DNA of 64,000 bases from Cylindrodendrum hubeiense (taxonomy: Eukaryota > Ascomycota > Sordariomycetes > Hypocreales > Nectriaceae), in contig JAANBB010000172.1 in the NCBI GenBank assembly GCA_014621425.1, positions 1-64,000 of the forward strand. Direction: 5' to 3'. This document shows positions 1 through 64,000 of this stretch, piece by piece. The position numbers were made by a program, and so were the translations under genes. The notes beneath the pieces were generated by a model, which saw only the letters and a list, made by a program, of their open reading frames with translations, had not been told where the DNA came from and did no database searches. Every line of letters begins with the position of its first letter. Position 1 is the stretch's first letter.

Positions 1-632
1 TTCAAGCTCGAGGTCAGGCCTAAGATATCAGGCCTTAGGCGGTCACGTAGGCCAGGATCCTTACGGTCCCAAGCCCATGACTGCAGAGATAGAAAATGAA
101 CCTTCTTTCTTAATATGAATATACCCTCACTTTGTGACCCTCGCGTTTTAACATATCAGGAGCAAGCATGCTAGCCCGACAAGGAAATTATAATTCTTCA
201 CCATACCCTGTTCCTGGTCATTGAGATCGCGGACTTGGATAGTAAACTATAATAGCAATAACGATGCAAGTGATACGTGACGGTAGTCATGTATGTGAAA
301 GTGAGCAATCACACCTTAAGCTTATTAGGGCTTAGTGCGCTGGAGTCATTAACCATGGCTGCAGCATGACCTTTTGACCTGATTGGCTAAGCGATCAGCT
401 CTCTCCGTATCAGCAAGGGCAAAGAAATTGCGTTTCTATCTTTACTATACATCGAAATCCACAATATAATCAATAAAACATGATTTTTTTTTCTTTTCAA
501 TTGTGGCGTTAAGACCTAAGCTGCAATTGCCTACTAGATAATTCTTTTTTACTAACACCCTAGTGGACTACCCCTCTCAACCTCTCAACCTGAACCCAGA
601 TCCCACCTCTGCTGTATATTGTCTTGTTATTA
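1..632. other. Gene-poor left edge
   Basis: No coding region is supported here. There is a short palindromic patch near 18-47 (GCCTAAG facing CTTAGGC) and a T-rich run near 484-500. It lies downstream of the glycosyltransferase-like gene and probably holds its 3' untranslated region. Confidence 0.5.
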
Positions 633-2246
633 TCACTCTTCGAACAACTCAATAGCAAACTCTCCACAAAGCTCAATGAAAGGAATAAATTCCTTTTTAC
701 TCGAGTCTGTATATGCTCCCCCATAAGGATCCTTCATGCGCGAGCCTTCGGGATAGTTGGTTTGAGACACCCAGTTACGGCCATCAATTGGCCGAAGTGT
801 AAGAGGCTCCCTTGATTTATTTGCACCCACTGCAATGTTGAGTAAACGCCTGATAATAGGGAAGTACCACATCTTCCTATATCTCGTCACGAAATACAGC
901 TTAGGACCAGTATTGTGATACAATGTGAAAATTTGCTTTGAAGCAACATTCGCATATATCTTCAAGCTGGCAACCCATCTCCTCACTTTTAAGTCTTGGT
1001 TGTGTTCATCTTCAACTGAAAGTGAATGAAAAATCCTGCGAAATCCTGAAAAGACTGATGCTGACATCTGTATTGGATATGGCTTGAATAGATCTCGGTC
1101 ATTCAGTATATCTTCCTCCACAGTTGCAGTATAATCAGAGTTATTGAACTTTAGTTGTTTTATCCAGGGTGTATATCCCAGCTGATTCTGTATGAAGCTA
1201 GATTCGTAGTCGATAGTGATATGATACTCAGTTTGATCATTCTCATCTATCTTCTCTTTCGGGAGTATTCTATCTCCGTGATAGCCTGGAACTTCACCAC
1301 CTGTCATATTCTTCGTGCGATATACTTCTTGGCGGCCAAATACTTTACCTATGTAAAACTGGTCTGAATGTTGTTGACGTCGCGGAGCCGACTCTAGGTC
1401 GGTGGCTTCGATTACTTCCAGTGCCGCATCGATAACCTGGCGCAGGTCACCAAGCGGCCCTATGATGACTCCGGAGTTGACATGGTTGGAGTCACTATAG
1501 AAGATCGGTTTGGGTGGGAAAGGGATCCCCACATCATCCAGGCGCTCTTCACTGCCCTTTGGGCCATATAGATTGTGCGGCAGGTGAGACCAGGGTACAG
1601 CCCAGCAGTGTGGTTCGTTTGGTGCTGGTGGCCAGCATAATTTATCAGCGCAAAATACCACTGATTGATATAGGTCTCGTGAATGCGCGTCCTCGACTGT
1701 AATGCCAAACCGATCTGCCAGGCGCTTGTCTGCTTCGGCCGTAACCTCAAAGTAACGCTCAATCAATGAATCGGGAGGGAGTTGGGCCAAAACATCATAG
1801 TCCACAACCATAACCAGGTCATTATCATAGGTACCATCAGGTCCGTGTAGATATCGCTGAAGGACGCGCAACTTGGCAAAATGAGTCTGATTCATATCGT
1901 ATTCACCCTGGCCCCCGAAGCCTAGCATCGTAGGGATTGGATAACGATTGGCCAGTATCGAGGTCAGGCTGGCGCAGAATCCGAGCGTGGGCCTTGATGC
2001 CCATATGAGGGAGTGGAATCGGGAGGTCGTGGCATTTTGCAAGGGCGGTGAATCATATATGAGGTGTGTAGTGTCCTTTGCTCGATAATCAGCTAACTAT
2101 AACAGAATAAAGCAGTTAAATCATGGTGGCAAACATACAGAATAATAGGGAGCTACCAGCCAAATGAAGAGTAACATGACAGCACATGTGACAACAAGAT
2201 AGCAGAGCGAGAGAAACCTCGGCCATGGTAGATTGTTAGCTATCAT
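633..2246 (-). CDS. Type II membrane glycosyltransferase-like protein
   Basis: Two exons, 2246-2139 and 2096-633, give 523 residues. The 42-nt intron has a GTATGT donor and a TTATAG acceptor in phase 0. Exon 1 was found from the sequence because the long reading frame has no good ATG. It encodes a short basic head and one hydrophobic segment (about residues 13-32), a signal anchor as expected for a Golgi or ER glycosyltransferase. Downstream are VMVVDYDVLAQL, a DxD-like patch, then HVNSGVIIGPLGDL and QHSDQFYIG. This order recalls the glycosyltransferase domain of lysyl-hydroxylase-type and related fungal enzymes. Donor sugar and acceptor cannot be read from sequence. No frameshift is seen. 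The family call is moderate and the anchor call is stronger. Confidence 0.7.
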
Positions 2247-3897
2247 CTTGGCCAGCTCTCCTCAGGGGTGGTGAACAAGATGAGAGCAAAAGCAACAAGG
2301 ACGCGGAAGGTAGTGTGAGAATGGAAGGTGATGGATCCCGGATTATATCAGAGCCGGATTTGAGAAGGACAGCAAGCATGAGACATCGCGGTCGTGTTCC
2401 CTACCTCTAGGTACCTACCTTACCTAGCCACTGTTTGTGGTAAAAAGACGAATTGTGAGAAGTATCTGATGCCTAGTGGGCCTACCATGGCCGAGGGCAA
2501 CATGGAACTAACGAGCCGCTTATCTCTTTGAGTGCGGAAATGCTTGTGGGGCTACCTGGGACAAGTCAGATTTGAGCCGGTATGTAGCCCAGTTAGTAGA
2601 TGCCTTGTTTATAGCTGAGTTGCCCACAGAGACATTGGTATCTCTTAAACCCGGAGAATTTCAGAAGTGCCCCATAAGCATTTCGGCACTCAAAGAGATC
2701 TCATCAGCTAGTTCGGGTGAGGCTGAACTAATGTCATTAGCTTGGGACATCACAAGTGGACGCAATTCCAATTCTCCCTGTGCATTCCACTTCACCGTGT
2801 GCATGAAATGTCTTGACTCTAGGGGTTCTAATTGGCTATGTTATGGCAGAATGTGAACTAGCGTGTCCAGACCTCAATCTTAAGTGCCGAAATACTTGTG
2901 GGGCAGCTTGGGATTCTCAATAGCCTGGTAAACTAGTGGCTAGAATGGATGCTATGATACTTGGGTAGAGTAGTCTAGTCCCAAATAATTATTCTGTGGC
3001 TTAAAGTCATGCTAATTCAAAAGAAAAATACACTTACTGGTTCTGAACTGGACCTATTATGTCCCAGCCCATATTGGGACTAGGTGGTTATAACTGACAG
3101 TAAATAGTCACCCCTACTTTTTCCACTAATTTATTGGTGGAGGCGTCCCTTTAGTGCAGACCACACCCATCCTCTAGGGTAGTAAGTAGAAAGGAGGAAG
3201 AAGAAGGAGATAGGAGATTCTGTGTAGAGCCTGGGGCAAACTACTTGGGGACCATTTGATCAAATGGTTCGCAAGGTAATTAAAGAGAAAGAAAGGAAAA
3301 ATAATGATAAGAGCTACTGCGACAGCTTGGGCAATAGCAAAGTAATGGGATATAAGGTGTCAAAGTAATTGAAGCAAGGAAAAAGCATGTTTGTTCAATC
3401 GATCGGCAGCTTGCATAGCTTTAAGTAGTGGACAGCTAAGCTGCCAGCAAGCCTTACTATAATTAAAACTCCAGGCTGTCTGCTGGCTCTGACACACTAA
3501 TTAGTATTAGAATGTGACACTAGGGATTATATTTATAATCCGGATTATTGTAATTTATTAACTTATATAATCTAATTAATTATATAATAATATATCGTAT
3601 TTTGTAAAATAATGTAATAATAAGATTACATTTAATAATCTATCAATATAATTAAGTCCCTAGATAAGATATCCTTATTGATTAACCGTAGTAAACCTCA
3701 TTAAACCTAAGTGACCTTACTATATATTAACCTGTAACTCTAATTAATAAAATAGATTCTCTAGTAAAACATTATCTGAGAATAGTCTGTATACTGAGAT
3801 CACAATCATTACTAATTTACTATAGCCCACTAGATTACCAGGTAATCACCTGTGAATGATACCTAGGGTATTATTCTGAGATCAGTATTAACATAGC
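2247..3897. other. Intergenic spacer with AT-rich 3' half
   Basis: No gene is supported. The interval from about 3520 to 3900 is strongly AT-rich with many TTAAT/ATTAAT words, which is typical of RIP-decayed or gene-free fungal DNA. Short open frames at 2572-2856 have no recognisable product. Confidence 0.5.
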
Positions 3898-5349
3898 TTA
3901 TTCTTGGTTAAGCCAAGTATCAGTAAGAGTATCACTTGCCATAGCCCTAAGAGACGGCTCAAACTTCAACATACTTTCAATCAGTTTACCCACACTTATA
4001 ATATCCTCCCTCGTGAATTCAGCGTGTTTATCGTCGTTAAAGTAGACCTCGGCCAGCCATTCCTGAAGTGTATAGCTGTGGTCTTCATCAGGCAGATCCT
4101 TTTGCATTGCTTGCCATTTGTCCCGCCACCGTGATGGTAGCCCGTCAGTAGCGAACCCCATCATTTGCTGAACAAGGATCGGCGGGGTTAACATGATGAC
4201 ATCGAAGGGAGGTTGGCCGGTGACGAGTTCAAAAAGCTGTATCGGTTAGTTCTGTCATCTAGATGGGAATACAATCGGGGGCTTTACCAGGCATCCAGCA
4301 CTCCACAGGTCCGCTCGATGATCCAATACGTCTTCGAAGATTACCTCTGGTGCTCGTATAGGCAAAGGGGTATGCAGTGTGATCGGGGCGTTATTGTTGA
4401 AGAACGCCTCTCCGAAATCGATGATTTTGACTGATGGAGAGGACAGTAATATGTCTCTTTTCCGGAATGGAGCGGGCCGAACGACATGGGATGGGACATT
4501 GCGCGCTAAAGACTTCCCATCTAGTCTGCTCACTGGGCCAGTTTGAGGCTTCCCAAGCTTGTCGAAAAAGGCCCTTTCGTCCAGGGAATCCAGGTCGGGT
4601 ATTGCGATGGCCAAGTTTCGGGTGTGAAGATCTAAAATTAAAGTCAGCAGGGCGCAGAGAAGGCATCCATGGGTGGCGGATCAATTTACCCCCATGGCCA
4701 ATATCGTGGGATGCGAGGAAATCAAGTCCTTGCAGGGCCTGGTTAGCAAAGACTTTGGCAAGCTTCGCCGGAAGCCTGTCATCCGTGTAATGTGATGTAA
4801 CAACATCGGCCACGCTGGGACCGACGAGTTCAAGCACGAGACAGTTATGGGTTCCATTGGGACCGACCACAGTAAAATTGTCCAACATGTGATTCAGATG
4901 GGACCACCCGGGATGGCGCCTTGGAAGGGCGGATATTGCCCGCAAGATCTCAAGCTCATGTGTATGCCCAATTTCTGAAACTAAAACCTTGATGGCGACA
5001 TATTGGTCTTCGCTACACGAGAGTTAGCAAAGAGGGTTTCATATTCTAGTTGGGATAGATAGGCATACCTTTGGTCTTTTGCAGCCCACGTGGTGGAATA
5101 GCTACCCCAGCCTAGCTTGTGCAGAATCTTGTATCGACCATCCTTTAGAACGTCGCCTAATCCGAGGGGATGGTAACCTCCTGGTTGATACCGGTGTAGT
5201 GGCTCAGCATCGATATCGCATTTGTATGTCTGTGCTGGCATTTGGAAGTTGCGACAGCGAGCTGCATTGGACTTGAAGGAACTATAAAGAGAAACTGGCT
5301 GGATCCTGCCGACTGTGAAAAATGCCCTTGGAAACCTCAGATGTCCCAT
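3898..5349 (-). CDS. SRPK-type serine/threonine protein kinase
   Basis: Four exons (5349-5069, 5012-4690, 4631-4288, 4236-3898) join in frame to 428 residues. The start is the first ATG of exon 1; the leading residues look like a poorly conserved or mitochondrial-type extension. Kinase landmarks occur in order: glycine loop LGWGSYSTTW, the VAIK lysine, LVLELVGPSVADVV, the catalytic loop HGDLHTRN (GDLH in place of HRD, as in fungal SRPK-like kinases), IDFGEAF, RAPEVIF, and DLWSAGCLLFEL. SRPK kinases phosphorylate SR-type proteins. Stand-alone copies like this are often expanded in fungi and their targets are unknown. All three introns are 51-58 nt. Nothing suggests decay. Confidence 0.88.
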
Positions 5350-5407
5350 GCTGGTCGCAAGTCGTGACACTTTAATAAAATCGCGCCGGTTGTGAGCAAA
5401 TTTCCAC

Positions 5408-5655
5408 GAGGTTCAGGTTCAGGTTTCTTACTCGGTTTTAGCAGCCATTTCTCGGCAGCCATGCTCGGTAAGCGGGGTTTGACCGACGGCCGAAGCGCTC
5501 CGGATGTTTATCCGCTATGCCCCACTTCCATTTAGCCGAATTTCCACTAGCCGAGGATGACTTGGGGCCATTAGCAAGTACTGCTATCACATGCAGCGCT
5601 AAATTTACAGCACGGCCGTCGATCAGACCCCGCTTATAGAACCTGAACCTGAACC
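5408..5655. mobile_element. MITE-like inverted-repeat element
   Basis: The left end reads GGTTCAGGTTCAGG and further in AAGCGGGGTTTGACCGACGG. The right end holds the near reverse complement: CGTCGATCAGACCCCGCTT followed by AACCTGAACCTGAACC. The arms are separated by about 120 nt of unique sequence with no coding potential. Inverted ends with a short non-coding core fit a miniature non-autonomous DNA transposon. The left arm carries an extra insertion of about 40 nt between its two halves. Target-site duplications were not resolved. Confidence 0.5.
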
Positions 5656-5850
5656 CAATTGGTCTCTTGCAACGAAACTAGCATTGCCCTAACACGGCTG
5701 TCTATTTTAGGAGAACTACAAACTCCAAAAATAAAAACCAGGGGTGACAGACGATGGCACTTGCCAAGTGCCGCAGGACGAGTTAGTATTGAGATGACAT
5801 TCCGGTTGTCCCTCGTAGGCTGAGCATCTTGCGTGAGGTGCAAGTTACGG

Positions 5851-6078
5851 CGGCTAAGGTGTCTATATTACTGGATAGTCCCCCACACGGACCTACCTCG
5901 GATTCTGGCTCTAAGCGCCCACGCTATCCTACTTGAATTGTAATTCAGATGTTGTAAATGAGGGCGGCTATGGTGTCTATATTACTGGATAGTCCCCCAC
6001 ACGGACCTACCTCGGATTCTGGCTCTAAGCGCCCACGCTACCCTGCTTGAATTGTAATACAGATGTTGGAAATGAGGG
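5851..6078. repeat. Tandem repeat, 2 x 114 bp
   Basis: Copy 1 begins with CGGCTAAGGTGTC at 5851 and copy 2 with CGGCTATGGTGTC at 5965. A third partial start (CGGCTA) follows at 6079. The copies differ at about half a dozen positions. No coding function is apparent. The repeat lies just beyond the MITE-like element. Confidence 0.85.
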
Positions 6079-6343
6079 CGGCTACTGAAACAGAGTCAGT
6101 GTTGAATTTAGCAGTTTTCATCTAACAATTTCCAATAATAGATGGAAGACAACTTCACCCCACTAACTGCCTTAAAGTATGATCGAGAGAGTCCTTGCAG
6201 TCTTAAATTATAAATACACCTTTGTTCCTGAAAACGAGACTACTCCTCATCTGTTTTATTTTATTTATAAAGCATAAACTGTACATAGTGCAGTTTACTA
6301 CTATCATATCTTTTCCATCCCCTATACCGCAACATAAAGCAAC

Positions 6344-6715
6344 ATGCCTCCCATACCCAGAGGCCTGGTCATTATGACACAGCGAATCAGGAACTCGGCT
6401 TTAAGGAATAGGACCCTCAACTTGATTGAGAGAGCCACGCAAGAGCAGGACCTTGCTCATTTTACGCAAGCCATGTTAAAGTAATATGCATCATATGTGG
6501 TTATCTTTTTATGCGCAGTAATTAATACATATTACAGGAATCCATCCCACACCAGCCATTCTGATCCCACCCCGCACGTTACAGCTTTGCTGACAACGGA
6601 TACCCAAGCCAGCTTGAGCAAGTCCCAGGCTGTGCACATCTATCATGACAACGACGGAAATTACATAGGGCATACTCTATATGAAGAACGGCCGAATAAG
6701 CCTACTGATGACTAA
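6344..6715 (+). CDS. Small hypothetical protein, two exons
   Basis: An ATG at 6344 opens a frame that runs to 6480. A 57-nt intron (6481-6537, GTAATA donor, TTACAG acceptor) joins it in frame to 6538-6715, giving 104 residues. The protein starts MPPIPRGLVIMTQRIR and ends in an acidic, proline-containing tail (YEERPNKPTDD). I recognise no domain, membrane segment or signal peptide. A TATA-like AT-rich stretch lies about 80 nt upstream. The clean splice and frame support a real gene, but with no family match it could be chance. Confidence 0.4.
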
Positions 6716-6874
6716 GCCAGTTGGATTCTCGTGGGCAATGGGATTGCTAAGTAGTGTGGCTGGGAAGGGAGAGTTAGTGCAATCTGCAAGTGATGCCATA
6801 GAGGATATCTATCTCTCAATGTATCTCTCAATAATCTAACTTATCTACTTAAAGTTACAATCCCCATTACTTCA

Positions 6875-7948
6875 CTATCTATTAATCCTGTTATGATAAT
6901 AAGATTCATACAGTAATACTAATCCTTGAGCTAACCAGAATTGTCCAATAGCACTGTCTTCCTCACCATTGAAAGTCTCACCCAAATTATCAAAAGCTGT
7001 AAAATTTTGGGCAAGCTTAAATCCCCCGAGTCGTTCTGCTTCAATTCGCGACCAGTCCCACGTATCCTCATCTTCCCCAGTTATAACTTTTGAACCATCC
7101 TCAGTTACAGACTCCACTGATGACGATTCGCGCTCGCCATCTCCAGTAGTCCAACCACCCGGACGTGGTGGGAGGAGTCCACTCGCTCCCAACACAATAG
7201 CAGGATGGATTGTTAATCGTCCCACCTTGAACACTAGTTTCGTTATGGAGATAGCTAGTATGTTCTTCACCCAGTCATCTGGTTTACTCGGTGTGTTGCG
7301 AATAGGCCAGGAACCACCAGTTGTTAGGACCGTGGCTTTACTGCTCCCTTCTTCACGAAATGCGAAACAAGGTAGAGCCATTTTCGATCCCAACTAAGCA
7401 CGCGTGTCCATATTTCGTACTTTTGGTATGCCCTGAGCTCTTTTTTGAGGCTCGTCTGCACAGCACCAACAATGACTTTTACACTGCCTTCGGCTGGCAG
7501 AGTTGGCTTGGAAGGATCCATCACCATTCTCATCCTAGCATTGTCCCATAGACCATGTATTGCCGGCGCGAAGAGATGCACCATGCGAGCGCGTGAGATA
7601 GCAAGATCGGTGAAAAAGGTACCATTGGATTTGTGCATATTATAATCGATTTCGAAGAGAGGGACATGCGACTGGTTTATTACGGGGTGGAACAACTTGT
7701 CCAGGACATGACTGGGGGGTTAGAAGACGTAGAGGTGATCAATATAAGCACCAATGACCCGAGCCTAAAAAAAGCCGGTCAGAAAATGCACACAAAGAAC
7801 CATCTGATCCTTTGGGAATGCTCACACTCCATGCGAATGGCAGGCATTTCAGATTGGTAGCGAAAACAAGCAGGGCAAGATGCGACTGTAGTTTCCCTGT
7901 GACGACCCAGGCAATGTGACTGTGCGCGAGGTAGCCGCTGAGGATCAT
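6875..7948 (-). pseudogene. THEM6-like (4HBT_2) thioesterase relic
   Basis: The minus strand encodes all parts of a fungal THEM6/4HBT_2-type protein. There is an N-terminal hydrophobic stretch and LKCLPFAW, a GTGAGC-to-TTTAG intron, then RVIGAYIDHLYVF, LFHPVI, FEIDYNMHKSNGTFFTDL, YEIWTRVLSWDRKWLYLV, HFVKKGAVKP, GRLTI and LLPPRPGGW. The hot-dog fold family includes acyl-CoA thioesterases; the function of these fungal members is unclear. Two lesions are visible. An in-frame TAA at 7722-7720 precedes the SHVLDKLFHP segment. A one-base frame change near 7330-7340 separates the KKGAVKP part from the C-terminal half. A misjudged intron could explain either lesion, but both together suggest decay. 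Confidence 0.65.
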
Positions 7949-8264
7949 TATAACAGAACTGGCAAAAGGAGCAATCGCCCTGTTATCGACGAAGGCGGAG
8001 TTGTTTGGGCCGTAGACATTTTCATTCGAGAGTGGCATCGCGATGCGGCAAAACACAATATCGCTGCTAAGGAAGAGAGAACACCGACGTTGGAATCTCT
8101 TAACACCTCAAGGGAAGAAAAAAAGCCAGGTCCATCGAGCGTTCGCTTGCAACCAATCATAGCATAAAGACCCGAGGAGTAATTACATCTCCATTGACGT
8201 TTCTTTACTAAATGTCTCTATGGCTCACTGGTATATTGAATAGCAACACGACTACGATACTAGT

Positions 8265-8800
8265 GTGTTAGGGATAGCAGGTCTTCCGGGGTAAAATGCC
8301 TATTAGGGCGTTCTTGGCTGGCATGTGTCCCAGTCATGATGTAAGCCCATTTGAGGTTCGGGATATCCTTTCTAGGTCATTCCGGTAGGCATTGAGGTCA
8401 TTATATAAGGTCAATTAGTCAGTCATTAAGAGCTGTAGGATGGGATTGAGAAATCGCAGTCAGATTCATCCGGATTCTTAACCTTTTAGCATCGTGATAA
8501 TTATCTAGCACACAATTTTCTAGTACAACGAATTTACACTCTTTTTAGCCCATTCTTGTGGTATTATATTGTGATCTATTTGATCAGATGATGCCAATTA
8601 ATGATATCAGTCAGGCTGGTCTGTTCTGTTCACTTTGAGAGTCTTTTATCTACGCCCTTACCGACATTGCGGACGCATCGCCATTGTGCTGTTATCACCA
8701 CAGTCACAGCACCTGCTTTGGGTGGGTTGGTTGTTAGGTCTCTAATCATCTTTGTGCCATTCCCCCACACACTAGTAACACAATCGTACAACAATGGATT
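8265..8800 (+). repeat. Dispersed repeat, copy 1
   Basis: About 530 bp matches 43030-43545 in the same orientation with many substitutions and small gaps. Shared anchors include TGATGTAAGCCCATTTGAGG, CTACGCCCTTACCGACATTG, and CATCACCACAGTCACAGCACC in its counterpart form. No protein is recognised. It is probably a degraded transposon end or non-autonomous element. Confidence 0.75.
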
Positions 8801-9511
8801 CGAGGACATACTAGTGGATAAGTCATGGTCTCGCATGGGGTGAGATGCTTCTACATGTGTCACCTCCACTTGCCGTGGCCTGAGCGTGTATACCTCCCTG
8901 TTAGCAAGGGGCATCAACCAACGAGAACTGTCGTTGTGTGTGTGGGGCGATCGTGTTGCCCATGTCCCCTGTATGCTGACTACGTATAGAGAAAACTGTG
9001 TAGTAAGTCCAGGTGCCACTGCTTACTAGTCTATGTAAGCCGCAATAAAGCGCCGACGTGCCGACACAGGCCAACACATATCTGCAAATCTGGCTCGAAG
9101 TTTGTCCGCAAAACGTCATACCCAGGACAAGATTGTTCATTCCTTTGTTGCTGGCTAGAAGCCCATTGGTAACAAAATTGAGTCGTTCTTTGCATCCCGT
9201 CTTCGTTGTTTGGGATTTCATGCATCTTAATTACGCCACAGCAGGTCGCTCACGTCTTCCCGATCGCTCTCCATCTCAAAATGTCCAACTACGATTACTG
9301 TACAAATTTCGTACCTCGTAGTAATCTGGAGCCTTGGCGTTGGATGGGGCCGGACTTTCGTAAATCCGCTGTCAACCGTCCCTTGATGCATTACTCCAAC
9401 TTGTGGGGGTCTTGTGGCGTGATTTGGCGGTTGGCTCGGAGCTTCAATGGCCAAACGAGACAATTCTAACGGAGTTTGAGCAACATTTCTGGTCGCGTCG
9501 ATCTTGTCGCC
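8801..9511. other. Upstream region of the ABC exporter
   Basis: No gene is supported. Several overlapping short frames on both strands have no recognisable product. The region lies between the dispersed repeat and the exporter ATG at 9512 and probably carries the exporter promoter. Confidence 0.4.
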
Positions 9512-12500
9512 ATGGCAAAATGCGCCATCCACGTCGAGGACCGGTTCGGCCCTGCTGCTGACTGCTATGGCGGTTTCGACTTCACCCTCTTGTTTGAAGA
9601 GACTATCCTCACCATAATTCCCACATCCGCTGTGCTCTTGATGCTGCCGTTCCTCATCCCTTGTGTGCTCAAGTGTCGTATCAAAGTTCTGAACACATGG
9701 CACCACACCACTAAATTGGTAAATAGTAACATCTCTAACGCCGAGAGAAGGTCGTATCATAGAATTGCCGGCTAATGTAGTGAGTATAGGCGGCATAGGC
9801 AGCTCTGGTGGCTTCATACGCCGCAGTGCTGGGAACAACCATCCATTCTCGAACAGCCAAGACGAGAGCCTCTACCGCGGCGAATGCGCTGGTGCTCGTT
9901 CTGGCCCTCTGTTTGGCCTTCTTTTCGCATCTACACCATTTGCGAAGTCTTCGACCGTCTTCCACCCTGGTCCTGTGGCTCGCATTGACATTGGTCTTTG
10001 ACGTTGCTCGCTGCAGGACACTATGGGCTATTGAATCTGCCGAGGCGGCAGCCGCAGCATTCAGTATTTCAGTTGGCATCAAGGCCGTCCTGCTTACGCT
10101 GGAGTCTCTGGAGAAGAGGCAGCTGCTACTACCAGATTATCAAAACCTGCCTCCAGAATCGACCGCGGGCGAGTTCAACCAATGGTTCGCTTGGTGGATC
10201 AACCCAGTCCTTCTCAGAGGGTACAAGAGACAACTTTCACTGGAGAATCTCCAAGACATAGATGAGAGCTTACTATCTGATGAGGAAGGCGAAAGTCTAC
10301 ACAGTCGTTGGACTCTGTGTAAGTTAACCACTGAGTCACTGGTTTAGCTTGGAATCAACAGGCTAACCTATTTACCAGGGAGGTGGAAACAAAAGCCCAA
10401 GTCGCTGCTAGTGGTTTGTATGTTGCATAGCACGAGGCTCTTCTGCAATGGATTTATTCCTCACGTCGCTCAGACCGGTTTCACATTCGCACAACCCTTT
10501 CTGATCCAGCGTTTAGTCAACTACATCCAAAGTCCCGAATCCGTTACGAGACCAGAATTTGGCACCGGTATGATTGTGGCATACGCGATTGTCTATGTTG
10601 GAATCGCAGTATCAACTGCCTTGACACAACAACGAACCTTTCAGCTCATCACTAGCATGAGAGCTGGTCTCATCGACTCCATCTATCGCCATACACTCCA
10701 AATCTGCTCTACTTCTTTGCAGGAAGCCGAAGCAGTTACACTGATGAGTGCAGACGTGGAAAGAATCATGACGGCGTTCAGGGGCCTGCATGAGCTGTGG
10801 GCATCACCCATAGAGATTGGCCTTGTTCTGTGGTTACTGAACAACGAGCTTGGCCTTGGTGTACTTGGACCCGCCGGCGCCGTCCTCATCTGCTCAGGAT
10901 TGGCTGCTGTGGTGGCTTCGGGTGCTCCGGCGGCACAGAAATCCTGGCTCGACAAGATCCAGTTGCGCCTGGCCGCCACTACCTCAATGCTCAGAGTTAT
11001 GAAGGCCGTGAAGATGACGGGACTTGGCGAAAAGCTTAGCAAGACGATCCACGACATCCGCGAGGACGAGGTGAAGACGTCTTTCAGTTACAGGCTTGTG
11101 CTGCTCAAGATTGTCTGTGTGTCCTACTTGACCATTGCCTTGGCTCCGGTTGGTGCCTTTGGAATCTACGTATTGTTGCAGAGGTATAAGGACTATGCCA
11201 TCCTGGACATGACCAAGGTCGTAACCACCCTGACCTTGTTACAACTTCTCATCGCCCCAATGTCACTTCTTGTGGAAGGACTCGGTGGTCTCATGGGTGC
11301 TGTTGGGTGCTTTCAGAGGATTCAAGACTATCTCAATGCCGAAGAACATGTTGATAGCAGAAAGCTTGATGAATCTCGCCATCAGGGCTCGATCCAATCG
11401 CAGCCCTCAACGCTTCAGGTCACCTCCCACAAAGAATCCCTAATGAACCATACAGTCAAAGCCGACAAAAAGAGCGAGGAATCCGATCCCCCTAAGGCCC
11501 TCGAGTTGAAGGATCTTGGCCAGCAGGATCAGATGAGCGTACGCTCAAACAATGTAGATGCAGTAAGCGTGCAACATCTCTCAGCCAGATGGAAAGATGA
11601 AGGAAAGCCAATTCTAGACGACCTCACTTTCGAAATTCCCCGGGGAAAGCTGACCATGGTCATTGGGCCGGTTGGTAGTGGCAAGTCTACACTTCTCCAT
11701 ACACTCCTTGGAGAAACTCTGGTCTCAAGGGGGACCATCCATTCCAGCTTCCGAGATGTTGCATTCTGTTCCCAGTCCCCTTGGATGATCAATGCCACAG
11801 TGCAGCAGAACATCATCGGCTCTCTCCCCCTGGATTCGGAGTGGTATTCGAGCGTTGTAAATGCTTGTGCCCTCTCACATGACTTCGAGCATTTCCCGCA
11901 AGGCGACCACACGTCGGTGGGGAGCAACGGAATCAGCTTGAGCGGCGGACAGCAGATGCGTCTTACTCTGGCTCGGGCCCTCTACTCCCGCAAAGACATG
12001 TTGGTCATGGATGACGTCCTGAGTGGGCTTGACGCTACTACCGAAAAGGCGGTGTTCTCATCTGTATTTTCCAAAGAAGGCTTGATGAACCATCACAAGA
12101 TGACTGCAGTTCTGGCTACGAATTCTGCGCACCGTCTGGCCGACGCAGATCTAATCATCGCTCTAGACCCAAATGGAACCATCGCGCAGCAAGGAACATA
12201 CGAGGAGCTCTCCAATAGCGAAGGATACGTGTCAAGCCTCCAAGTCAAAGAACGAAAAGGTAAAAATAGGACAGATCAAGGCTCTAACCCTCCAGCTGAA
12301 GCAGTTCGCGAAGCGCTTGCCAAGGCCCTCCCTGAGGTCAGCACTACTGAGGCTGCGACTGGCGATTTAGACACATACAAGTACTACATTGAATGTTTTG
12401 GATGGGTCAGATGGTTTACTTTTGTGTTCATTTGCGCCGCATTCGGCTTTTTTGCTATTTTCCCACAGATATGGATCAAATGGTGGGCTGCAGATAACGT

Positions 12501-14141
12501 CAAGCATCCGTTTGAGAACGCTGGGTACTACTGGAGTGTCTATCTTGCACTCTGCCTTTTGACCGTCGCGAGCCTTGGAAGTGCAGCCTGGTGAGCCATG
12601 CCATTGATTGTTTCGAGATTGTTGTCTTATATGCTAACACCTGTGCTAGTTTCCTCATCACAAGCCTAGCCCCCTCTGTTGCCAGGACACTGCACGGCCG
12701 CCTTCTGGCCACCGTCATCAAGGCTCCCATGTCCTTGTTCTATCTATCCGATGCTGGGTCTATCGCCAATCGATTCAGCCAAGACATGGAGCTCATCGAC
12801 ATGGACTTGCCATTGTCGCTCATCAACACCGTCATTATGATCTTTGTGCTCATTGCGCAGGCCATCTTCATCGCTGTCACGGGCACATATGTCGGCGCTG
12901 CGCTTGTGTTTTGCATGGCGGTTGTGTACGTGGTCCAGAGCTTCTACCTGCGAACTTCACGGACGCTTCGACTGCTCGACATTGAATCTAGATCGATTCT
13001 GCTCACCCATTTCCTTGAAACACTCAGCGGCCTTGTCACGATTCGGTCATTCGGATGGGATAAACGCTTTATCAAGCAGAACAATGAGGTCATCGGTATC
13101 GTTCAAAAGCCATTTTATCTCTTGCTCAGCGTACAGAGATGGCTCAGTCTTGTCCTGGACCTTGTGGTTGGCGGAATTGCCATCGTTCTAGCCGCAATAG
13201 CCGTCAGGGCCAAGGGACTTGATGTTGGTTTGCTAGGCCTGGCTTTGGTGAACATCGTTGGTTTCAGCGCCGGCCTGAAACAGCTCATCACCCACTGGAC
13301 AGTTTTGGAAACATCAGCTGGAGCGGTGACCCGAGTCAAATCATTCATCGACACCGTCGAGTCCGAAGACAGTCCGACTGAGTCGCAAACCACACCAGAC
13401 AATTGGCCTGCAAACGGCCTGGTCGAATACCGTAATGTGGTGGCTTCGTACAATAAAGATGCGGGCCCTGTGCTCAAAGGCGTGTCTTTCAAGATCGAGC
13501 CGGGGCAACACGTTGGTATCTGTGGTCGTACCGGCAGCGGCAAGAGCTCTTTGGTTGCTTGTCTCTTCCGTATGGTGGAGCTGGAAAGCGGATTTATTCA
13601 CGTCGATGGCATCGACATCTCGACGATTCCGCGACAGGCCGTACGAGGCAGGCTTATCGCTCTGCCGCAGGACGCGTGCCTCCTCCCCGGGACGGTGCGT
13701 TTCAACGTTGATCCTATGGGCGACAACGACGATGCCGAGATAATCAAGGCGCTTGAGGAAGTGGGGCTGTGGAAGATGCTCTCTGCCGAAGGTCTTGACG
13801 CGCCGTTACCCCGAAACCTTCTCTCCCACGGCCAGCGACAACTGGTCTGTCTGGCACGCTCTATGATGCGACGGTCATCGGTACTTGTCTTGGATGAGGC
13901 CACCGCCGCGGTTGACGGCGAGACCGAGGCGCTGATACAGAGAATAATCCAACAGCGCTTCAAAAAGCAAACCGTCATTGCTGTGGCGCATCGTCTAGAT
14001 ACAATTCGTGACTTTGACCGTGTAGCTGTTATGGATGATGGCGTCTTAGTGGAATGGGACGAGCCGGACAAGTTGATACAAAGAGACAGTGCTTTCCAGA
14101 AGCTGTACAATGATATGAAAGGCGTTTTAGAGCATACCTAG
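9512..14141 (+). CDS. ABCC-type multidrug ABC exporter
   Basis: Four exons (9512-9718, 9799-10318, 10379-12590, 12650-14141) give 1476 residues, the normal length for fungal full-size ABCC transporters. The start ATG precedes DDRFGP-type opening residues (VEDRFGP) and [11 protein letters not shown], a common start in this subfamily. A multispanning N-terminal domain is followed by two transmembrane/NBD halves. NBD1 has Walker [10 protein letters not shown] near residue 671, LSGGQQMR, and Walker B VMDD; the second Asp in place of Glu is usual for the degenerate site of this class. NBD2 has GRTGSGKSS near residue 1273, LSHGQRQL, and [12 protein letters not shown]. The protein should export lipophilic compounds or conjugates at the plasma membrane or vacuole. 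Similar exporters sit in nonribosomal peptide clusters, and here the next genes are relics of such a locus. No defect is seen. Confidence 0.93.
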
Positions 14142-14377
14142 TACTAGATAGAGTAGACATGGTTAAGCGCTCGAGGGCCAGAGAGATTAAAGGGTGTGAT
14201 TAGAATATCAAGAATAGATTTCTTTTTAATCAGCAGGTAATAATTCCCCAGAGGAAAAAAGGGCCAGAACATCAGACTGCTGCAGAACAGGTCTCTCAAA
14301 CCGTGGGTCTCAAATTGAATAAGAATCAGTTAATCTAAACAGGTCGCTAGAATAATTACACACTTTTTCCGAACAAA

Positions 14378-14960
14378 CTAAGATATTGTTATCAGTCTCT
14401 TAACCACTTGTCTCCAAGTCTGTTTTGTCCTGTTGGCCTCTGCCTCAGTCAAGGCATCGGACCAGTGGCCCACAAAAGCATTGATCGAATCAAAACCACG
14501 CTTTTCTAAACTGATCTGAATGCCAATCGTGATATCCCATTCGTTCAAATCGCGTGCCCAAAATTGTTCGAAGCGCAGGCCGCTCCCTTCCATCACTCCC
14601 TCACGGCGGACCCGCGAATCAAGGTACTGTAAACTCATGACCGAATTCCAGATTGGTGGGACTGATCCCACAAAGCTGTACGGGTGCTCAAGCGATGCCA
14701 GAAATTTGCTTTGAGTTTTAATGAGCAATTCATGCTGGCTATAGTTCCTTGTGTCGACTCGGGAAAGCAGCATGTTGACAAGGGGACCTGCCATGTCGTC
14801 CACGCCTTGGATCGAGGGATCCCGATTTGCCGTCATATAGCCAAATAGGGCTCTAATATTTCCTCGTGTGCTGCTAAACCAGGCCCCATGCAACCTGGAA
14901 AAAGGTCGCCAAGGTGAAGCCGTGTCCGGAACAGAACGATGGCAACTTTGTGGCGATGTC
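14378..14960 (-). pseudogene. NRPS condensation-domain fragment
   Basis: The minus strand holds the C-terminal half of a fungal condensation domain: ALFGYMTANRDPSIQGVDD, MAGPLVNMLLSRVD, then a poorly conserved tail ending near residue 200 of the frame. The preceding segment (FTLATFFQVAWGLV) is in another frame and is interrupted by two stop codons, so a frameshift and stops lie within about 14880-14960. No adenylation or carrier domain is present nearby. This is a fragment of a much larger synthetase gene, not a short functional protein. Confidence 0.72.
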
Positions 14961-15049
14961 GGTTCCAACTGAAAGGTCAAATACCTTGTACATGGTCCTG
15001 GCTTGTCTCTTGGCTTGTAGGTATTGGATTTCCATGCTATGAAGGGGGT

Positions 15050-15363
15050 GAACTTACGAGAGCATAGTTTCCGCCTGTCTTGTGCCCGTCGGCACCACGG
15101 GGGGCCGCACGGTCAAATTCTTCACACACAAGACCCTTGATTCCTCCACCAAGGCCGTGGTATGGCACTGCGGGATGACAGTAAACGGCGAAGATAGTCT
15201 CCTTGCACAGACCCAATGGCAGACCGTCGGAGCTACCGACTAGCACTGGCCGGATGTATAGAAAGCCCTGCGACTCTGCAGGTGGCACATATCCACCGTT
15301 GGCAGCCACAACCATGCGCACACACACGAGGAAAAGATCCTCACTTGGAGGTGGGAGACAAAC
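15050..15363 (-). pseudogene. Branched-chain aminotransferase fragment
   Basis: One open segment on the minus strand matches the middle of class IV branched-chain aminotransferases: VRMVVAANGGYVPP, FLYIRPVLVGSS, ETIFAVYCHPAVPY and HKTGGNYA, the last being the lysine-containing region near the cofactor. It is followed by a CTCGTAAGTTC donor, so the piece appears to end at an old exon border. The N-terminal third and the C-terminal exons are missing. Such enzymes supply or degrade branched-chain amino acids and also occur in some peptide-metabolite clusters. Confidence 0.7.
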
Positions 15364-15392
15364 TGCCACAGCGGAACCCGCCATTATCGCAC

Positions 15393-16245
15393 GATCCCGC
15401 TTCCTTAAGTTCGTGGTGCGCTGTGTACGGGAGCGTGTCGAGCGTAGCAAGCTCAAGACCAAGGGCATGGGGATTTCCGAGCACAGTATCAGTGAAGGGG
15501 CTGGCGGCGATGTGTTCGAGTCCCTCGATACGGCGAAGGATTCTAAGACGAAAGAGGGCCTGAAGCTCGAGGAGCTCCGAAGCGAGAGTATCACGCTCAT
15601 TGTGGCCGAGTCAGAGACATCATCGATTGCCATTGCATCGATGTTTTTCCACATTGCTGGCAACACCGCTGTGTACGATCTCGTGGCGTCTGAGGTGCGT
15701 GCATGCCCTGGTGAAGATAGTGTGTAATTGTGCATTTACCTGCGCGCCTGCATGGATGAAGCCTTACGCATGTCGCCGCCTAACGGTGCTGTGCTCGGTC
15801 GCGAGGTAATCGCCCCGGGTGGCCTTCTTGTCGATAGCAGCCTAATAGGAACCGGCTGTAACACAGTCGTGGGCATCTACGCCATCCACCACGATGCTCG
15901 CTACTACGCTGATCTGTTTGTCTATCGACCTGAGCGCTGGCTCGAAGACGATGGCTCGGGAGAAAGCATCGAACGCGCCCGCTTCGCCTTCACTCCCTTC
16001 TCTCTCGGCATTCGTGCCTGCATCGGCAAGAGTCTTGCCTACCACGAGATTGCAGCCACCATCGGACTATCTTGCGTCGTGGAGATTTTCGTTTCCAGGA
16101 CGGAGAATTGTACAAGGTTGGATGGGGTGAGCCGGGAGCCCCCAATGGTAGACATCGTGAGGATGAGTATCAGCTGCGCGAGCACATCGCAGGTCAGAAG
16201 ACTGGTCCTTGGCTTCAGTTTGCGCCCCGTGCAGTTGAAGCCTAA
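15393..16245 (+). pseudogene. Cytochrome P450, 5'-truncated and frameshifted
   Basis: The plus strand encodes the C-terminal half of a microsomal P450. It has the I-helix region (ESITLIVAESETSSIA), the K-helix (ACMDEALRM, ExxR), the PERW motif (YRPERWLED) and the haem loop FSLGIRACIGKSLA. The membrane anchor and about the first 250 residues are absent. Between VASEVR and CIYLRACMDE a stretch is missing. After GKSLAYHEIAATIGL the reading frame shifts and the normal tail (DGELYKVGWGEPG ... QLREHIAG) continues in another frame to a stop at 16243-16245. It cannot make a working enzyme. Confidence 0.8.
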
Positions 16246-16270
16246 GGCTATGGCAACGTGTATCAAATAA

Positions 16271-17269
16271 GATCTAATAAATAATAATTATGCTATTCAT
16301 ACAGCTTCACATGTGTCATATTGCATGACCACCAAAGGTTTCTCCTCCCGACATCTTCTTCCCCTTTATATCCCAATGTCCTATGTGGCTATAGTAGACC
16401 CCACGCCCTGAGCTACCCTATACCTCGTATAGAATACCTCAGAACCTCACAGCTGAGGAGGCTTCTACAAAAGTGAGCCAATGTTAAACTAGAAAGAAAG
16501 TCATATCACTGTGGGAAGATCTGGCGTGTATTATCGATGCTCTTATCGTTCAGGACGTTCGAGATTGGTGGTAATGATTCTTGGAGATATTAAAGCTCTT
16601 GATGATTAGATAGAAACCCTAGGATTGGAGTTAACACGGACTTATTATCTCTATAAGGATTGGAAAGCTATATTAATAACAACAATCTATACTCAAAAAT
16701 AGTAATGCTATTGATCTACATTTTAGCTATGGTATAGAAGTTAACATATATATAAATAGAACTTAATAATAGAATTAGAGTTAGTAATAGATTTTAAACT
16801 ATTAATAACACTAGAATATTGATTATCTATTTTCTTATTCGTATAATCTAAATGCTTAGTCTAATATAACTGTACTCTTTATTTCCTCTCTTTATTTTGT
16901 GAAGATCTTAGTTCATTCTATTTTACGTATCTATCTTATAAAAAGGGCAAAGGTTAAAAACAGTTACATATACTCCATGTGTTCAAGATCTCACCTAATG
17001 CTATCATTAAGTTAAGTAAGTTAAGTTAGTTCCCTTAACTTAACTTACTTACTTCATCGCAAACCTCGACTTACTTAAACTTAACTATATTCTGAAACTT
17101 GTCCTTATCAAATAGCTGGATAATTACTTACCAGGCTATACACACACCCTTTATCTTCCAGATAGATTAATCAATATGAAGACCGCAAATAACATAAACC
17201 GTTATAAATAATAGAAGAGAATGTGTCAAACCACCACTTAAAGCGAAAGATAGATAATTGTTTCAACTA
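16271..17269. other. AT-rich spacer with palindromic patch
   Basis: No gene is supported. From about 16600 to 16900 the DNA is strongly AT-rich. At about 17005-17095 there is an inverted arrangement of TAAGTTAAG and CTTAACTTA words. The spacer separates the decayed peptide locus from the aromatic-metabolism genes. Confidence 0.55.
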
Positions 17270-18893
17270 TCAAAAAGTAATAGTCTTAGTCTTCAAAAAC
17301 TCATCGAGGCCCCATTGGGCATTGAAACGACCCCAGCCACTGTCCTTAACACCTCCATGGGGTAGAGCGAGGTCATTATGAATAGTCGTTGAGTTAACAT
17401 GCACAGCGCCGCTCTCAATGTTTTTGGCAACTCTTAGTGCCTTGCGCAAGTCCTCAGTGAAAACTGCAGCGGTAAGCCCATACTCCGTATCGTTCGCGAT
17501 ACGGACCGCTTCCTCCTCACTATCAATCGGGATCAGTGAAACAGATGGGCCAAAAGACTCCTCATAATAAATATCCATGTTCTGATCAACGCCCACGACG
17601 ATGGTTGGACGAATTCTGTGCCGGCTTTCCGCATTGTCTGGTCCATCCTTGCCTCTGCCAGCTACCTCTCCACCAACTATTTCCGCACCAGCTGAGGATG
17701 CTTGTGCAATGAGTCGTCGATGTCTTTCTACACCAGCTGACATAGCAACAATAAGCGCCGGTTGAGACATTGGGGCCATGTCTTCCATTACTTGCTGCAG
17801 CGCGGACTTGAACTTTTCGAAGATAGGACGATGGACCAAGATCCTTTCAGTGGACATGCAAATTTACCCGGTCTAGTTACCAATTAGTTCAGAAAATCTT
17901 GCATATCCATGACTCGGGGATATTCATACATGGAAAAATGCGCCCATAGCACATTCCACAGCTGCCTGAGTGATATTTGCGTCTTCTAGGACAATAGCAC
18001 TTGCCTTGCCGCCAAGCTCCAACAGACACGGCTTAAGGGATTTCCCAGATATTTCAGCTATAATTCTTCCGACCTTGGTGCTACCGGTAAAATTAATCTT
18101 TCTAATAGCGGGATGTTCGATTAGAGTGCGGGTAATTTCAGCTGCATCAGACGTCCGATGGTAAAGCACGTTCAAGCACCCAGGAGGAAGTCCAGCCTTG
18201 GCGAAAAGATCTCCAATCGCCCAGAAGCAACGGGGAGATAGCTCCGATCCCTTTAAAACGCATGTATTTCCAGCTGCCAGGGCATAGACAACTGATCGAG
18301 TGCCAAGAAGATACGGCGCGTTCCTATCGGTTGTTATTTTCATCGTTCCTGGAGTGTCCTCCCATCACACAGATGGAGCTTTGTTTTATCCTGAGACACT
18401 TGACTTACCAAGGCGCGATTGCCAATATAACACCATATGGCTCCTTGAGAATTAGTGAATTTGTGCCTTCCGAGCTCCCAGATGGAATAGCTCCGTAAAT
18501 GCCGGAAATCCTTCCTGCGACTTCCCGTAATGTCTCAACTGCCTGAGAAACATCGAGTCCTAATGCGAAAGATTCTGCTGCTCCGGTTTCCTTCATTTGA
18601 TACTGAGCAAACTCTTCGGCCCGCTGCTCTAGCATCGTGGCAGCTCGGAGAAATATATCTCGACGCTGATTCGGCTTCGTCTTTGACCAAATGGAGAAAG
18701 CCTTCGAAGCAGACTCGACCGCCGCCAACGAATTCTCTTTGGATGAGCTGGTGCAAGGCCATAAGAACGCTTCTGAAACGGGGGAAATAACATTGAAAGT
18801 GTTGTCGCCGCTGCCAGACACTTCCTTGCCATGGATTATAAGTGGGACTGCCTGGCTGGATAGTCCATCGGATGAAGAAGTATCAGATCCCAT
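17270..18893 (-). pseudogene. Aldehyde dehydrogenase with nonsense codon at the active site
   Basis: Exons 18893-18409, 18323-17930 and 17872-17270 join in frame as 493 codons, the usual ALDH length. The sequence resembles vanillin/salicylaldehyde-type fungal dehydrogenases: IAPWNAPYLLGTR, FTGSTKVG, the catalytic Glu region CLLELGGKA, the catalytic Cys region ICMSTERI, YEESFGP, and HGGVKDSGWGR. After intron 2 the family motif GQIC reads G-stop-I-C: the Gln codon is TAA at 17866-17864, one C-to-T change from CAA. Everything after the stop is otherwise intact. As read, the protein ends just before the catalytic Cys. The gene would oxidise aldehydes such as those released by the carotenoid-oxygenase or VAO-type enzymes nearby. 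Three cluster palindromes lie 165-250 nt upstream. A sequencing error or strain-specific mutation is possible. Confidence 0.8.
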
Positions 18894-19057
18894 TTTTCAA
18901 TAGGCAGAGTAAATCATAAATGATAGGAAGAGTTACATTCGCAACATTTCTTTCTTGAACTGGCGAGTTCGGGGCTTATTCATTTATTAGTAGCATAACA
19001 TGCGTAAATAGTTAGCTTCTCCGTGCCTTCCGTTGCGACTAGTTAGTTTAGGAGCGA

Positions 19058-19144
19058 TCGGGGCCCGAGTCGAAGTTTATGGGATCTCGAATCGAATGAA
19101 AGTTTATCGGGCCCCGAGTCGAATGGAGATATATCGGGTCCCGC
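19058..19144. promoter_or_regulatory. Three CGGGNCCCG operator-like sites
   Basis: Cores lie at 19059-19067, 19108-19116 and 19135-19143, with the outer bases TCGGGGCCCGA, TCGGGCCCCGA and TCGGGTCCCGC. Each is a CGG-N3-CCG inverted repeat, the kind bound by Zn2Cys6 dimers. They sit between the divergent aldehyde dehydrogenase and DUF2306-like genes, closer to the former. The first two are embedded in a longer imperfect direct repeat containing CGAGTCGAA and GTTTAT. Confidence 0.7.
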
Positions 19145-19663
19145 AGGAACTTGTAAGATTGATTCTCGGCTTCGGGGTTGTGCTCCGCACGCTAACTCCC
19201 ATACGCGACACGAGACGGTGTCCTCTGCAGGGTAAATCTATGGACTCGCTCGTAAAGTATTCGTAATCCCCGCAAAATTTCGTGATTTCGTTAGGCTCCA
19301 AAAGACCACGGCCATCGGACAGTGACATCATCAACCGAGATGGGGTATGAGACTCCCGTATTCGGACGCATACGTAATTCGAAGCCCCCAGGATAAGTTA
19401 AGGTTTACAATGCCAATGTCGGATGTAGCGGAGCCGCTTGAAGGCATCGGCCAATATTTTGATCTTTAAAAACTACGTGCAGGCTCACATTCCATCGATT
19501 TGAGAACTCCAAAGCTAACTTATATCTTCTGCAACATCGCTTACTCTTCCACCATCCCGACCAAGGCGAAGGCTTTGCAACAACAGCAACAACGCCAAGT
19601 AAGACGATCGTCTTGATTTCTCCATCTTCTCCAACACCCAAACGCAGATACAGCATTCAACAA

Positions 19664-20386
19664 ATGTCTCTTCACGAGATAGACCCAATTGGCACGGCTC
19701 CAACTGTCCCACAAAAGGATACCTATACTTTTCCTACTCTTTCGACTGACAGGGAAAGCTCTGTTAGCAAAACAGGCACAGCACGTGGGCCTAGTGGTTT
19801 GTGGTGGCTCATGGCTGTTCCCTCTTTTGTGATTGCTGGCTATTCTCTATTCTTTTTCACCGGAATGTCCCCTGGCGATCCGGAAATCAAAAACAGGATC
19901 CTCAATTCCACCGGTGGAATCGTGCATATCTCAGGCGCCCTGCTCACACTTGCCGTCGGCCCATTTCAGTTTCTCGACAGCCTTCGACGAGACCGTCCCG
20001 ACGTTCATCGATGGGTCGGTCGGGTTTGTGCTCTCGGGAACACGATTGGCGGCACGGCTGCCTTCTGGGTATCGTTTCAGAGCTCAACCCATTCTTGGGG
20101 AACAGCCGGCTTTGCAACCCTGGCCTCGTGTTGGCTTTGGACACTTGGCCAAGGCATGCGCACTATTTGGGCCAAGGACGTGTCGGGACATCGAGCCTGG
20201 ATGACGAGAAACTTCTCTCTTTCGTATGCCGCTGTGATGCTCCGCTGGCAGCTTCCGCTGTTGATAGTGTTGGGGTGCAGCAGTGTTATGGCCCTTAGCA
20301 TTACGGGGCTTACGTCTTGGGTACCTAATCTCATCTTCGCCGAGTATCGGATGAGAAGGAAGGTGTTGAAGTCGGCTATTGAGTGA
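19664..20386 (+). CDS. DUF2306-like multispanning membrane protein
   Basis: A single exon of 240 residues; the ATG at 19664 is the first good start. After a soluble head of about 60 residues there are several hydrophobic spans: WWLMAVPSFVIAGYSLFFF, a histidine-bearing segment (GGIVHISGALLTLAVGPFQF), then DRPDVHRWVGRVCALGN, ATLASCWLWTLGQGMRTIW, SGHRAWMTRNFSLSYAAVM and a last span near residues 200-220. The HRW and HRAWM motifs with surrounding helices are characteristic of the DUF2306 family, for which no reaction is established. It shares an upstream region with the divergent aldehyde dehydrogenase, including three regulatory palindromes about 520-600 nt away. Confidence 0.78.
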   Translation: MSLHEIDPIGTAPTVPQKDTYTFPTLSTDRESSVSKTGTARGPSGLWWLMAVPSFVIAGYSLFFFTGMSPGDPEIKNRILNSTGGIVHISGALLTLAVGPFQFLDSLRRDRPDVHRWVGRVCALGNTIGGTAAFWVSFQSSTHSWGTAGFATLASCWLWTLGQGMRTIWAKDVSGHRAWMTRNFSLSYAAVMLRWQLPLLIVLGCSSVMALSITGLTSWVPNLIFAEYRMRRKVLKSAIE

Positions 20387-20739
20387 GGTGGGATCTAAAA
20401 GTCTCAAACGGCATAGAGAGATAGAGGTGGGGAGGAAGCGCGATGGACTAATTACGGTTTTGGAAAATAGTTGAAGCCGAAAGTTAGTAAAGAAATCAAC
20501 TGACTGGAGGCCGATTGTAGCTATTCGGATCTCGATCAAACTTGTGTTTTTAATAGCGAATTGGAATTTCAGGCTGAGGTCTCTAAAATTGATTCGATGA
20601 AAAAGTGATCCTGGTAGATTCAAACCAGTATCTTGGCAAGCAGCAAGAGACCCCTGCTGCGAATATGGAATCGTTGTTTCATAAAGAGATTCGGCTACAA
20701 GTTAAAGATCATCAAGGGGGTGGGTTTTAGTTTCAATTA
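20387..20739. other. 3' region of the DUF2306-like gene
   Basis: No gene is seen. A short hairpin-like sequence near 20605-20635 superficially resembles a tRNA T-arm, but no cloverleaf can be built around it. Confidence 0.4.
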
Positions 20740-21290
20740 GGATTCTCGTGATCTATCACACAAGATACAGGTTCGTTGTTTGAACTGTTCGATCTGGGCC
20801 AAGTCTTCGCAGAGTCCAAAGTTCCGCCAGCTCTCCAAGCGCTGCATGCATTGGCCCATCGCGAAGATGAAGACGAGAGCAAGTCTCTGAGTGTTGGGGA
20901 GCTGGAGCTTCTATGTGTAGGGAAGAGGCAGCAGCACGATGAGACCATGTGTGATGATGTTTGGGATAGAGCTTCCGTTGAAAGACTGCTTGCTGTCGAC
21001 ACTGCAATAGAACTTACCTATAGTCATGGGGCTCACGGGGTCGAAGCGTTCCCAAAAGGCGCGGGGAGGAGTGCACTGAAGGCTGGTGATGACGAGCTGC
21101 ACGTTGGGTGAATACAAGAATGCGCAGCAGGCATGTGCAGTTCCAGCAGGGGGGGCACAAAAGAAAGTCGACGTACAACTGCGATACCCCGCGCGCGCTC
21201 TGAATGGATGAGCAACTGGCTTTGAATGAGCGAACCAACTGAATACACTGGATGGTAGAGTTGGCACAGTCGTTGTTCGTAACGGCCCCA
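20740..21290 (-). pseudogene. Pth11-like (fungal rhodopsin-domain) receptor relic
   Basis: The minus strand carries the second half of a Pth11-like seven-helix protein: QCTPPRAFWERFDP, SIPNIITHGLIVLLPLPYT, then a TAG at 20913-20911, and KLQLPNTQRLALVFIFAMG in the same frame. In this family Trp is usual where the stop stands (LP-x-P-x-W-K-L), so TGG-to-TAG is the likely change. Upstream helices are recognisable only in pieces across frames. A TAG acting as a splice acceptor was considered, but no matching donor keeps frame. Confidence 0.5.
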
Positions 21291-21382
21291 CCTCCCCGCC
21301 TCCGCATTGCGATGCCCACCGGCCCCTCCCCCACCGAGGTTCGGCTATATCCCTGCAAATGCGAGGTCGTAGCGCGGGACAC

Positions 21383-22072
21383 TAATGGCCCTCGCCGTAA
21401 TTGAGTTTGTTTTAAAGCATGCTGAGTTAGTTTAAACAGTATATCAGTGTTGTTCTCACTATCTTCGGGGTTCTGTCTTAACTACTGGGTTGGTCCCCGA
21501 TTTCATCAGCGACGGAAAATGGGGGTGGGGCCGTCGCTTTGCGGCCGACAAACAATAGAATGGCTAAAGATGGGGCCTACGTATTCGGGCACCTACCTTT
21601 GAGTTTCTCATTCACGCTGGTCATCGAATCCCCTCACAAAATTGTCTCACTGTGAGGGTCAGGTGCGAGACTTTGGACCACCTGGTTGCCAAACGAATCC
21701 AATGATCCCCTATTCTTAAACAAATACGGGGGATGAGATGCTCGGTAGAGAAGCATCAAAGTTAAGCCTAGACCATGGGCTTTCTATTCAGCGAGTCTAG
21801 TGAGCACGGGCTTCCAAATCACTAGCTATCGGAAGATGGTATGGTCGGAGAGTGGAGCCGAGGAGTAAGGCGGAAGATGGGGGAGATCTCCCACATAACT
21901 CAATTCAGGAGTAAGTGGAACTAAGGTACTTAATTATCTTCGACGGATATTTAATTGATGCCAACTGAATCACATCGATCCTGATCTAAAATCAAAATTT
22001 CTTTCTTGGTTTCAGTAGATGACAATCTTAAGCGGATGAAGAACAATTTCTATCATAATTTATACAGCGGCC
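21383..22072. other. Upstream region of the scytalone-dehydratase-like gene
   Basis: No gene is supported. The interval has mixed composition and no strict copy of the cluster palindrome; only half-sites such as GGTCCCCGA occur. Confidence 0.4.
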
Positions 22073-22691
22073 ATGACGATGACTGGCAACATTAGCTTCG
22101 AAGGTCTGTAGCCAGATGGGCAAATATTACAAGAACTAGTCACTGAAATCCCAAATTGTGTAGAGTTCCAGGGTGTTCAGGCTGCTGTTTACGAGTGGGC
22201 TGAGAGTTATGATACCAAGGACTGGGCAAGGCTCCGCAAGATCCTAGCTCCAGAATTGAGAGTAGGCATTACCCCCATCCAAAATTATCATGCAACCTCT
22301 AACGCACCTGGAGATTGATTATCGCGCGATTCTCAACAAGATCTGGGAATCAATGCCGTCTGAAGAATTTATTACCATGATATCTCACCAAGATATTCTC
22401 GGTAGCCCCACACTCAAGACACAACATTTCATTGGTGCCAGTATCTACGACCGTGTATCAGACACGGAGATCATTGGGCATCACCAGATGCGGGTACCTC
22501 ATCAGAAGTATAAGCATGCTGGATCATCTGAAGTCCAGGTAAAGGGACATGCACATGGCTATAACAAGCACTGGTACAAAAAGGTCGATGGTATCTGGAA
22601 GCTCGCCGGTCTTGCACCCGAGGTTCGGTGGACCGAGTACGATTTTGAGAAGCTCGCTTCATCTGGCAGTACTCATATACTTGAAGGATAA
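22073..22691 (+). CDS. Scytalone-dehydratase-like enzyme
   Basis: Three exons (22073-22103, 22164-22261, 22314-22691) give 168 residues, close to the roughly 170 of scytalone dehydratases. Family segments line up throughout: [20 protein letters not shown] with the Tyr-Asp pair, [17 protein letters not shown] with the active-site His, [23 protein letters not shown], and GLAPEVRW. Known melanin enzymes have Ser in the GHAHSAN segment; here it is Gly followed by Tyr-Asn. The fold is an NTF2-like cone that dehydrates scytalone or vermelone in DHN-melanin synthesis. No melanin polyketide synthase or reductase is present in the window, so it may act on another hydroxylated aromatic. Intron 2 has a GTAGGC donor and a CTAAC branch site. 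Confidence 0.88.
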
Positions 22692-24269
22692 ACTGATTCT
22701 GGTCAAGAGCTTGACAAGAGATATACTCTCGATCTGAGCTAATTTGAGGCGACTTCACTAACAGATCGGTCGGTATTCTAGGAGCAGTTAAGTGGAGATG
22801 ATATGTATCCCAAAATCTATACCTTATGGAACATTATATAAATAGATAGACAAATGCTATAAAGTATGTTGATATCGTCAGTCTAGTGGCAAACTATAAC
22901 CTGAGCTTTATCAAATGTAAATATAAGCTTAATATATAGACTATGGCCATGCCACGTTATACAGTATTTTTCTTTCTCCCATGCTTTCTTCCTCCCCGCC
23001 CGCTACCCCCGGCACATTCTCTTACTTTTATTCACTTTGAATATATACTCAGTATTTAGTATATCCGGTAGTCAAAGGATTATTAGGATGGTGTATATTT
23101 ATTTTATAGAGTATAAGACTTTAATATCTAGCTGGGGTTAATATAAGTATAATTGTGTAATATCTTCTTTTTACTTAATTGATTAGACCCTATGACATAT
23201 GATTATATCTATAACTAAGAGAATCTACTTATCCTTTAATATTAAAAATACAGAGAACGTATTATTAATCTACTATAAGAAACAATATTTATTATTATAT
23301 TCATGTTATAAAAACATAATGAGTTAATTATTTAATTTATAATATTATTTTATATTATCTTGTTAATTGTAAAGTACCATATTATGCGATAGACGTGATA
23401 GATTCCGGGGAACAAAACAAGCACCCCAAATTGAGGCGATTGGCACCTGCTACCTAGTGAAAGGTGGGAAACGAGGTGTAAAGCATTACCTTTGTGAAAA
23501 AGATAAATGTTGCTCCTCATATTTCTTGACATTGGAGGATGATACGAGACATAAGGCCCCCAGTTGATCAACAGGGATGAAGTCTGGATGAAGTCTAGAT
23601 GAAGATGCTGTCCACATCCCAAGTGCGTTGAATGCCTGGGATGCTATTCTGGGACCTTTGTAAGCTCAGGTTTGGTGGACGGTCTCTGCCGCTCAATATT
23701 GAGGGCCATTCCGAATGGGTGTTTTAGTTTTCGTCTGTCTGTGGCATGAGTGGTCCAGGGCTGATTGAATCTGACACTCTAAGGTTCTGTCAGTACTCGT
23801 CGTTATGGTTTGGTTTATTAGGGTGGGTTTAGTAAGACATGAAAAATTCATATCCCCTGGCACCAACCAATAAAATCGCTCAAAGAGACGATATGTATGA
23901 TGGAAGTTTGTAAGTTTTGCGTCTGGCCGAGAGTCAGAGCTCCCTGAGGATTCTTATGCGGGTTAGAGATGTTCTTACTTCAATCCCACGCGATGTTGAA
24001 ACTATCATCTCAAGCATGTATCTACAAGAAGCACTGATTGAGAAAGAGAATTTTTTAAAATAGGTGTTCATCGTAGCCTACAGCAGAGCCATTGGCGTTT
24101 TATCTCCTTTTACAACCCTCAAAGCTATCGAGACATTGGAGGCTAAATACGACTAGAACCAACATCTATAGAGCTCCAGATTTAAACAACACAAGACCTT
24201 GACAACAGATCATGTATTGCATCGAACGTCGACACCCATTCAAATTAATCAAAGGTTTTCCGTGGGCTT
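22692..24269. other. Long spacer, strongly AT-rich in the middle
   Basis: About 1.6 kb without a supported gene. From about 23080 to 23380 the DNA is dominated by TA-rich words, as in RIP-mutated fungal repeats, but no transposon protein can be read. The right part (23600-24250) has average composition and no recognisable frame. Confidence 0.5.
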
Positions 24270-26077
24270 CTAAAAATCCGAATTGGAAGGCCAAATGCCC
24301 GATTTACCTGGCGAGAGAATACCGTGCGGGTCTGTCGCATCTTTGATCAGAGTTGTGTATTTGCGCAGTGCGTGGCCGTTGAAATCCAATTGCGCCGCGA
24401 CGTCGTCCATAAAATCAAGATGAGTGCGATACTCTGTGTAGCCATGTTTGGCGGCCAAGTCAAACAGCTTGCGGAATGTCTGACGGACTTTGTGGGCTTG
24501 ACCGGGCAGGAAATTGATCAACGAGATGGCGTACACAAAACGCTCGGTAATGTGGATGTCGCCAAAGTTGTTGGCATCTTCCTCATCTAGGATAGTCTCG
24601 GCTTCCAAGTAGTAGCTGTTTAACTCCTTTGCTCCAGGAGGCAGGATGGGTGAGAAGGTGACGTGACCTCGTCCCGATCCATCTCCGAAAAATCGCCTGA
24701 GGGTCTTCATTGTGGGCACGCCCGATTGTGGAATCTCATGCTCAGGCATCACTGACGCTTTCAAGGCCTCGCCAGCGACTCCAGGCCACGAATTGAAAGT
24801 GATCTTTGCACCAGGAATTGTCGAGATAGCACGGTTGACAGATGCGAGCTGTGCTGGCACTACCTCAGTCGTCCCGAAGAGTGCGAAGAAGGCTAGCCAG
24901 TGGCCCCATCCCTGCTCAACTCGAATTTCTTCCTTCAGCTTCTTGGGTAGAGCCCGTGCTTGGAGCACGAAGGGCAGAACCCGTTTTAAGACCTTGGGGT
25001 CCTCGCTTCTCAAGCACTGGCGGTAGATGTCCGTGATAGACGGAGCATTGCCAATGATTCTTTGGCGATAGAGGTCTGAAAGAATAACCGTCAAGGGGCC
25101 AAGATCTTCTCGCTTATAGACGCTGACCTCACAGGTCGTGAAAGCTTCTGGTGCTGGGCATAGGTGCACACCAATTTTCGTAACCACACCTAGGTTGTAA
25201 GGTTAAAATTTGCGCATGGTTCACCGTCTCGTAGCCTTAGAGGGATGGCTCACCAAGGTTTGATTGGAAGAAAAGTCCATCAATGGATGGTCCAAAACCA
25301 CTAGGTGCAACATTAGTGTAATGAAATATCATGGGTTGTAATACGCAAGTCCGTACCCTTTGTGGAGGGGCCAGAGCTTGCTATCGCTCATCGCGCCCAT
25401 GCCAGATCTTATGATCTCTCCAGTAGGAGTGACTACCTCCAGGCCACACTGGTTTTGGGAATGTTCGCCATTTACACCGTGTCCATATCCACGGTCAAGG
25501 CTATTTCCTAAGACTGAGCCCCAGCCTATTCCCGGAGCCGACATCCATAGCTTGAGACCACGTTCTTGAATCGCATCGTACAGTTCAAGGAATGACACGC
25601 CGGGTTCAAGGATTGCATACGCATACTTCTCGCTGAGCTCGATGATTTTGCTCATCCGATGCAGGTCTAGAATGATACTGCCATCAACAAGAGGCGAAGA
25701 CCCACAGTAACTATGAGGTTGAAACTCTGTTAACTCGGATTATCTTTGCAGAAGATAGAACCCCACGAAGAAGTGACAACTCACCCAAGGTTCTTGCCCC
25801 TCGATAAAGTCCAGAGGGGAATCCTGAATTGATTGGCAGCCTTCAGCACGGCTGAGACTTGCTGTGGGCTGTTTGGCCTGACGGCACCGTTTGCGGTTCG
25901 CACGTGGCCTGTAGCAAAGGGGTCGATGTAGGCATGATCGCCATTCAAACCCTCCAAGGCGCCAGTCGTATTGTCTCTCGACACGTTTGCCTTTCCAAGA
26001 ATACCCTCAACATGCTCAAAGAAATTATGCAGAGTAGCTTCTGTTACGCCTCGGGGCAAGACACGTTTCGAGGCCAT
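24270..26077 (-). CDS. Vanillyl-alcohol-oxidase-family FAD enzyme
   Basis: Exons 26077-25785, 25710-25357, 25300-25254 and 25189-24270 give 537 residues, near the 560 of fungal vanillyl-alcohol oxidase. The start ATG encodes MASKRVLPRGVTE. FAD-binding segments are present: NGAVRPNSPQQVSAVL, LWTLSRGKNLGY, GSIILDLHRM, EPGVSFLELY, GWGSVLGNSLDRG and GFGPSIDGLFFQSNLG. The C-terminal EYRTHLDFMDD matches the Tyr-Arg pair that binds the phenolate in the family. Two features differ from the classic enzyme as I remember it: the His carrying covalent FAD is replaced within ITERFVYAISLINF, and the PDLGGGS segment with the catalytic Asp reads PGIGWGS. FAD is therefore probably non-covalent and chemistry may differ. 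Substrates should be para-substituted phenols. Three regulatory palindromes lie 260-490 nt upstream. Confidence 0.88.
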
Positions 26078-26336
26078 GGTTAATCTGCCAAAAGGTGCGT
26101 CCAAATCAAGCGAGTCTAGATCGTTGGGTTGGAGTAGTCGCGGTGAACCTTTGGAGTCCAACTTTATGATCGTTAGAATCAGTCCATTGCCATATATCAT
26201 TTTATAGCATCGGAAACTGCCCAAGTGGTCGCTTGTTTCACTCCGCCTTACTGGCAATGTAGGGATTGGGATGCCAATACGGAACCCCTGACCCCAGGAG
26301 CTAGTCATAGGCTAGTGGCATGACACTGCCGAATCG

Positions 26337-26347
26337 TCGGGGCCCGT
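26337..26347. promoter_or_regulatory. CGGGNCCCG site upstream of the VAO-family gene
   Basis: The site reads TCGGGGCCCGT, core 26338-26346, 260 nt upstream of the VAO-family ATG. A second half-site (TCGGGG) follows directly. Confidence 0.65.
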
Positions 26348-26516
26348 CGGGGCAGAGGATGGCTGAGGCAACCCTCGGGGAGCCATGTATCGCGACTCCT
26401 CGCCACCGGCATTCCGGCTACACCCATATGCCCTCGGAGGCCGTTTACGATTTTCTGTCTCGTTGATGAGATATCTTCACTCTACAGCCAGCACCGAGAC
26501 ATGGGTGCTCCGCACT

Positions 26517-26566
26517 GCGGGCCCCGACGGTGAGATCTGAAGCTTATGTGGAACTGCGGGACCCGA
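26517..26566. promoter_or_regulatory. Two CGGGNCCCG sites between divergent genes
   Basis: GCGGGCCCCGA and GCGGGACCCGA have cores at 26518-26526 and 26557-26565, 39 nt apart. They lie between the VAO-family gene (-) and the esterase gene (+) and could serve either. Confidence 0.68.
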
Positions 26567-27241
26567 GGCGGTAGGTCACCCGACGGAGCTCGGAGCCAGT
26601 TTGCCATAGCTTCTCATCCTCCTGGGGTTGCCTTTCTTGAAGTGCCATTATACCCATTTTAATCTCTTGAGAATGGTAGTATCTTTTCGACTGCCATTCG
26701 AGTCGAAGCAAGCAGGTAACCAGCTCTCGAGGCAGACGAATGGCTTACTAGCGTTGCCAATCGAAGGAATATTAAACTCTCTTCCTTGTTCATTATTTAT
26801 ACTGCAAACATAAAATAAGGATCAATTGCTACTATTGAGCCTCCATTCCGATATCGAGCTGTATTGTAAGTTGACTGGCGTTTCTTGGCCAATCTAAAAC
26901 CTGATCTCCAGAGGGAGATTCTAGTTAGGCTTTCATCATCTCCGACGCTCCATCATCATTGTTGAGCACGAAATCTGTAGCTCAAGCTACTCGATCCAAA
27001 ACCCCCCATAATAATAAAGGGAATTCCCACTATCATTCCTCTTTCTCTATTGCGCTTCCTCACCTAGCAATAACAAGCTCATCCAATGCATCCAAACCGT
27101 CTAGGCCTTTGACTATCTAGGTTAGGGTGAATTTGATGCAATTATCAACGCTTAAGAGACAGATGGCGTTCCAATGGCCCGAGTTCTGGTCGGTGACGAT
27201 ATAAACCGATCGAGCCCACAGGTCGCGTCCGGTTCTGCCAT

Positions 27242-27284
27242 TCGGGCCCCGATGACAACAGGCCCCCATAACAACGGGTCCCGA
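27242..27284. promoter_or_regulatory. Two CGGGNCCCG sites upstream of the esterase
   Basis: TCGGGCCCCGA and ACGGGTCCCGA have cores at 27243-27251 and 27275-27283, 32 nt apart. They lie about 210-250 nt before the esterase ATG, the same spacing seen at the other cluster promoters. Confidence 0.7.
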
Positions 27285-27493
27285 AGGCAAAACGTGTTGT
27301 AATAAGCAGAGCCTCTTATGTTCGCATCAAAGGTAGTTGTTAGACCCACAAGGCGCCAATTTCAAAAGTTCGATAGTATTCAGTTATGGTCATTAATACA
27401 GACCTTTGATCTGAGGTTTGCTTAAAGGGAAGCTGTATGTAGCTCCGTATCCCTAGAGATCACCTCATTTCTATTCAGGAGTTCCAATTGGCT

Positions 27494-28636
27494 ATGGCAA
27501 AAGGAATGACACATCATGAATTTGTTTTCAAACATGACTATCGAGGTCAACCGATTAAAGCGGATGTTTACTTTTCTCAAGGAGCCCAAGAGGCCACTTC
27601 CAGACCGGCCGGTGTGTCCTCCATATCGCAGAGACAAAATCCCATCCTCCATAATTTTATGTCTGTAGCTTATAACCAATGCTGATGAAACTGGGGTTAG
27701 CAATAATGTTCCATGGCGGTGGCTTCGTCATTGGGGCCAAGGAAAAGATCCCACAACAACATATAAAAATGCTTCTCGAACTTGGGTTCATCGTTGTGGT
27801 ACCAAACTATCGCCTAGCACCTACAATTTCGATGTACGAAGGGCCCGTTCAGGACTCAAAAGATGCATATACTTGGTGCCAGACCGATTTGTCAAAACTC
27901 CTCCCAATCGGATTGTCAGTTGACTCGCAGCGAATGGTTGCTGTCGGTTACTCTGCCGGTGCGACGCTTGCTTTACTATTGGTATGTTCAATATTGAAGC
28001 GGACATGTTCTTACCAATAAGGAATGACTTGAGTTCGTACTGTCACTATCAGAAAGGTACTAAGCAACTTTGATCATGTTCTAGGCTTCTATGCAGACAA
28101 AACCTCGTGCCATCCTGGACTTCTATGGCGCTCTTAACTTTTCCGACAAATTCTGGCATTCCCCCTTACCAAGTCCAGCAGCCCTTCCACCATTTCCTCC
28201 TGGACTTTTAGCCAAAGTGTTTGAGGAGGAGGATCCAAGCTCTGTTCCTTCGTCGTTAGAACGGCCACCGCTAGGTTCTAATGCAACACCAACGCTAGAC
28301 CTCTCCAGACCCCGCAATGCATGGCTTTTTAATGCTATGAAGGAAGGCCACCATCTTCGTAGCGTGGTGGGTGACGGGGATTATGCTAGAGTTGACCCCA
28401 TATCAGTCTTCTCTGAAGAGTTCCCACCGACAGTTTTTATCCATGGAAACCAGGATACATTGGTAGAGTTCCGATTTAGCAAAAACGCGTATGAGACTTT
28501 GCAGAAGCTCGGAGTGGAGACCCAACTTTTAGAAATCGAGGGCAAAGATCATGGCTTTGACGAGGGGATCGAGGAGGGTATGGAAGATTGGGATAAGATC
28601 CAAACGGGGCTGGAGCTTCTTGCAAATCATGTCTGA
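27494..28636 (+). CDS. HSL-type alpha/beta-hydrolase (esterase)
   Basis: Exons 27494-27611, 27701-27981 and 28085-28636 give 316 residues, a usual length for the hormone-sensitive-lipase-like family (alpha/beta-hydrolase fold 3). The oxyanion-hole motif HGGGFVIG spans the exon 1/2 joint. The nucleophile elbow is GYSAG, the acid is in GNQDTLVEF, and the His is in GKDHGFDEG. There is no signal peptide, so it is probably cytosolic. It would hydrolyse a small ester or lactone. In this setting a product of the Baeyer-Villiger-type monooxygenase nearby is one candidate. Two regulatory palindromes lie in its promoter. No lesion is seen. Confidence 0.9.
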
Positions 28637-29024
28637 GAATATGCGATAACATGTTCACCTGTTTAATTGGGCTCTACGTTTATACCTGTCTCTCTTCTCA
28701 CTATTCTGTGCATTGTTGGATGGCCAGGCGTACTTCTAATTACCTCCCGGCTGTTGATTAGGAGTGGGACTGCTTCGCTAGGGTGCGCGTCAGAGGGCGA
28801 AGTATCAGCCGCCATGGTTGGCTCAATATGTGGAACAGGTTAAAATCTTATTGCGAGTTACTACTAGCAATATTCGCCTTCGAAGATGAGCTTGACTCGA
28901 GTTTTATCCTTCCCAAGTGGAGTAATAACACTGGCAGTATTCAGATGCATGGGTATGTTGTCTCGATCGCCGTCATTCGGGGACCGGAAGCGGTCAAATG
29001 TGTTAGTGACGGCCGGGCCCCGAT
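28637..29024. other. Interval before the second-exon-rich NTF2-like gene
   Basis: No convincing N-terminal exon for the following NTF2-like gene was found, although a possible donor (GGGTATGTTG) lies near 28952. The cluster palindrome at 29013-29023 falls at its right end. Confidence 0.35.
29013..29023. promoter_or_regulatory. CGGGNCCCG site at the NTF2-like gene
   Basis: CCGGGCCCCGA, core 29014-29022, ends two bases before the first ATG of the NTF2-like frame. Elsewhere in the cluster these sites are 140-490 nt from the start, so the gene start here may be misplaced or the 5' end rearranged. An imperfect relative (TCGGGGACCGG) lies at about 28977. Confidence 0.6.
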
Positions 29025-29512
29025 ATGGTGGTCACAAACTTACCGATTTATCCACTCCTCATACAAGGGCGCCAGGCAGCGCACGACTTTTTCCAAGAAC
29101 AGCGAAAAAGTATCGGTCAAGAGATAGCCATTCAGCAATTGATTGTCGATGAAACTGGAATTGCAGTTCGCTGCCAGGTGCAATTCACTGCTCATGTCGA
29201 TTTAACCCAGGTATATAGAGAGAGACAGAAATAGGCCATCGCATTTTCTTCGTGGACTAACGTAATTATCAGGGCTATTTCAGAATGCCTCCCGTGAAGA
29301 AAGGTCAAGGATACAACTTGGCGTATGCGATTTTTGAAGTATCAATCAAGATGGGAAATTATCTGAGATTTGTGCATTCAGGCAGGGACTACCTACCGTC
29401 CGGGAAGCATAAAGACCGAATGAGCTGTCACAATAGAGCCCAAATATCCCCCTATTTAGCTGTTACCAAAACCATGGCCTCGTCGGAAATTGAGCATATA
29501 AATTGGAAGTAA
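29025..29512 (+). CDS. NTF2/SnoaL-like protein, possibly 5'-truncated
   Basis: Two segments, 29025-29210 and about 29273-29512, join across an intron with a GTATAT donor, a CTAAC branch site and a TTATCAG acceptor. The product has about 140 residues: LPIYPLLIQGRQAAHDFF, GIAVRCQVQFTAHVDLTQ, then GYFRMPPVKKGQGYNLAY. The FTAHVDLT strand and the following loop correspond to FTARTAEF and its surroundings in the NTF2-like protein at 37809-38352, so the two are probably related. The N-terminal helices seen in that relative are not recognisable here, and an in-frame TGA precedes the ATG. Either the first exon is unrecognised or the gene is truncated. The family includes isomerases, dehydratases and binding proteins. 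Confidence 0.55.
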
Positions 29513-29719
29513 AGCATCTTTCCAGTGTCAGTCCTAGTATCCCATTTTTTGCAAACATGAAACGGCCCGAACCCAGGATAATTTATTGAGCCACATAGTT
29601 AAGTGTGGCAACCAAAGTGGGCGGTCATGTCGGCCAAAGACTATATTTGACTGATTTTCCATATGAAACCACCAGTATGAATGGCTTTGTTGGACACGGC
29701 GGGATAAAATTGATGATAT

Positions 29720-32112
29720 TTATAGATGAGCCGCATCTAAAGTTGAGTTATCCAGCCATTGAAAGTCGGCCACCTGAAACATATCCAGCAAGGCTTGGCC
29801 AGGCTGTATATCGTCAAAGTGGGACCACGCGCCGTCATGGTCCTTGCTGCTGCATTGTATTATTAGATTTGATTACAGTAAATTGCATAGATGATTAACA
29901 TACCCGCTAGCATCCTTTAATTTCGTAGACAGCGCCTCGATTGATTGTCTCCCGAATTTGCCAATGCCAATGTGATCTGCTAGTGAGAGAAGGGGTATAT
30001 ACTGATCTAGCTCGATGATGACCTCAGGAGACTGATTCTTAAGACATCGAAGAAAGAGGATTATGCCGTTGGTGAGAATGTGGAATGCATCAAAAAAGCT
30101 CATTTGACTGATGAGGTTCTGCTTCACCAGATCTTTCAGTATGATGATAGCCTCGCGGTTGGCCTCTTCGCAAATTTCAACCCTTCGTGCAAAGTTATCA
30201 TCAACAAAACGCATGTTGATGGTCGATTGTAGAAGATAGGGCTGTGTGACAAGTAGTAGAATGTAGTAGTGGCGCAAAGCAAGGAACGCAATTGCCCGTA
30301 TATACGATGGTGCCGTGGGACATCCTGGTTTGAGGTAAAGAGGCAAAGCATTCCACCACTGCCGAAGCCTGTGCATCAGTTTCTCGGCCAGGATGTCAAA
30401 TTCTGGCCCACTACATGGACGCAAGTATAGGTCTCGGACGATTTCGCTATGTAGTAGCGCTAGCTCTGCCGAGGCCTTTGCATATCCTGGTGGAGTGAAG
30501 ACATTTTGATCGAATTCCTAGCCCAAAGTCAGCAACTGAGACTTGGTAAAAATAATAGATAAGGAGATTACTAAATCCTTGGGGACTGAAGTGTAGACCA
30601 ACTCTTTATCCACACTCTGTGGTCTACCCAGTGTGGAACAAAGCATTGTATCGAGTTCAAAAAGAGACCACCAAAGCCTCTTTCTGTTTTCAACAGTAAG
30701 ACTAGAGTCGATTTCCCACACCGACTCGTGCAAATGTAAGCCGAGTGATTGAGCTATACGGATTGCGTTTCCGAGTGAAATCCAGGCCACGTTTCTCTGC
30801 CCTTTTACTATGTACCCAAAGACCTACAGAAAGCTGAGATTAGCCCATAGTTCCCCACAGCGGAAAACCTTGCATTACCATTATCATAATAGCTTGGACG
30901 CTTTCCAGGCTTGCTTCTTCCACTGAGGCATTGCAATATCGAGTAGCATCGGCAAATAGCCGTGGATCAGAGGTGCCAAGAAATGCGATTCCATATATGG
31001 TGGCAAGTAATGCATTCGATGCCGTAGCACCTGTGGCATACAAGTCTTGGAGTTGAGCCCGAAAACCTGCATAATTTAGGACATAGATGGTACTATTCAT
31101 CTCGGAAAAGAACTTCTGTGCTGCTTCAGTAACTAGGGACAGCGATGGCAGATCAGCAGGTGTGATGGATGGATTGCACTGCCCATCCAAAGGATATTCA
31201 TCAATGGAGGGTTGGGTATCGAAGAGTCGGCTATGCGTCGATGATTGTATCGAAGAATGGATCATGGAGAAGAATGTTGTGTAGCTCGATTTGTTGTAGT
31301 ATCCTATGTGTGATGAGTTGTAACCTTTGAGGGATCAGAAAACACGCATACATACGTGGAACCTGTGTCGCATCCCGCAGCATAAGATTCCCACAGTCAG
31401 CAACCGAGTTAGGAGTTAACGTTTGTGGCGGGGATAATAGAGCATCCCGACCGCCGGCATAGGGCGCTTGATCCGAAGTGTTGCTATCAGAGGGGATGTC
31501 CATGCAAGCATCGTCACCTTGCAGGGGATGGCCGCCAACAACAAACGCATCTGCGCTTCCTTCCAATGCGACAGATGGTCCTTGGGGACAGTCTTTAGGC
31601 GAAGCAAGCGGGTGAGAATTATCAGGTTGCGAGTAGCCTGGAGAATGCTGCGACGTGTCCGCCACGGGAGGTCCGGCAGGGGCGGCTGCTGGATCCTCGG
31701 ATCTTGGAGAGGCCTCTCGGATGTTCGGAGCCAGTGGGTCTCCTTCGACGTTGGTTAAAGGCGGCGTGGCTTGGTTTTCAAGCTGAAGGACTGCATTTCG
31801 AAGCTCGTCCTTTTCAAGAGACACATCCGGGAGAAAATGGTGAACAATAGTTGACATCAACTCGAATTGTTCTTTTGTGGTTTGGTAATACGGTCTCGAT
31901 AACCTCTTCCGGGTCGCGACACATTGTGCCCCTGTGTGCAGACATCTCTGGCAGGCTGATTGGTCTCGTCGGATACACTTGAGTTTAGGCGTCATTAGTG
32001 ACAAGAGATTTTTTTTATGCAAAAACCATGAGGATACCTTGAGTTTTCTTGTCCGGCAGTTGTCACAGCTCGCTGCAGATCGTGCGCTGGATGATAGCGA
32101 TGCCATGGTCAT
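29720..32112 (-). CDS. Zn2Cys6 transcription factor, candidate cluster regulator
   Basis: Six exons (32112-32038, 31977-31352, 31230-30879, 30823-30572, 30517-29904, 29849-29720) total 682 residues in frame. The zinc cluster CDNCRTRKLKC / CQRCLHTGAQC is completed by splicing out intron 1. A Pro/Ser-rich linker follows. Then comes the fungal_trans middle-homology region with GNAIRIAQSLGLHLHE, ENRKRLWWSLFELDTML and LRHYYILLLV. The last exon (ending FQWLDNSTLDAAHL) was recovered past a GTATGT donor. Such factors usually bind paired CGG triplets. The repeated CGG-N3-CCG palindromes in nearby promoters are fitting targets, but the link is inferred. No strict palindrome lies in its own promoter; a looser ACGGCCCCGGT occurs at 32537. 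Confidence 0.9.
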
Positions 32113-32693
32113 TTGGGGGAGGCTGAGTAGACTATTTTGTCCAGGGAACACGGCTTAGCCCCTTTTATGGGCGTTTGTCCGAAGTTGCCCGATCTGGTTA
32201 AGGCTGCTTCACCCCGGTTGAGCGGAGAAGCGGGGCAGGAGGAAACAGGTCGGAAACTTACATCGGCATTTAGTGACGCGGCAATGCGGAGGCAGATGCT
32301 TGGAGGGCCGTCTGTTAATATATCATTCATTATCACTGGAGGGAGATAGGTCCTGTAGAGACCTCGAGGTTATATACTAGCAGCTTATCCGTACATTCTA
32401 GATGGATGAATGTTGCCATGGACACGGATGATGGATGGACATTGCATTCAAGAGCCACCTACCCTACAGTTCCCCAAATCGGTGACGTCAGCGGTCAAGT
32501 AACTGACTAAGCGGCTTTAAGAAACCCGGTCCTCATACGGCCCCGGTGCAGGTATGAGGACCCTAGGACCCTAACACAATGGTTTGCTTGTTGCGAGCCG
32601 ATTAGTCACCCAGCCCCTGGAGTATTGGAGCATTTGCATTTCAAATATTCAAAGCGCTAACTTAGTGCTCAGCCATCTGTCCTGTAATTGCTG
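32113..32693. other. Promoter region of the Zn2Cys6 gene
   Basis: No gene is seen. This interval lies upstream of the regulator and downstream of the carotenoid-oxygenase gene. It contains a CGG-rich patch at 32525-32550 that resembles, but does not match, the cluster palindrome. Confidence 0.45.
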
Positions 32694-34328
32694 CTAATTG
32701 CTGTGTCCGTTGCTCAGCTGCCAGGGCAAAGGCTTTTGCGCTGGAAGAGCCGGCTTGATTTTGCCACTCTCTCGGGCTTTCTTGAACATGTCAATCTCCC
32801 GCTGATCCACCCAGTTTCCATGAAATCCGAGCTTGAACTTGAGGGGCAATTTGATGATAGCGACGGGCCCCGCATTGAGTTTCTGGGCGTCGAATATACC
32901 AATGTCATTTCTCAGCTCGTCCAACCTGTTCATCAATGCCATGAGATATCCATGACCCTCGGGCGCATCGTCTGATTCCGGGATGAAGACGGGTTCTTGG
33001 AACGTCGTGCATGGCCCATCGAAGTATTCGTCCAACTCGCCCGTCTCCCAGTTGTAGTGTGTCAGTACGTTGAAGAGGCCGCCAGCCGGGGATCCACACC
33101 TGGCCACATCGTATGGCCTGGTTGGATCGACCTGAAGCGTCCACAACTGGCTGTACTTCTTTCCATTGTAGCGCTCGTCAATCCGCGAGAACTCGGATGA
33201 GAAGGGACATTTCTGGGCGGGCTCGACCCACTCGCCAGACCGCAGCGTCTTGGGGTCGAATATCCATCTCGTCACCGGCGAGTAAATCTTGTTGCGATGG
33301 GCGACCTTTCCGGGTTCCGCATCTTCAGGTGGGAAGAAGAAGAATACATTTCCATTCGCCACACCGGCGTCAAAAATGATTTTTCCGTCTTCCTCGTACG
33401 CCCCAGCTACGTGGCCATGGAATGCTGTCGTCGACCGTACCCAGATGGCGTCCTCTCGCTTGCCACCATGCCGGGGAAAAATGCCATACATCTGATCTTC
33501 ATTTGGGTCCCATGCCCAGTGGTTGCCACCCTTTTGAATCCGGTCCAGGCTGGCTTTGAGCGGCGACATTGCCAGCACCACATAGTTTTCCGTTATTCCA
33601 CAGTCATGAATGAGCCCGCAGTACGGTGCCGTGTACCATGCCTCCTCACGCTTCACACCATCTGGTCCGATGGTATAAATCACAACTTCCTTAGATGCGT
33701 CATTTCCATCTCCACCTGCTTCATACCCAAAACAGATCAGTTCTCCTGTCGTTGCATCCACCTTGGGGTGGGCAGTGAAGGTAGGGGACAACACTTGGCC
33801 GTCAAAGTCGTACCGGCCTATGGTTGCCAAAGTATCTGGGTCAAGGGCAAATGGTGGGCCATCCTCCTTCAGTGCGAGGAGAACGCCCCTCCAAAAGAAG
33901 ACATTCGTGTTTGCTGCTGTTCGGATCAAGCCCTTGACAGTAGGATGGTCGGTGTAAGGGTTTCGATATTTGCCAAAGAGATTCTTGCGGGCGTCTTTTT
34001 CAACCTTGTAGCGATCCGTCTCGACGTAGCGCTGTTTCCAATCCACGCATCCATCAGAAATGCGGAACGCACCAACAATGCCGTCTCCATTGAAGTGGAT
34101 GTCACTTTCAAACTTGGGTGCGTATTTGTGGTCAGACTGGATGCGATAGAATGTGCCCTCAACCGCCTTGGGGATGGTACCTTCGACTTCAAGGTCTTCA
34201 ATATCGCCTTGAATTCTGGAGGGTCGATTGAAACCAGAAAACGGCTCCGTGTTTGGAAAGAGGCTCTGGTTGGTAGCTTTTATCCCATTGACATAAACTG
34301 GTTGCTGAGCAAGGATGCGAGAAGCCAT
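32694..34328 (-). CDS. Stilbene-cleaving-type carotenoid oxygenase
   Basis: An intact single exon of 544 residues. The family is a seven-bladed propeller with non-haem Fe(II) held by four His. Candidates are His187 (FTAHPKVD), His241 (GLIHDCGI), His304 or His306 (AFHGHVAGAYEEDG) and His503 (LGFHGNW). Tyr121 in GKYRNPYTD and Lys154 in LALKEDGPP sit 33 residues apart, like the Tyr and Lys that hold the 4-hydroxyl group in characterised lignostilbene/resveratrol dioxygenases. GGNHWAWD is another shared segment. The expected reaction is oxidative cleavage of the central C=C of a hydroxystilbene or related phenylpropanoid to two aldehydes. No transit or signal peptide is apparent. Two regulatory palindromes lie 177-257 nt upstream. 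True carotenoid cleavage is the main alternative. Confidence 0.9.
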   Translation of the reverse strand: MASRILAQQPVYVNGIKATNQSLFPNTEPFSGFNRPSRIQGDIEDLEVEGTIPKAVEGTFYRIQSDHKYAPKFESDIHFNGDGIVGAFRISDGCVDWKQRYVETDRYKVEKDARKNLFGKYRNPYTDHPTVKGLIRTAANTNVFFWRGVLLALKEDGPPFALDPDTLATIGRYDFDGQVLSPTFTAHPKVDATTGELICFGYEAGGDGNDASKEVVIYTIGPDGVKREEAWYTAPYCGLIHDCGITENYVVLAMSPLKASLDRIQKGGNHWAWDPNEDQMYGIFPRHGGKREDAIWVRSTTAFHGHVAGAYEEDGKIIFDAGVANGNVFFFFPPEDAEPGKVAHRNKIYSPVTRWIFDPKTLRSGEWVEPAQKCPFSSEFSRIDERYNGKKYSQLWTLQVDPTRPYDVARCGSPAGGLFNVLTHYNWETGELDEYFDGPCTTFQEPVFIPESDDAPEGHGYLMALMNRLDELRNDIGIFDAQKLNAGPVAIIKLPLKFKLGFHGNWVDQREIDMFKKARESGKIKPALPAQKPLPWQLSNGHSN

Positions 34329-34504
34329 GATGTAGTATCGCTACGTGCTGAGAAGAGAGTTGCTAGAGTACTAGAGTAGACTTATTCTTGGTTTGATTGA
34401 GAAGCAAAAAGGGAAATCAACATGCCAGTGCCTGCAACTAAATATCTTAGCATTGTAACTCTCAATATTCAATATGTCTACTGTCTTCTTGGCATGTTGC
34501 AAAC

Positions 34505-34585
34505 CCGGGTCCCGCCAGAGTCGACCGGGCTCGGCAAAATAGCAATTCACTGAAAGAATCCCCGGACCCAAAGGTCGGGCCCCGA
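34505..34585. promoter_or_regulatory. Two CGGGNCCCG sites upstream of the carotenoid oxygenase
   Basis: CCGGGTCCCGC and TCGGGCCCCGA have cores at 34506-34514 and 34576-34584, 70 nt apart, and lie upstream of the ATG at 34328. A half-site (CCCCGGACCC) lies between them. Confidence 0.7.
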
Positions 34586-35151
34586 GAGTTGGGTCAATTC
34601 TTGGCCAATCGGCCCCATACCTGTCCCATGACGGCACCCTGATTAATGAGTGTTGGTATTCTCATAAACAAGTTCACACGTTAATCCCTCCAGTAACCTC
34701 CATAGGAACTGGAGCACATAGTAAATCATAACTTAAATACAAATATAGGCACTATAATCACTCACGCACACAGTAACAGCCCTCCAGTCTCGGGTACGGA
34801 CAAGTCGTACAAGAACCAAAAACATATCTCCAAAATTTCTCAGTTAAAGAACCCGTCACAGGCAGAATTACCTCTTATTTCGCCGCCTCGAAGACCGCAG
34901 CCGTCGCAGTGCAGACTCCCCTTACACTCTCCCCTTGAGCACATCTTCTTTCTTTTCCTCGTATCCTCGTACATGGGAAAATGTAGGCGCACGCAGGCAA
35001 ACCGATATTTAACGTGTCCGAACTCAGAAACCAAACACGGAAATTCTGTTTATTACGTTGGAGCGGTTTTTACTTGAATAGAAAATCATAAAATATAGAT
35101 GGCATGATAGGACTATCAGCCAAAATTGAAATTGCCTTGTTAATTATCGCC
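34586..35151. other. Intergenic region
   Basis: No gene is supported between the carotenoid-oxygenase promoter and the 3' end of the monooxygenase gene. Confidence 0.45.
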
Positions 35152-37434
35152 TCATAGTAAAGGAGTTCCATCTAGTTCAGCTCGGATTTGCAACGCGATG
35201 AATCTAGAGAAATATCTGGCCTGCCCACAAGTCCCTCCATGAAGCCAAAGGTGAGGATCTATGTCTAGTTAGCTCACTATACGAAGCAGGCCCTGAGAAA
35301 AGGCAAATGAAAGAACTTACGCCCTGAGGGTCTGAATGCGCCCTTAATTTCCCCCTCATGATCAACGCCCCAGAAGTCCTCGACACGGCTTGCCACGTCC
35401 TCACCAAAGAAGTCCTGCACCGATTGTCTCATGTTCCCAACGAATCCAGTCGCATAAACAATCAGATTAGCTTCTATCTGTGAACCGTCGTTAAAAACCA
35501 CCCCTTGGTCATAATATTTAGCAATAGAAGCATCGGATTTAACCTTGATCTATGAAATTGTTAGCCGTGAAGCGAGGCTTATTCGTCAAAGTGTGTCCCG
35601 ACACGGTGCGAACGGAATTAGATGACACACCAGGCCGTTTGAAATCTTTGCTGAAGCGCCCACATCCATGTAGTGGCCTCCAAATCTCTCATAAAGTTGG
35701 TAAATGATGTCCCCGTAACGGATGAGTTTGAAACCGGCCTGTTCTAGTCTGTCAAAACGTTCAGGGTCTGACTTTACCATCCCGTTCAAGACGCCTTTGC
35801 TTATAAGCCGGTTCACGCCAATTGGATTTGTGTACGATAACATATCTGCAAGTTTAGTTTCCACACTGGCATTGTACAACTCTATAAAGCGAGATTAGTT
35901 AGAATATTTAACGTTCATCTGAACAATATCCCATGGCAGAAACGCACTATCCAGGATGATTTTGTAGTACTCGGCAGGAAGAACATCTGAGTAAAATGCG
36001 TCAACATGTCACGTTTTCATGGCGGGGTCGTAGCTCACATGTAGGTGAGCGTTGAATCATCGTCACCGAACTCAGCCCAGCCGTAAGCATATCCTCAGCA
36101 ACATCATGGCCTTGAGAAAGCCAATGTTAGAGCTCGATACCATCAGAACAAACAGAGGGGATGCTTGCCTGTGTTTGCTGTACCGACGACAATGCCTTTC
36201 TCCCCATTCCAGGCTTCTGCAGAATGATATTCGCCTGAATGTAGAATTTTGCCGCGAAAGAGTTCCTGTAATTAGATTAGAGGATGAGCCAGAATCAATA
36301 AATGACGTGCTAGTTTACTTACTGAACCCGGATATTTGGGCATCACTGGTATTTGGCATCCGGCACCAACTGCCATCACGACATGGGTAGCCGTGATCTC
36401 CAGATCTTGCCCTTCCTTGCGTACTTTCAATCTCCATAACCCTTCTTCACCTTGCCACTGGCCTGATTGTAGTGTGGAATTGAGCCAGACATTCTAAAAT
36501 AGTTGATAAGCATCTGCTTACTCTCTATGGACAAGCTCTCTTACAATGTCGTACTTGTTCACCCACTCCTTGTATCCTTTGGACAGGTCATCTTTGGTTA
36601 GGAACTCACGATATGAGTGGGGGAATGTTCGATCAAACGGTAGATGCGCTTTGCATGTTAGTGTAGCCATGATAAATTCCCAGAGAGCTCCATACACGAT
36701 TCTCGAGTCGTATGTACTATGGGGTCAATATGGTTAGCCAAATGAACAGATCAAGGGTCTGGGAAGGGACTACATTTAGTGGATTTGTATCTCAAACTCC
36801 AGTTGTCGCCAATGGCTTTGTTCTTTTCCAATACGACATATGACACACCAAGTGCTGCCAGCCTTCCGGCGACGCTGAGTCCAGCTTGTCCGGCACCGAT
36901 GATTGCGCAGTCAAGGCGGGTGTCATTTCCTTGCTGTCCATTGATCGAGCCATTCAATTCGGTAGCATTCGTACCCAAGTCCTTATGATCCACGTTTGGA
37001 TGACCATGGAGTTGATCAAGAACGGTTCTAATGACCCAAATCTTCCACTCGCCCTTGATGTATGTGAGTGACAGAATCGCAACGCAATCTCTCCTAGGTG
37101 TTGCGTCGGCTTGGAATGTATAGACACCTTCCACCCAAGATGATTCAGTGCCGACTTTGACACTTCGTCCGGAACCAGGTTGATACTTGAAGTGACCTAC
37201 GGCTGACTTGCGGGTCAAGTTCACCCACTGATTGAAGCAGGCTTCGGCGCCGTAGAATGTTCTGGCTGAGCCTGTTAAGGCAAAAAGGTCGCGCCAAACA
37301 ACATCCTCGGCCAGAATTGGCGTATCCAGAGACGCCAATTTTGACGCGAATCCGTTTGCGACATTTTCAGTATCTGAATTACCAGGGACCAAGCCCGTTG
37401 GTAGAGCACACGGGAGCTTCGCTAGGCTTGACAT
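35152..37434 (-). CDS. Flavin monooxygenase with N-terminal NTF2-like domain
   Basis: A multi-exon gene. Clear exons are 37434-36774, 36648-36545, 36493-36323, 36265-36169 and 36110-36039, then further exons from 35986 down to the stop at 35154-35152. Residues about 30-145 form an NTF2/SnoaL-like domain (VVWRDLFALTGSARTFYG ... WKIWVIRTVLDQL). The FAD site IIGAGQAGLSVAGRL begins near residue 178, followed by the NADPH-site VVGTANTGHDVAED and the FATGY-type motif IVYATGFVGNM. The C-terminus reads PHLWLHGG, CGQARYFSRFIALQI. This is a group B flavoprotein monooxygenase, which may perform N/S-oxygenation, decarboxylation or Baeyer-Villiger oxidation. One intron (36168-36111) uses a GC donor, CAG|GCAAGC. 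The exon joint near 35880-35935 is unresolved. Two regulatory palindromes lie upstream. Confidence 0.85.
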
Positions 37435-37618
37435 GGTGTCGTTTTCGCTTTGGCTCGTTAACGGCAGGAAGTATTCGAAGATTCAGGACAAAATAAGAGT
37501 ACCCGACCAGAAAGGAAATGAAGATGAATTTTGTCTCGTTTCTAGATAATTCCTTGTCGGACTTGATTGCTTCCCTGATGGACTTGTCATTTGGTTCTCG
37601 ATGACGGGTTCCGCTGGT

Positions 37619-37670
37619 TCGGGACCCGAGTTCTGTCGAGCAGGTCTCCACTAAACATCACGGGGCCCGG
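37619..37670. promoter_or_regulatory. Two CGGGNCCCG sites in a bidirectional promoter
   Basis: TCGGGACCCGA and ACGGGGCCCGG have cores at 37620-37628 and 37661-37669, 41 nt apart, between the monooxygenase (ATG 37434, -) and the NTF2-like gene (ATG 37809, +). A mismatched third copy (GACGGGTTCCG) lies at about 37603. The placement suits control of both genes. Confidence 0.72.
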
Positions 37671-37808
37671 CACACTTGCTATTCCGACTTAAAACATCAG
37701 TGGGCTTATTTATTTCCATCCAAGCTCCCAAATCCATTATCCTCGTGAGATTGTATACTTTGATCATCCGATACGTTCAACTGAGATATCTTGTGCAACT
37801 GTTTCGCC

Positions 37809-38352
37809 ATGCCTACATCTGGTTCTGATGCCCGGTCTTTCCAGACAATTCAAGACGTGCATAACTATATTAACGCATTCAACATCGATGACTTCGATAC
37901 CTATACACAATACTACCATCCTGAGATATACGTAAGTAAAACAGTGCCAGTATACTGCAATGGACCCAAGGGCTTTTATGATATATACTTGTGCTCGCTC
38001 TCATAATAAAAGCTCATACATATTACAGATGAATATTAAGACATTGCCTGGCGAAAAGACTCTAAAAGGATATTTGGATTGGATTAAGCCTCTCCATAGC
38101 CGCTATGTCGAAAAACTGGTCCCGAAGAAGCTTATTATTGATCGCGACGGAAAATATATCGTCGGGGAGTTTCATACTGAGTTCACTGCGAGGACAGCAG
38201 AATTTCGGTCTGATAACTTCCTGGGGAAATGGGGTCTTATTAATGAGAAAAAAGGTCCTGTTATTAAAATGATTGTGTTTTACTATCTAGATGATGTGGG
38301 GAAGATTACTCAACTCGAGCCAGAGTCGACACTACTTAGAGTAGCAGTTTAA
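37809..38352 (+). CDS. NTF2/SnoaL-like protein
   Basis: Two exons, 37809-37931 and 38029-38352, give 148 residues, typical for a single NTF2-like cone domain. The first helices read FQTIQDVHNYINAFNIDDF and YYHPEIY; after the intron come TLKGYLDWIKPL, LIIDRDGKYIVGEFHTEFT and FYYLDDVGKITQLEPE. No catalytic residues can be assigned. Members act as small-molecule isomerases, cyclases or dehydratases, or bind polar aromatic compounds. It is divergent from the monooxygenase and shares two palindromes with it. It resembles the shorter NTF2-like frame at 29025-29512. Confidence 0.82.
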
Positions 38353-38684
38353 CATGAGACTATCCAGTACCTAAGGGGTTGCCCAGATGACCTAGGTATT
38401 ACTTGCTAGTTTAAATTAATACAACTTTGCCAAGGCGTAATAAAGAATAATTCAACATGATAGAGAAAGTTATTTTTCTTTTGCACTATCAGTATTATGG
38501 AGTAGATTTAATCCAGTCCCTAAGGCCCATTGACATCATAACGCTTATTCATCTGCTTCTAGTCAAGGCACCACCTATTGCTAGCTTTATTGTACCGTGA
38601 AGGTAGAACCGTCGCCTTCTGATATAGCTGGTTGGTCTCATGATCTTTTTAAGAATCATAAACTCCATAAACTCCTTAATAGTA
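38353..38684. other. Convergent 3' interval
   Basis: No gene is seen between the NTF2-like gene (+) and the NmrA-like gene (-). The interval is AT-rich and probably carries both 3' ends. Confidence 0.45.
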
Positions 38685-39377
38685 TTAATCCCGTATAACT
38701 ACTGCGTCTTTGATAAAAAGTCCCTTAACTGTAATTTTAACCAGGAATCTCGACGCACTAGAAACACTCACACTATCGGTCATGCGCATTCCTTCACCAT
38801 TGCTGCCCAGCGTTTGCACGTCAGCCTTTGTGTCGGTCGGCTTCTGCTTCAGATTGTCGAATTGTAGTCTCGAAGCCCTTACGAGAGTCCAGTCCATCTT
38901 CGTCAATCTGATCTCCTTGTCTACGAGACCGTGGTCTTCGAGTGCGTACTTAATGTTGGTCCACCCCATGAATGCCTTGGACAGCCACGGTAGGTTAGCC
39001 CATGAATCCCCGACGCCTGCTGTCGACATCATTACAATGCGATGAATGCCGGCTTGTTCCAGAACCTCGCAAATATTGGCGCACGAGTCGGCCAGGAAGC
39101 GAGGAGGTGAGACCTGAGGTGCAAAGGGGTTGTCGGACTTGCGATTTGTGTTCAATGTGATGATCGCGGCACAAGGTGTCAGGGAAGGCGCCGCGGAGAG
39201 AGAGCTTTCTATGTCGGACTTCGATAGTGGCGAGCCAGTGACGACAGTGAGGCCAAGACGAGGAGTGAGGCTGCTAGACATACGGACGAGGGCTACTGCT
39301 GTATGACCTTGGGAGAGTAATTCGGATACGACGTGCTGGCCAGTCCGTCCAGTGGCGCCGTAGAGGAGGAAATGCAT
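38685..39377 (-). CDS. NmrA/SDR-a-like NAD(P)-binding protein
   Basis: A single exon of 230 residues; the ATG at 39377 directly precedes the dinucleotide-binding motif (HFLLYGATGRTGQHVV), so the start is well fixed. Later segments are AAIITLNTN, IHRIVMMSTAGVGDSWANLP, a strand often followed by the Tyr or Lys region of atypical short-chain dehydrogenases, and MDWTLVRASRL. The canonical YxxxK is replaced by a YALEDHG region, so it may be a redox sensor, an isoflavone-reductase-like enzyme or a non-catalytic binder. Its upstream region carries a 155-bp tandem duplication. Confidence 0.82.
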   Translation of the reverse strand: MHFLLYGATGRTGQHVVSELLSQGHTAVALVRMSSSLTPRLGLTVVTGSPLSKSDIESSLSAAPSLTPCAAIITLNTNRKSDNPFAPQVSPPRFLADSCANICEVLEQAGIHRIVMMSTAGVGDSWANLPWLSKAFMGWTNIKYALEDHGLVDKEIRLTKMDWTLVRASRLQFDNLKQKPTDTKADVQTLGSNGEGMRMTDSVSVSSASRFLVKITVKGLFIKDAVVIRD

Positions 39378-39460
39378 GGTGTTCGGCGATGAGAGATACC
39401 GTTGAGAACTCGTCTGCTTGAGCTTGTGGGGAGACAAAGATGCTTCTTTGCAAAAGGGCC

Positions 39461-39770
39461 ACGGGGTTGCGGATACATTTATAGAATTCACCACCATGGT
39501 TGATGGCGGTGGCCAATTCAGAATCAGAGTCAGCCACTATTGGTTTGTTCGGTCTGTATACTACAAAGAGAAGCCGCGTACAATCTTATGCACGCACGCC
39601 CACCGACTAAGGGTGACGGGGTTACCGATACATTTATGGAATTGACCGCCATGATTGATGTGGGGTTCCAATTCAGAGCCAGTCAGCTGCTATTGGCTTG
39701 TTCGGTCCGCACACTGTAAAGGGAAGTCGCACAATCTTATGCCTATGTGCACGTACGCTGACTGGGTCGT
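39461..39770. repeat. Tandem duplication, 2 x about 155 bp
   Basis: Copy 1 starts with ACGGGGTTGCGGATACATTT at 39461 and copy 2 with ACGGGGTTACCGATACATTT at 39616. Both contain TTGTTCGGT and ACAATCTTATGC at matching places. They have diverged by perhaps 20 percent. The duplication lies 85-390 nt upstream of the NmrA-like ATG. Confidence 0.85.
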
Positions 39771-40069
39771 TCTTCTCTCTCCACCTTGGAATGCGCTAGT
39801 TGATGTAATTACAGGTATGAGAGCGTGATACACGAGTGAGACACACAAATAAGTCTACTCTGTCCTCGACAGTCAGTCTCTTTGATGTTGTGTTATTAAC
39901 AAAGGACATTCTCACTTCCGCTGCGGAGTCTTTGTCAAACAGCGTTCAGTAGTGATACCGGCATCTCCCGCTCGACTTGCTGGCTACAAAATTCGCGGAT
40001 TGCATCCATTCTAAAAAGACAGGAATGAAATGTGTGCCTCGGAAAGATTCCGCGTCTTTGCCATAAATA

Positions 40070-41452
40070 TCAGCGTACTTCAGATCGCTCCCCTCCGTCA
40101 CTTCTAGTCCTATTGGGCATTCTATAACCCTTTAATCTTTCACCTATATTGCTAGCTATACCTTGCAACCGGTCGTTCTCGGTCTGCAGCTTAGAATAAA
40201 GATTCGGTGAGGAGTCTAATGCCCCCAGGAGAGCGATTTTCAGTATCTGATGGAAGAAGCGCATGAAAGATACTGAAATAGGCTCAGGACCGGGAGGTCT
40301 GGTCTCTGTACGAACGAGTTCAAGATCAATGAGCCACGATTCTAAGGAGTCCAGTAGCGATGCTTTGTCAGATAATAGTCGAAGAGCGTTTCCTGCCGAT
40401 TCGACATGCGATACTTTGCCAAGAAATTCAATCGTAGATGTAGCGATCCTTGTAATCTCTGTCCGCATATCGGGCGCAATCGTGCGAAAATTGCGGGAAT
40501 TGAGGGGTTGTTGATGCGGCGAGATCAAGCACAAGGACACCGTCGTCCGGCTTATATCGGCTGTTGCTGGAGGATCCGCGAACTTACATGGTGCAGCGAA
40601 CAGCTTGATGATGAAAATATCTAACAAGGGTAACTGTTCATGGTGTGCTGGTACCAATTTATTCGCCGCAATAAAGGTTGGCCTTGCCCGATACTCGTGC
40701 ATGATCCTGAGTCCTTGAATGATATGCTGGGCCATGGCAGCGTAATTCCCCCGCACTTGCTCAATGCTGATAAAGATCTGACAGCAAAGCAATGCCAACT
40801 TCAAGTCGTCGGAAGCCGGAGACGACAGGCTAGACGCGATACCCTCCAAAGCCATACAGTATTGCTGGAGGCCATATTCATAGCTCGGGGTCTGCTGCGC
40901 GACGGACGCTGGAAGGTCCCCAGATCTCTCGAGATTTTCCCGAAGAGCTTTGAGAGACGAGACTGCGTGTCGTATCGGCGGATCAGTCAAGCTGGCTCGG
41001 AGGACTTGCCTGGCTTCTTCATCACAGCCCAACTTCACGTCGAACATGGTCTTGGTTGAGAAGTAACGATTGAGGAGATGGATGTCCTGAAAGTCGATCT
41101 GAGTGAAGATGGGCCGAATGGGTTGTAAACCAGCGCCTGACTTGATACCGCCAGCATGAGCGTTGTGGATGGGTTGACTGGTAAAAGATCTAAAGGGAGA
41201 CTCGTAGCCGTCGCAAGTACGGCCAGTGTCGACACACTTTTTGCAAAATGGCTTGTTCTCGTCACATTTGACCTTCCTTATCCTATTTCTGAGTGAGCAC
41301 AATCGCTGTAGAGCTGACCTCTCGTCTGAATTCTCATTCCTGGGGTGCAGATCGGCCATAGGATTTGAGACTGACCTGCAGGTTGCACAACCAGTTTTCA
41401 CCTTGGTTCTAGATTGGATGTTCCGTTTGCGGGCGACAAGGTCTCCGGCCAT
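40070..41452 (-). CDS. Zn2Cys6 transcription factor
   Basis: Exons 41452-41376 and 41282-40070 give 429 residues. Splicing the 93-nt intron (GTCAGT donor, ATAG acceptor) completes the zinc cluster GCATCRIRKVKC / CKKCVDTGRTCDGY. A basic head precedes it (KRNIQSRTKVK). The remainder has the layout of the short Zn2Cys6 class with a fungal-specific region: LLNRYFS, DPPIRHAVSSLKALRE, YGLQQYCMALEGI and LALLCCQIFISIEQVRGN. It contains no obvious enzyme domain. It could control the flanking NmrA-like and GST genes or the larger cluster. Its own promoter lacks the cluster palindrome. Confidence 0.9.
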   Translation of the reverse strand: MAGDLVARKRNIQSRTKVKTGCATCRSVSNPMADLHPRNENSDERSALQRLCSLRNRIRKVKCDENKPFCKKCVDTGRTCDGYESPFRSFTSQPIHNAHAGGIKSGAGLQPIRPIFTQIDFQDIHLLNRYFSTKTMFDVKLGCDEEARQVLRASLTDPPIRHAVSSLKALRENLERSGDLPASVAQQTPSYEYGLQQYCMALEGIASSLSSPASDDLKLALLCCQIFISIEQVRGNYAAMAQHIIQGLRIMHEYRARPTFIAANKLVPAHHEQLPLLDIFIIKLFAAPCKFADPPATADISRTTVSLCLISPHQQPLNSRNFRTIAPDMRTEITRIATSTIEFLGKVSHVESAGNALRLLSDKASLLDSLESWLIDLELVRTETRPPGPEPISVSFMRFFHQILKIALLGALDSSPNLYSKLQTENDRLQGIASNIGERLKGYRMPNRTRSDGGERSEVR

Positions 41453-42129
41453 CGTTCGGCGGGGTTTGGGATATTCACACTAATCGCGCAACACCCTGTA
41501 GATGAGGGCAATATTCGTAACGAGCAAGAAATCCGAGCAGACGAATCAAATGATGCACCTTGATTTATCATCGAGACCAAGAAGCAGGCGAGTCGGTGTC
41601 ATTTTCTGTTAAGTTTGTTGGTGAGGAACAGGTGTCAGCGCTAGCTCGATTGGGTAGCAAAAGCGAACCCACCAACCATACGTGGCTGTGGAAAGGAGTC
41701 ATCCACACGTGATTCCACACTACACAAGCTAGATCACATCGCAAAAGCGACTCAAGCGCCAGCGTTCTGGCTACAAAAGGTGGTTTGATCCTCCGAGATC
41801 TCTAGAGTAGACTAGAACGATAGATGTGTCTCTCATAACCTCTTTGACATCAGCTACCCCCTTGTGGATTGCTCCCTGCGATCAAATACGCACCATAAAA
41901 GAGCGTCATCTTTCCTTCTACCAACACACTCCACATTCCTGTGACTTACGCGATTGTCACCACATTCCTGCGACTGACACGATTATCGTATCTCGGTCCC
42001 GAGTCCCCGTCTCGATTGATTTGTGGACCGAGTGGCTGCCCCGATTTCTCTCGAAAGGAGTACTTGCACATGTCGAAGCTCATTGCGAATAGCCCTGGAT
42101 TCCTGTCGAAACTACTGCAAAGCTCGAAA
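41453..42129. other. Divergent promoter interval
   Basis: This lies between the Zn2Cys6 gene (-) and the GST gene (+). It contains one near-miss of the cluster palindrome, CTCGGTCCCGAG at about 41992, which lacks one G. No gene is seen. Confidence 0.45.
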
Positions 42130-42885
42130 ATGCCAGCTTTTACTCTGTATGGCTCTCGCGGTTCGACCAACACCGATCGTGTCCGCCTGACTCTCGCAGA
42201 AGGTGGCTTCACGGATTACGAACTAGTGCTTCTCAACCTGCAAAAGGGGGAACAGAAGGTAGGTGAACTGTTTCTCTTAGAAAGAAGTCGACTCGGCTTA
42301 TCATCGCGGGGGCAAATTTTATATCGCTGACACTGCTGCACCCAGTCCGAAGAAAATTTGAAACGTCACCCATGGGGTAAAATACCCGTCATCGCTTTCC
42401 CCGAGGGGTTCATTCTCTACGAGAGTCGCGCAATATGCAAATACCTCGCGAGGAAGTACTCCTTCCCACTTCTACCCCCGGACTCCGAGGTTGAAGCTGC
42501 GGCGCTGTTTGACCAGGCGCAGTCCGCAGAAATGCTCTACTTCGCCGAACCTGCAGGTAAAATTGCATTTGAGAAATTTGCCAAAAGGTTCATGGGGCTG
42601 CCTCCTGATGACTCTGTGGTCTCGGATGCACTGCGTTCGGTCGAGATGTTTTTTGACGTGGCGGAACGCCTCTTGCAACACAAAGACTACATGGCTGGAA
42701 AGGACTTTACGCTTGCGGATATCTACTACATTCCGCTGATCCAAAGACTTTTCGCGTGCGGTTACGGAGACGTCATCGCCACTCGCGAAGCTGTGAGTGC
42801 TTGGTGGGACCGCTGCATCAACAGGCCAGCTATACAGAAGATGTTGGCTGCTGATGAGGCGGCTGTGGCTGCCGTTCGTAAATAG
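42130..42885 (+). CDS. Glutathione S-transferase
   Basis: Exons 42130-42258 and 42346-42885 give 222 residues. The thioredoxin-like half has MPAFTLYGSRGSTNTDRV with a Ser at the usual activating position, GKIPVIAFPEG with the cis-Pro, and YESRAICKYLARKY with the glutathione-binding Glu-Ser pair. The helical half ends with FTLADIYYIPLIQRLF and WWDRCINRPAIQKML. This is a phi-like or fungal-type GST that conjugates or de-glutathionylates small electrophiles. An in-frame ATG at 42070 would add 20 residues (MSKLIANSPGFLSKLL...), but the family normally starts at the later ATG. Confidence 0.9.
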
Positions 42886-43029
42886 AATATAAACCAATCT
42901 GAAGACGTATAGTCGCCGAGATGCTCTAAAACAATCGTAGCGCAATACCACCTCAAGAATTAGCAAAAGATTTTATCTCATTTAATTTTTATGTTCTACT
43001 CACAGCAGCAGTCACCACACCACAGACTG

Positions 43030-43545
43030 TGCCGGGGATAGCTGGTCTCTCGGTGTGGAATGCCTGTAAAGGCATTCCAGATTGATGTGTCAGTCAGGAT
43101 GTAAGTCCATTTGAGGCGGACTGTCTCTTTTGGGATATTCCGGCAGGTATTGAGGATATTGGATGAGGTCAATTTCAGTCATTGAGAGCTATAGGGTAGG
43201 ATTGAGGGATCGCGGTCAGATATATCCGGATCTGCAACTTCTATGCATCACGGAGCTTTTGTCATGAGTGTTCAGCAGAAGATTTTCTAGCAAGCCCAAT
43301 TTACGTTCTTTTAAGTCTTTCTTTGCGGCATTGAATTGTGATCCGTCTGATCAAATGATGCTGATTGATAGCGTGGCCAGGCTAGTCTATTCTGACCACT
43401 TTGAGAGTCTTTATCTACGCCCTTACCGACATTGTGGACGCATCGTCTTTGTACTGGCATCACCACAGTCACAGCACCTGTATTGGGTGGGTTGTTTGGT
43501 CTCTGACCGTCCCATGTGCCTTTCCCTCGCACAATATACTCCTCG
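43030..43545 (+). repeat. Dispersed repeat, copy 2
   Basis: This is the direct-orientation partner of 8265-8800. Matching blocks include GTCAGGATGTAAGTCCATTT, ATTGAGAGCTATAGGGT, GATCCGTCTGATCAAATGAT and CTACGCCCTTACCGACATTG. It holds no recognisable protein. Confidence 0.75.
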
Positions 43546-44135
43546 AGCGCCTCAAACGAACTTCCGACGGGGCAGTGTGTTAAGGTTCAGTTGATGCTCC
43601 CATTGTTCCGCCGAAGTCCTTCAGATACTCAGGCAAGTAGGTGAAAGCTGAGGGCCAAATTATATTGTCACAACCAAGATAGATCGAGTTGTGCAAGACG
43701 CAGGAAAGGAGCGTGCATGATACAAAATTTGATCTCGCACATTATAATTGGTGCATTGTTGTTCAATGGAAATTTGTATGCAATCCACGACGTAGAAGCA
43801 ATTTTCAAGGTATCGCTTTGCTAGCGGCTTCCATAACGGGGCCACTGTATTTATGTGTTAAGATACTGGTAGATGCTGCGACTTACTTTGAACCCTGCTG
43901 TACCAGGACTTACCCGAACACCACACCCTGCTGTAATGAACCGCCACACTGGAGAGCTAACACGTAGGTTGAAATTATGGAAGTTTGACCACAGCGCATG
44001 GGATAGACGACATGTCGGTGATAAGCAAATAGATCACGCAAATCACATGAGAATTATGCTCATCTTCTGAGTTTCCTCATCTGTAAATTTCTCCAGCCTG
44101 TTGTACAATAAGGTAATTCCCTCTGTTAAACCCAT
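43546..44135. other. Intergenic region
   Basis: No gene is supported. Short frames on both strands have no recognisable product. Confidence 0.45.
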
Positions 44136-44810
44136 TTAGCTACAGGCAGGAAGAGCCTTGACGCTAGTGCTCTTCTTGGAAAGCGTGACCTCTGCAGCTC
44201 GGCGACGGGTGAGGCCCTTGATCACCTTTCCGTTACCCTTATTCCACTTGGGAAGCTCTTCTCTAATTACCTTGCCAGCACTCTGGCCCTTGTTCAAACG
44301 CTTAAGGAGAGTGGACGACTGGACATTACCGCATCCGACATTGAATCCCCAACTAACAAGTGCACCATACTGGTTTGCATTGAGCTTGACGCCGGAATTG
44401 GTCTTCAAGGTAATACATTGCTGAGCTTTCTATAGTGATGTAAGGAGACGTCGTCAGCGAGGCGGAACTGAAGGTTTAGAGCGTGCTATCATACCTTAAG
44501 ATCCTTTGCCAAGAGCTTCCGACCGTTTGCCTTAGAAAGAGGGATCGAGTAAGGAACCTCAGCACAGTTCTTCTTAGTGCAAAGGTGACCGTAGCCAACG
44601 GTAGGGTTTCCAGTAGGATCAATGTCTAAAATAATTAGTAGGGGACTCAAGATGCTTGTTTGCATACTTACAAACGTTGGATCGGAAACCCTCAAAGCTC
44701 TCGACGAGCTGTAAAGTGGCAGAATTCACATTAGGCCCGGTGCAGGCTTGGACACTCGCAAAAGAGCCAAGCGAAGCAAGGATGGTAAGGGCAGAGTAGA
44801 GGTGAACCAT
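44136..44810 (-). CDS. Secreted GH24 (phage-type) lysozyme
   Basis: Exons 44810-44672, 44625-44495 and 44429-44136 give 187 residues. The first about 21 residues (MVHLYSALTILASLGSFASV) form a signal peptide. The GH24 catalytic region follows: LVESFEGFRSN with the acid Glu, then YIDPTGNPTVGYGHLC after intron 1. Later are KLNANQYGALVSWGFNVGCG and RREA-like RRRAAEVTL. The enzyme cleaves peptidoglycan and is secreted, suggesting antagonism of bacteria. Fungal GH24 genes are generally thought to have come from bacteria or phage; the three introns-exon structure here shows full fungal adaptation. Cys residues at both ends suggest disulfides. Confidence 0.92.
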
Positions 44811-46186
44811 GGTTGGTAATCTGAAGTAGGATGTATGGTAAATGGATGATAAAATGATGGAAGGTGGATTCTGTGGTTGGCTTTTGGTGATGAATGATTC
44901 AGTCTCGAGCCGCACGACATTCCCCACATCTTATATAGTTGGTGATGTAGCATCTCGGAAGAACTTTAAAGTAAGACGGGCAAATGATACTGTGAAACAG
45001 CATATTGCGGAGGATGCAAGCTGAACATACAGGAAGGGAGTTCCCTGTCAATGACCCCTGTCGGTGGGGCATGGGGCTTGACAAACATCGAGCGAGAGGT
45101 CTTGCTTTGCCAAGAGATGAAACAAGCTAAGTAAAGTCCAGTCAAACCAGATCCATTCATCAGTTAATCGGGCTGAAGGGCTGAGCGATTAGCTCAAGAC
45201 TAGGAGACCGCATGGGGCGGATTAACTACACCGCACTTCTTCGGATCTCATACCCGAGAATGGTGACGCTATGGCGCTATAATTGGCCCACGAATCACCT
45301 CCTCAAGCAACGCTTTTAGGCGAGGGTGGATTAAGGCATACCGCCGCTAACGTGATCTTAACATCACACTTATAAATAGGTCTGCCTTGTTCTGCTTCGA
45401 GCTTCATGCAGCACGGCAATGTATTTTAAAGTGGGAGAAAAAAGAAGTCATTGATAACGCTACTGGCGGCTTAAAGACGCTATGTGGTGTAGAAGGCCCG
45501 TGATCACGGATTTCTTTTAGGAGACACAACTAACTTTTGCACGGATGTGCAAATCACTGAAACAGCTAGGGTATTGAGACAAAGTGCACCACCCCCTCAA
45601 ATCCTGAGAAGTGGATCTCGAAGGTCTCAAGCTCAGCGCTCTCCAATAGATGAGTACTAGGCCAAGGCAATTGTGGCTTGTTTCATGGTCCTTCAATGAC
45701 ATTGTGTACGGTCAGTACCAGTCGTTACTCTACTAACATTCATCAGAGTATACGGAGTAAGAAGTACGAAGACTCCGAGTGACCCTGGGTACCGTACCCA
45801 GATCCACTTGGTTTCGCAAACCAAACTCAATTTCATCCCAGGAGTCGACATGATGCAACGGCTCATCAGACAAGAGTCCAACGACTAGCCGATACCCAGA
45901 TGCGGCGGGGTTGGATATTGACACAATTATATGTACCATCGTAGCCATCCATCATGAGCACCCAGTCGCCAGCCTAGATGAAGAAGTTGCAGTCCTAGGC
46001 CAGTGGCCATAGTTTAAACATCACCATATATACTCACGTCGCGTACTGGTTTTTGGGAAATCTATCTGATTTGAGGCTATAAGATGGGTGGAACTTGCAA
46101 AAAAGACTGCTTTTATTTTCATTGATTTTAGTGGAAAACAGCTCGTTACAATGCTATCTAAATTCATCCCTAGTCCCTCAACTGTC
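44811..46186. other. Long spacer between hydrolase genes
   Basis: About 1.4 kb with no supported gene. The right side of the lysozyme ATG has a TATA-like ATATAGTT stretch near 44935. The rest is unremarkable. Confidence 0.45.
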
Positions 46187-48139
46187 TCAAGCGATAGTAA
46201 TAACAATAAGATCCATACTCGATGGCGGTGATGCTTGAGAGATCTTGATCTCCTTCCCTGTTCCGAAGAAGCGTGCATGCTCATGAAGGCTCCGAGCGTC
46301 ATTGATCCGGTATACAACGCCCGAGTACGCTATATCCTCAGCCCATGGTAGCTCCGTGATGCAGAGATCTAAAGAGACCAGTCAGTTGGTTTTCACTGCT
46401 CCTTCCCAGAACAGACCTTTCTTACCATAGTTTGCTGTCTTGTTTTGGCAAAAGGATGGTCGCGGTCCAGATAGAGAAAGTCCCGGTGGCGCCGGCGGTG
46501 ATTTGAATGCGTAATACTCTCCATCCAACAGCCCGGTACCGTCGAGCTTGTTCCATTTGCCGCAATCTGTATCCATGGCCTTAATGTAGGCACCGTTCAA
46601 CTCTTTCAATAAAGCATCCGAGAACTGGTAGTTGCAAAGCAAGATTTCGATCGTCTTACCATCCTCGGACACCCCTGCAAGGCCGGCGAAGTTGTTATCA
46701 CAACCTTGGAGCGGTAATCGCTTTTTAACATCGTTCAGGAACCGACCTGATATTTGCCATGCTGCACCGAGAGGGTTCAGGATGTCTGGCTGTGTACGAT
46801 CCGTGTTTTTCTCGTAGTAGGCCTCAAACCATGCATTTCCGCCACCGAAAAATCCATATCCGGCACCCACCCACGGAAGACATTGCTCGACATCGGCATC
46901 CTGGGCAATGATCTGTGTGCAGAGCATGAAAGAAGCTGCTTGCGATAAAGATTTGTACTCTGCCAATACAGATGGATTTGTTGGTATTATCGGAGCCTAT
47001 CGGGTACATCAGAATAGAAGTGACGAATGCACCAAGGGCAATTACCGGGTTTCGGTTGTATTCCGTAATCCAGATGGGCATATCTGGAAGACCTTGTCGA
47101 GTCAACTCGTTTCTTACTGACTTGCATGTGACGACAAGATCTTCTGGGTTCTACACAATGATTAGTGTCACTGCTTTCTGGGCATGGAAATGGCAAAATT
47201 ACCTGGCTGAAGGGTGTCACCCAGTGAAATGTGATCGCCTTGATGGGAACATCTCTTTCCTTGATGAACCTAGAAGCCGAACATTAGTCCATTGGCTGGA
47301 AATTGAGAGGCTGAAGATAATTACTTATAGAACTCCGAATGGAAGGGACTCTCGGGCATCTTGTCTGCACAGTAGTACATGCGATTTGCTCCGACAGCGC
47401 CTACTCCCACGTTTTGGTTCGCCTGCTGAGCTCCTCTTGCGAAGCCCTCAATACATTCGAAATATGGGATATACCAGGTCTTATCGAGATGCGATGTGTA
47501 CATGTCAGGCTCTGGGTAGAGCTCTATCAGGGAGAGTATGTTCTTGTACGCGAAACCGTTACCGTTACCATATCGGTCAGCCAGGATGTATCCAATCTTC
47601 AACACCGTAAGCCGTTTATTTATTCCAACTGACATGTAATGAAACTCACCTTTTGAAACAACTCGGGGGTGGCGAAGTCTTGATAGGTGTCTAGACGGTC
47701 CTCGAATTGGAGGCAAGCCACTGCGCCGATGCTCGCAACTCGCGTCATCTCGTCATCAAGAGGTCCAAAATCGTAATTACGTGGATCTGAGGCGTCGCTG
47801 TCAGGTCCCTCCTTTCCGTACCCTAGAAAGCTTTTAATTCAAAGAATGGACAAATCAGACAGGCAGGCCGAACATACCTTGGAAGATATCAGGGGGATGG
47901 TAGATGAGCACCATCTTAGTAAAGCTGTCCTTCCAATGCCCCACCAATCTACTTTTTGTCAGAGAGATTTCGTCTTTCGACGTTCCAAAATCGGCGGAGA
48001 GAACATAATTTGTGCTCTGCAGGGATTTGAAAGCTCCACTGGCCAAAGACGCATTTGCGAAGAGTGTTCTGGTTGCCATACTGACAAGGAGCGGATGAAA
48101 ACTGAGAGCGAAGACGGAGGGACTTGAGGTGATGGACAT
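46187..48139 (-). CDS. Secreted GH39-like glycoside hydrolase
   Basis: Seven exons (48139-47878, 47822-47650, 47596-47325, 47269-47203, 47150-47033, 46959-46426, 46368-46187) join in frame to 535 residues. The N-terminus is moderately hydrophobic and may be a signal peptide. The segment LIELYPEPDMYTSH resembles the acid/base loop (NEP-type) of clan GH-A enzymes, and DMPIWITEYNRNP resembles the nucleophile strand. A C-terminal beta-rich domain follows (TIEILLCNYQF ... DLIVITIA). The order fits GH39-like beta-xylosidases or related families, but the exact family and sugar cannot be assigned. No lesion is seen. Confidence 0.65.
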
Positions 48140-49151
48140 AAAAGAGCAGTTGTAAGTCCTTGTACTGCGCTACATCCTAAAAGGCTAACACGCATCTGAG
48201 TCAGGAATTTTCATGCTCACCACCTCGGTGCGTCTCAAGCCGAGCGAGTGGGGCGAGAAATGCTGGTGCGGTGAGGCGAAACGCCACCAGAAGAGGAGGG
48301 CATCACCGGAATGTGGAGGTGGAGATAGCGGGGATTCGGAGGGCATACGCTCACGGGGAGGTGTGGGAAACCAGGGTCAAACCTGAATGCCAGCCTTCAG
48401 CACTTCCCAGTTACTTAGCTACCCATTACTTATTTGTTTTCTGTGTGTTTTCTCTTTGATGTTCAAGACCCTGGGTTGATAGACAGTCGAGGCCGATGTA
48501 CCCCTCAAGCTCGGAACATAGCGACAAGTTCCCTCGTCCCAAATAATTTACATGACTCGCAGATGAATGCGCCATGGTCACGTACTCACTCACCACATTA
48601 GAAAATGTGGGGATTATCATTACACAAGTTCCCTACATCCCATACGACAACGGTCAATGAATGGGCTTGTCGCTTTGGTGCAAGATTCTACAAAATCATC
48701 GGTCTAACTCGGGGCGACTTTGTCTCCAAGTCATGTTACTTTGGGCACATGTCCCCTGCTTGCCGGGGCTCAGCTCAGGTCATATTTTAATTCCACCAAG
48801 TTAGTGGCTTTTTTGAAAATGCGGAGAACCGAGTCTGGGGTTTCGGGGGAAGCTGCGGGAGCGTCGTGTCCAAATTTTCTCACGCCCCACCATCCCACGA
48901 ACAAACATCCAGGGTCAGGTGTGTGATAGCTGCATAAGACTATAAGTTAGTCCCCGTCGCCTGTCTGGAATCTGCATCCTTCAGTCGACAATATCCATTC
49001 ACCCACCCATACAGGGAGATTTGGCTTCGCTGACCATTACCAACTCCTTGTAAAGGCATTTACAATACTGAGCTGAGTTGGAAGTTTATCCACCGCGATC
49101 ACATTCACCACGTCAACCAACCACGGTTATTGTTCCTCCTGCCTCGAAGAT
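48140..49151. other. Intergenic region
   Basis: No gene is supported between the glycoside-hydrolase gene (-) and the sugar-transporter gene (+). It probably holds both promoters. Confidence 0.45.
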
Positions 49152-50948
49152 ATGGCAGATACTGCTGAGGATAAGAAGAACACTGTCTCCCATGTTGAGG
49201 AGACACTCCGCACGGAAGACGATGTCACACCACTCCAGGCCATCAAGGGCAGCCCCATCGCCATCATATCCTGTATTGGCGCCGCAGTAGGACCGCTGAT
49301 GTACGGTTTCGACATGGTCATTGTCGGTGCTTGTATATCCATGCCCGCCTTCCAGTGAGCGCAGCCTACCTAAGCATACCGCTTCGGCCTCACACCATGT
49401 GTTGTACTTTTGCTGATTAGCACCATCTTCTCATAGGTTCGAATACGGTACCAACGTCGGTGAAAGTTTCATCATTCCAGCGCTCTGGCAGTCGCTATGG
49501 AACTCCCTCATACAGCTTGGTATTATCATTGGTGCTATGCTCAATAGTAGCTTCCAAGATCGCTTCGGCCGTCGCTGGGGATTCCGCTCTGGTGGTTTCA
49601 TTGCTGCTGTTGGTATGACCTTACCGCTTTTTTTACCTTTTTCTTTTTCAACAATCTGCTCCAAGGATAATGTACTGATATGCTGTTAGGTGTCGCTGTT
49701 ATGTATATCTCAGATATTCCTGCCTCCGTCAATACCCGCAGATCAATCTTCTTGATCGGCAAGATAATCCTCGGTGTTGCCATGGGACAACTCAACTCGA
49801 CTTGCCAGACCTACGTGTCCGAGGTCGCACCCCCAAAGCTCCGTGGTCCCCTCCTCTCTGTCTTCACCTTCTCAATGGTATGTCCCCACACAATGAATCG
49901 GAATAAGGACTAATCCCGTCCTCAGGTTACCGGTCAAATCATTGCCATTAGCGCGGTCAACGCTCGCATCTTAATATTCACTCCAATTGCGTACAAGGTC
50001 ATAATTGCTTCTCAATGGGCTTGGTGCGGTACCCTCTTCCTTCTCTCTTTCATCATCCCTGAGAGTCCTTTCTGGCTAGTGGGCCGCAACTGCGAAGACC
50101 GCGCGCTCGCCATGTACAACCGCCTCAATTCATCGCGCGTGAACCGGATCGCCGGCTTCGCCGCCATCAAAGAGACCCTCGACCATGAGGGGCAATCAGC
50201 AAACGTCATCGGCCAAGCCTCAATCTCCGAGTGCTTCCGTGGCACTAACACGCGCCGTACTATCATAGTCGCCTCCACATTCTGGCTGCAGCAATTCCTC
50301 GGCGTTACGTTGCTCGCCAACGGTCCGTACTTCCTCCAGATGGCCGGCATGGATTTCGTCAAGTCACTAGAAATATCCCAGGTTGGCATCTCCCTTGCGC
50401 TGCCCGCAACCGTCATCTCGTGGTGGACTATGACGCGCTTTGGTCGCCGAACCATACTGCTCTGGAGTATTGTCTGCGTTGGCTTGCTATGGTTAAGCGT
50501 TGGCATTGCTGGCGTCTGGCCCACCAACACCACGGCGCTGATGTACATTGGCGTCATGATGCAGATCATCACCTTTTTCTTTGGTCTCGGAGGTGGTAGC
50601 GCCACGCCCGTCATCGCGGCTGAAATCTCGTCGGCTCGTCTGCGAGCACTGTCGCAGGCTGTGACGTTCGTGAACGCCGCCTTTTCGTCGTGGTTGTTCA
50701 ATTTTGTGGTACCCTACATGTTCAACAGCGACCAGGGGAACCTCGGCGGTATGTGTGGCTTCATCTTCGGCGGCCTCTGCATTGTTGGGTTTATATTCTC
50801 TTACTTCTGTATTCCGGAGACGAAGGGTCGCACCATCGCTGAGGTCGACGAAATGTTCGAGGCCCAGGTTGCGACGCAGAGGTTTGCCACATATATTTGC
50901 ACCAGGCGGTACGAGGAGCCGCAGGATAAGAACCTCCAGGAAGCTTAA
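49152..50948 (+). CDS. MFS sugar transporter (maltose-permease-like)
   Basis: Exons 49152-49354, 49437-49612, 49690-49877 and 49926-50948 give 529 residues, usual for fungal hexose/maltose permeases. A hydrophilic head is followed by twelve hydrophobic spans. Family motifs include DRFGRRWGFRSG after helix 2, QTYVSEVAPPKLRG in the first half, PESPFWLVGR after helix 6, RFGRRTILLW in the second half, and PETKGRTIAEVDEMFE at the end. It would import a mono- or disaccharide by proton symport at the plasma membrane. It is divergent from the glycoside-hydrolase gene, which suggests use of the released sugar. Confidence 0.92.
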
Positions 50949-51442
50949 GGGGTACATTATGGGCCATGGCCTGTGGTATTTGTTTGCTGGCATTTATTCA
51001 TGTCTGGTGTGTGAATACTCTGCCTGAGAGTGTCTTGTCTTCTTATCCATTTGCTCTCCCGTACATGTAGTTCTGGGTAGGAGTATAATAAGTTAGCTTC
51101 ATTTCAAATACTTATTCGACGCTATGTCGCGCCCGGAATTCCATGACGTATTTCGCAATTCAGTGACTAGGTTCGATGCGTGTGCTAAATAATACTACTC
51201 GTGCGTCCGGCTCTCTGATGTTTGATATAGCCTATTGTTTCAGACCCGATCGAAGGCAGGATTGGGAGGTCCTGAAGTGAAAGGTGAATGTGAACCCTGT
51301 ATAGAGTTATCATTACCGGGCGAGTTTAACGAATTCCCATCATCATAATTCATCAAATCTCATAGGGAGCTTGCAAACGTGGACCTATGTTTAAGATTGC
51401 GGTTAATTGATGCCAGTTGGTCAATATTCTTTCCCCTTCAAG
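50949..51442. other. Convergent 3' interval
   Basis: No gene is supported. It lies between the sugar transporter (+) and a hydrolase gene (-). Confidence 0.45.
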
Positions 51443-52698
51443 TTACTGATTTATTTTCCCTAATGTTCCAATCCACTTCTCCACTCCCACTCCATCCTGT
51501 TCTCTAAGCAGCCACCTAATTCCATTCTCACAATCCCGCCAGAATCTCCCTGATTCAGGCAGCAACTCTTCAGGTATATTGTTAAATGCATGCGGAAAAC
51601 CTGGATAAACGTCCAATCCTACATCAATCCTGTATTGTATCACACATCAGCAACCCCGTGTTATCTATGCGCGGAAAAGAAAAGCCAACTCACCCCACCT
51701 CTCTCAAGCGCGCACAAAATGCCAACCCATCATCCCGCAATGGATCCATCCCGCACACCTGCACATATGTTCGGGGCAGCTTTAGAAGTGTCTCATTTGC
51801 AACGAGCAGAGGCGATGCTGCGGTCCCGGCCGCAAGCAGCGTCATGTACCATGCCAAATCAGCCGCGGTGATCACCGGCCCGGCTGCGTGTTGGGATCCG
51901 GACGAGGATTCAGGGAAGAGAGCCGGATCGGCGAGGAAAGGGGACTGAAGGACCAAACCTGCGAGTAGGATGTTCTGCGAGTCGTTAGAGTGAGCACATG
52001 TTATGCAAGGTGGTGCTTACTTCGGCCCCGGCGCGCAAGGCAGTGACGAGGGCCAGGTTGGCACCAGCGCTCGCGCCGGCAACAAGGATGCGCGTGGGAT
52101 CAACCTGAGTCAGCTCAGGTGGGGAGGACAAGACAAACTGAAGTGCTGACCAGGCGTCGTCATGTTGGGAGGGGAAGGTGTGCGTGTCAGTATGGCGATA
52201 GTTGGCGGAGAGGACCATGATGCTCGAAGACGTGCTAATGCGAGCGCAATCGGCGGTATCCGAGTCAATAGAGCCAAAGAGAAAACCGCCACCATGAAAA
52301 TAAAGGTAGAGGGGGAAAACCTGGGTGGGGTTTGCAGCTGCTTCAGGGGGCATGAAGAGGCGAAACTGGAGTTTCTGTGTAGTGGTCGGGTCGGTCCAGG
52401 TGAAGGTTCTGACGTTAAGGCCCTCTAGGGCGACGGTTAACTTTGTACAAGGTTGATTGAATTAACTCTAATGATTAAGTATCGTAGAATCATGAAGATA
52501 TTGCTCACTGGCTGAGAGGTCAGCGTCGGATGGACGTGCCCGGGATGATTCGACCAAAGCACGGGCGGCCACGGGGTCCATGCCTGGAACGAGCTTAGAA
52601 TGACCCAAAGCGGGTGCGTTCCGAACAAAGTCTGTCCATTCGTCTGAGACCTTGCCCAGTTCGGTGAAATCCATGGAGTTGAAGAGGGAATTGTGCAT
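51443..52698 (-). CDS. HSL-type alpha/beta-hydrolase
   Basis: Exons 52698-52509, 52424-52021, 51974-51694 and 51629-51443 give 353 residues. A typical N-terminal cap (PVAARALVESSR) precedes the oxyanion motif YFHGGGFLFGS. The nucleophile elbow is GASAG, the acid is in GMDPLRDDG, and the His is in GFPHAFN. Introns are 46-84 nt with GTGAGC, GTAAGC and GTGAGT donors. The protein has no signal peptide and should be a cytosolic carboxylesterase acting on short acyl or aromatic esters. It lies outside the palindrome-marked region and is only distantly similar to the esterase at 27494-28636. Confidence 0.9.
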
Positions 52699-53500
52699 AT
52701 TGGGGAAGTAGGGGTGTTAGTCGAGTGGCCTTTCGACAGAATTGTTCACATGATAAGAAGTTGGATATAAAGTGTTAAATCGGTGTTACATAAGTAAGAT
52801 AAGGGTGCAATAGTAGCACAAGGAGGAGCACTTATCCTGTTACTAAGTTGGGTGGTGCACGTGGTGCACAAAGCAGTGAGAGTGAGACTTCGCTCTCAAA
52901 TGCCCCGATTACCGAGACCAGCAGACTAGAGTAGAGAGATACCAGATCATCCTGTAAATTTTAGTCAACAAGAGATGGCTCTCTAGAATTCGGGATGCAA
53001 TGCATTGTACAGAGTACAGGGGAAGTTCAAAGCCGGAGACGAACGTGGAGAAAAGATGTGTCTACTAGCAGGGTTAAAAGTGGAGCTCACCTGGATCCAA
53101 GCTTGATATTTCAGACTCGTCGGCATTGCCCCGATCCCTGCTCACTGTGATCCGAAGCTTAATAGGGACTAAGGTGCGGAGAACCTTCTGATCATCTGAG
53201 GGGGAATAGCAATCGGCTGAGCCCCGAAACTGGGTGTCGGTTCCCAGCCCCGGCGACTCCGCATCATAAGCGAGCCCTGGGGGCTGAGTGGACCCAAATT
53301 CCTCGGAATTCCCCCGATGCAACACTTGACCTAAACCAGACAAGTCGTCAGCTAGGAAAGCTTAGGCCGGCGGGAAGTGGGGGAATTGGGGGAAGGGTGT
53401 GGAAAAGCGTTTTGAAGTAACAACTCAGGCCACCTTGGATGGTCGTTAATGAGAGTCCCTGTAACACGCGAATCTGGATACGTGCAGAGAGACGGAATGC
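52699..53500. other. Intergenic region
   Basis: No gene is supported. A minus-strand frame at 53343-53074 is soluble-looking and unrelated to the adjoining transporter relic; I could not assign it. Confidence 0.4.
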
Positions 53501-54309
53501 TTACTCCACAGCCCCTCTCACTACCCAGAGAATCGGGTTATTTTTCACTGAGGGGTTAAGGGTGATAATTGCTATACCTTGTACAGGGTAAGCCAGAACG
53601 TCAGATATTTTACATACTTCGTTAATTAAAATAGCGCGTAAACCACCACCGAAAAGTCCAATGAAGACTTGGCACATTACGACATACCCAATATCGTAGC
53701 CGGGCTTACAGAAATGGATCACAAGCCTAGTGTCAAGGAAATGAACGGGGAGGCTAGCCAATGCTATCCACTTAAGTTTTCCAAATTGACGGATTATCCT
53801 AGACTCATCAGCAAGCTGTCATTGTGTCCCAGAATCGGTACTCACAACGCAACTATTACTGCCCAAAATTAAGAGACGAAGTTAAAAGCACCTGCTATGT
53901 ATGATGAGTTCCTAATATTCTGATTATGTACAACCTGAAGATAAGAAGTGAAGTAGGAACCCCAGCAACCTTTGAGGTTAGCTATCGACACTTACTGACA
54001 GTAAAGTGGTCGGGACAAGAACTAGAAATTGAAATTAGTAACCAATGTAAGGATGCATGGGCCCAAAATTGTTCTGTTGACTGGCAAGTCAAATGATATG
54101 AATGAGGTGCGGGAGTAGAATCGCTCCCAAACTCCAAAGGCAACAAAGGACACACTACCCACCGCCATCATGGCAATGATAGAGCCAGATGCCCCCTTTT
54201 GAGGCTGGTAGGAAGCCAGGTTTATAGGTAATAAGACGAGTGAACAAGCTGAAATCAGTAGCAGCATACCGATCACTGTGGAGTTAAAACTCAGCTGCAG
54301 TGTTAACAT
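53501..54309 (-). pseudogene. Siderophore-type MFS transporter relic
   Basis: Helix-rich pieces of a siderophore-iron MFS protein are readable in order: TVIGMLLLISACSLVLLPIN, FGVWERF with VNRTILGPC, then SYFTSYLQVVHNQ, and HFCKPGYDIGYVVMCQVFIG. These match the middle of the usual 14-helix protein. A TAA at 53871-53869 interrupts the frame after FNFVS and the pieces lie in different frames. The N-terminal third and C-terminal helices were not found. The gene is dead or a fragment. Confidence 0.65.
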
Positions 54310-55223
54310 CTGAACTGGTCTAACTACTGGATGGTTTTTGTTGGTAGCTGATCTTGAAACGGTGTGAGATAGGTGCCTATTTCTTTTTAGCTAGGCTCAC
54401 TTTAAGATACCTGACGGATGAGGGGGAATTCATTACCACCGCGTTCAAGTATCGTCTCGATTTGTTCCTGAAACGGATCGTAGCGAGCGATATGGGTGAT
54501 TACGCCGAGAGTGTTTCTTTTGCCGCCCTTATCTAAAAGAACAAGATCCGAACACGCATACATTCCACTAAGAGCTGCATAACTAGGTCAGCGCAAGTGG
54601 AGCCCGAGAATGAGTCGAAACGTCTCATCATTCATTTCCGTACTATGGCGTGCAGATGTCGTACTTAACGGGCGAGAGAGTCGCAATGCCATCAGTAGCC
54701 CGAGAGTTCCCTAAATTTAGAAAGGATGAATCATGGACTAACACCATCTTCAGTATGTTATTGGTGCTGCGGACGACTTTAAAAAGTACTTGCATAAGAC
54801 TCGTGGGCACAAAATAAATGACTGGTTCAAAGAAAATGGTATTGAGGTAAAATTATTAGTATTCGTATATTTGATTTTGAAATGTTATTATCTACAGCAT
54901 TTGATGAACTTGGCCCGCCGCTAAGTCCGATAACTGTCGCCATGTGTGATAATGAAGAGGCGAGCCGTATCGGAATACTAAATCACAGTAGTAATCCGGT
55001 AATCCTTAGATAATCGGTCAAAAATATGGGTATATTATTACTGCCAGCCCTGACCGCCTAGTGATGACACAAGCTGTGATTAAATTCCTGCCGGCGACGG
55101 GTGCTCTGGACTTAACAAACTCCGATATCACCGACCTCAACCATCCCTTCCTGTCTCTGATTTGATTGCTTCAAATTTACAGGAACCACAACAGTAAATG
55201 GGTACCGGCCATCAGTTTGAAAG
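54310..55223. other. Interval with unassigned coding-like fragments
   Basis: No complete gene is supported. A plus-strand stretch at about 54753-54846 reads GAADDFKKYLHKTRGHK with DWFKEN following, and a minus-strand stretch near 54420-54560 reads HIARYDPFQEQIETILERGG. Both look protein-like but I do not recognise either family. They may be further gene relics. Confidence 0.3.
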
Positions 55224-56783
55224 ATGACTAAGGGTTTTCAATTCGTTGATGGCACTAAGACTGATAGGTCAACAAGAAGGGTTGCCCGTAGCCACGCAAT
55301 GAAGGGCAAGAATGTTGGCAAGACGCATCAACGCCGTTCGAGGATAAACCTAGACCAGCCACAATATCCTAAGAATCCCAACCCTCGATCAGCATATGGT
55401 CTACTCGGACCGACTAATCAAATCCTCATCGGCCAGCCACTGCCTCTCCCGCTCTTAGTCGAGACCACACCTCGGAGCCTGGATGTTATTAAAAACTGTA
55501 CGTGTCTTATAGGGTGAAGAAGAAGAAGAATACTAAATATATATATATCAGACTTTACATTTGTAATAGAAGCTGTATACCCTCCACAGCTCTACTTATC
55601 ATTAGATCGAATTAAATCATACTGGATTCAGATGATGTTTATAGACAGGACTTGTTAGTTCCTATTATCTTATCTAATATTCAGTATTAACTTATGTCAT
55701 CCAGCATACCACTGTTCTCTTGCCCTCATGGCCACATTGAACGGCTTCGTTTTTGCCAACGAATCCATATCATCGGAAGCCATCTATCATCTCGGCAAAG
55801 CAATCGCTCTAGTAAATCAGAAACTTGATACTCAGGAGGCCTTATCGAACTCTAATATTTCAGTTGTCAACTTCCTGGTTGTACGAGGGATATACAGAGA
55901 AGAAAAATCAAGTGCCAAGATCCATTTGAAAGGCCTCCAGAAGATGGTTGAATTACGTGGTGGCCTCTCGCGATTAGACGAAGACCGCATGTTAGTATTG
56001 AAAATTTGCAAGTAAGTCTTATTAAGAGTTCTCAGAGAAACTACTCTTATCTTGGCACCTCACAGGACTGATATAGACTATATACCTCACAGAACTGACA
56101 TAGACTACGCACTTTATTATGGCACCTCAACTTGCTTCTTCCGAGACCAGATGTCCCAAGCTATCCAAGTAATAGCATTAAATGAACCTATCATCAGCCG
56201 ATACTCGGCCCATTGTCAGTCAAAATTTAAGGAAATGGATCCCTTTCTCCGAAAAATACTACTGGATGCCAACAGTGTTGCACATTGGTTCAATAATGAT
56301 GAAAAGGGCCCCAGAGCCGATCCATACGCGCTTCAAGAGATCATCGTCTCATTCGGGTATCGCCTTGTTCGATTTCATGCGTTGGGGGGGCCTCCACTCG
56401 AGAACATGCTGGAAGCAGCGTATTACATTGGGCTTATGGCCTTTATGACTACTCTGTTCCTCCAATCCAATCGCCGAACTTTTTTCAGATACGAACTTGT
56501 TGCTCGTTGCTTGAAGAGTGTGATCGAACGGGGATTGAGAGAGGACAACCATGGTATGATGCTGTGGCTCCTATTTATCGGTGGAATCTCCGTTCTAGCG
56601 GAGGAAGATCAGCCTTGGTTGGTTCTGAGGATATCACATGCGGCTCGATCCGGAGGTGTTGAGAGCTGGGCTCATCTGCGCCAATTACTCACTCAATTTC
56701 CGTGGATCGATCTCATTCATGACGGGCCAGGGAAGGCTCTCTGGGGGACAGTAACGACGAGCGCAAGTGAATACAACAGCTAA
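55224..56783 (+). CDS. Fungal-specific transcription-factor-like protein
   Basis: The N-terminal part FQFVDGTKTD...VARSHAMKGKN resembles the start of regulators that lack a zinc cluster. The later frames (YPPQLYLSLDRIKSYWIQMM, then ANESISSEAIYHLGKAIALV, KIHLKGLQKMVELRGGLSR, DPYALQEIIVSFGYRL) match the Fungal_trans_2/DUF3468 region. Exons after 55735 are firm. Joints between 55500 and 55735 are uncertain, and no splice pair I tried gives a perfect frame at the first one. A 54-nt intron (56012-56065) has a duplicated acceptor at 56092 that would skip nine residues in frame. It may be a working regulator or an early relic. Confidence 0.6.
56066..56119 (+). repeat. 27-bp tandem duplication carrying a second splice acceptor
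   Basis: The sequence CCTCACAG|GACTGATATAGACTA is followed 27 nt later by CCTCACAG|AACTGACATAGACTA. Both acceptors keep frame with the donor at 56012. The longer form repeats the residues RTDIDY. Confidence 0.8.
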
Positions 56784-57513
56784 TGGTCAAAATCACTCAG
56801 TCATTTTCTCTTACGATTTCAAAGGTCCTCTGGTGACACTAACAGTCTCCGTCTTAAATTCCGACATTGGGCTTATCACGTGGGGTGACCTCTGGAAAGT
56901 TTCTAGGTCATCAGTCAGCTTCCTCCTCCCTCGTATGTCCGGAATTTAGCATGGAATTAACGGACTTAATACTTATCCGGAGCACCTAGCTACTGCCAAT
57001 AGATTTTCGGCATGCCAATAGGACCTTGCAGGTTAGGCGGCTCATTTGACAATCCTGTGCCATAGATGTCCCGCGGCGCTTTGAGTCAAGGTAGATTCTG
57101 ACGAATGAGAGAAGTTTTGCCTAACTTGGACTAGCCTGAGGAACATCTTTCTACTCAAATTTCTGCCATGTGCATGGATGAATTTGCGGCCCCACCGACG
57201 CGACTTGGCTAATTTAGGTAGATGTGGGTTGAGCAAGGGGAGCGTTGCATCAACTCCATCCCGGTTTCTATCCAATGAGAGAAGTTATTCCTAAATAGGA
57301 ATCACATATTTCCAGAGTACTTTTAAGATGCCTATATAATCGCTGAGAATAATTGCATTCCCACGCTGGACAGCAAAAGCTTTCCAACAATCTTGTTTTC
57401 TTCTTCATCCTTCCTGATGAACGTTAGTCAAATGCACTTCAAGCCCGAACCAAACAACTCTTGCTCACCACCCACTTCCCGCACCAGCTGCGATCCCAAC
57501 TTCATCCGCTCAT
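56784..57513. other. Intergenic region
   Basis: No gene is supported between the regulator and the drug exporter. It probably contains the exporter promoter. Confidence 0.45.
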
Positions 57514-59677
57514 ATGATGGAATCTGGATGTTTCGAGCACAATCACACCGAAACCTCCTATCAAACAATGGAGAAGCAACCCCCCCACGGCGCTCTGAAG
57601 AAGCAGTCAAGTGAAGAAAATATCACACCTGCGAAAATAGTCTATCCGCCTCTATTCACGCGCAGTGTAGTTGTCTTCAGTCTTATGCTTGCAACCTTTC
57701 TGGTATTTCAACCTTAAGCTCCTCAGTAATGACCCTCATTGACTCTCCTTCTCTCCCTTACAGGTTGCCCTTGACATGGCATGTATACATCCGCGATCCG
57801 ATATGAAACTCTATTCTAATAGTGGGCTCTAGAGTATTATTGGTACCGCCATCCCTATGATTACAACTGAGTTCAACAGCATGGCAGACTCGGGCTGGTA
57901 TGGCAGGTGAGTAACAACCCCTTTTCTCCATGGCCCCATCGTGTGGTCTGCTCCATGATATGTGAGTCTTGAGGACGACCTTAAGGCCATTCAAAGCTTG
58001 TTTCGTACCCCTTTTGTTACGCCCAGACTCGTGTACGACTTGTATCTGTATACTGACTTTCATCTCTCCCAAAGCGCCTTCTTCCTTACGTTAGCCACAT
58101 TCACATCCGCTTGGGGTAAAGCTTATAAATACTTCTCGTTGCGAGTCGTATATATCATAGCTACCTTCATCTTCGAGATCGGGAGCCTGGTTTGTGCCCT
58201 ATCACCATCTAGTGTAGCCCTGATTATCGGTCGTGCTATCCAGGGTGCTGGAGCAGCAGGTTTAGCTGGTGGCGGCTACACCATCACATCCTTTATTGTG
58301 CCGGCTCATGTACAGCCCGTCGTCATCGGCCTGATGGGCTCCGTGTTCACAGTGGCCAGTATCGCAGGCCCATTACTGGGAGGCGTTTTTACATCGGAAG
58401 TGAGCTGGCGATGGTGCTTTTACATCAACCTCCCTATCGGCGGGGTCACGATTGTTTGCATGTTCATTTTCTTCAGAACTCCGGCTCATGCCAAGTCGAA
58501 CTACAAGACACCCATAAGAGAGGTCATGGCAAACTTCGACCCCATAGGACTGGTGCTAATATTCTCGGGCATCCTCTGCTTTTTCCTTGCCGTGCAATGG
58601 GGAGGCGTGGTGGACCCATGGAACTCAGCCACGGAAATCGGTCTCCTGGTTGGCTGTGTGCTCCTCTTGGCCCTCTTTACTGTCAATGAATGGTACCAGG
58701 GAGACCGTGCTCTCATTGTATTTCGTATACTGCGTCTGAGGTCGATTGGAGCATGCTCCGGTTTCATTTTCTTGTGGGTGATGATCATTCCCTGACTTAT
58801 GCCACTTCCGCTTTACACCACTCACACCAGCATAGTCTTAACGCAGGCAATATTGCACTACAGTACAACTTGCCAATCTACTTCCAAGCAATTCAAGGGA
58901 ATACGCCTGTAGAAAGCGGCATCAAGATGATACCATCAATTCTATCAACGGGTATGTTCAATATTTCTGATGCCGCCTTTGTCTGCATTTGCTTCTGTTC
59001 ACGCTTACGAAAGACTGACATGCTCCTGTGTCCTGTTAATAACAGCGCTTGCCACATTAATCGGCTCGGTTGCTATCGGGAAATTGCAAGTCTTCCAGCC
59101 TTTCCTACTGGCTGCGGGAATAATCGCCACTCTTGGCGTCGGTCTCATTTACACCTTCAACATCAACTCCGGCCTAGGTCCCATCGTTGGGTATCAGATA
59201 CTATATGGCCTCGGCACGGGTCTTGGGGTCCAGACACCTAATCTCGTGGCGACCGTGACGAGTTCTGCGGATGACGTGTCGATTGTCGTATCTACTGTTT
59301 CATGTGAGTGGACTCGACCTCTATACCCACATTGGCAAAGCTTGCCAGCCTCTATAATATTTTTCAGAATTAACAAATATCCTTATCTTGCAGTTTTTAT
59401 GCTCCTTGCCGGTGGATGGGGAGTCGCAGTATCAGACGCCATTCTAAACAACTTATTGCTGCATAAATTGCCTTACTACGTACCTGGCATAGATCCACAG
59501 GCCGTTCTCATGGTTGGTGCAGCCGCAATTAAGGATACGTATGATGGTGACGTCCTGGAAGGGGTAAGGCAAGCGTATCTTGATGGTCTGCACGGTGGCT
59601 GGGCTGTTGGAGTTGTTGCGTTTGGTATTGCCCTACTCTGGGCTATTATTCCTAAGTGGCCGGGAAGGCTATCTTAA
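57514..59677 (+). CDS. MFS drug/toxin exporter, DHA14 type
   Basis: Seven exons (57514-57702, 57764-57778, 57833-57906, 58075-58760, 58847-58951, 59046-59303, 59394-59677) join in frame to 536 residues. The order VALDM-SIIGTAIPMITTEF (motif D1 region), GRAIQGAGAAGLAGGGY, motif-C-like VASIAGPLLGGVFTSEVSWRW followed by CFYINLPIGG, LPIYFQAIQGNTPVESGI and YGLGTGLGVQTPN is typical of 14-helix proton antiporters that export drugs and metabolites at the plasma membrane. Exon 2 is only 15 nt and its 3' border would be a GC donor (GCATGT at 57779). The intron at 58761 has a weak GTTTCA donor. These odd borders are forced by reading frame and family continuity. Confidence 0.82.
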
Positions 59678-61043
59678 GCAAGATATGATGATGTCTTTTT
59701 TTAATACAGAATATAATAAAATATAGTTTTATTATATTCTAGATTAAAAAAGTATTATTAGCTTATGCACTGGCGGAAGCGACGGGGCTGCTGTATTCGC
59801 GAAGAACCCAGATGATACGGACCGTAGCGTGTCTCCGAAGCTTTAATGCCGTCCGGTGCGAGGGCTCGTGAGAGCGTCCGCATTGTGTCACGAATGTAAT
59901 AATTAGCAATCTAGCGATGCTTAGTTATAGGCATGGCTATGATCGGTACATACATGTCAGTCAGCTTGGATAAGTCTAAAATCAGACATTGTGATGTTTT
60001 CTGTTCCCGTCCTGCGGGTTGGTGGGTTTGCCGAAGCTACTCACTACTGTACTGTGCAAGTGCTGACTAGGGCGGGTCGGCCGACGATGCTGACCGAGGT
60101 CGGTGCTGACCAAGGTCGATGGAGCCTGTGCCAAACAGAGTGCGGGAGGGAGACCAGAAGGCGGAATCTGTGGCCCGGCACTGAAACGAACCGGCGGGAA
60201 ACGTGGGTGAATGGATGGGGAAACCCTGCATGGCGAGGATGGGATTGTGAAGATGCGCCTGTTATGAAGCATTTGTCATGGAATGCCACATGGCGAGCGA
60301 AGACAAACAAACAAGCCTTGGCTGCTGCGCCCCGATGTTTCCGTCCCATCCGCCCCCGGACCAGTGTGCCTCCGGATGGCGCGGCGGCCGCTACTGGCGC
60401 TCACAGCGCATGGCCCGCCTGTATTTCTGTGCCTATATTTCCATGCTTATGTTTCCAGACCCCGCCAGGCGGTGCGGCTGCTCCGCCACACACCACCAAG
60501 ACTCCCAGCAGCCAATCCAATGCAGACAGACGACAGGCGCACAGGACACATTCAGACGCACGAGATTGGGTTGCCAAGTGGCCCTCCAGTGATCTCAAGC
60601 GCTGATCGGAGACCCCTGTAAGCCCACATCACCAACGGACGAGCCCCACAGCCCAGCTGGCACCGCGGCCGCGGAACGCTGACAAGCCGAGCGCAAAGCC
60701 ATGTGCACTGGGCTATCTTTGGCACCACACAGCAGCAGTCAGCGTGAGATTCTTACCTGTGTTCCTTACAGGAGCAACCTAGACTACTGCTTGTGTGGTT
60801 CTTCGGGGGCGCGACAATTAACCATAAAAGAATGGCTTCGTTCCGTGATTGAAACAAAAACATCTTCACACAGCATCACCACCATCACATCACATCATCA
60901 CATCACCTCACAACAACTTATTACACTACATCATCACAACAACAGACAACAACCACAGCTCAATCATCTTCATACATCTCCACCCATACTCTACCACCAA
61001 CTCATTCATCTTCTACACTTCAACACCAACAACAATCTTCAAA
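59678..61043. other. Promoter and 5' UTR of the cupin gene
   Basis: No gene is supported. From about 60000 to 60700 the DNA is GC-rich, unlike its neighbours. From about 60865 to 61040 it is made of CAT, CAC and ACA words, a purine-poor leader typical of highly expressed fungal genes. Confidence 0.5.
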
Positions 61044-61914
61044 ATGCAGTTCTCCGCCGCCGCCATTTCCGCCATCTTGGCCTTCACCTCGCTCGCCTCA
61101 GCTGCCCCCCGCAACTCCCGACGAGGCGCCTATCCCCAAGAGCTCAGCTTGACTGCGCAGCTCCAGCTTGCCGATACGTATGTATAATCAATACCCCAAG
61201 CCTTTTTCCATACATCGACTAATATTCCATCCCTAGTGCTGTCGATCGCTTTGCTCTTCTCGGTGATGATGAGTTCGTCTTCGACTTTAACAAGGCTCAA
61301 GAAAACCCTGGCAAAGGAGGCGAGCTTATTGTCGCCAACCGCAAGCTGTTCCCTGCTCTGGTCGGTACTGGTTCCGGCATGGCTTTCGGCCGCGTTGATG
61401 GTGAGACATTCCCTTCCTCGGACTCTTCAATGAGACACCCCGTCTCGCAACTGTACTGCATCAAGTGCTAACAACTTTCTTTCCAGCTTGCGGCATGAAC
61501 ACCCTCCACGTCCACCCCCGCTCTGCCGAGCTTCAGATCGTTACTTCTGGTCGTCTTATCACTGAGATGGTTCCTGAGAATGGTGTCAATGATAAGGACG
61601 GCAACCGTCGGGTTATCCGCACCGAGCTTGGCCCCAACATGATGACCCCCTTCTATCAGGGCTCTGTTCACACCCAGTTCAACCCCGACTGCGAACCCGC
61701 CACCTTTGTCGCCGCCTTCGCCTCCGAGGACTTTGGCGCTGGTCAGATTCAGGACGAGACCTTCGCCCTCAGCGACGATGTCATTGCCGCCACCTTCGGC
61801 CAGAGCATCGCTGGCGAGGACATTGATCGTGTTCGCCAGGCTATTCCCAAGACCATTGCTCTGGGAGTTGATGCGTGCCTCCAGAAGTGTGGCATCCACA
61901 AGCGTGCTATCTAA
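61044..61914 (+). CDS. Secreted cupin (spherulin/germin-like)
   Basis: Exons 61044-61177, 61237-61400 and 61487-61914 give 241 residues. A signal peptide is clear (MQFSAAAISAILAFTSLASA). The cupin barrel has motif 1 NTLHVHPRSAELQIV, with His-x-His and Glu metal ligands, and a second motif around MTPFYQGSVHTQFNPDCEP with the third His. The tail has IDRVRQAIPKTIALGVDACL, with Cys residues. Members are extracellular metal proteins of germin/spherulin type, sometimes stress-induced, without a proven single reaction in fungi. Codon use is strongly biased towards C-ending codons and the leader is CAT/CAC-rich, both of which suggest high expression. Confidence 0.9.
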
Positions 61915-62499
61915 GATGGCGCATTGATATTCATTTCCTTTTTTCTGCATATTAGATTTGCATCAACACGGCGCTTGGAGATTGGTAGAACATTGCATAG
62001 CGTTTGGTCAGCAATTTTCTGCTTGGACTCTTAGAGGAGATACATGGGCTTCAGCATACACAGTTTTGATTTCATTTTGTTTCGATATTTTTTTTTTGGC
62101 ATCAGCATCAGCATCAGCATCATCTGCATAAGACATAGAATAGCATACAGTACTTAGAAATTTATAGAGCAGGTCTCTCACCTTCAACCGATGCTTCTTC
62201 ATTGCATGTAGCCCCTGTCTGACCCACGATGATTCCAAGGAAACAGCAAGCGACTCAAGATACAATATGAATTCATCCATAGATATCATGCATGTTCTGA
62301 CAAAATTCAATACTCATATCTAGGATGCTCCCCAAAAGAAACGTCTGAGTAATCCCACGGGTTTAATGGGTTGACCTAGTCAAGAAGCGTAGAGCAGGCT
62401 TATCACGGTTATGTCAGAGTAACCAGGATAATCGCGCTATTAAGAGGCCCTACAACGACCAAGACGGATGTCGGTTCGTAGACTTTGGGGTTCCTCTGT
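61915..62499. other. Convergent interval with a (CATCAG) microsatellite
   Basis: No gene is seen. Four copies of a hexamer (GCATCA) lie at about 62099-62124 after a T-run. This is probably the 3' UTR zone of the cupin and CHAT genes. Confidence 0.6.
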
Positions 62500-64000
62500 T
62501 TAAGCACCATAATGAACATAAGGAACCCACAGGGGCCTCGCTGGCTCTCTGTTTTCGCGAAACTTAATATCCCTTGCAGATCTTGACTTTTCAGCAGCCT
62601 TCTGGTCATCCACTTCCTGGCGGATCCAGTCGTCACGAAGTCGTCTTGTAGCATTGTGAAGCCCATAACTTATGTTCTTGTCACTTATGCCATTCCCTTC
62701 AAGAAGCTCATAGGTCAATCTCGCCATGCCAACACACAGCTCATCGTCGACCTCCCACAACGTGCCAATCACATGTCGAAAACCAGCCAACTGAAACGCG
62801 CTGATCAGATGGATGCTTTCATCGATTGAGGCCTCATTAAGGATCTGCCCTGTTCCGCAAGCGGATAGGTAGGCAAGAAACGGCGCATTCGAGCCGAGGT
62901 TAGTATCTAGTAGGCTTCCCACTGTAAGAGGATGCTTTTCCCAGTCCTTTAGCAGTAGTTGACTCTGCAGCGGGTTTTCCTTGTCTGTCTTTCCATGACC
63001 AGCAAAATGGAAAATTGTACATGTTTCCAAAGCTATTGATACGTCGCCCTTGAATGGCTGAGGTAGAACATGGAGGAGCTTCATCGGCTTGCAACTATCT
63101 TGTACCACATTTATCTCATTAGTTGCATACTGAAGCGACTTTTGTCCTGGGGTACGGGGCATATCCACGAAAACGGCTGTTTTGGTTGCATTGGACATTG
63201 AACCCTGGTGCTGCTGCTGGCGGGAATGTATTATTGTCTTTATCGACGAACTGTAGGATGAAATGACTCTTTCGAGGGCCGTGTCTGACTTGGACTCTAG
63301 ATGGCGTCCAGCAGCATGAAGCGGAAAATTGACCAAGGGCCCTGTAGGAATCCACCACACCTGTGGCCAGGACTGCCCTATCGGAGGCTCTGTGAAGCCA
63401 AGGGCTTCAAGAACAGGGCCAACGACATTGTCCCAGAGCCAACCTAGTATCTCAATAGATTGAAGACTTTTAGCCCGATCCTGAATATCCCGTTGAGACA
63501 AATGGGGCATTTCAAGTAGTTGTATAGCAGACTTTTTGATGATTAAGGCATCACACCGATGTGAGCTTACGTTCAGTATGACAATCGGGCCTTGTGCTGC
63601 GGCTTCTTGCAGCTCAGTTACTGACGTAGAAAGTAGGAATCGTTCGAACCCAGGTTTACTGCGGATTTCTTTCAGCAATAGCGGCATCTGGTTGCCAGCA
63701 TTGTAGCGCTGATCGGTCGAAGCCTTAGGCATAGCGTCAGTGTTATCAGCTATGCCCTGAGTGTCCCTTGAAGTTTGCAGCTCAAGTTGGTTTCGAAGTT
63801 CCATGAATGATTTCGCGAGCTCTGGGTATTCTTCTGTCAAGGGAGAAATACTAGCCCGCATATTTCGAAGAGAGCTTGCAAGAACGCCGCGGCCGGTTTC
63901 AAGTAGTTCGATCGCAGAAATCGGACCTTCCCCTGCAATCAATGCGATGGCTGCCGCGTCAGATGCAAGTCCTACGACTTGCGAAAGAATATGCTGTTTG
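62500..64000 (-). CDS. CHAT-domain protein, C-terminal part (cut by window edge)
   Basis: The minus frame is open from the right edge to the stop at 62500, about 500 residues. A C-terminal CHAT caspase-like protease domain is evident: QVWWIPTGPLVNFPLHAAG, the catalytic His in FHFAGHG, and the catalytic Cys in AYLSACGTG, followed by HLISAFQLAGFRHVIGTLWE. Upstream there is an alpha-helical stretch (LETGRGVLASSLRNMRA), as in TPR-CHAT proteins. The start and any TPR array lie beyond position 64000. Fungal TPR-CHAT genes are numerous and some are thought to act in programmed cell death or non-self recognition. The protease pair is intact here. Confidence 0.88.
   Translation of the reverse strand, partial: KQHILSQVVGLASDAAAIALIAGEGPISAIELLETGRGVLASSLRNMRASISPLTEEYPELAKSFMELRNQLELQTSRDTQGIADNTDAMPKASTDQRYNAGNQMPLLLKEIRSKPGFERFLLSTSVTELQEAAAQGPIVILNVSSHRCDALIIKKSAIQLLEMPHLSQRDIQDRAKSLQSIEILGWLWDNVVGPVLEALGFTEPPIGQSWPQVWWIPTGPLVNFPLHAAGRHLESKSDTALERVISSYSSSIKTIIHSRQQQHQGSMSNATKTAVFVDMPRTPGQKSLQYATNEINVVQDSCKPMKLLHVLPQPFKGDVSIALETCTIFHFAGHGKTDKENPLQSQLLLKDWEKHPLTVGSLLDTNLGSNAPFLAYLSACGTGQILNEASIDESIHLISAFQLAGFRHVIGTLWEVDDELCVGMARLTYELLEGNGISDKNISYGLHNATRRLRDDWIRQEVDDQKAAEKSRSARDIKFRENREPARPLWVPYVHYGA

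Follow-up and report, generated by a model that had tools for sequence, protein, structure and literature searches.

A strict palindrome in the promoters of a predicted aromatic-catabolism gene cluster of Cylindrodendrum hubeiense and its putative Zn2Cys6 regulator

Introduction

Does a short palindrome repeated among the promoters of one fungal gene cluster mark the targets of a regulator encoded in that same cluster? The question is raised by a 64,000-nt stretch of the Cylindrodendrum hubeiense genome (positions 1 to 64,000 of contig JAANBB010000172.1, assembly GCA_014621425.1; hereafter "the window"), for which the original prediction, made from the sequence alone, had described 13 copies of the CGG-N3-CCG inverted repeat CGGGNCCCG around aromatic-metabolism genes and a Zn2Cys6 gene among them.

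Results

A motif scan recovered an exact CGGGNCCCG at each of the 13 listed positions, as well as a 14th that the prediction had overlooked (32864-32872; Table 1). All 14 lie inside 19059-37669, and the scan found no exact copy in the remainder of the window, as had been claimed, nor in the rest of the contig (C82:64001-77040). Genome-wide, 562 copies were counted in 47,533,381 bases, which corresponds to 0.22 expected in the 18.6-kb interval against the 14 seen (Poisson P about 6e-21); the similar genome-wide frequency named beforehand as grounds for refutation was not found. In 100 dinucleotide shuffles of the window the mean was 0.38 copies (maximum 3), and among 256 palindromes of the form XXXX-N-X'X'X'X' counted in the window, CGGG reached 14 and every other at most five. 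Together, the shuffles, the whole-genome count and the palindrome comparison rule out chance or composition as the origin of the copies: the enrichment is real and far above chance. The core is also all-or-none, with only seven one-mismatch copies beside the 14 exact ones in 64 kb.

Table 1. Palindrome copies and gene models in the window (strand "." for palindromes)
Feature	Position	Strand	Remarks
Aldehyde-dehydrogenase-like (ALDH) gene	17270..18893	-	PF00171; three sites 170-246 nt upstream
CGGGGCCCG	19059..19067	.	Divergent ALDH/DUF2306 promoter
CGGGCCCCG	19108..19116	.	Divergent ALDH/DUF2306 promoter
CGGGTCCCG	19135..19143	.	Divergent ALDH/DUF2306 promoter
DUF2306 membrane protein gene	19664..20386	+	PF10067; three sites of ALDH/DUF2306 promoter 525-601 nt upstream
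Scytalone-dehydratase-like gene	22073-22691		No site in 873 bp upstream
FAD oxidase gene, vanillyl-alcohol-oxidase (VAO)/p-cresol-methylhydroxylase kind	24270..26077	-	PF01565; PDB matches
CGGGGCCCG	26338..26346	.	265 nt upstream of VAO-like gene
CGGGCCCCG	26518..26526	.	445 nt upstream of VAO-like gene
CGGGACCCG	26557..26565	.	484 nt upstream of VAO-like gene
CGGGCCCCG	27243..27251	.	247 nt upstream of alpha/beta hydrolase gene
CGGGTCCCG	27275..27283	.	215 nt upstream of alpha/beta hydrolase gene
Alpha/beta hydrolase gene	27494..28636	+	PF20434/PF07859
CGGGCCCCG	29014..29022	.	7 nt ahead of ATG of doubtful gene model F
Doubtful short gene model F	29025..29512	+	No Pfam family above cut-off
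Zn2Cys6 transcription factor gene, proposed palindrome binder	29720..32106	-	PF00172, PF04082
Lignostilbene-dioxygenase-like (RPE65 family) gene	32694..34328	-	PF03055; PDB matches
CGGGCCCCG	32864..32872	.	Within dioxygenase-like coding sequence; 762 nt upstream of Zn2Cys6 factor's ATG
CGGGTCCCG	34506..34514	.	182 nt upstream of dioxygenase-like gene
CGGGCCCCG	34576..34584	.	252 nt upstream of dioxygenase-like gene
Flavin monooxygenase (FMO)-like gene	35277..37434	-	PF00743; FMO match starts at residue 176
CGGGACCCG	37620..37628	.	Divergent FMO-like/SnoaL-like promoter
CGGGGCCCG	37661..37669	.	Divergent FMO-like/SnoaL-like promoter
Small SnoaL-like protein gene	37809..38352	+	SnoaL_2 E 0.012, weak, under Pfam cut-off
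Second Zn_clus gene	40073-41479		Outside site-bearing stretch

Thirteen of the 14 copies fall outside gene spans, which make up 62.5% of 17270-39377 (P about 3e-5), so the statement that they occur only in promoter intervals holds for all but the copy inside the dioxygenase-like coding sequence. By our gene models, the nearest start codon is 144-484 nt away for 12 of the 14 sites (exceptions 29014 and 32864), in agreement with the 140-490 nt given for most of them. Pairing is likewise real: two CGGGNCCCG separated by a gap of 11-72 nt occur in 11 rows genome-wide, and seven of these are in the window (one of them made up of the first and last copies of the 19059-19143 triple). Start-to-start distances of paired sites range from 27 to 70 nt, and no regularity in their helical phasing was apparent by eye.

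Only the three-base spacing is raised. Across five cluster intervals (3,449 bp), CGG-Nx-CCG occurred 16 times at x = 3 and zero or one times at every other x between 0 and 15; the other spacings are the control here, because the intervals were picked for holding sites. The bases outside the core are less constrained, and the description of most sites as carrying flanking T and A (TCGGGNCCCGA) was overstated: a left T is found in 7/14, a right A in 9/14 and both in 5/14, which rules out a fixed TCGGGNCCCGA (AflR- or GliZ-like) as the full site rule. Such an outer base, present in 16 of 28 half-sites, is above background (P 5e-4) and not fixed. The genome holds 43 copies of TCGGGNCCCGA (5 in the window, 38 elsewhere). 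Allowing two mismatches weakens the signal in the window until it barely stands out from shuffled sequence: 29 were counted versus a shuffle mean of 20.7, and 6 of 100 shuffles got to 29.

Gene models were built with a simple splice-scoring program and assigned to families by Pfam profile search. Seven genes have upstream sites, namely those for the aldehyde dehydrogenase, the DUF2306 protein, the VAO-like oxidase, the alpha/beta hydrolase and the lignostilbene-dioxygenase-like, FMO-like and SnoaL-like proteins. Neither exact nor one-mismatch sites were found in the 873 bp upstream of the scytalone-dehydratase-like gene, the 623 bp upstream of an NmrA-like gene or the 587 bp upstream of the Zn2Cys6 factor itself. 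The top PDB matches of the VAO-like protein are an unnamed oxidoreductase (8s7q, 310 bits) and a p-cresol methylhydroxylase (9h40), followed by vanillyl-alcohol, eugenol and 4-allylsyringol oxidases; it is predicted to be vanillyl-alcohol-oxidase-like and may have any of these activities. The dioxygenase-like protein matches PF03055 (420 bits) and, as its best PDB hit, "Lignostilbene dioxygenase" 9lp3 (695 bits), and in an alignment counted by eye it retains Tyr101 and Lys134 of 5j53, which we take to be the phenol contacts. Judged by its predicted gene families, the cluster looks built for the breakdown of plant-type aromatic compounds. As a separate observation on the aldehyde-dehydrogenase-like gene, its natural splice gives an in-frame TAA directly ahead of an ICMS motif (frames read by eye).

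The Zn2Cys6 gene announced for this region is indeed present: the protein encoded at 29720-32106 matches PF00172 with 26 bits against a cut-off of 21, and PF04082 with 72 bits against one of 23. Its model had one in-frame 60-nt intron taken out by hand, a step backed by the matching residue order in P0001, and a protein search returned a Dactylonectria estremocensis protein 79% identical to it. AflR-type regulators combine a TCG-N5-CGA site with an AflR-type domain. Here, TCG-N5-CGA fits 5/14 sites and Pfam yields Zn_clus and Fungal_trans only (E up to 0.001), with no AflR-type regulatory domain found, and an AflR-type regulator was accordingly rejected.

Relatives of the factor in the same genome carry related motifs in two of three cases (C13 and C667, not C57). 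CGGGNCCCG occurs three times in the 773-bp divergent promoter that the closest paralog, C13 (39-47% identical to the window factor, by exon), shares with a DUF3533 gene, where 0.009 copies would be expected (P 1.3e-7). Around the next, C667 (32-42% identical, by exon), there is no CGGGNCCCG; one 10-kb stretch of its neighborhood contains CGG-N3-CCG eight times (P 0.004 for the whole-stretch count), with 0-2 at the other spacings. Seven of the eight take the form CGGTNWCCG and lie in three neighborhood promoters, which were chosen after the sites had been seen. Two CGGTNNCCG 30-60 nt apart occur at 13 places in the genome, two of them in this neighborhood and 4.8 kb apart (P about 5e-6, uncorrected, the pattern having been written after seeing the C667 sites). 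Counts of eight at another spacing were found in three other 10-kb stretches (L034, x = 15; L035, x = 2; L037, x = 11), and the C667 case rests on x = 3, fixed beforehand, together with the promoter pairs. Within 10 kb around the most distant relative, C57 (37% identical in the zinc-cluster region; gene model without its N-terminus), neither CGG-N3-CCG nor any other outstanding spacing was found. The factor search also matched 19 loci, 65 kb in all, that served as controls; they showed no peak at x = 3 (21 versus 9-25 for other spacings).

In a tree that took in the six best of 22 protein-search matches, C13, entered with a short stretch of its zinc-cluster exon mis-spliced, groups with the window factor (98/95), and C667 lies across a 98/99 split; motif likeness therefore tracks protein likeness. 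Further places with paired sites, C84, C141 and C323, are none of them at a member of the factor's family. C84 was set aside on this ground, and C141 (copies 18 bp apart) and C323 (30 bp apart, in overlapping frames) are array-like and resemble short tandem repeats. Among the places listed, C22 has two CGGGNCCCG 97 apart.

Discussion

Enrichment, the in-cluster factor and the sites of its paralogs support the predicted Zn2Cys6 dimer-target regulon, with binding being putative. We consider it very probable that the palindromes are the operators of the cluster's own Zn2Cys6 factor, acting as a symmetric homodimer to co-activate the aromatic-catabolism genes in response to a presumed phenolic inducer. 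In the homodimer, a CGGG half-site would be read by each zinc cluster, a three-base gap being kept between the two CGG triplets, and the genes would be switched on together once these sites, which are mostly paired and lie 144-484 nt ahead of start codons, are occupied. The inducer is presumably a phenolic plant compound of the 4-hydroxystilbene or eugenol/isoeugenol type. The factor is predicted to prefer CGGGNCCCG well above spacer-2 and spacer-4 versions and CGGTNACCG, and the expected targets of C13 and C667 would be CGGGNCCCG and CGGTNWCCG, respectively. Counted against the proposal are the site-free upstream regions of the factor, scytalone-dehydratase-like and NmrA-like genes, the one copy in coding sequence, C57 without CGG-N3-CCG, the modest whole-stretch statistic and after-the-fact promoter choice for C667, and the paired sites at C84, C141 and C323, away from any family member.

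It is highly improbable that the copies arose as side products of a dispersed repeat, through local duplication, or by chance in DNA rich in GC. The copies at 19059 and 19108 do share the flank AGTCGAA (by eye), so that this pair may stem from local duplication, and the C141 and C323 pairs have their tandem-repeat look; yet the flanks of the remaining copies are mutually unlike (by eye), shuffling gave no more than three copies in a window of only 40-55% GC (2-kb steps), and five is the most that any other palindrome of this form reaches. Genuine operators might instead serve a different protein, either a genome-wide regulator or another Zn2Cys6 factor such as that encoded at 40073-41479, the in-cluster factor using other sequences. 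This would accommodate the factor's own site-free promoter and the 548 of 562 CGGGNCCCG that lie elsewhere in the genome. We nevertheless regard it as quite unlikely: the last exact site of the window ends at 37669, and thus none adjoins the gene at 40073, and neither the recurrence of CGGGNCCCG in the C13 promoter nor the same spacing at C667 would be expected.

The direction of control is a further matter, as an analysis from sequence alone does not separate activation from repression. The factor could bind and mainly repress until the inducer arrives, or require a second factor, the sites then being negative-control operators; we think this unlikely, given that the cluster-specific CGG-N3-CCG factors described in the available extracts of two papers act positively (PglR, PMC4872168; gliZ, PMC4006717).

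Returning to activation by the cluster's own factor, the paralogs suggest a broader scenario to which we give about even chances. Here, a four-factor Zn2Cys6 clade, three members of which sit beside metabolic genes, would have kept the CGG-N3-CCG spacer frozen in those three and switched the inner base between paralogs (G-N-C for the window factor and C13, T-N-W for C667). In that case, the genome would preserve a natural record of a regulator family re-specializing its DNA target after duplication, each copy keeping its own cluster's promoters in step. A strict site putatively tied to one regulator gene, in a combined stilbene-dioxygenase/vanillyl-oxidase-type catabolic cluster, would make pathway membership readable from DNA and the inducer searchable with a reporter. 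With the paralogs, a single regulon becomes a way to test the evolution of zinc-cluster specificity (spacer kept, inner base changed), and two related regulators with matching or slightly altered nearby sites make the diversification of such switches testable.

Among known systems, stilbene dioxygenase (SDO) and VAO are named, in the extract available, as anchor classes of fungal degradative clusters (PMC10735191). Similarly, the SDO-like and VAO-like genes here adjoin other oxidoreductases, and the difference, as far as that extract goes, is that both anchors share one cluster here; binding motifs are not mentioned in it. The primary papers on such clusters are reportedly Gluck-Thaler and Slot (2018) and Gluck-Thaler, Vijayakumar and Slot (2018).

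For the site, a close likeness in the excerpted literature is PglR of the Fusarium PGL1 perithecial pigment cluster, a cluster-encoded regulator discussed as Zn2Cys6, with CGG-N3-CCG enriched among the promoters of its cluster (9 copies, 1.9 vs. 0.10 per kb background) and six genes of its cluster raised upon over-expression (PMC4872168); we liken the two by site and description. As excerpted, that system differs in serving polyketide pigment biosynthesis rather than catabolism, and in its plain CGG-N3-CCG compared with the strict CGGGNCCCG here. According to partial texts, TCGGN3CCGA was proposed upstream of all gli genes but gliZ and gliA for GliZ, whose deletion abolishes gliotoxin (PMC4006717), and upstream of eight sir genes for SirZ of the sirodesmin cluster (PMC8191991). 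The regulator's own gene lacks a site in gliZ as in our factor. However, these are epipolythiodioxopiperazine biosynthesis clusters in which, on the same partial texts, the outer T/A is fixed, whereas in our cluster the inner G-N-C is fixed and the outer T and A occur on both sides in 5/14 sites only, so we rejected TCGGN3CCGA as the general form of the site. Neither CGGGNCCCG nor six spelled-out forms of it were found in the literature searched. The CGG-N3-CCG site type is already in print, proposed for PglR, GliZ and SirZ in the excerpts cited above, and the regulon proposed here would be a familiar kind of switch.

The palindrome in the cluster promoters

An exact scan of the window returned 14 copies of the eight-fixed-base palindrome CGGGNCCCG, every one within 19059-37669; the original prediction had counted 13, missing the copy at 32864. 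Shuffled windows held 0.38 copies on average and 3 at most, and the next best among 256 palindromes of the same form reached 5 copies in the window. The searched genome (47.53 Mb in 798 contigs, with the window at the start of contig C82) contains 562 copies in total, which corresponds to 0.22 expected per 18.6 kb vs. 14 seen (Poisson P(≥14) ~6e-21), so that the predicted enrichment stands when checked against the genome-wide frequency. The remaining 13 kb of contig C82 held zero CGGGNCCCG. Genome-wide, the same letters reversed occur 1214 times, making CGGGNCCCG about half as frequent, and CGG-N3-CCG is likewise rarer (11,728 copies vs. 21,131 for reversed letters).

Gene spans cover 62.5% of 17270-39377, and 13 of the 14 sites nevertheless lie outside them (P ~3e-5). 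The earlier claim of an exclusive promoter location thus holds for these 13 and fails for the copy at 32864, within dioxygenase-like coding sequence. The nearest start codon is 144-484 nt away for 12 sites; of the other two, one precedes doubtful frame F by 7 nt and one is inside the dioxygenase gene. Seven genes have site-bearing upstream regions (ALDH, DUF2306, VAO-like, hydrolase, dioxygenase, FMO-like and SnoaL-like), while the upstream stretches scanned for the factor, scytalone-dehydratase-like and NmrA-like genes held zero sites even with one mismatch allowed.

In the five intervals that carry sites (3,449 bp in all), the count of CGG-Nx-CCG is 16 at x = 3 and 0-1 at every other x from 0 to 15; because these intervals were chosen for holding sites, the remaining spacings serve as the control. 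Within the window, 14 copies are exact and just 7 carry a single mismatch, so the inner G and C hardly vary. The flanking T and A proposed originally are above background (16/28 half-sites, P 5e-4) but not fixed, appearing on both sides in only 5/14 copies, and are best described as a preference. Two CGGGNCCCG separated by 11-41 nt form 9 rows genome-wide, 5 of them in the window, and both genome rows with a 42-72 nt gap are in the window; one of these joins the outer copies of the 19059-19143 triple. The four pair rows outside the window fall on contigs C13, C84, C141 and C323, the rows on the last two contigs resembling short tandem repeats. On C141 (fetched stretch L037:4473-4517), three ACGGGTCCCGA at 18 bp intervals, probably a short repeat, stand close to a frame judged by eye to be aldo-keto-reductase-like.

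Cluster genes and inferred pathway

Cluster genes in left-to-right order (own splice models and Pfam)
Feature	Position	Strand	Basis or remark
Aldehyde dehydrogenase		-	
DUF2306 membrane protein		+	Splice model and Pfam
Scytalone-dehydratase family	22073-22691	+	PF02982, 258 bits; zero palindromes in 873 bp scanned upstream
VAO-like FAD oxidase		-	Splice model and Pfam
Alpha/beta hydrolase		+	
Frame F (doubtful, short)	29025-29512	+	Palindrome at 29014, 7 nt before first ATG; zero Pfam families above cut-off
Zn2Cys6 factor	29720-32106	-	
RPE65-family dioxygenase		-	
FMO-like flavoprotein	35277-37434	-	~170 residues before flavin domain without Pfam match
SnoaL-like small protein		+	Weak match
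NAD(P)-binding/NmrA-like protein		-	Pfam

By eye, frame F resembles the 3' portion of a small SnoaL-like gene whose start is missing. Also by eye, the aldehyde-dehydrogenase-like gene has, within 17813-17929, an in-frame TAA immediately before the ICMS motif under the natural splice. This might mean a defective gene in this strain or an error in the assembly. A second Zn2Cys6 gene without palindromes (40073-41479, PF00172) adjoins the cluster.

The solved structure nearest to the dioxygenase by sequence is 'Lignostilbene dioxygenase' 9lp3 (695 bits), and the protein retains Tyr and Lys aligned with 5j53 residues 101 and 134 (our own count), which we take to be contacts to the substrate 4-hydroxyl. 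The FAD oxidase best matches an unnamed oxidoreductase and p-cresol methylhydroxylase, followed by vanillyl-alcohol, eugenol and allylsyringol oxidases. A reasonable guess at the pathway is that it cleaves or oxidises the side chain of a 4-hydroxyphenyl compound, the substrate being inferred.

Paralogs of the factor and nearby sites

Searching the genome with the whole factor gave 48 matches; contig C13 carries the best of them, with exons 39-47% identical, and C667 comes second at 32-42% per exon. The zinc cluster plus linker alone matched four loci and no others: the window itself, C13 (54%), C667 (48%) and C57 (37%). C13 came up through the site list first, and its paralog was recognised afterwards. 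Three CGGGNCCCG (contig positions 245740, 245944 and 245986) lie there between a DUF3533 gene and the paralog start at 246305, vs. 0.009 expected in this 773 bp promoter (P 1.3e-7). One of the four pair rows outside the window would land at most 2 kb from the closest paralog with a chance of ~3e-4. A fourth CGGGNCCCG at 249090 is beyond the modelled paralog end (248665), and two bases after it comes CGGAGCCCG (L002:1090-1109).

On C667, the first 20 kb fetched held zero CGGGNCCCG, and one 10-kb stretch contains eight CGG-N3-CCG vs. 2.5 expected from the 11,728 genome-wide (P 0.004), with other spacings at 0-2. Counts of 8 also arise at other spacings in three other 10-kb stretches (L034, x = 15; L035, x = 2; L037, x = 11), so this peak alone is not decisive; it gains weight because x = 3 was fixed in advance and seven of the eight sites lie in three promoters, those of an amidohydrolase (165600, 165644), an aldehyde dehydrogenase (167802, 167818, 167894) and the P450/factor (170396, 170448), a promoter assignment read from sequence after the sites were seen. 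All seven read CGGTNWCCG in one orientation. Two CGGTNNCCG 30-60 nt apart occur at 13 genome places, 2 of them in this neighbourhood (P ~5e-6, uncorrected, for a pattern written post hoc). The adjoining 6 kb upstream held zero CGG-N3-CCG, and the adjoining 10 kb downstream held a single copy. The genes beside this second paralog form a separate amidohydrolase, aldehyde dehydrogenase and P450 group (L033:3600-8448) with CGGTNWCCG in three promoters. C57, the most distant family member, has zero CGG-N3-CCG in 10 kb, so three of four members fit. Across 19 short control loci that the factor search had also matched (65 kb in total), x = 3 showed no peak (21 vs. 9-25 at other spacings).

In a tree of genome paralogs, the window factor and six outside proteins from a protein search, C13 groups at support 98/95 with the window factor and with that factor's relative from Dactylonectria estremocensis (79% identical to the window factor), and C667 and C57 stand across a 98/99 split; the C13 model is mis-spliced over a short zinc-cluster stretch and C57 is a long branch. 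Motif order tracks tree order, with an identical core in the window and C13 and an altered inner base in C667.

Proposed regulation and comparison with known systems

The factor at 29720-32106 is thus very probably the protein reading CGGGNCCCG. As a homodimer it would read two inverted CGGG half-sites, with the CGG triplets three bases apart, and would co-activate the cluster genes once a phenolic appears. Directly observed are the sites with their enrichment and placement, the factor, and the match between paralogs and motifs, and the step from binding to activation would follow by analogy with PglR and GliZ. For PglR of Fusarium, a CGG-N3-CCG site is predicted (9 copies, 1.9 per kb vs. 0.10 per kb; PMC4872168), and TCGGN3CCGA is proposed for GliZ upstream of all gli genes but gliZ and gliA (PMC4006717) and reported ahead of eight sir genes (PMC8191991). 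DcGliZ bound three of seven gli promoters in gel shifts (PMC7022936), and degradative clusters with a stilbene dioxygenase or a vanillyl alcohol oxidase as anchor have already been named as a class (PMC10735191). Neither CGGGNCCCG nor any of six spelled-out forms occurred in the literature collection searched; with CGG-N3-CCG regulators in print, the site is therefore of a known type, here with a strict core and accompanied by a useful paralog series.
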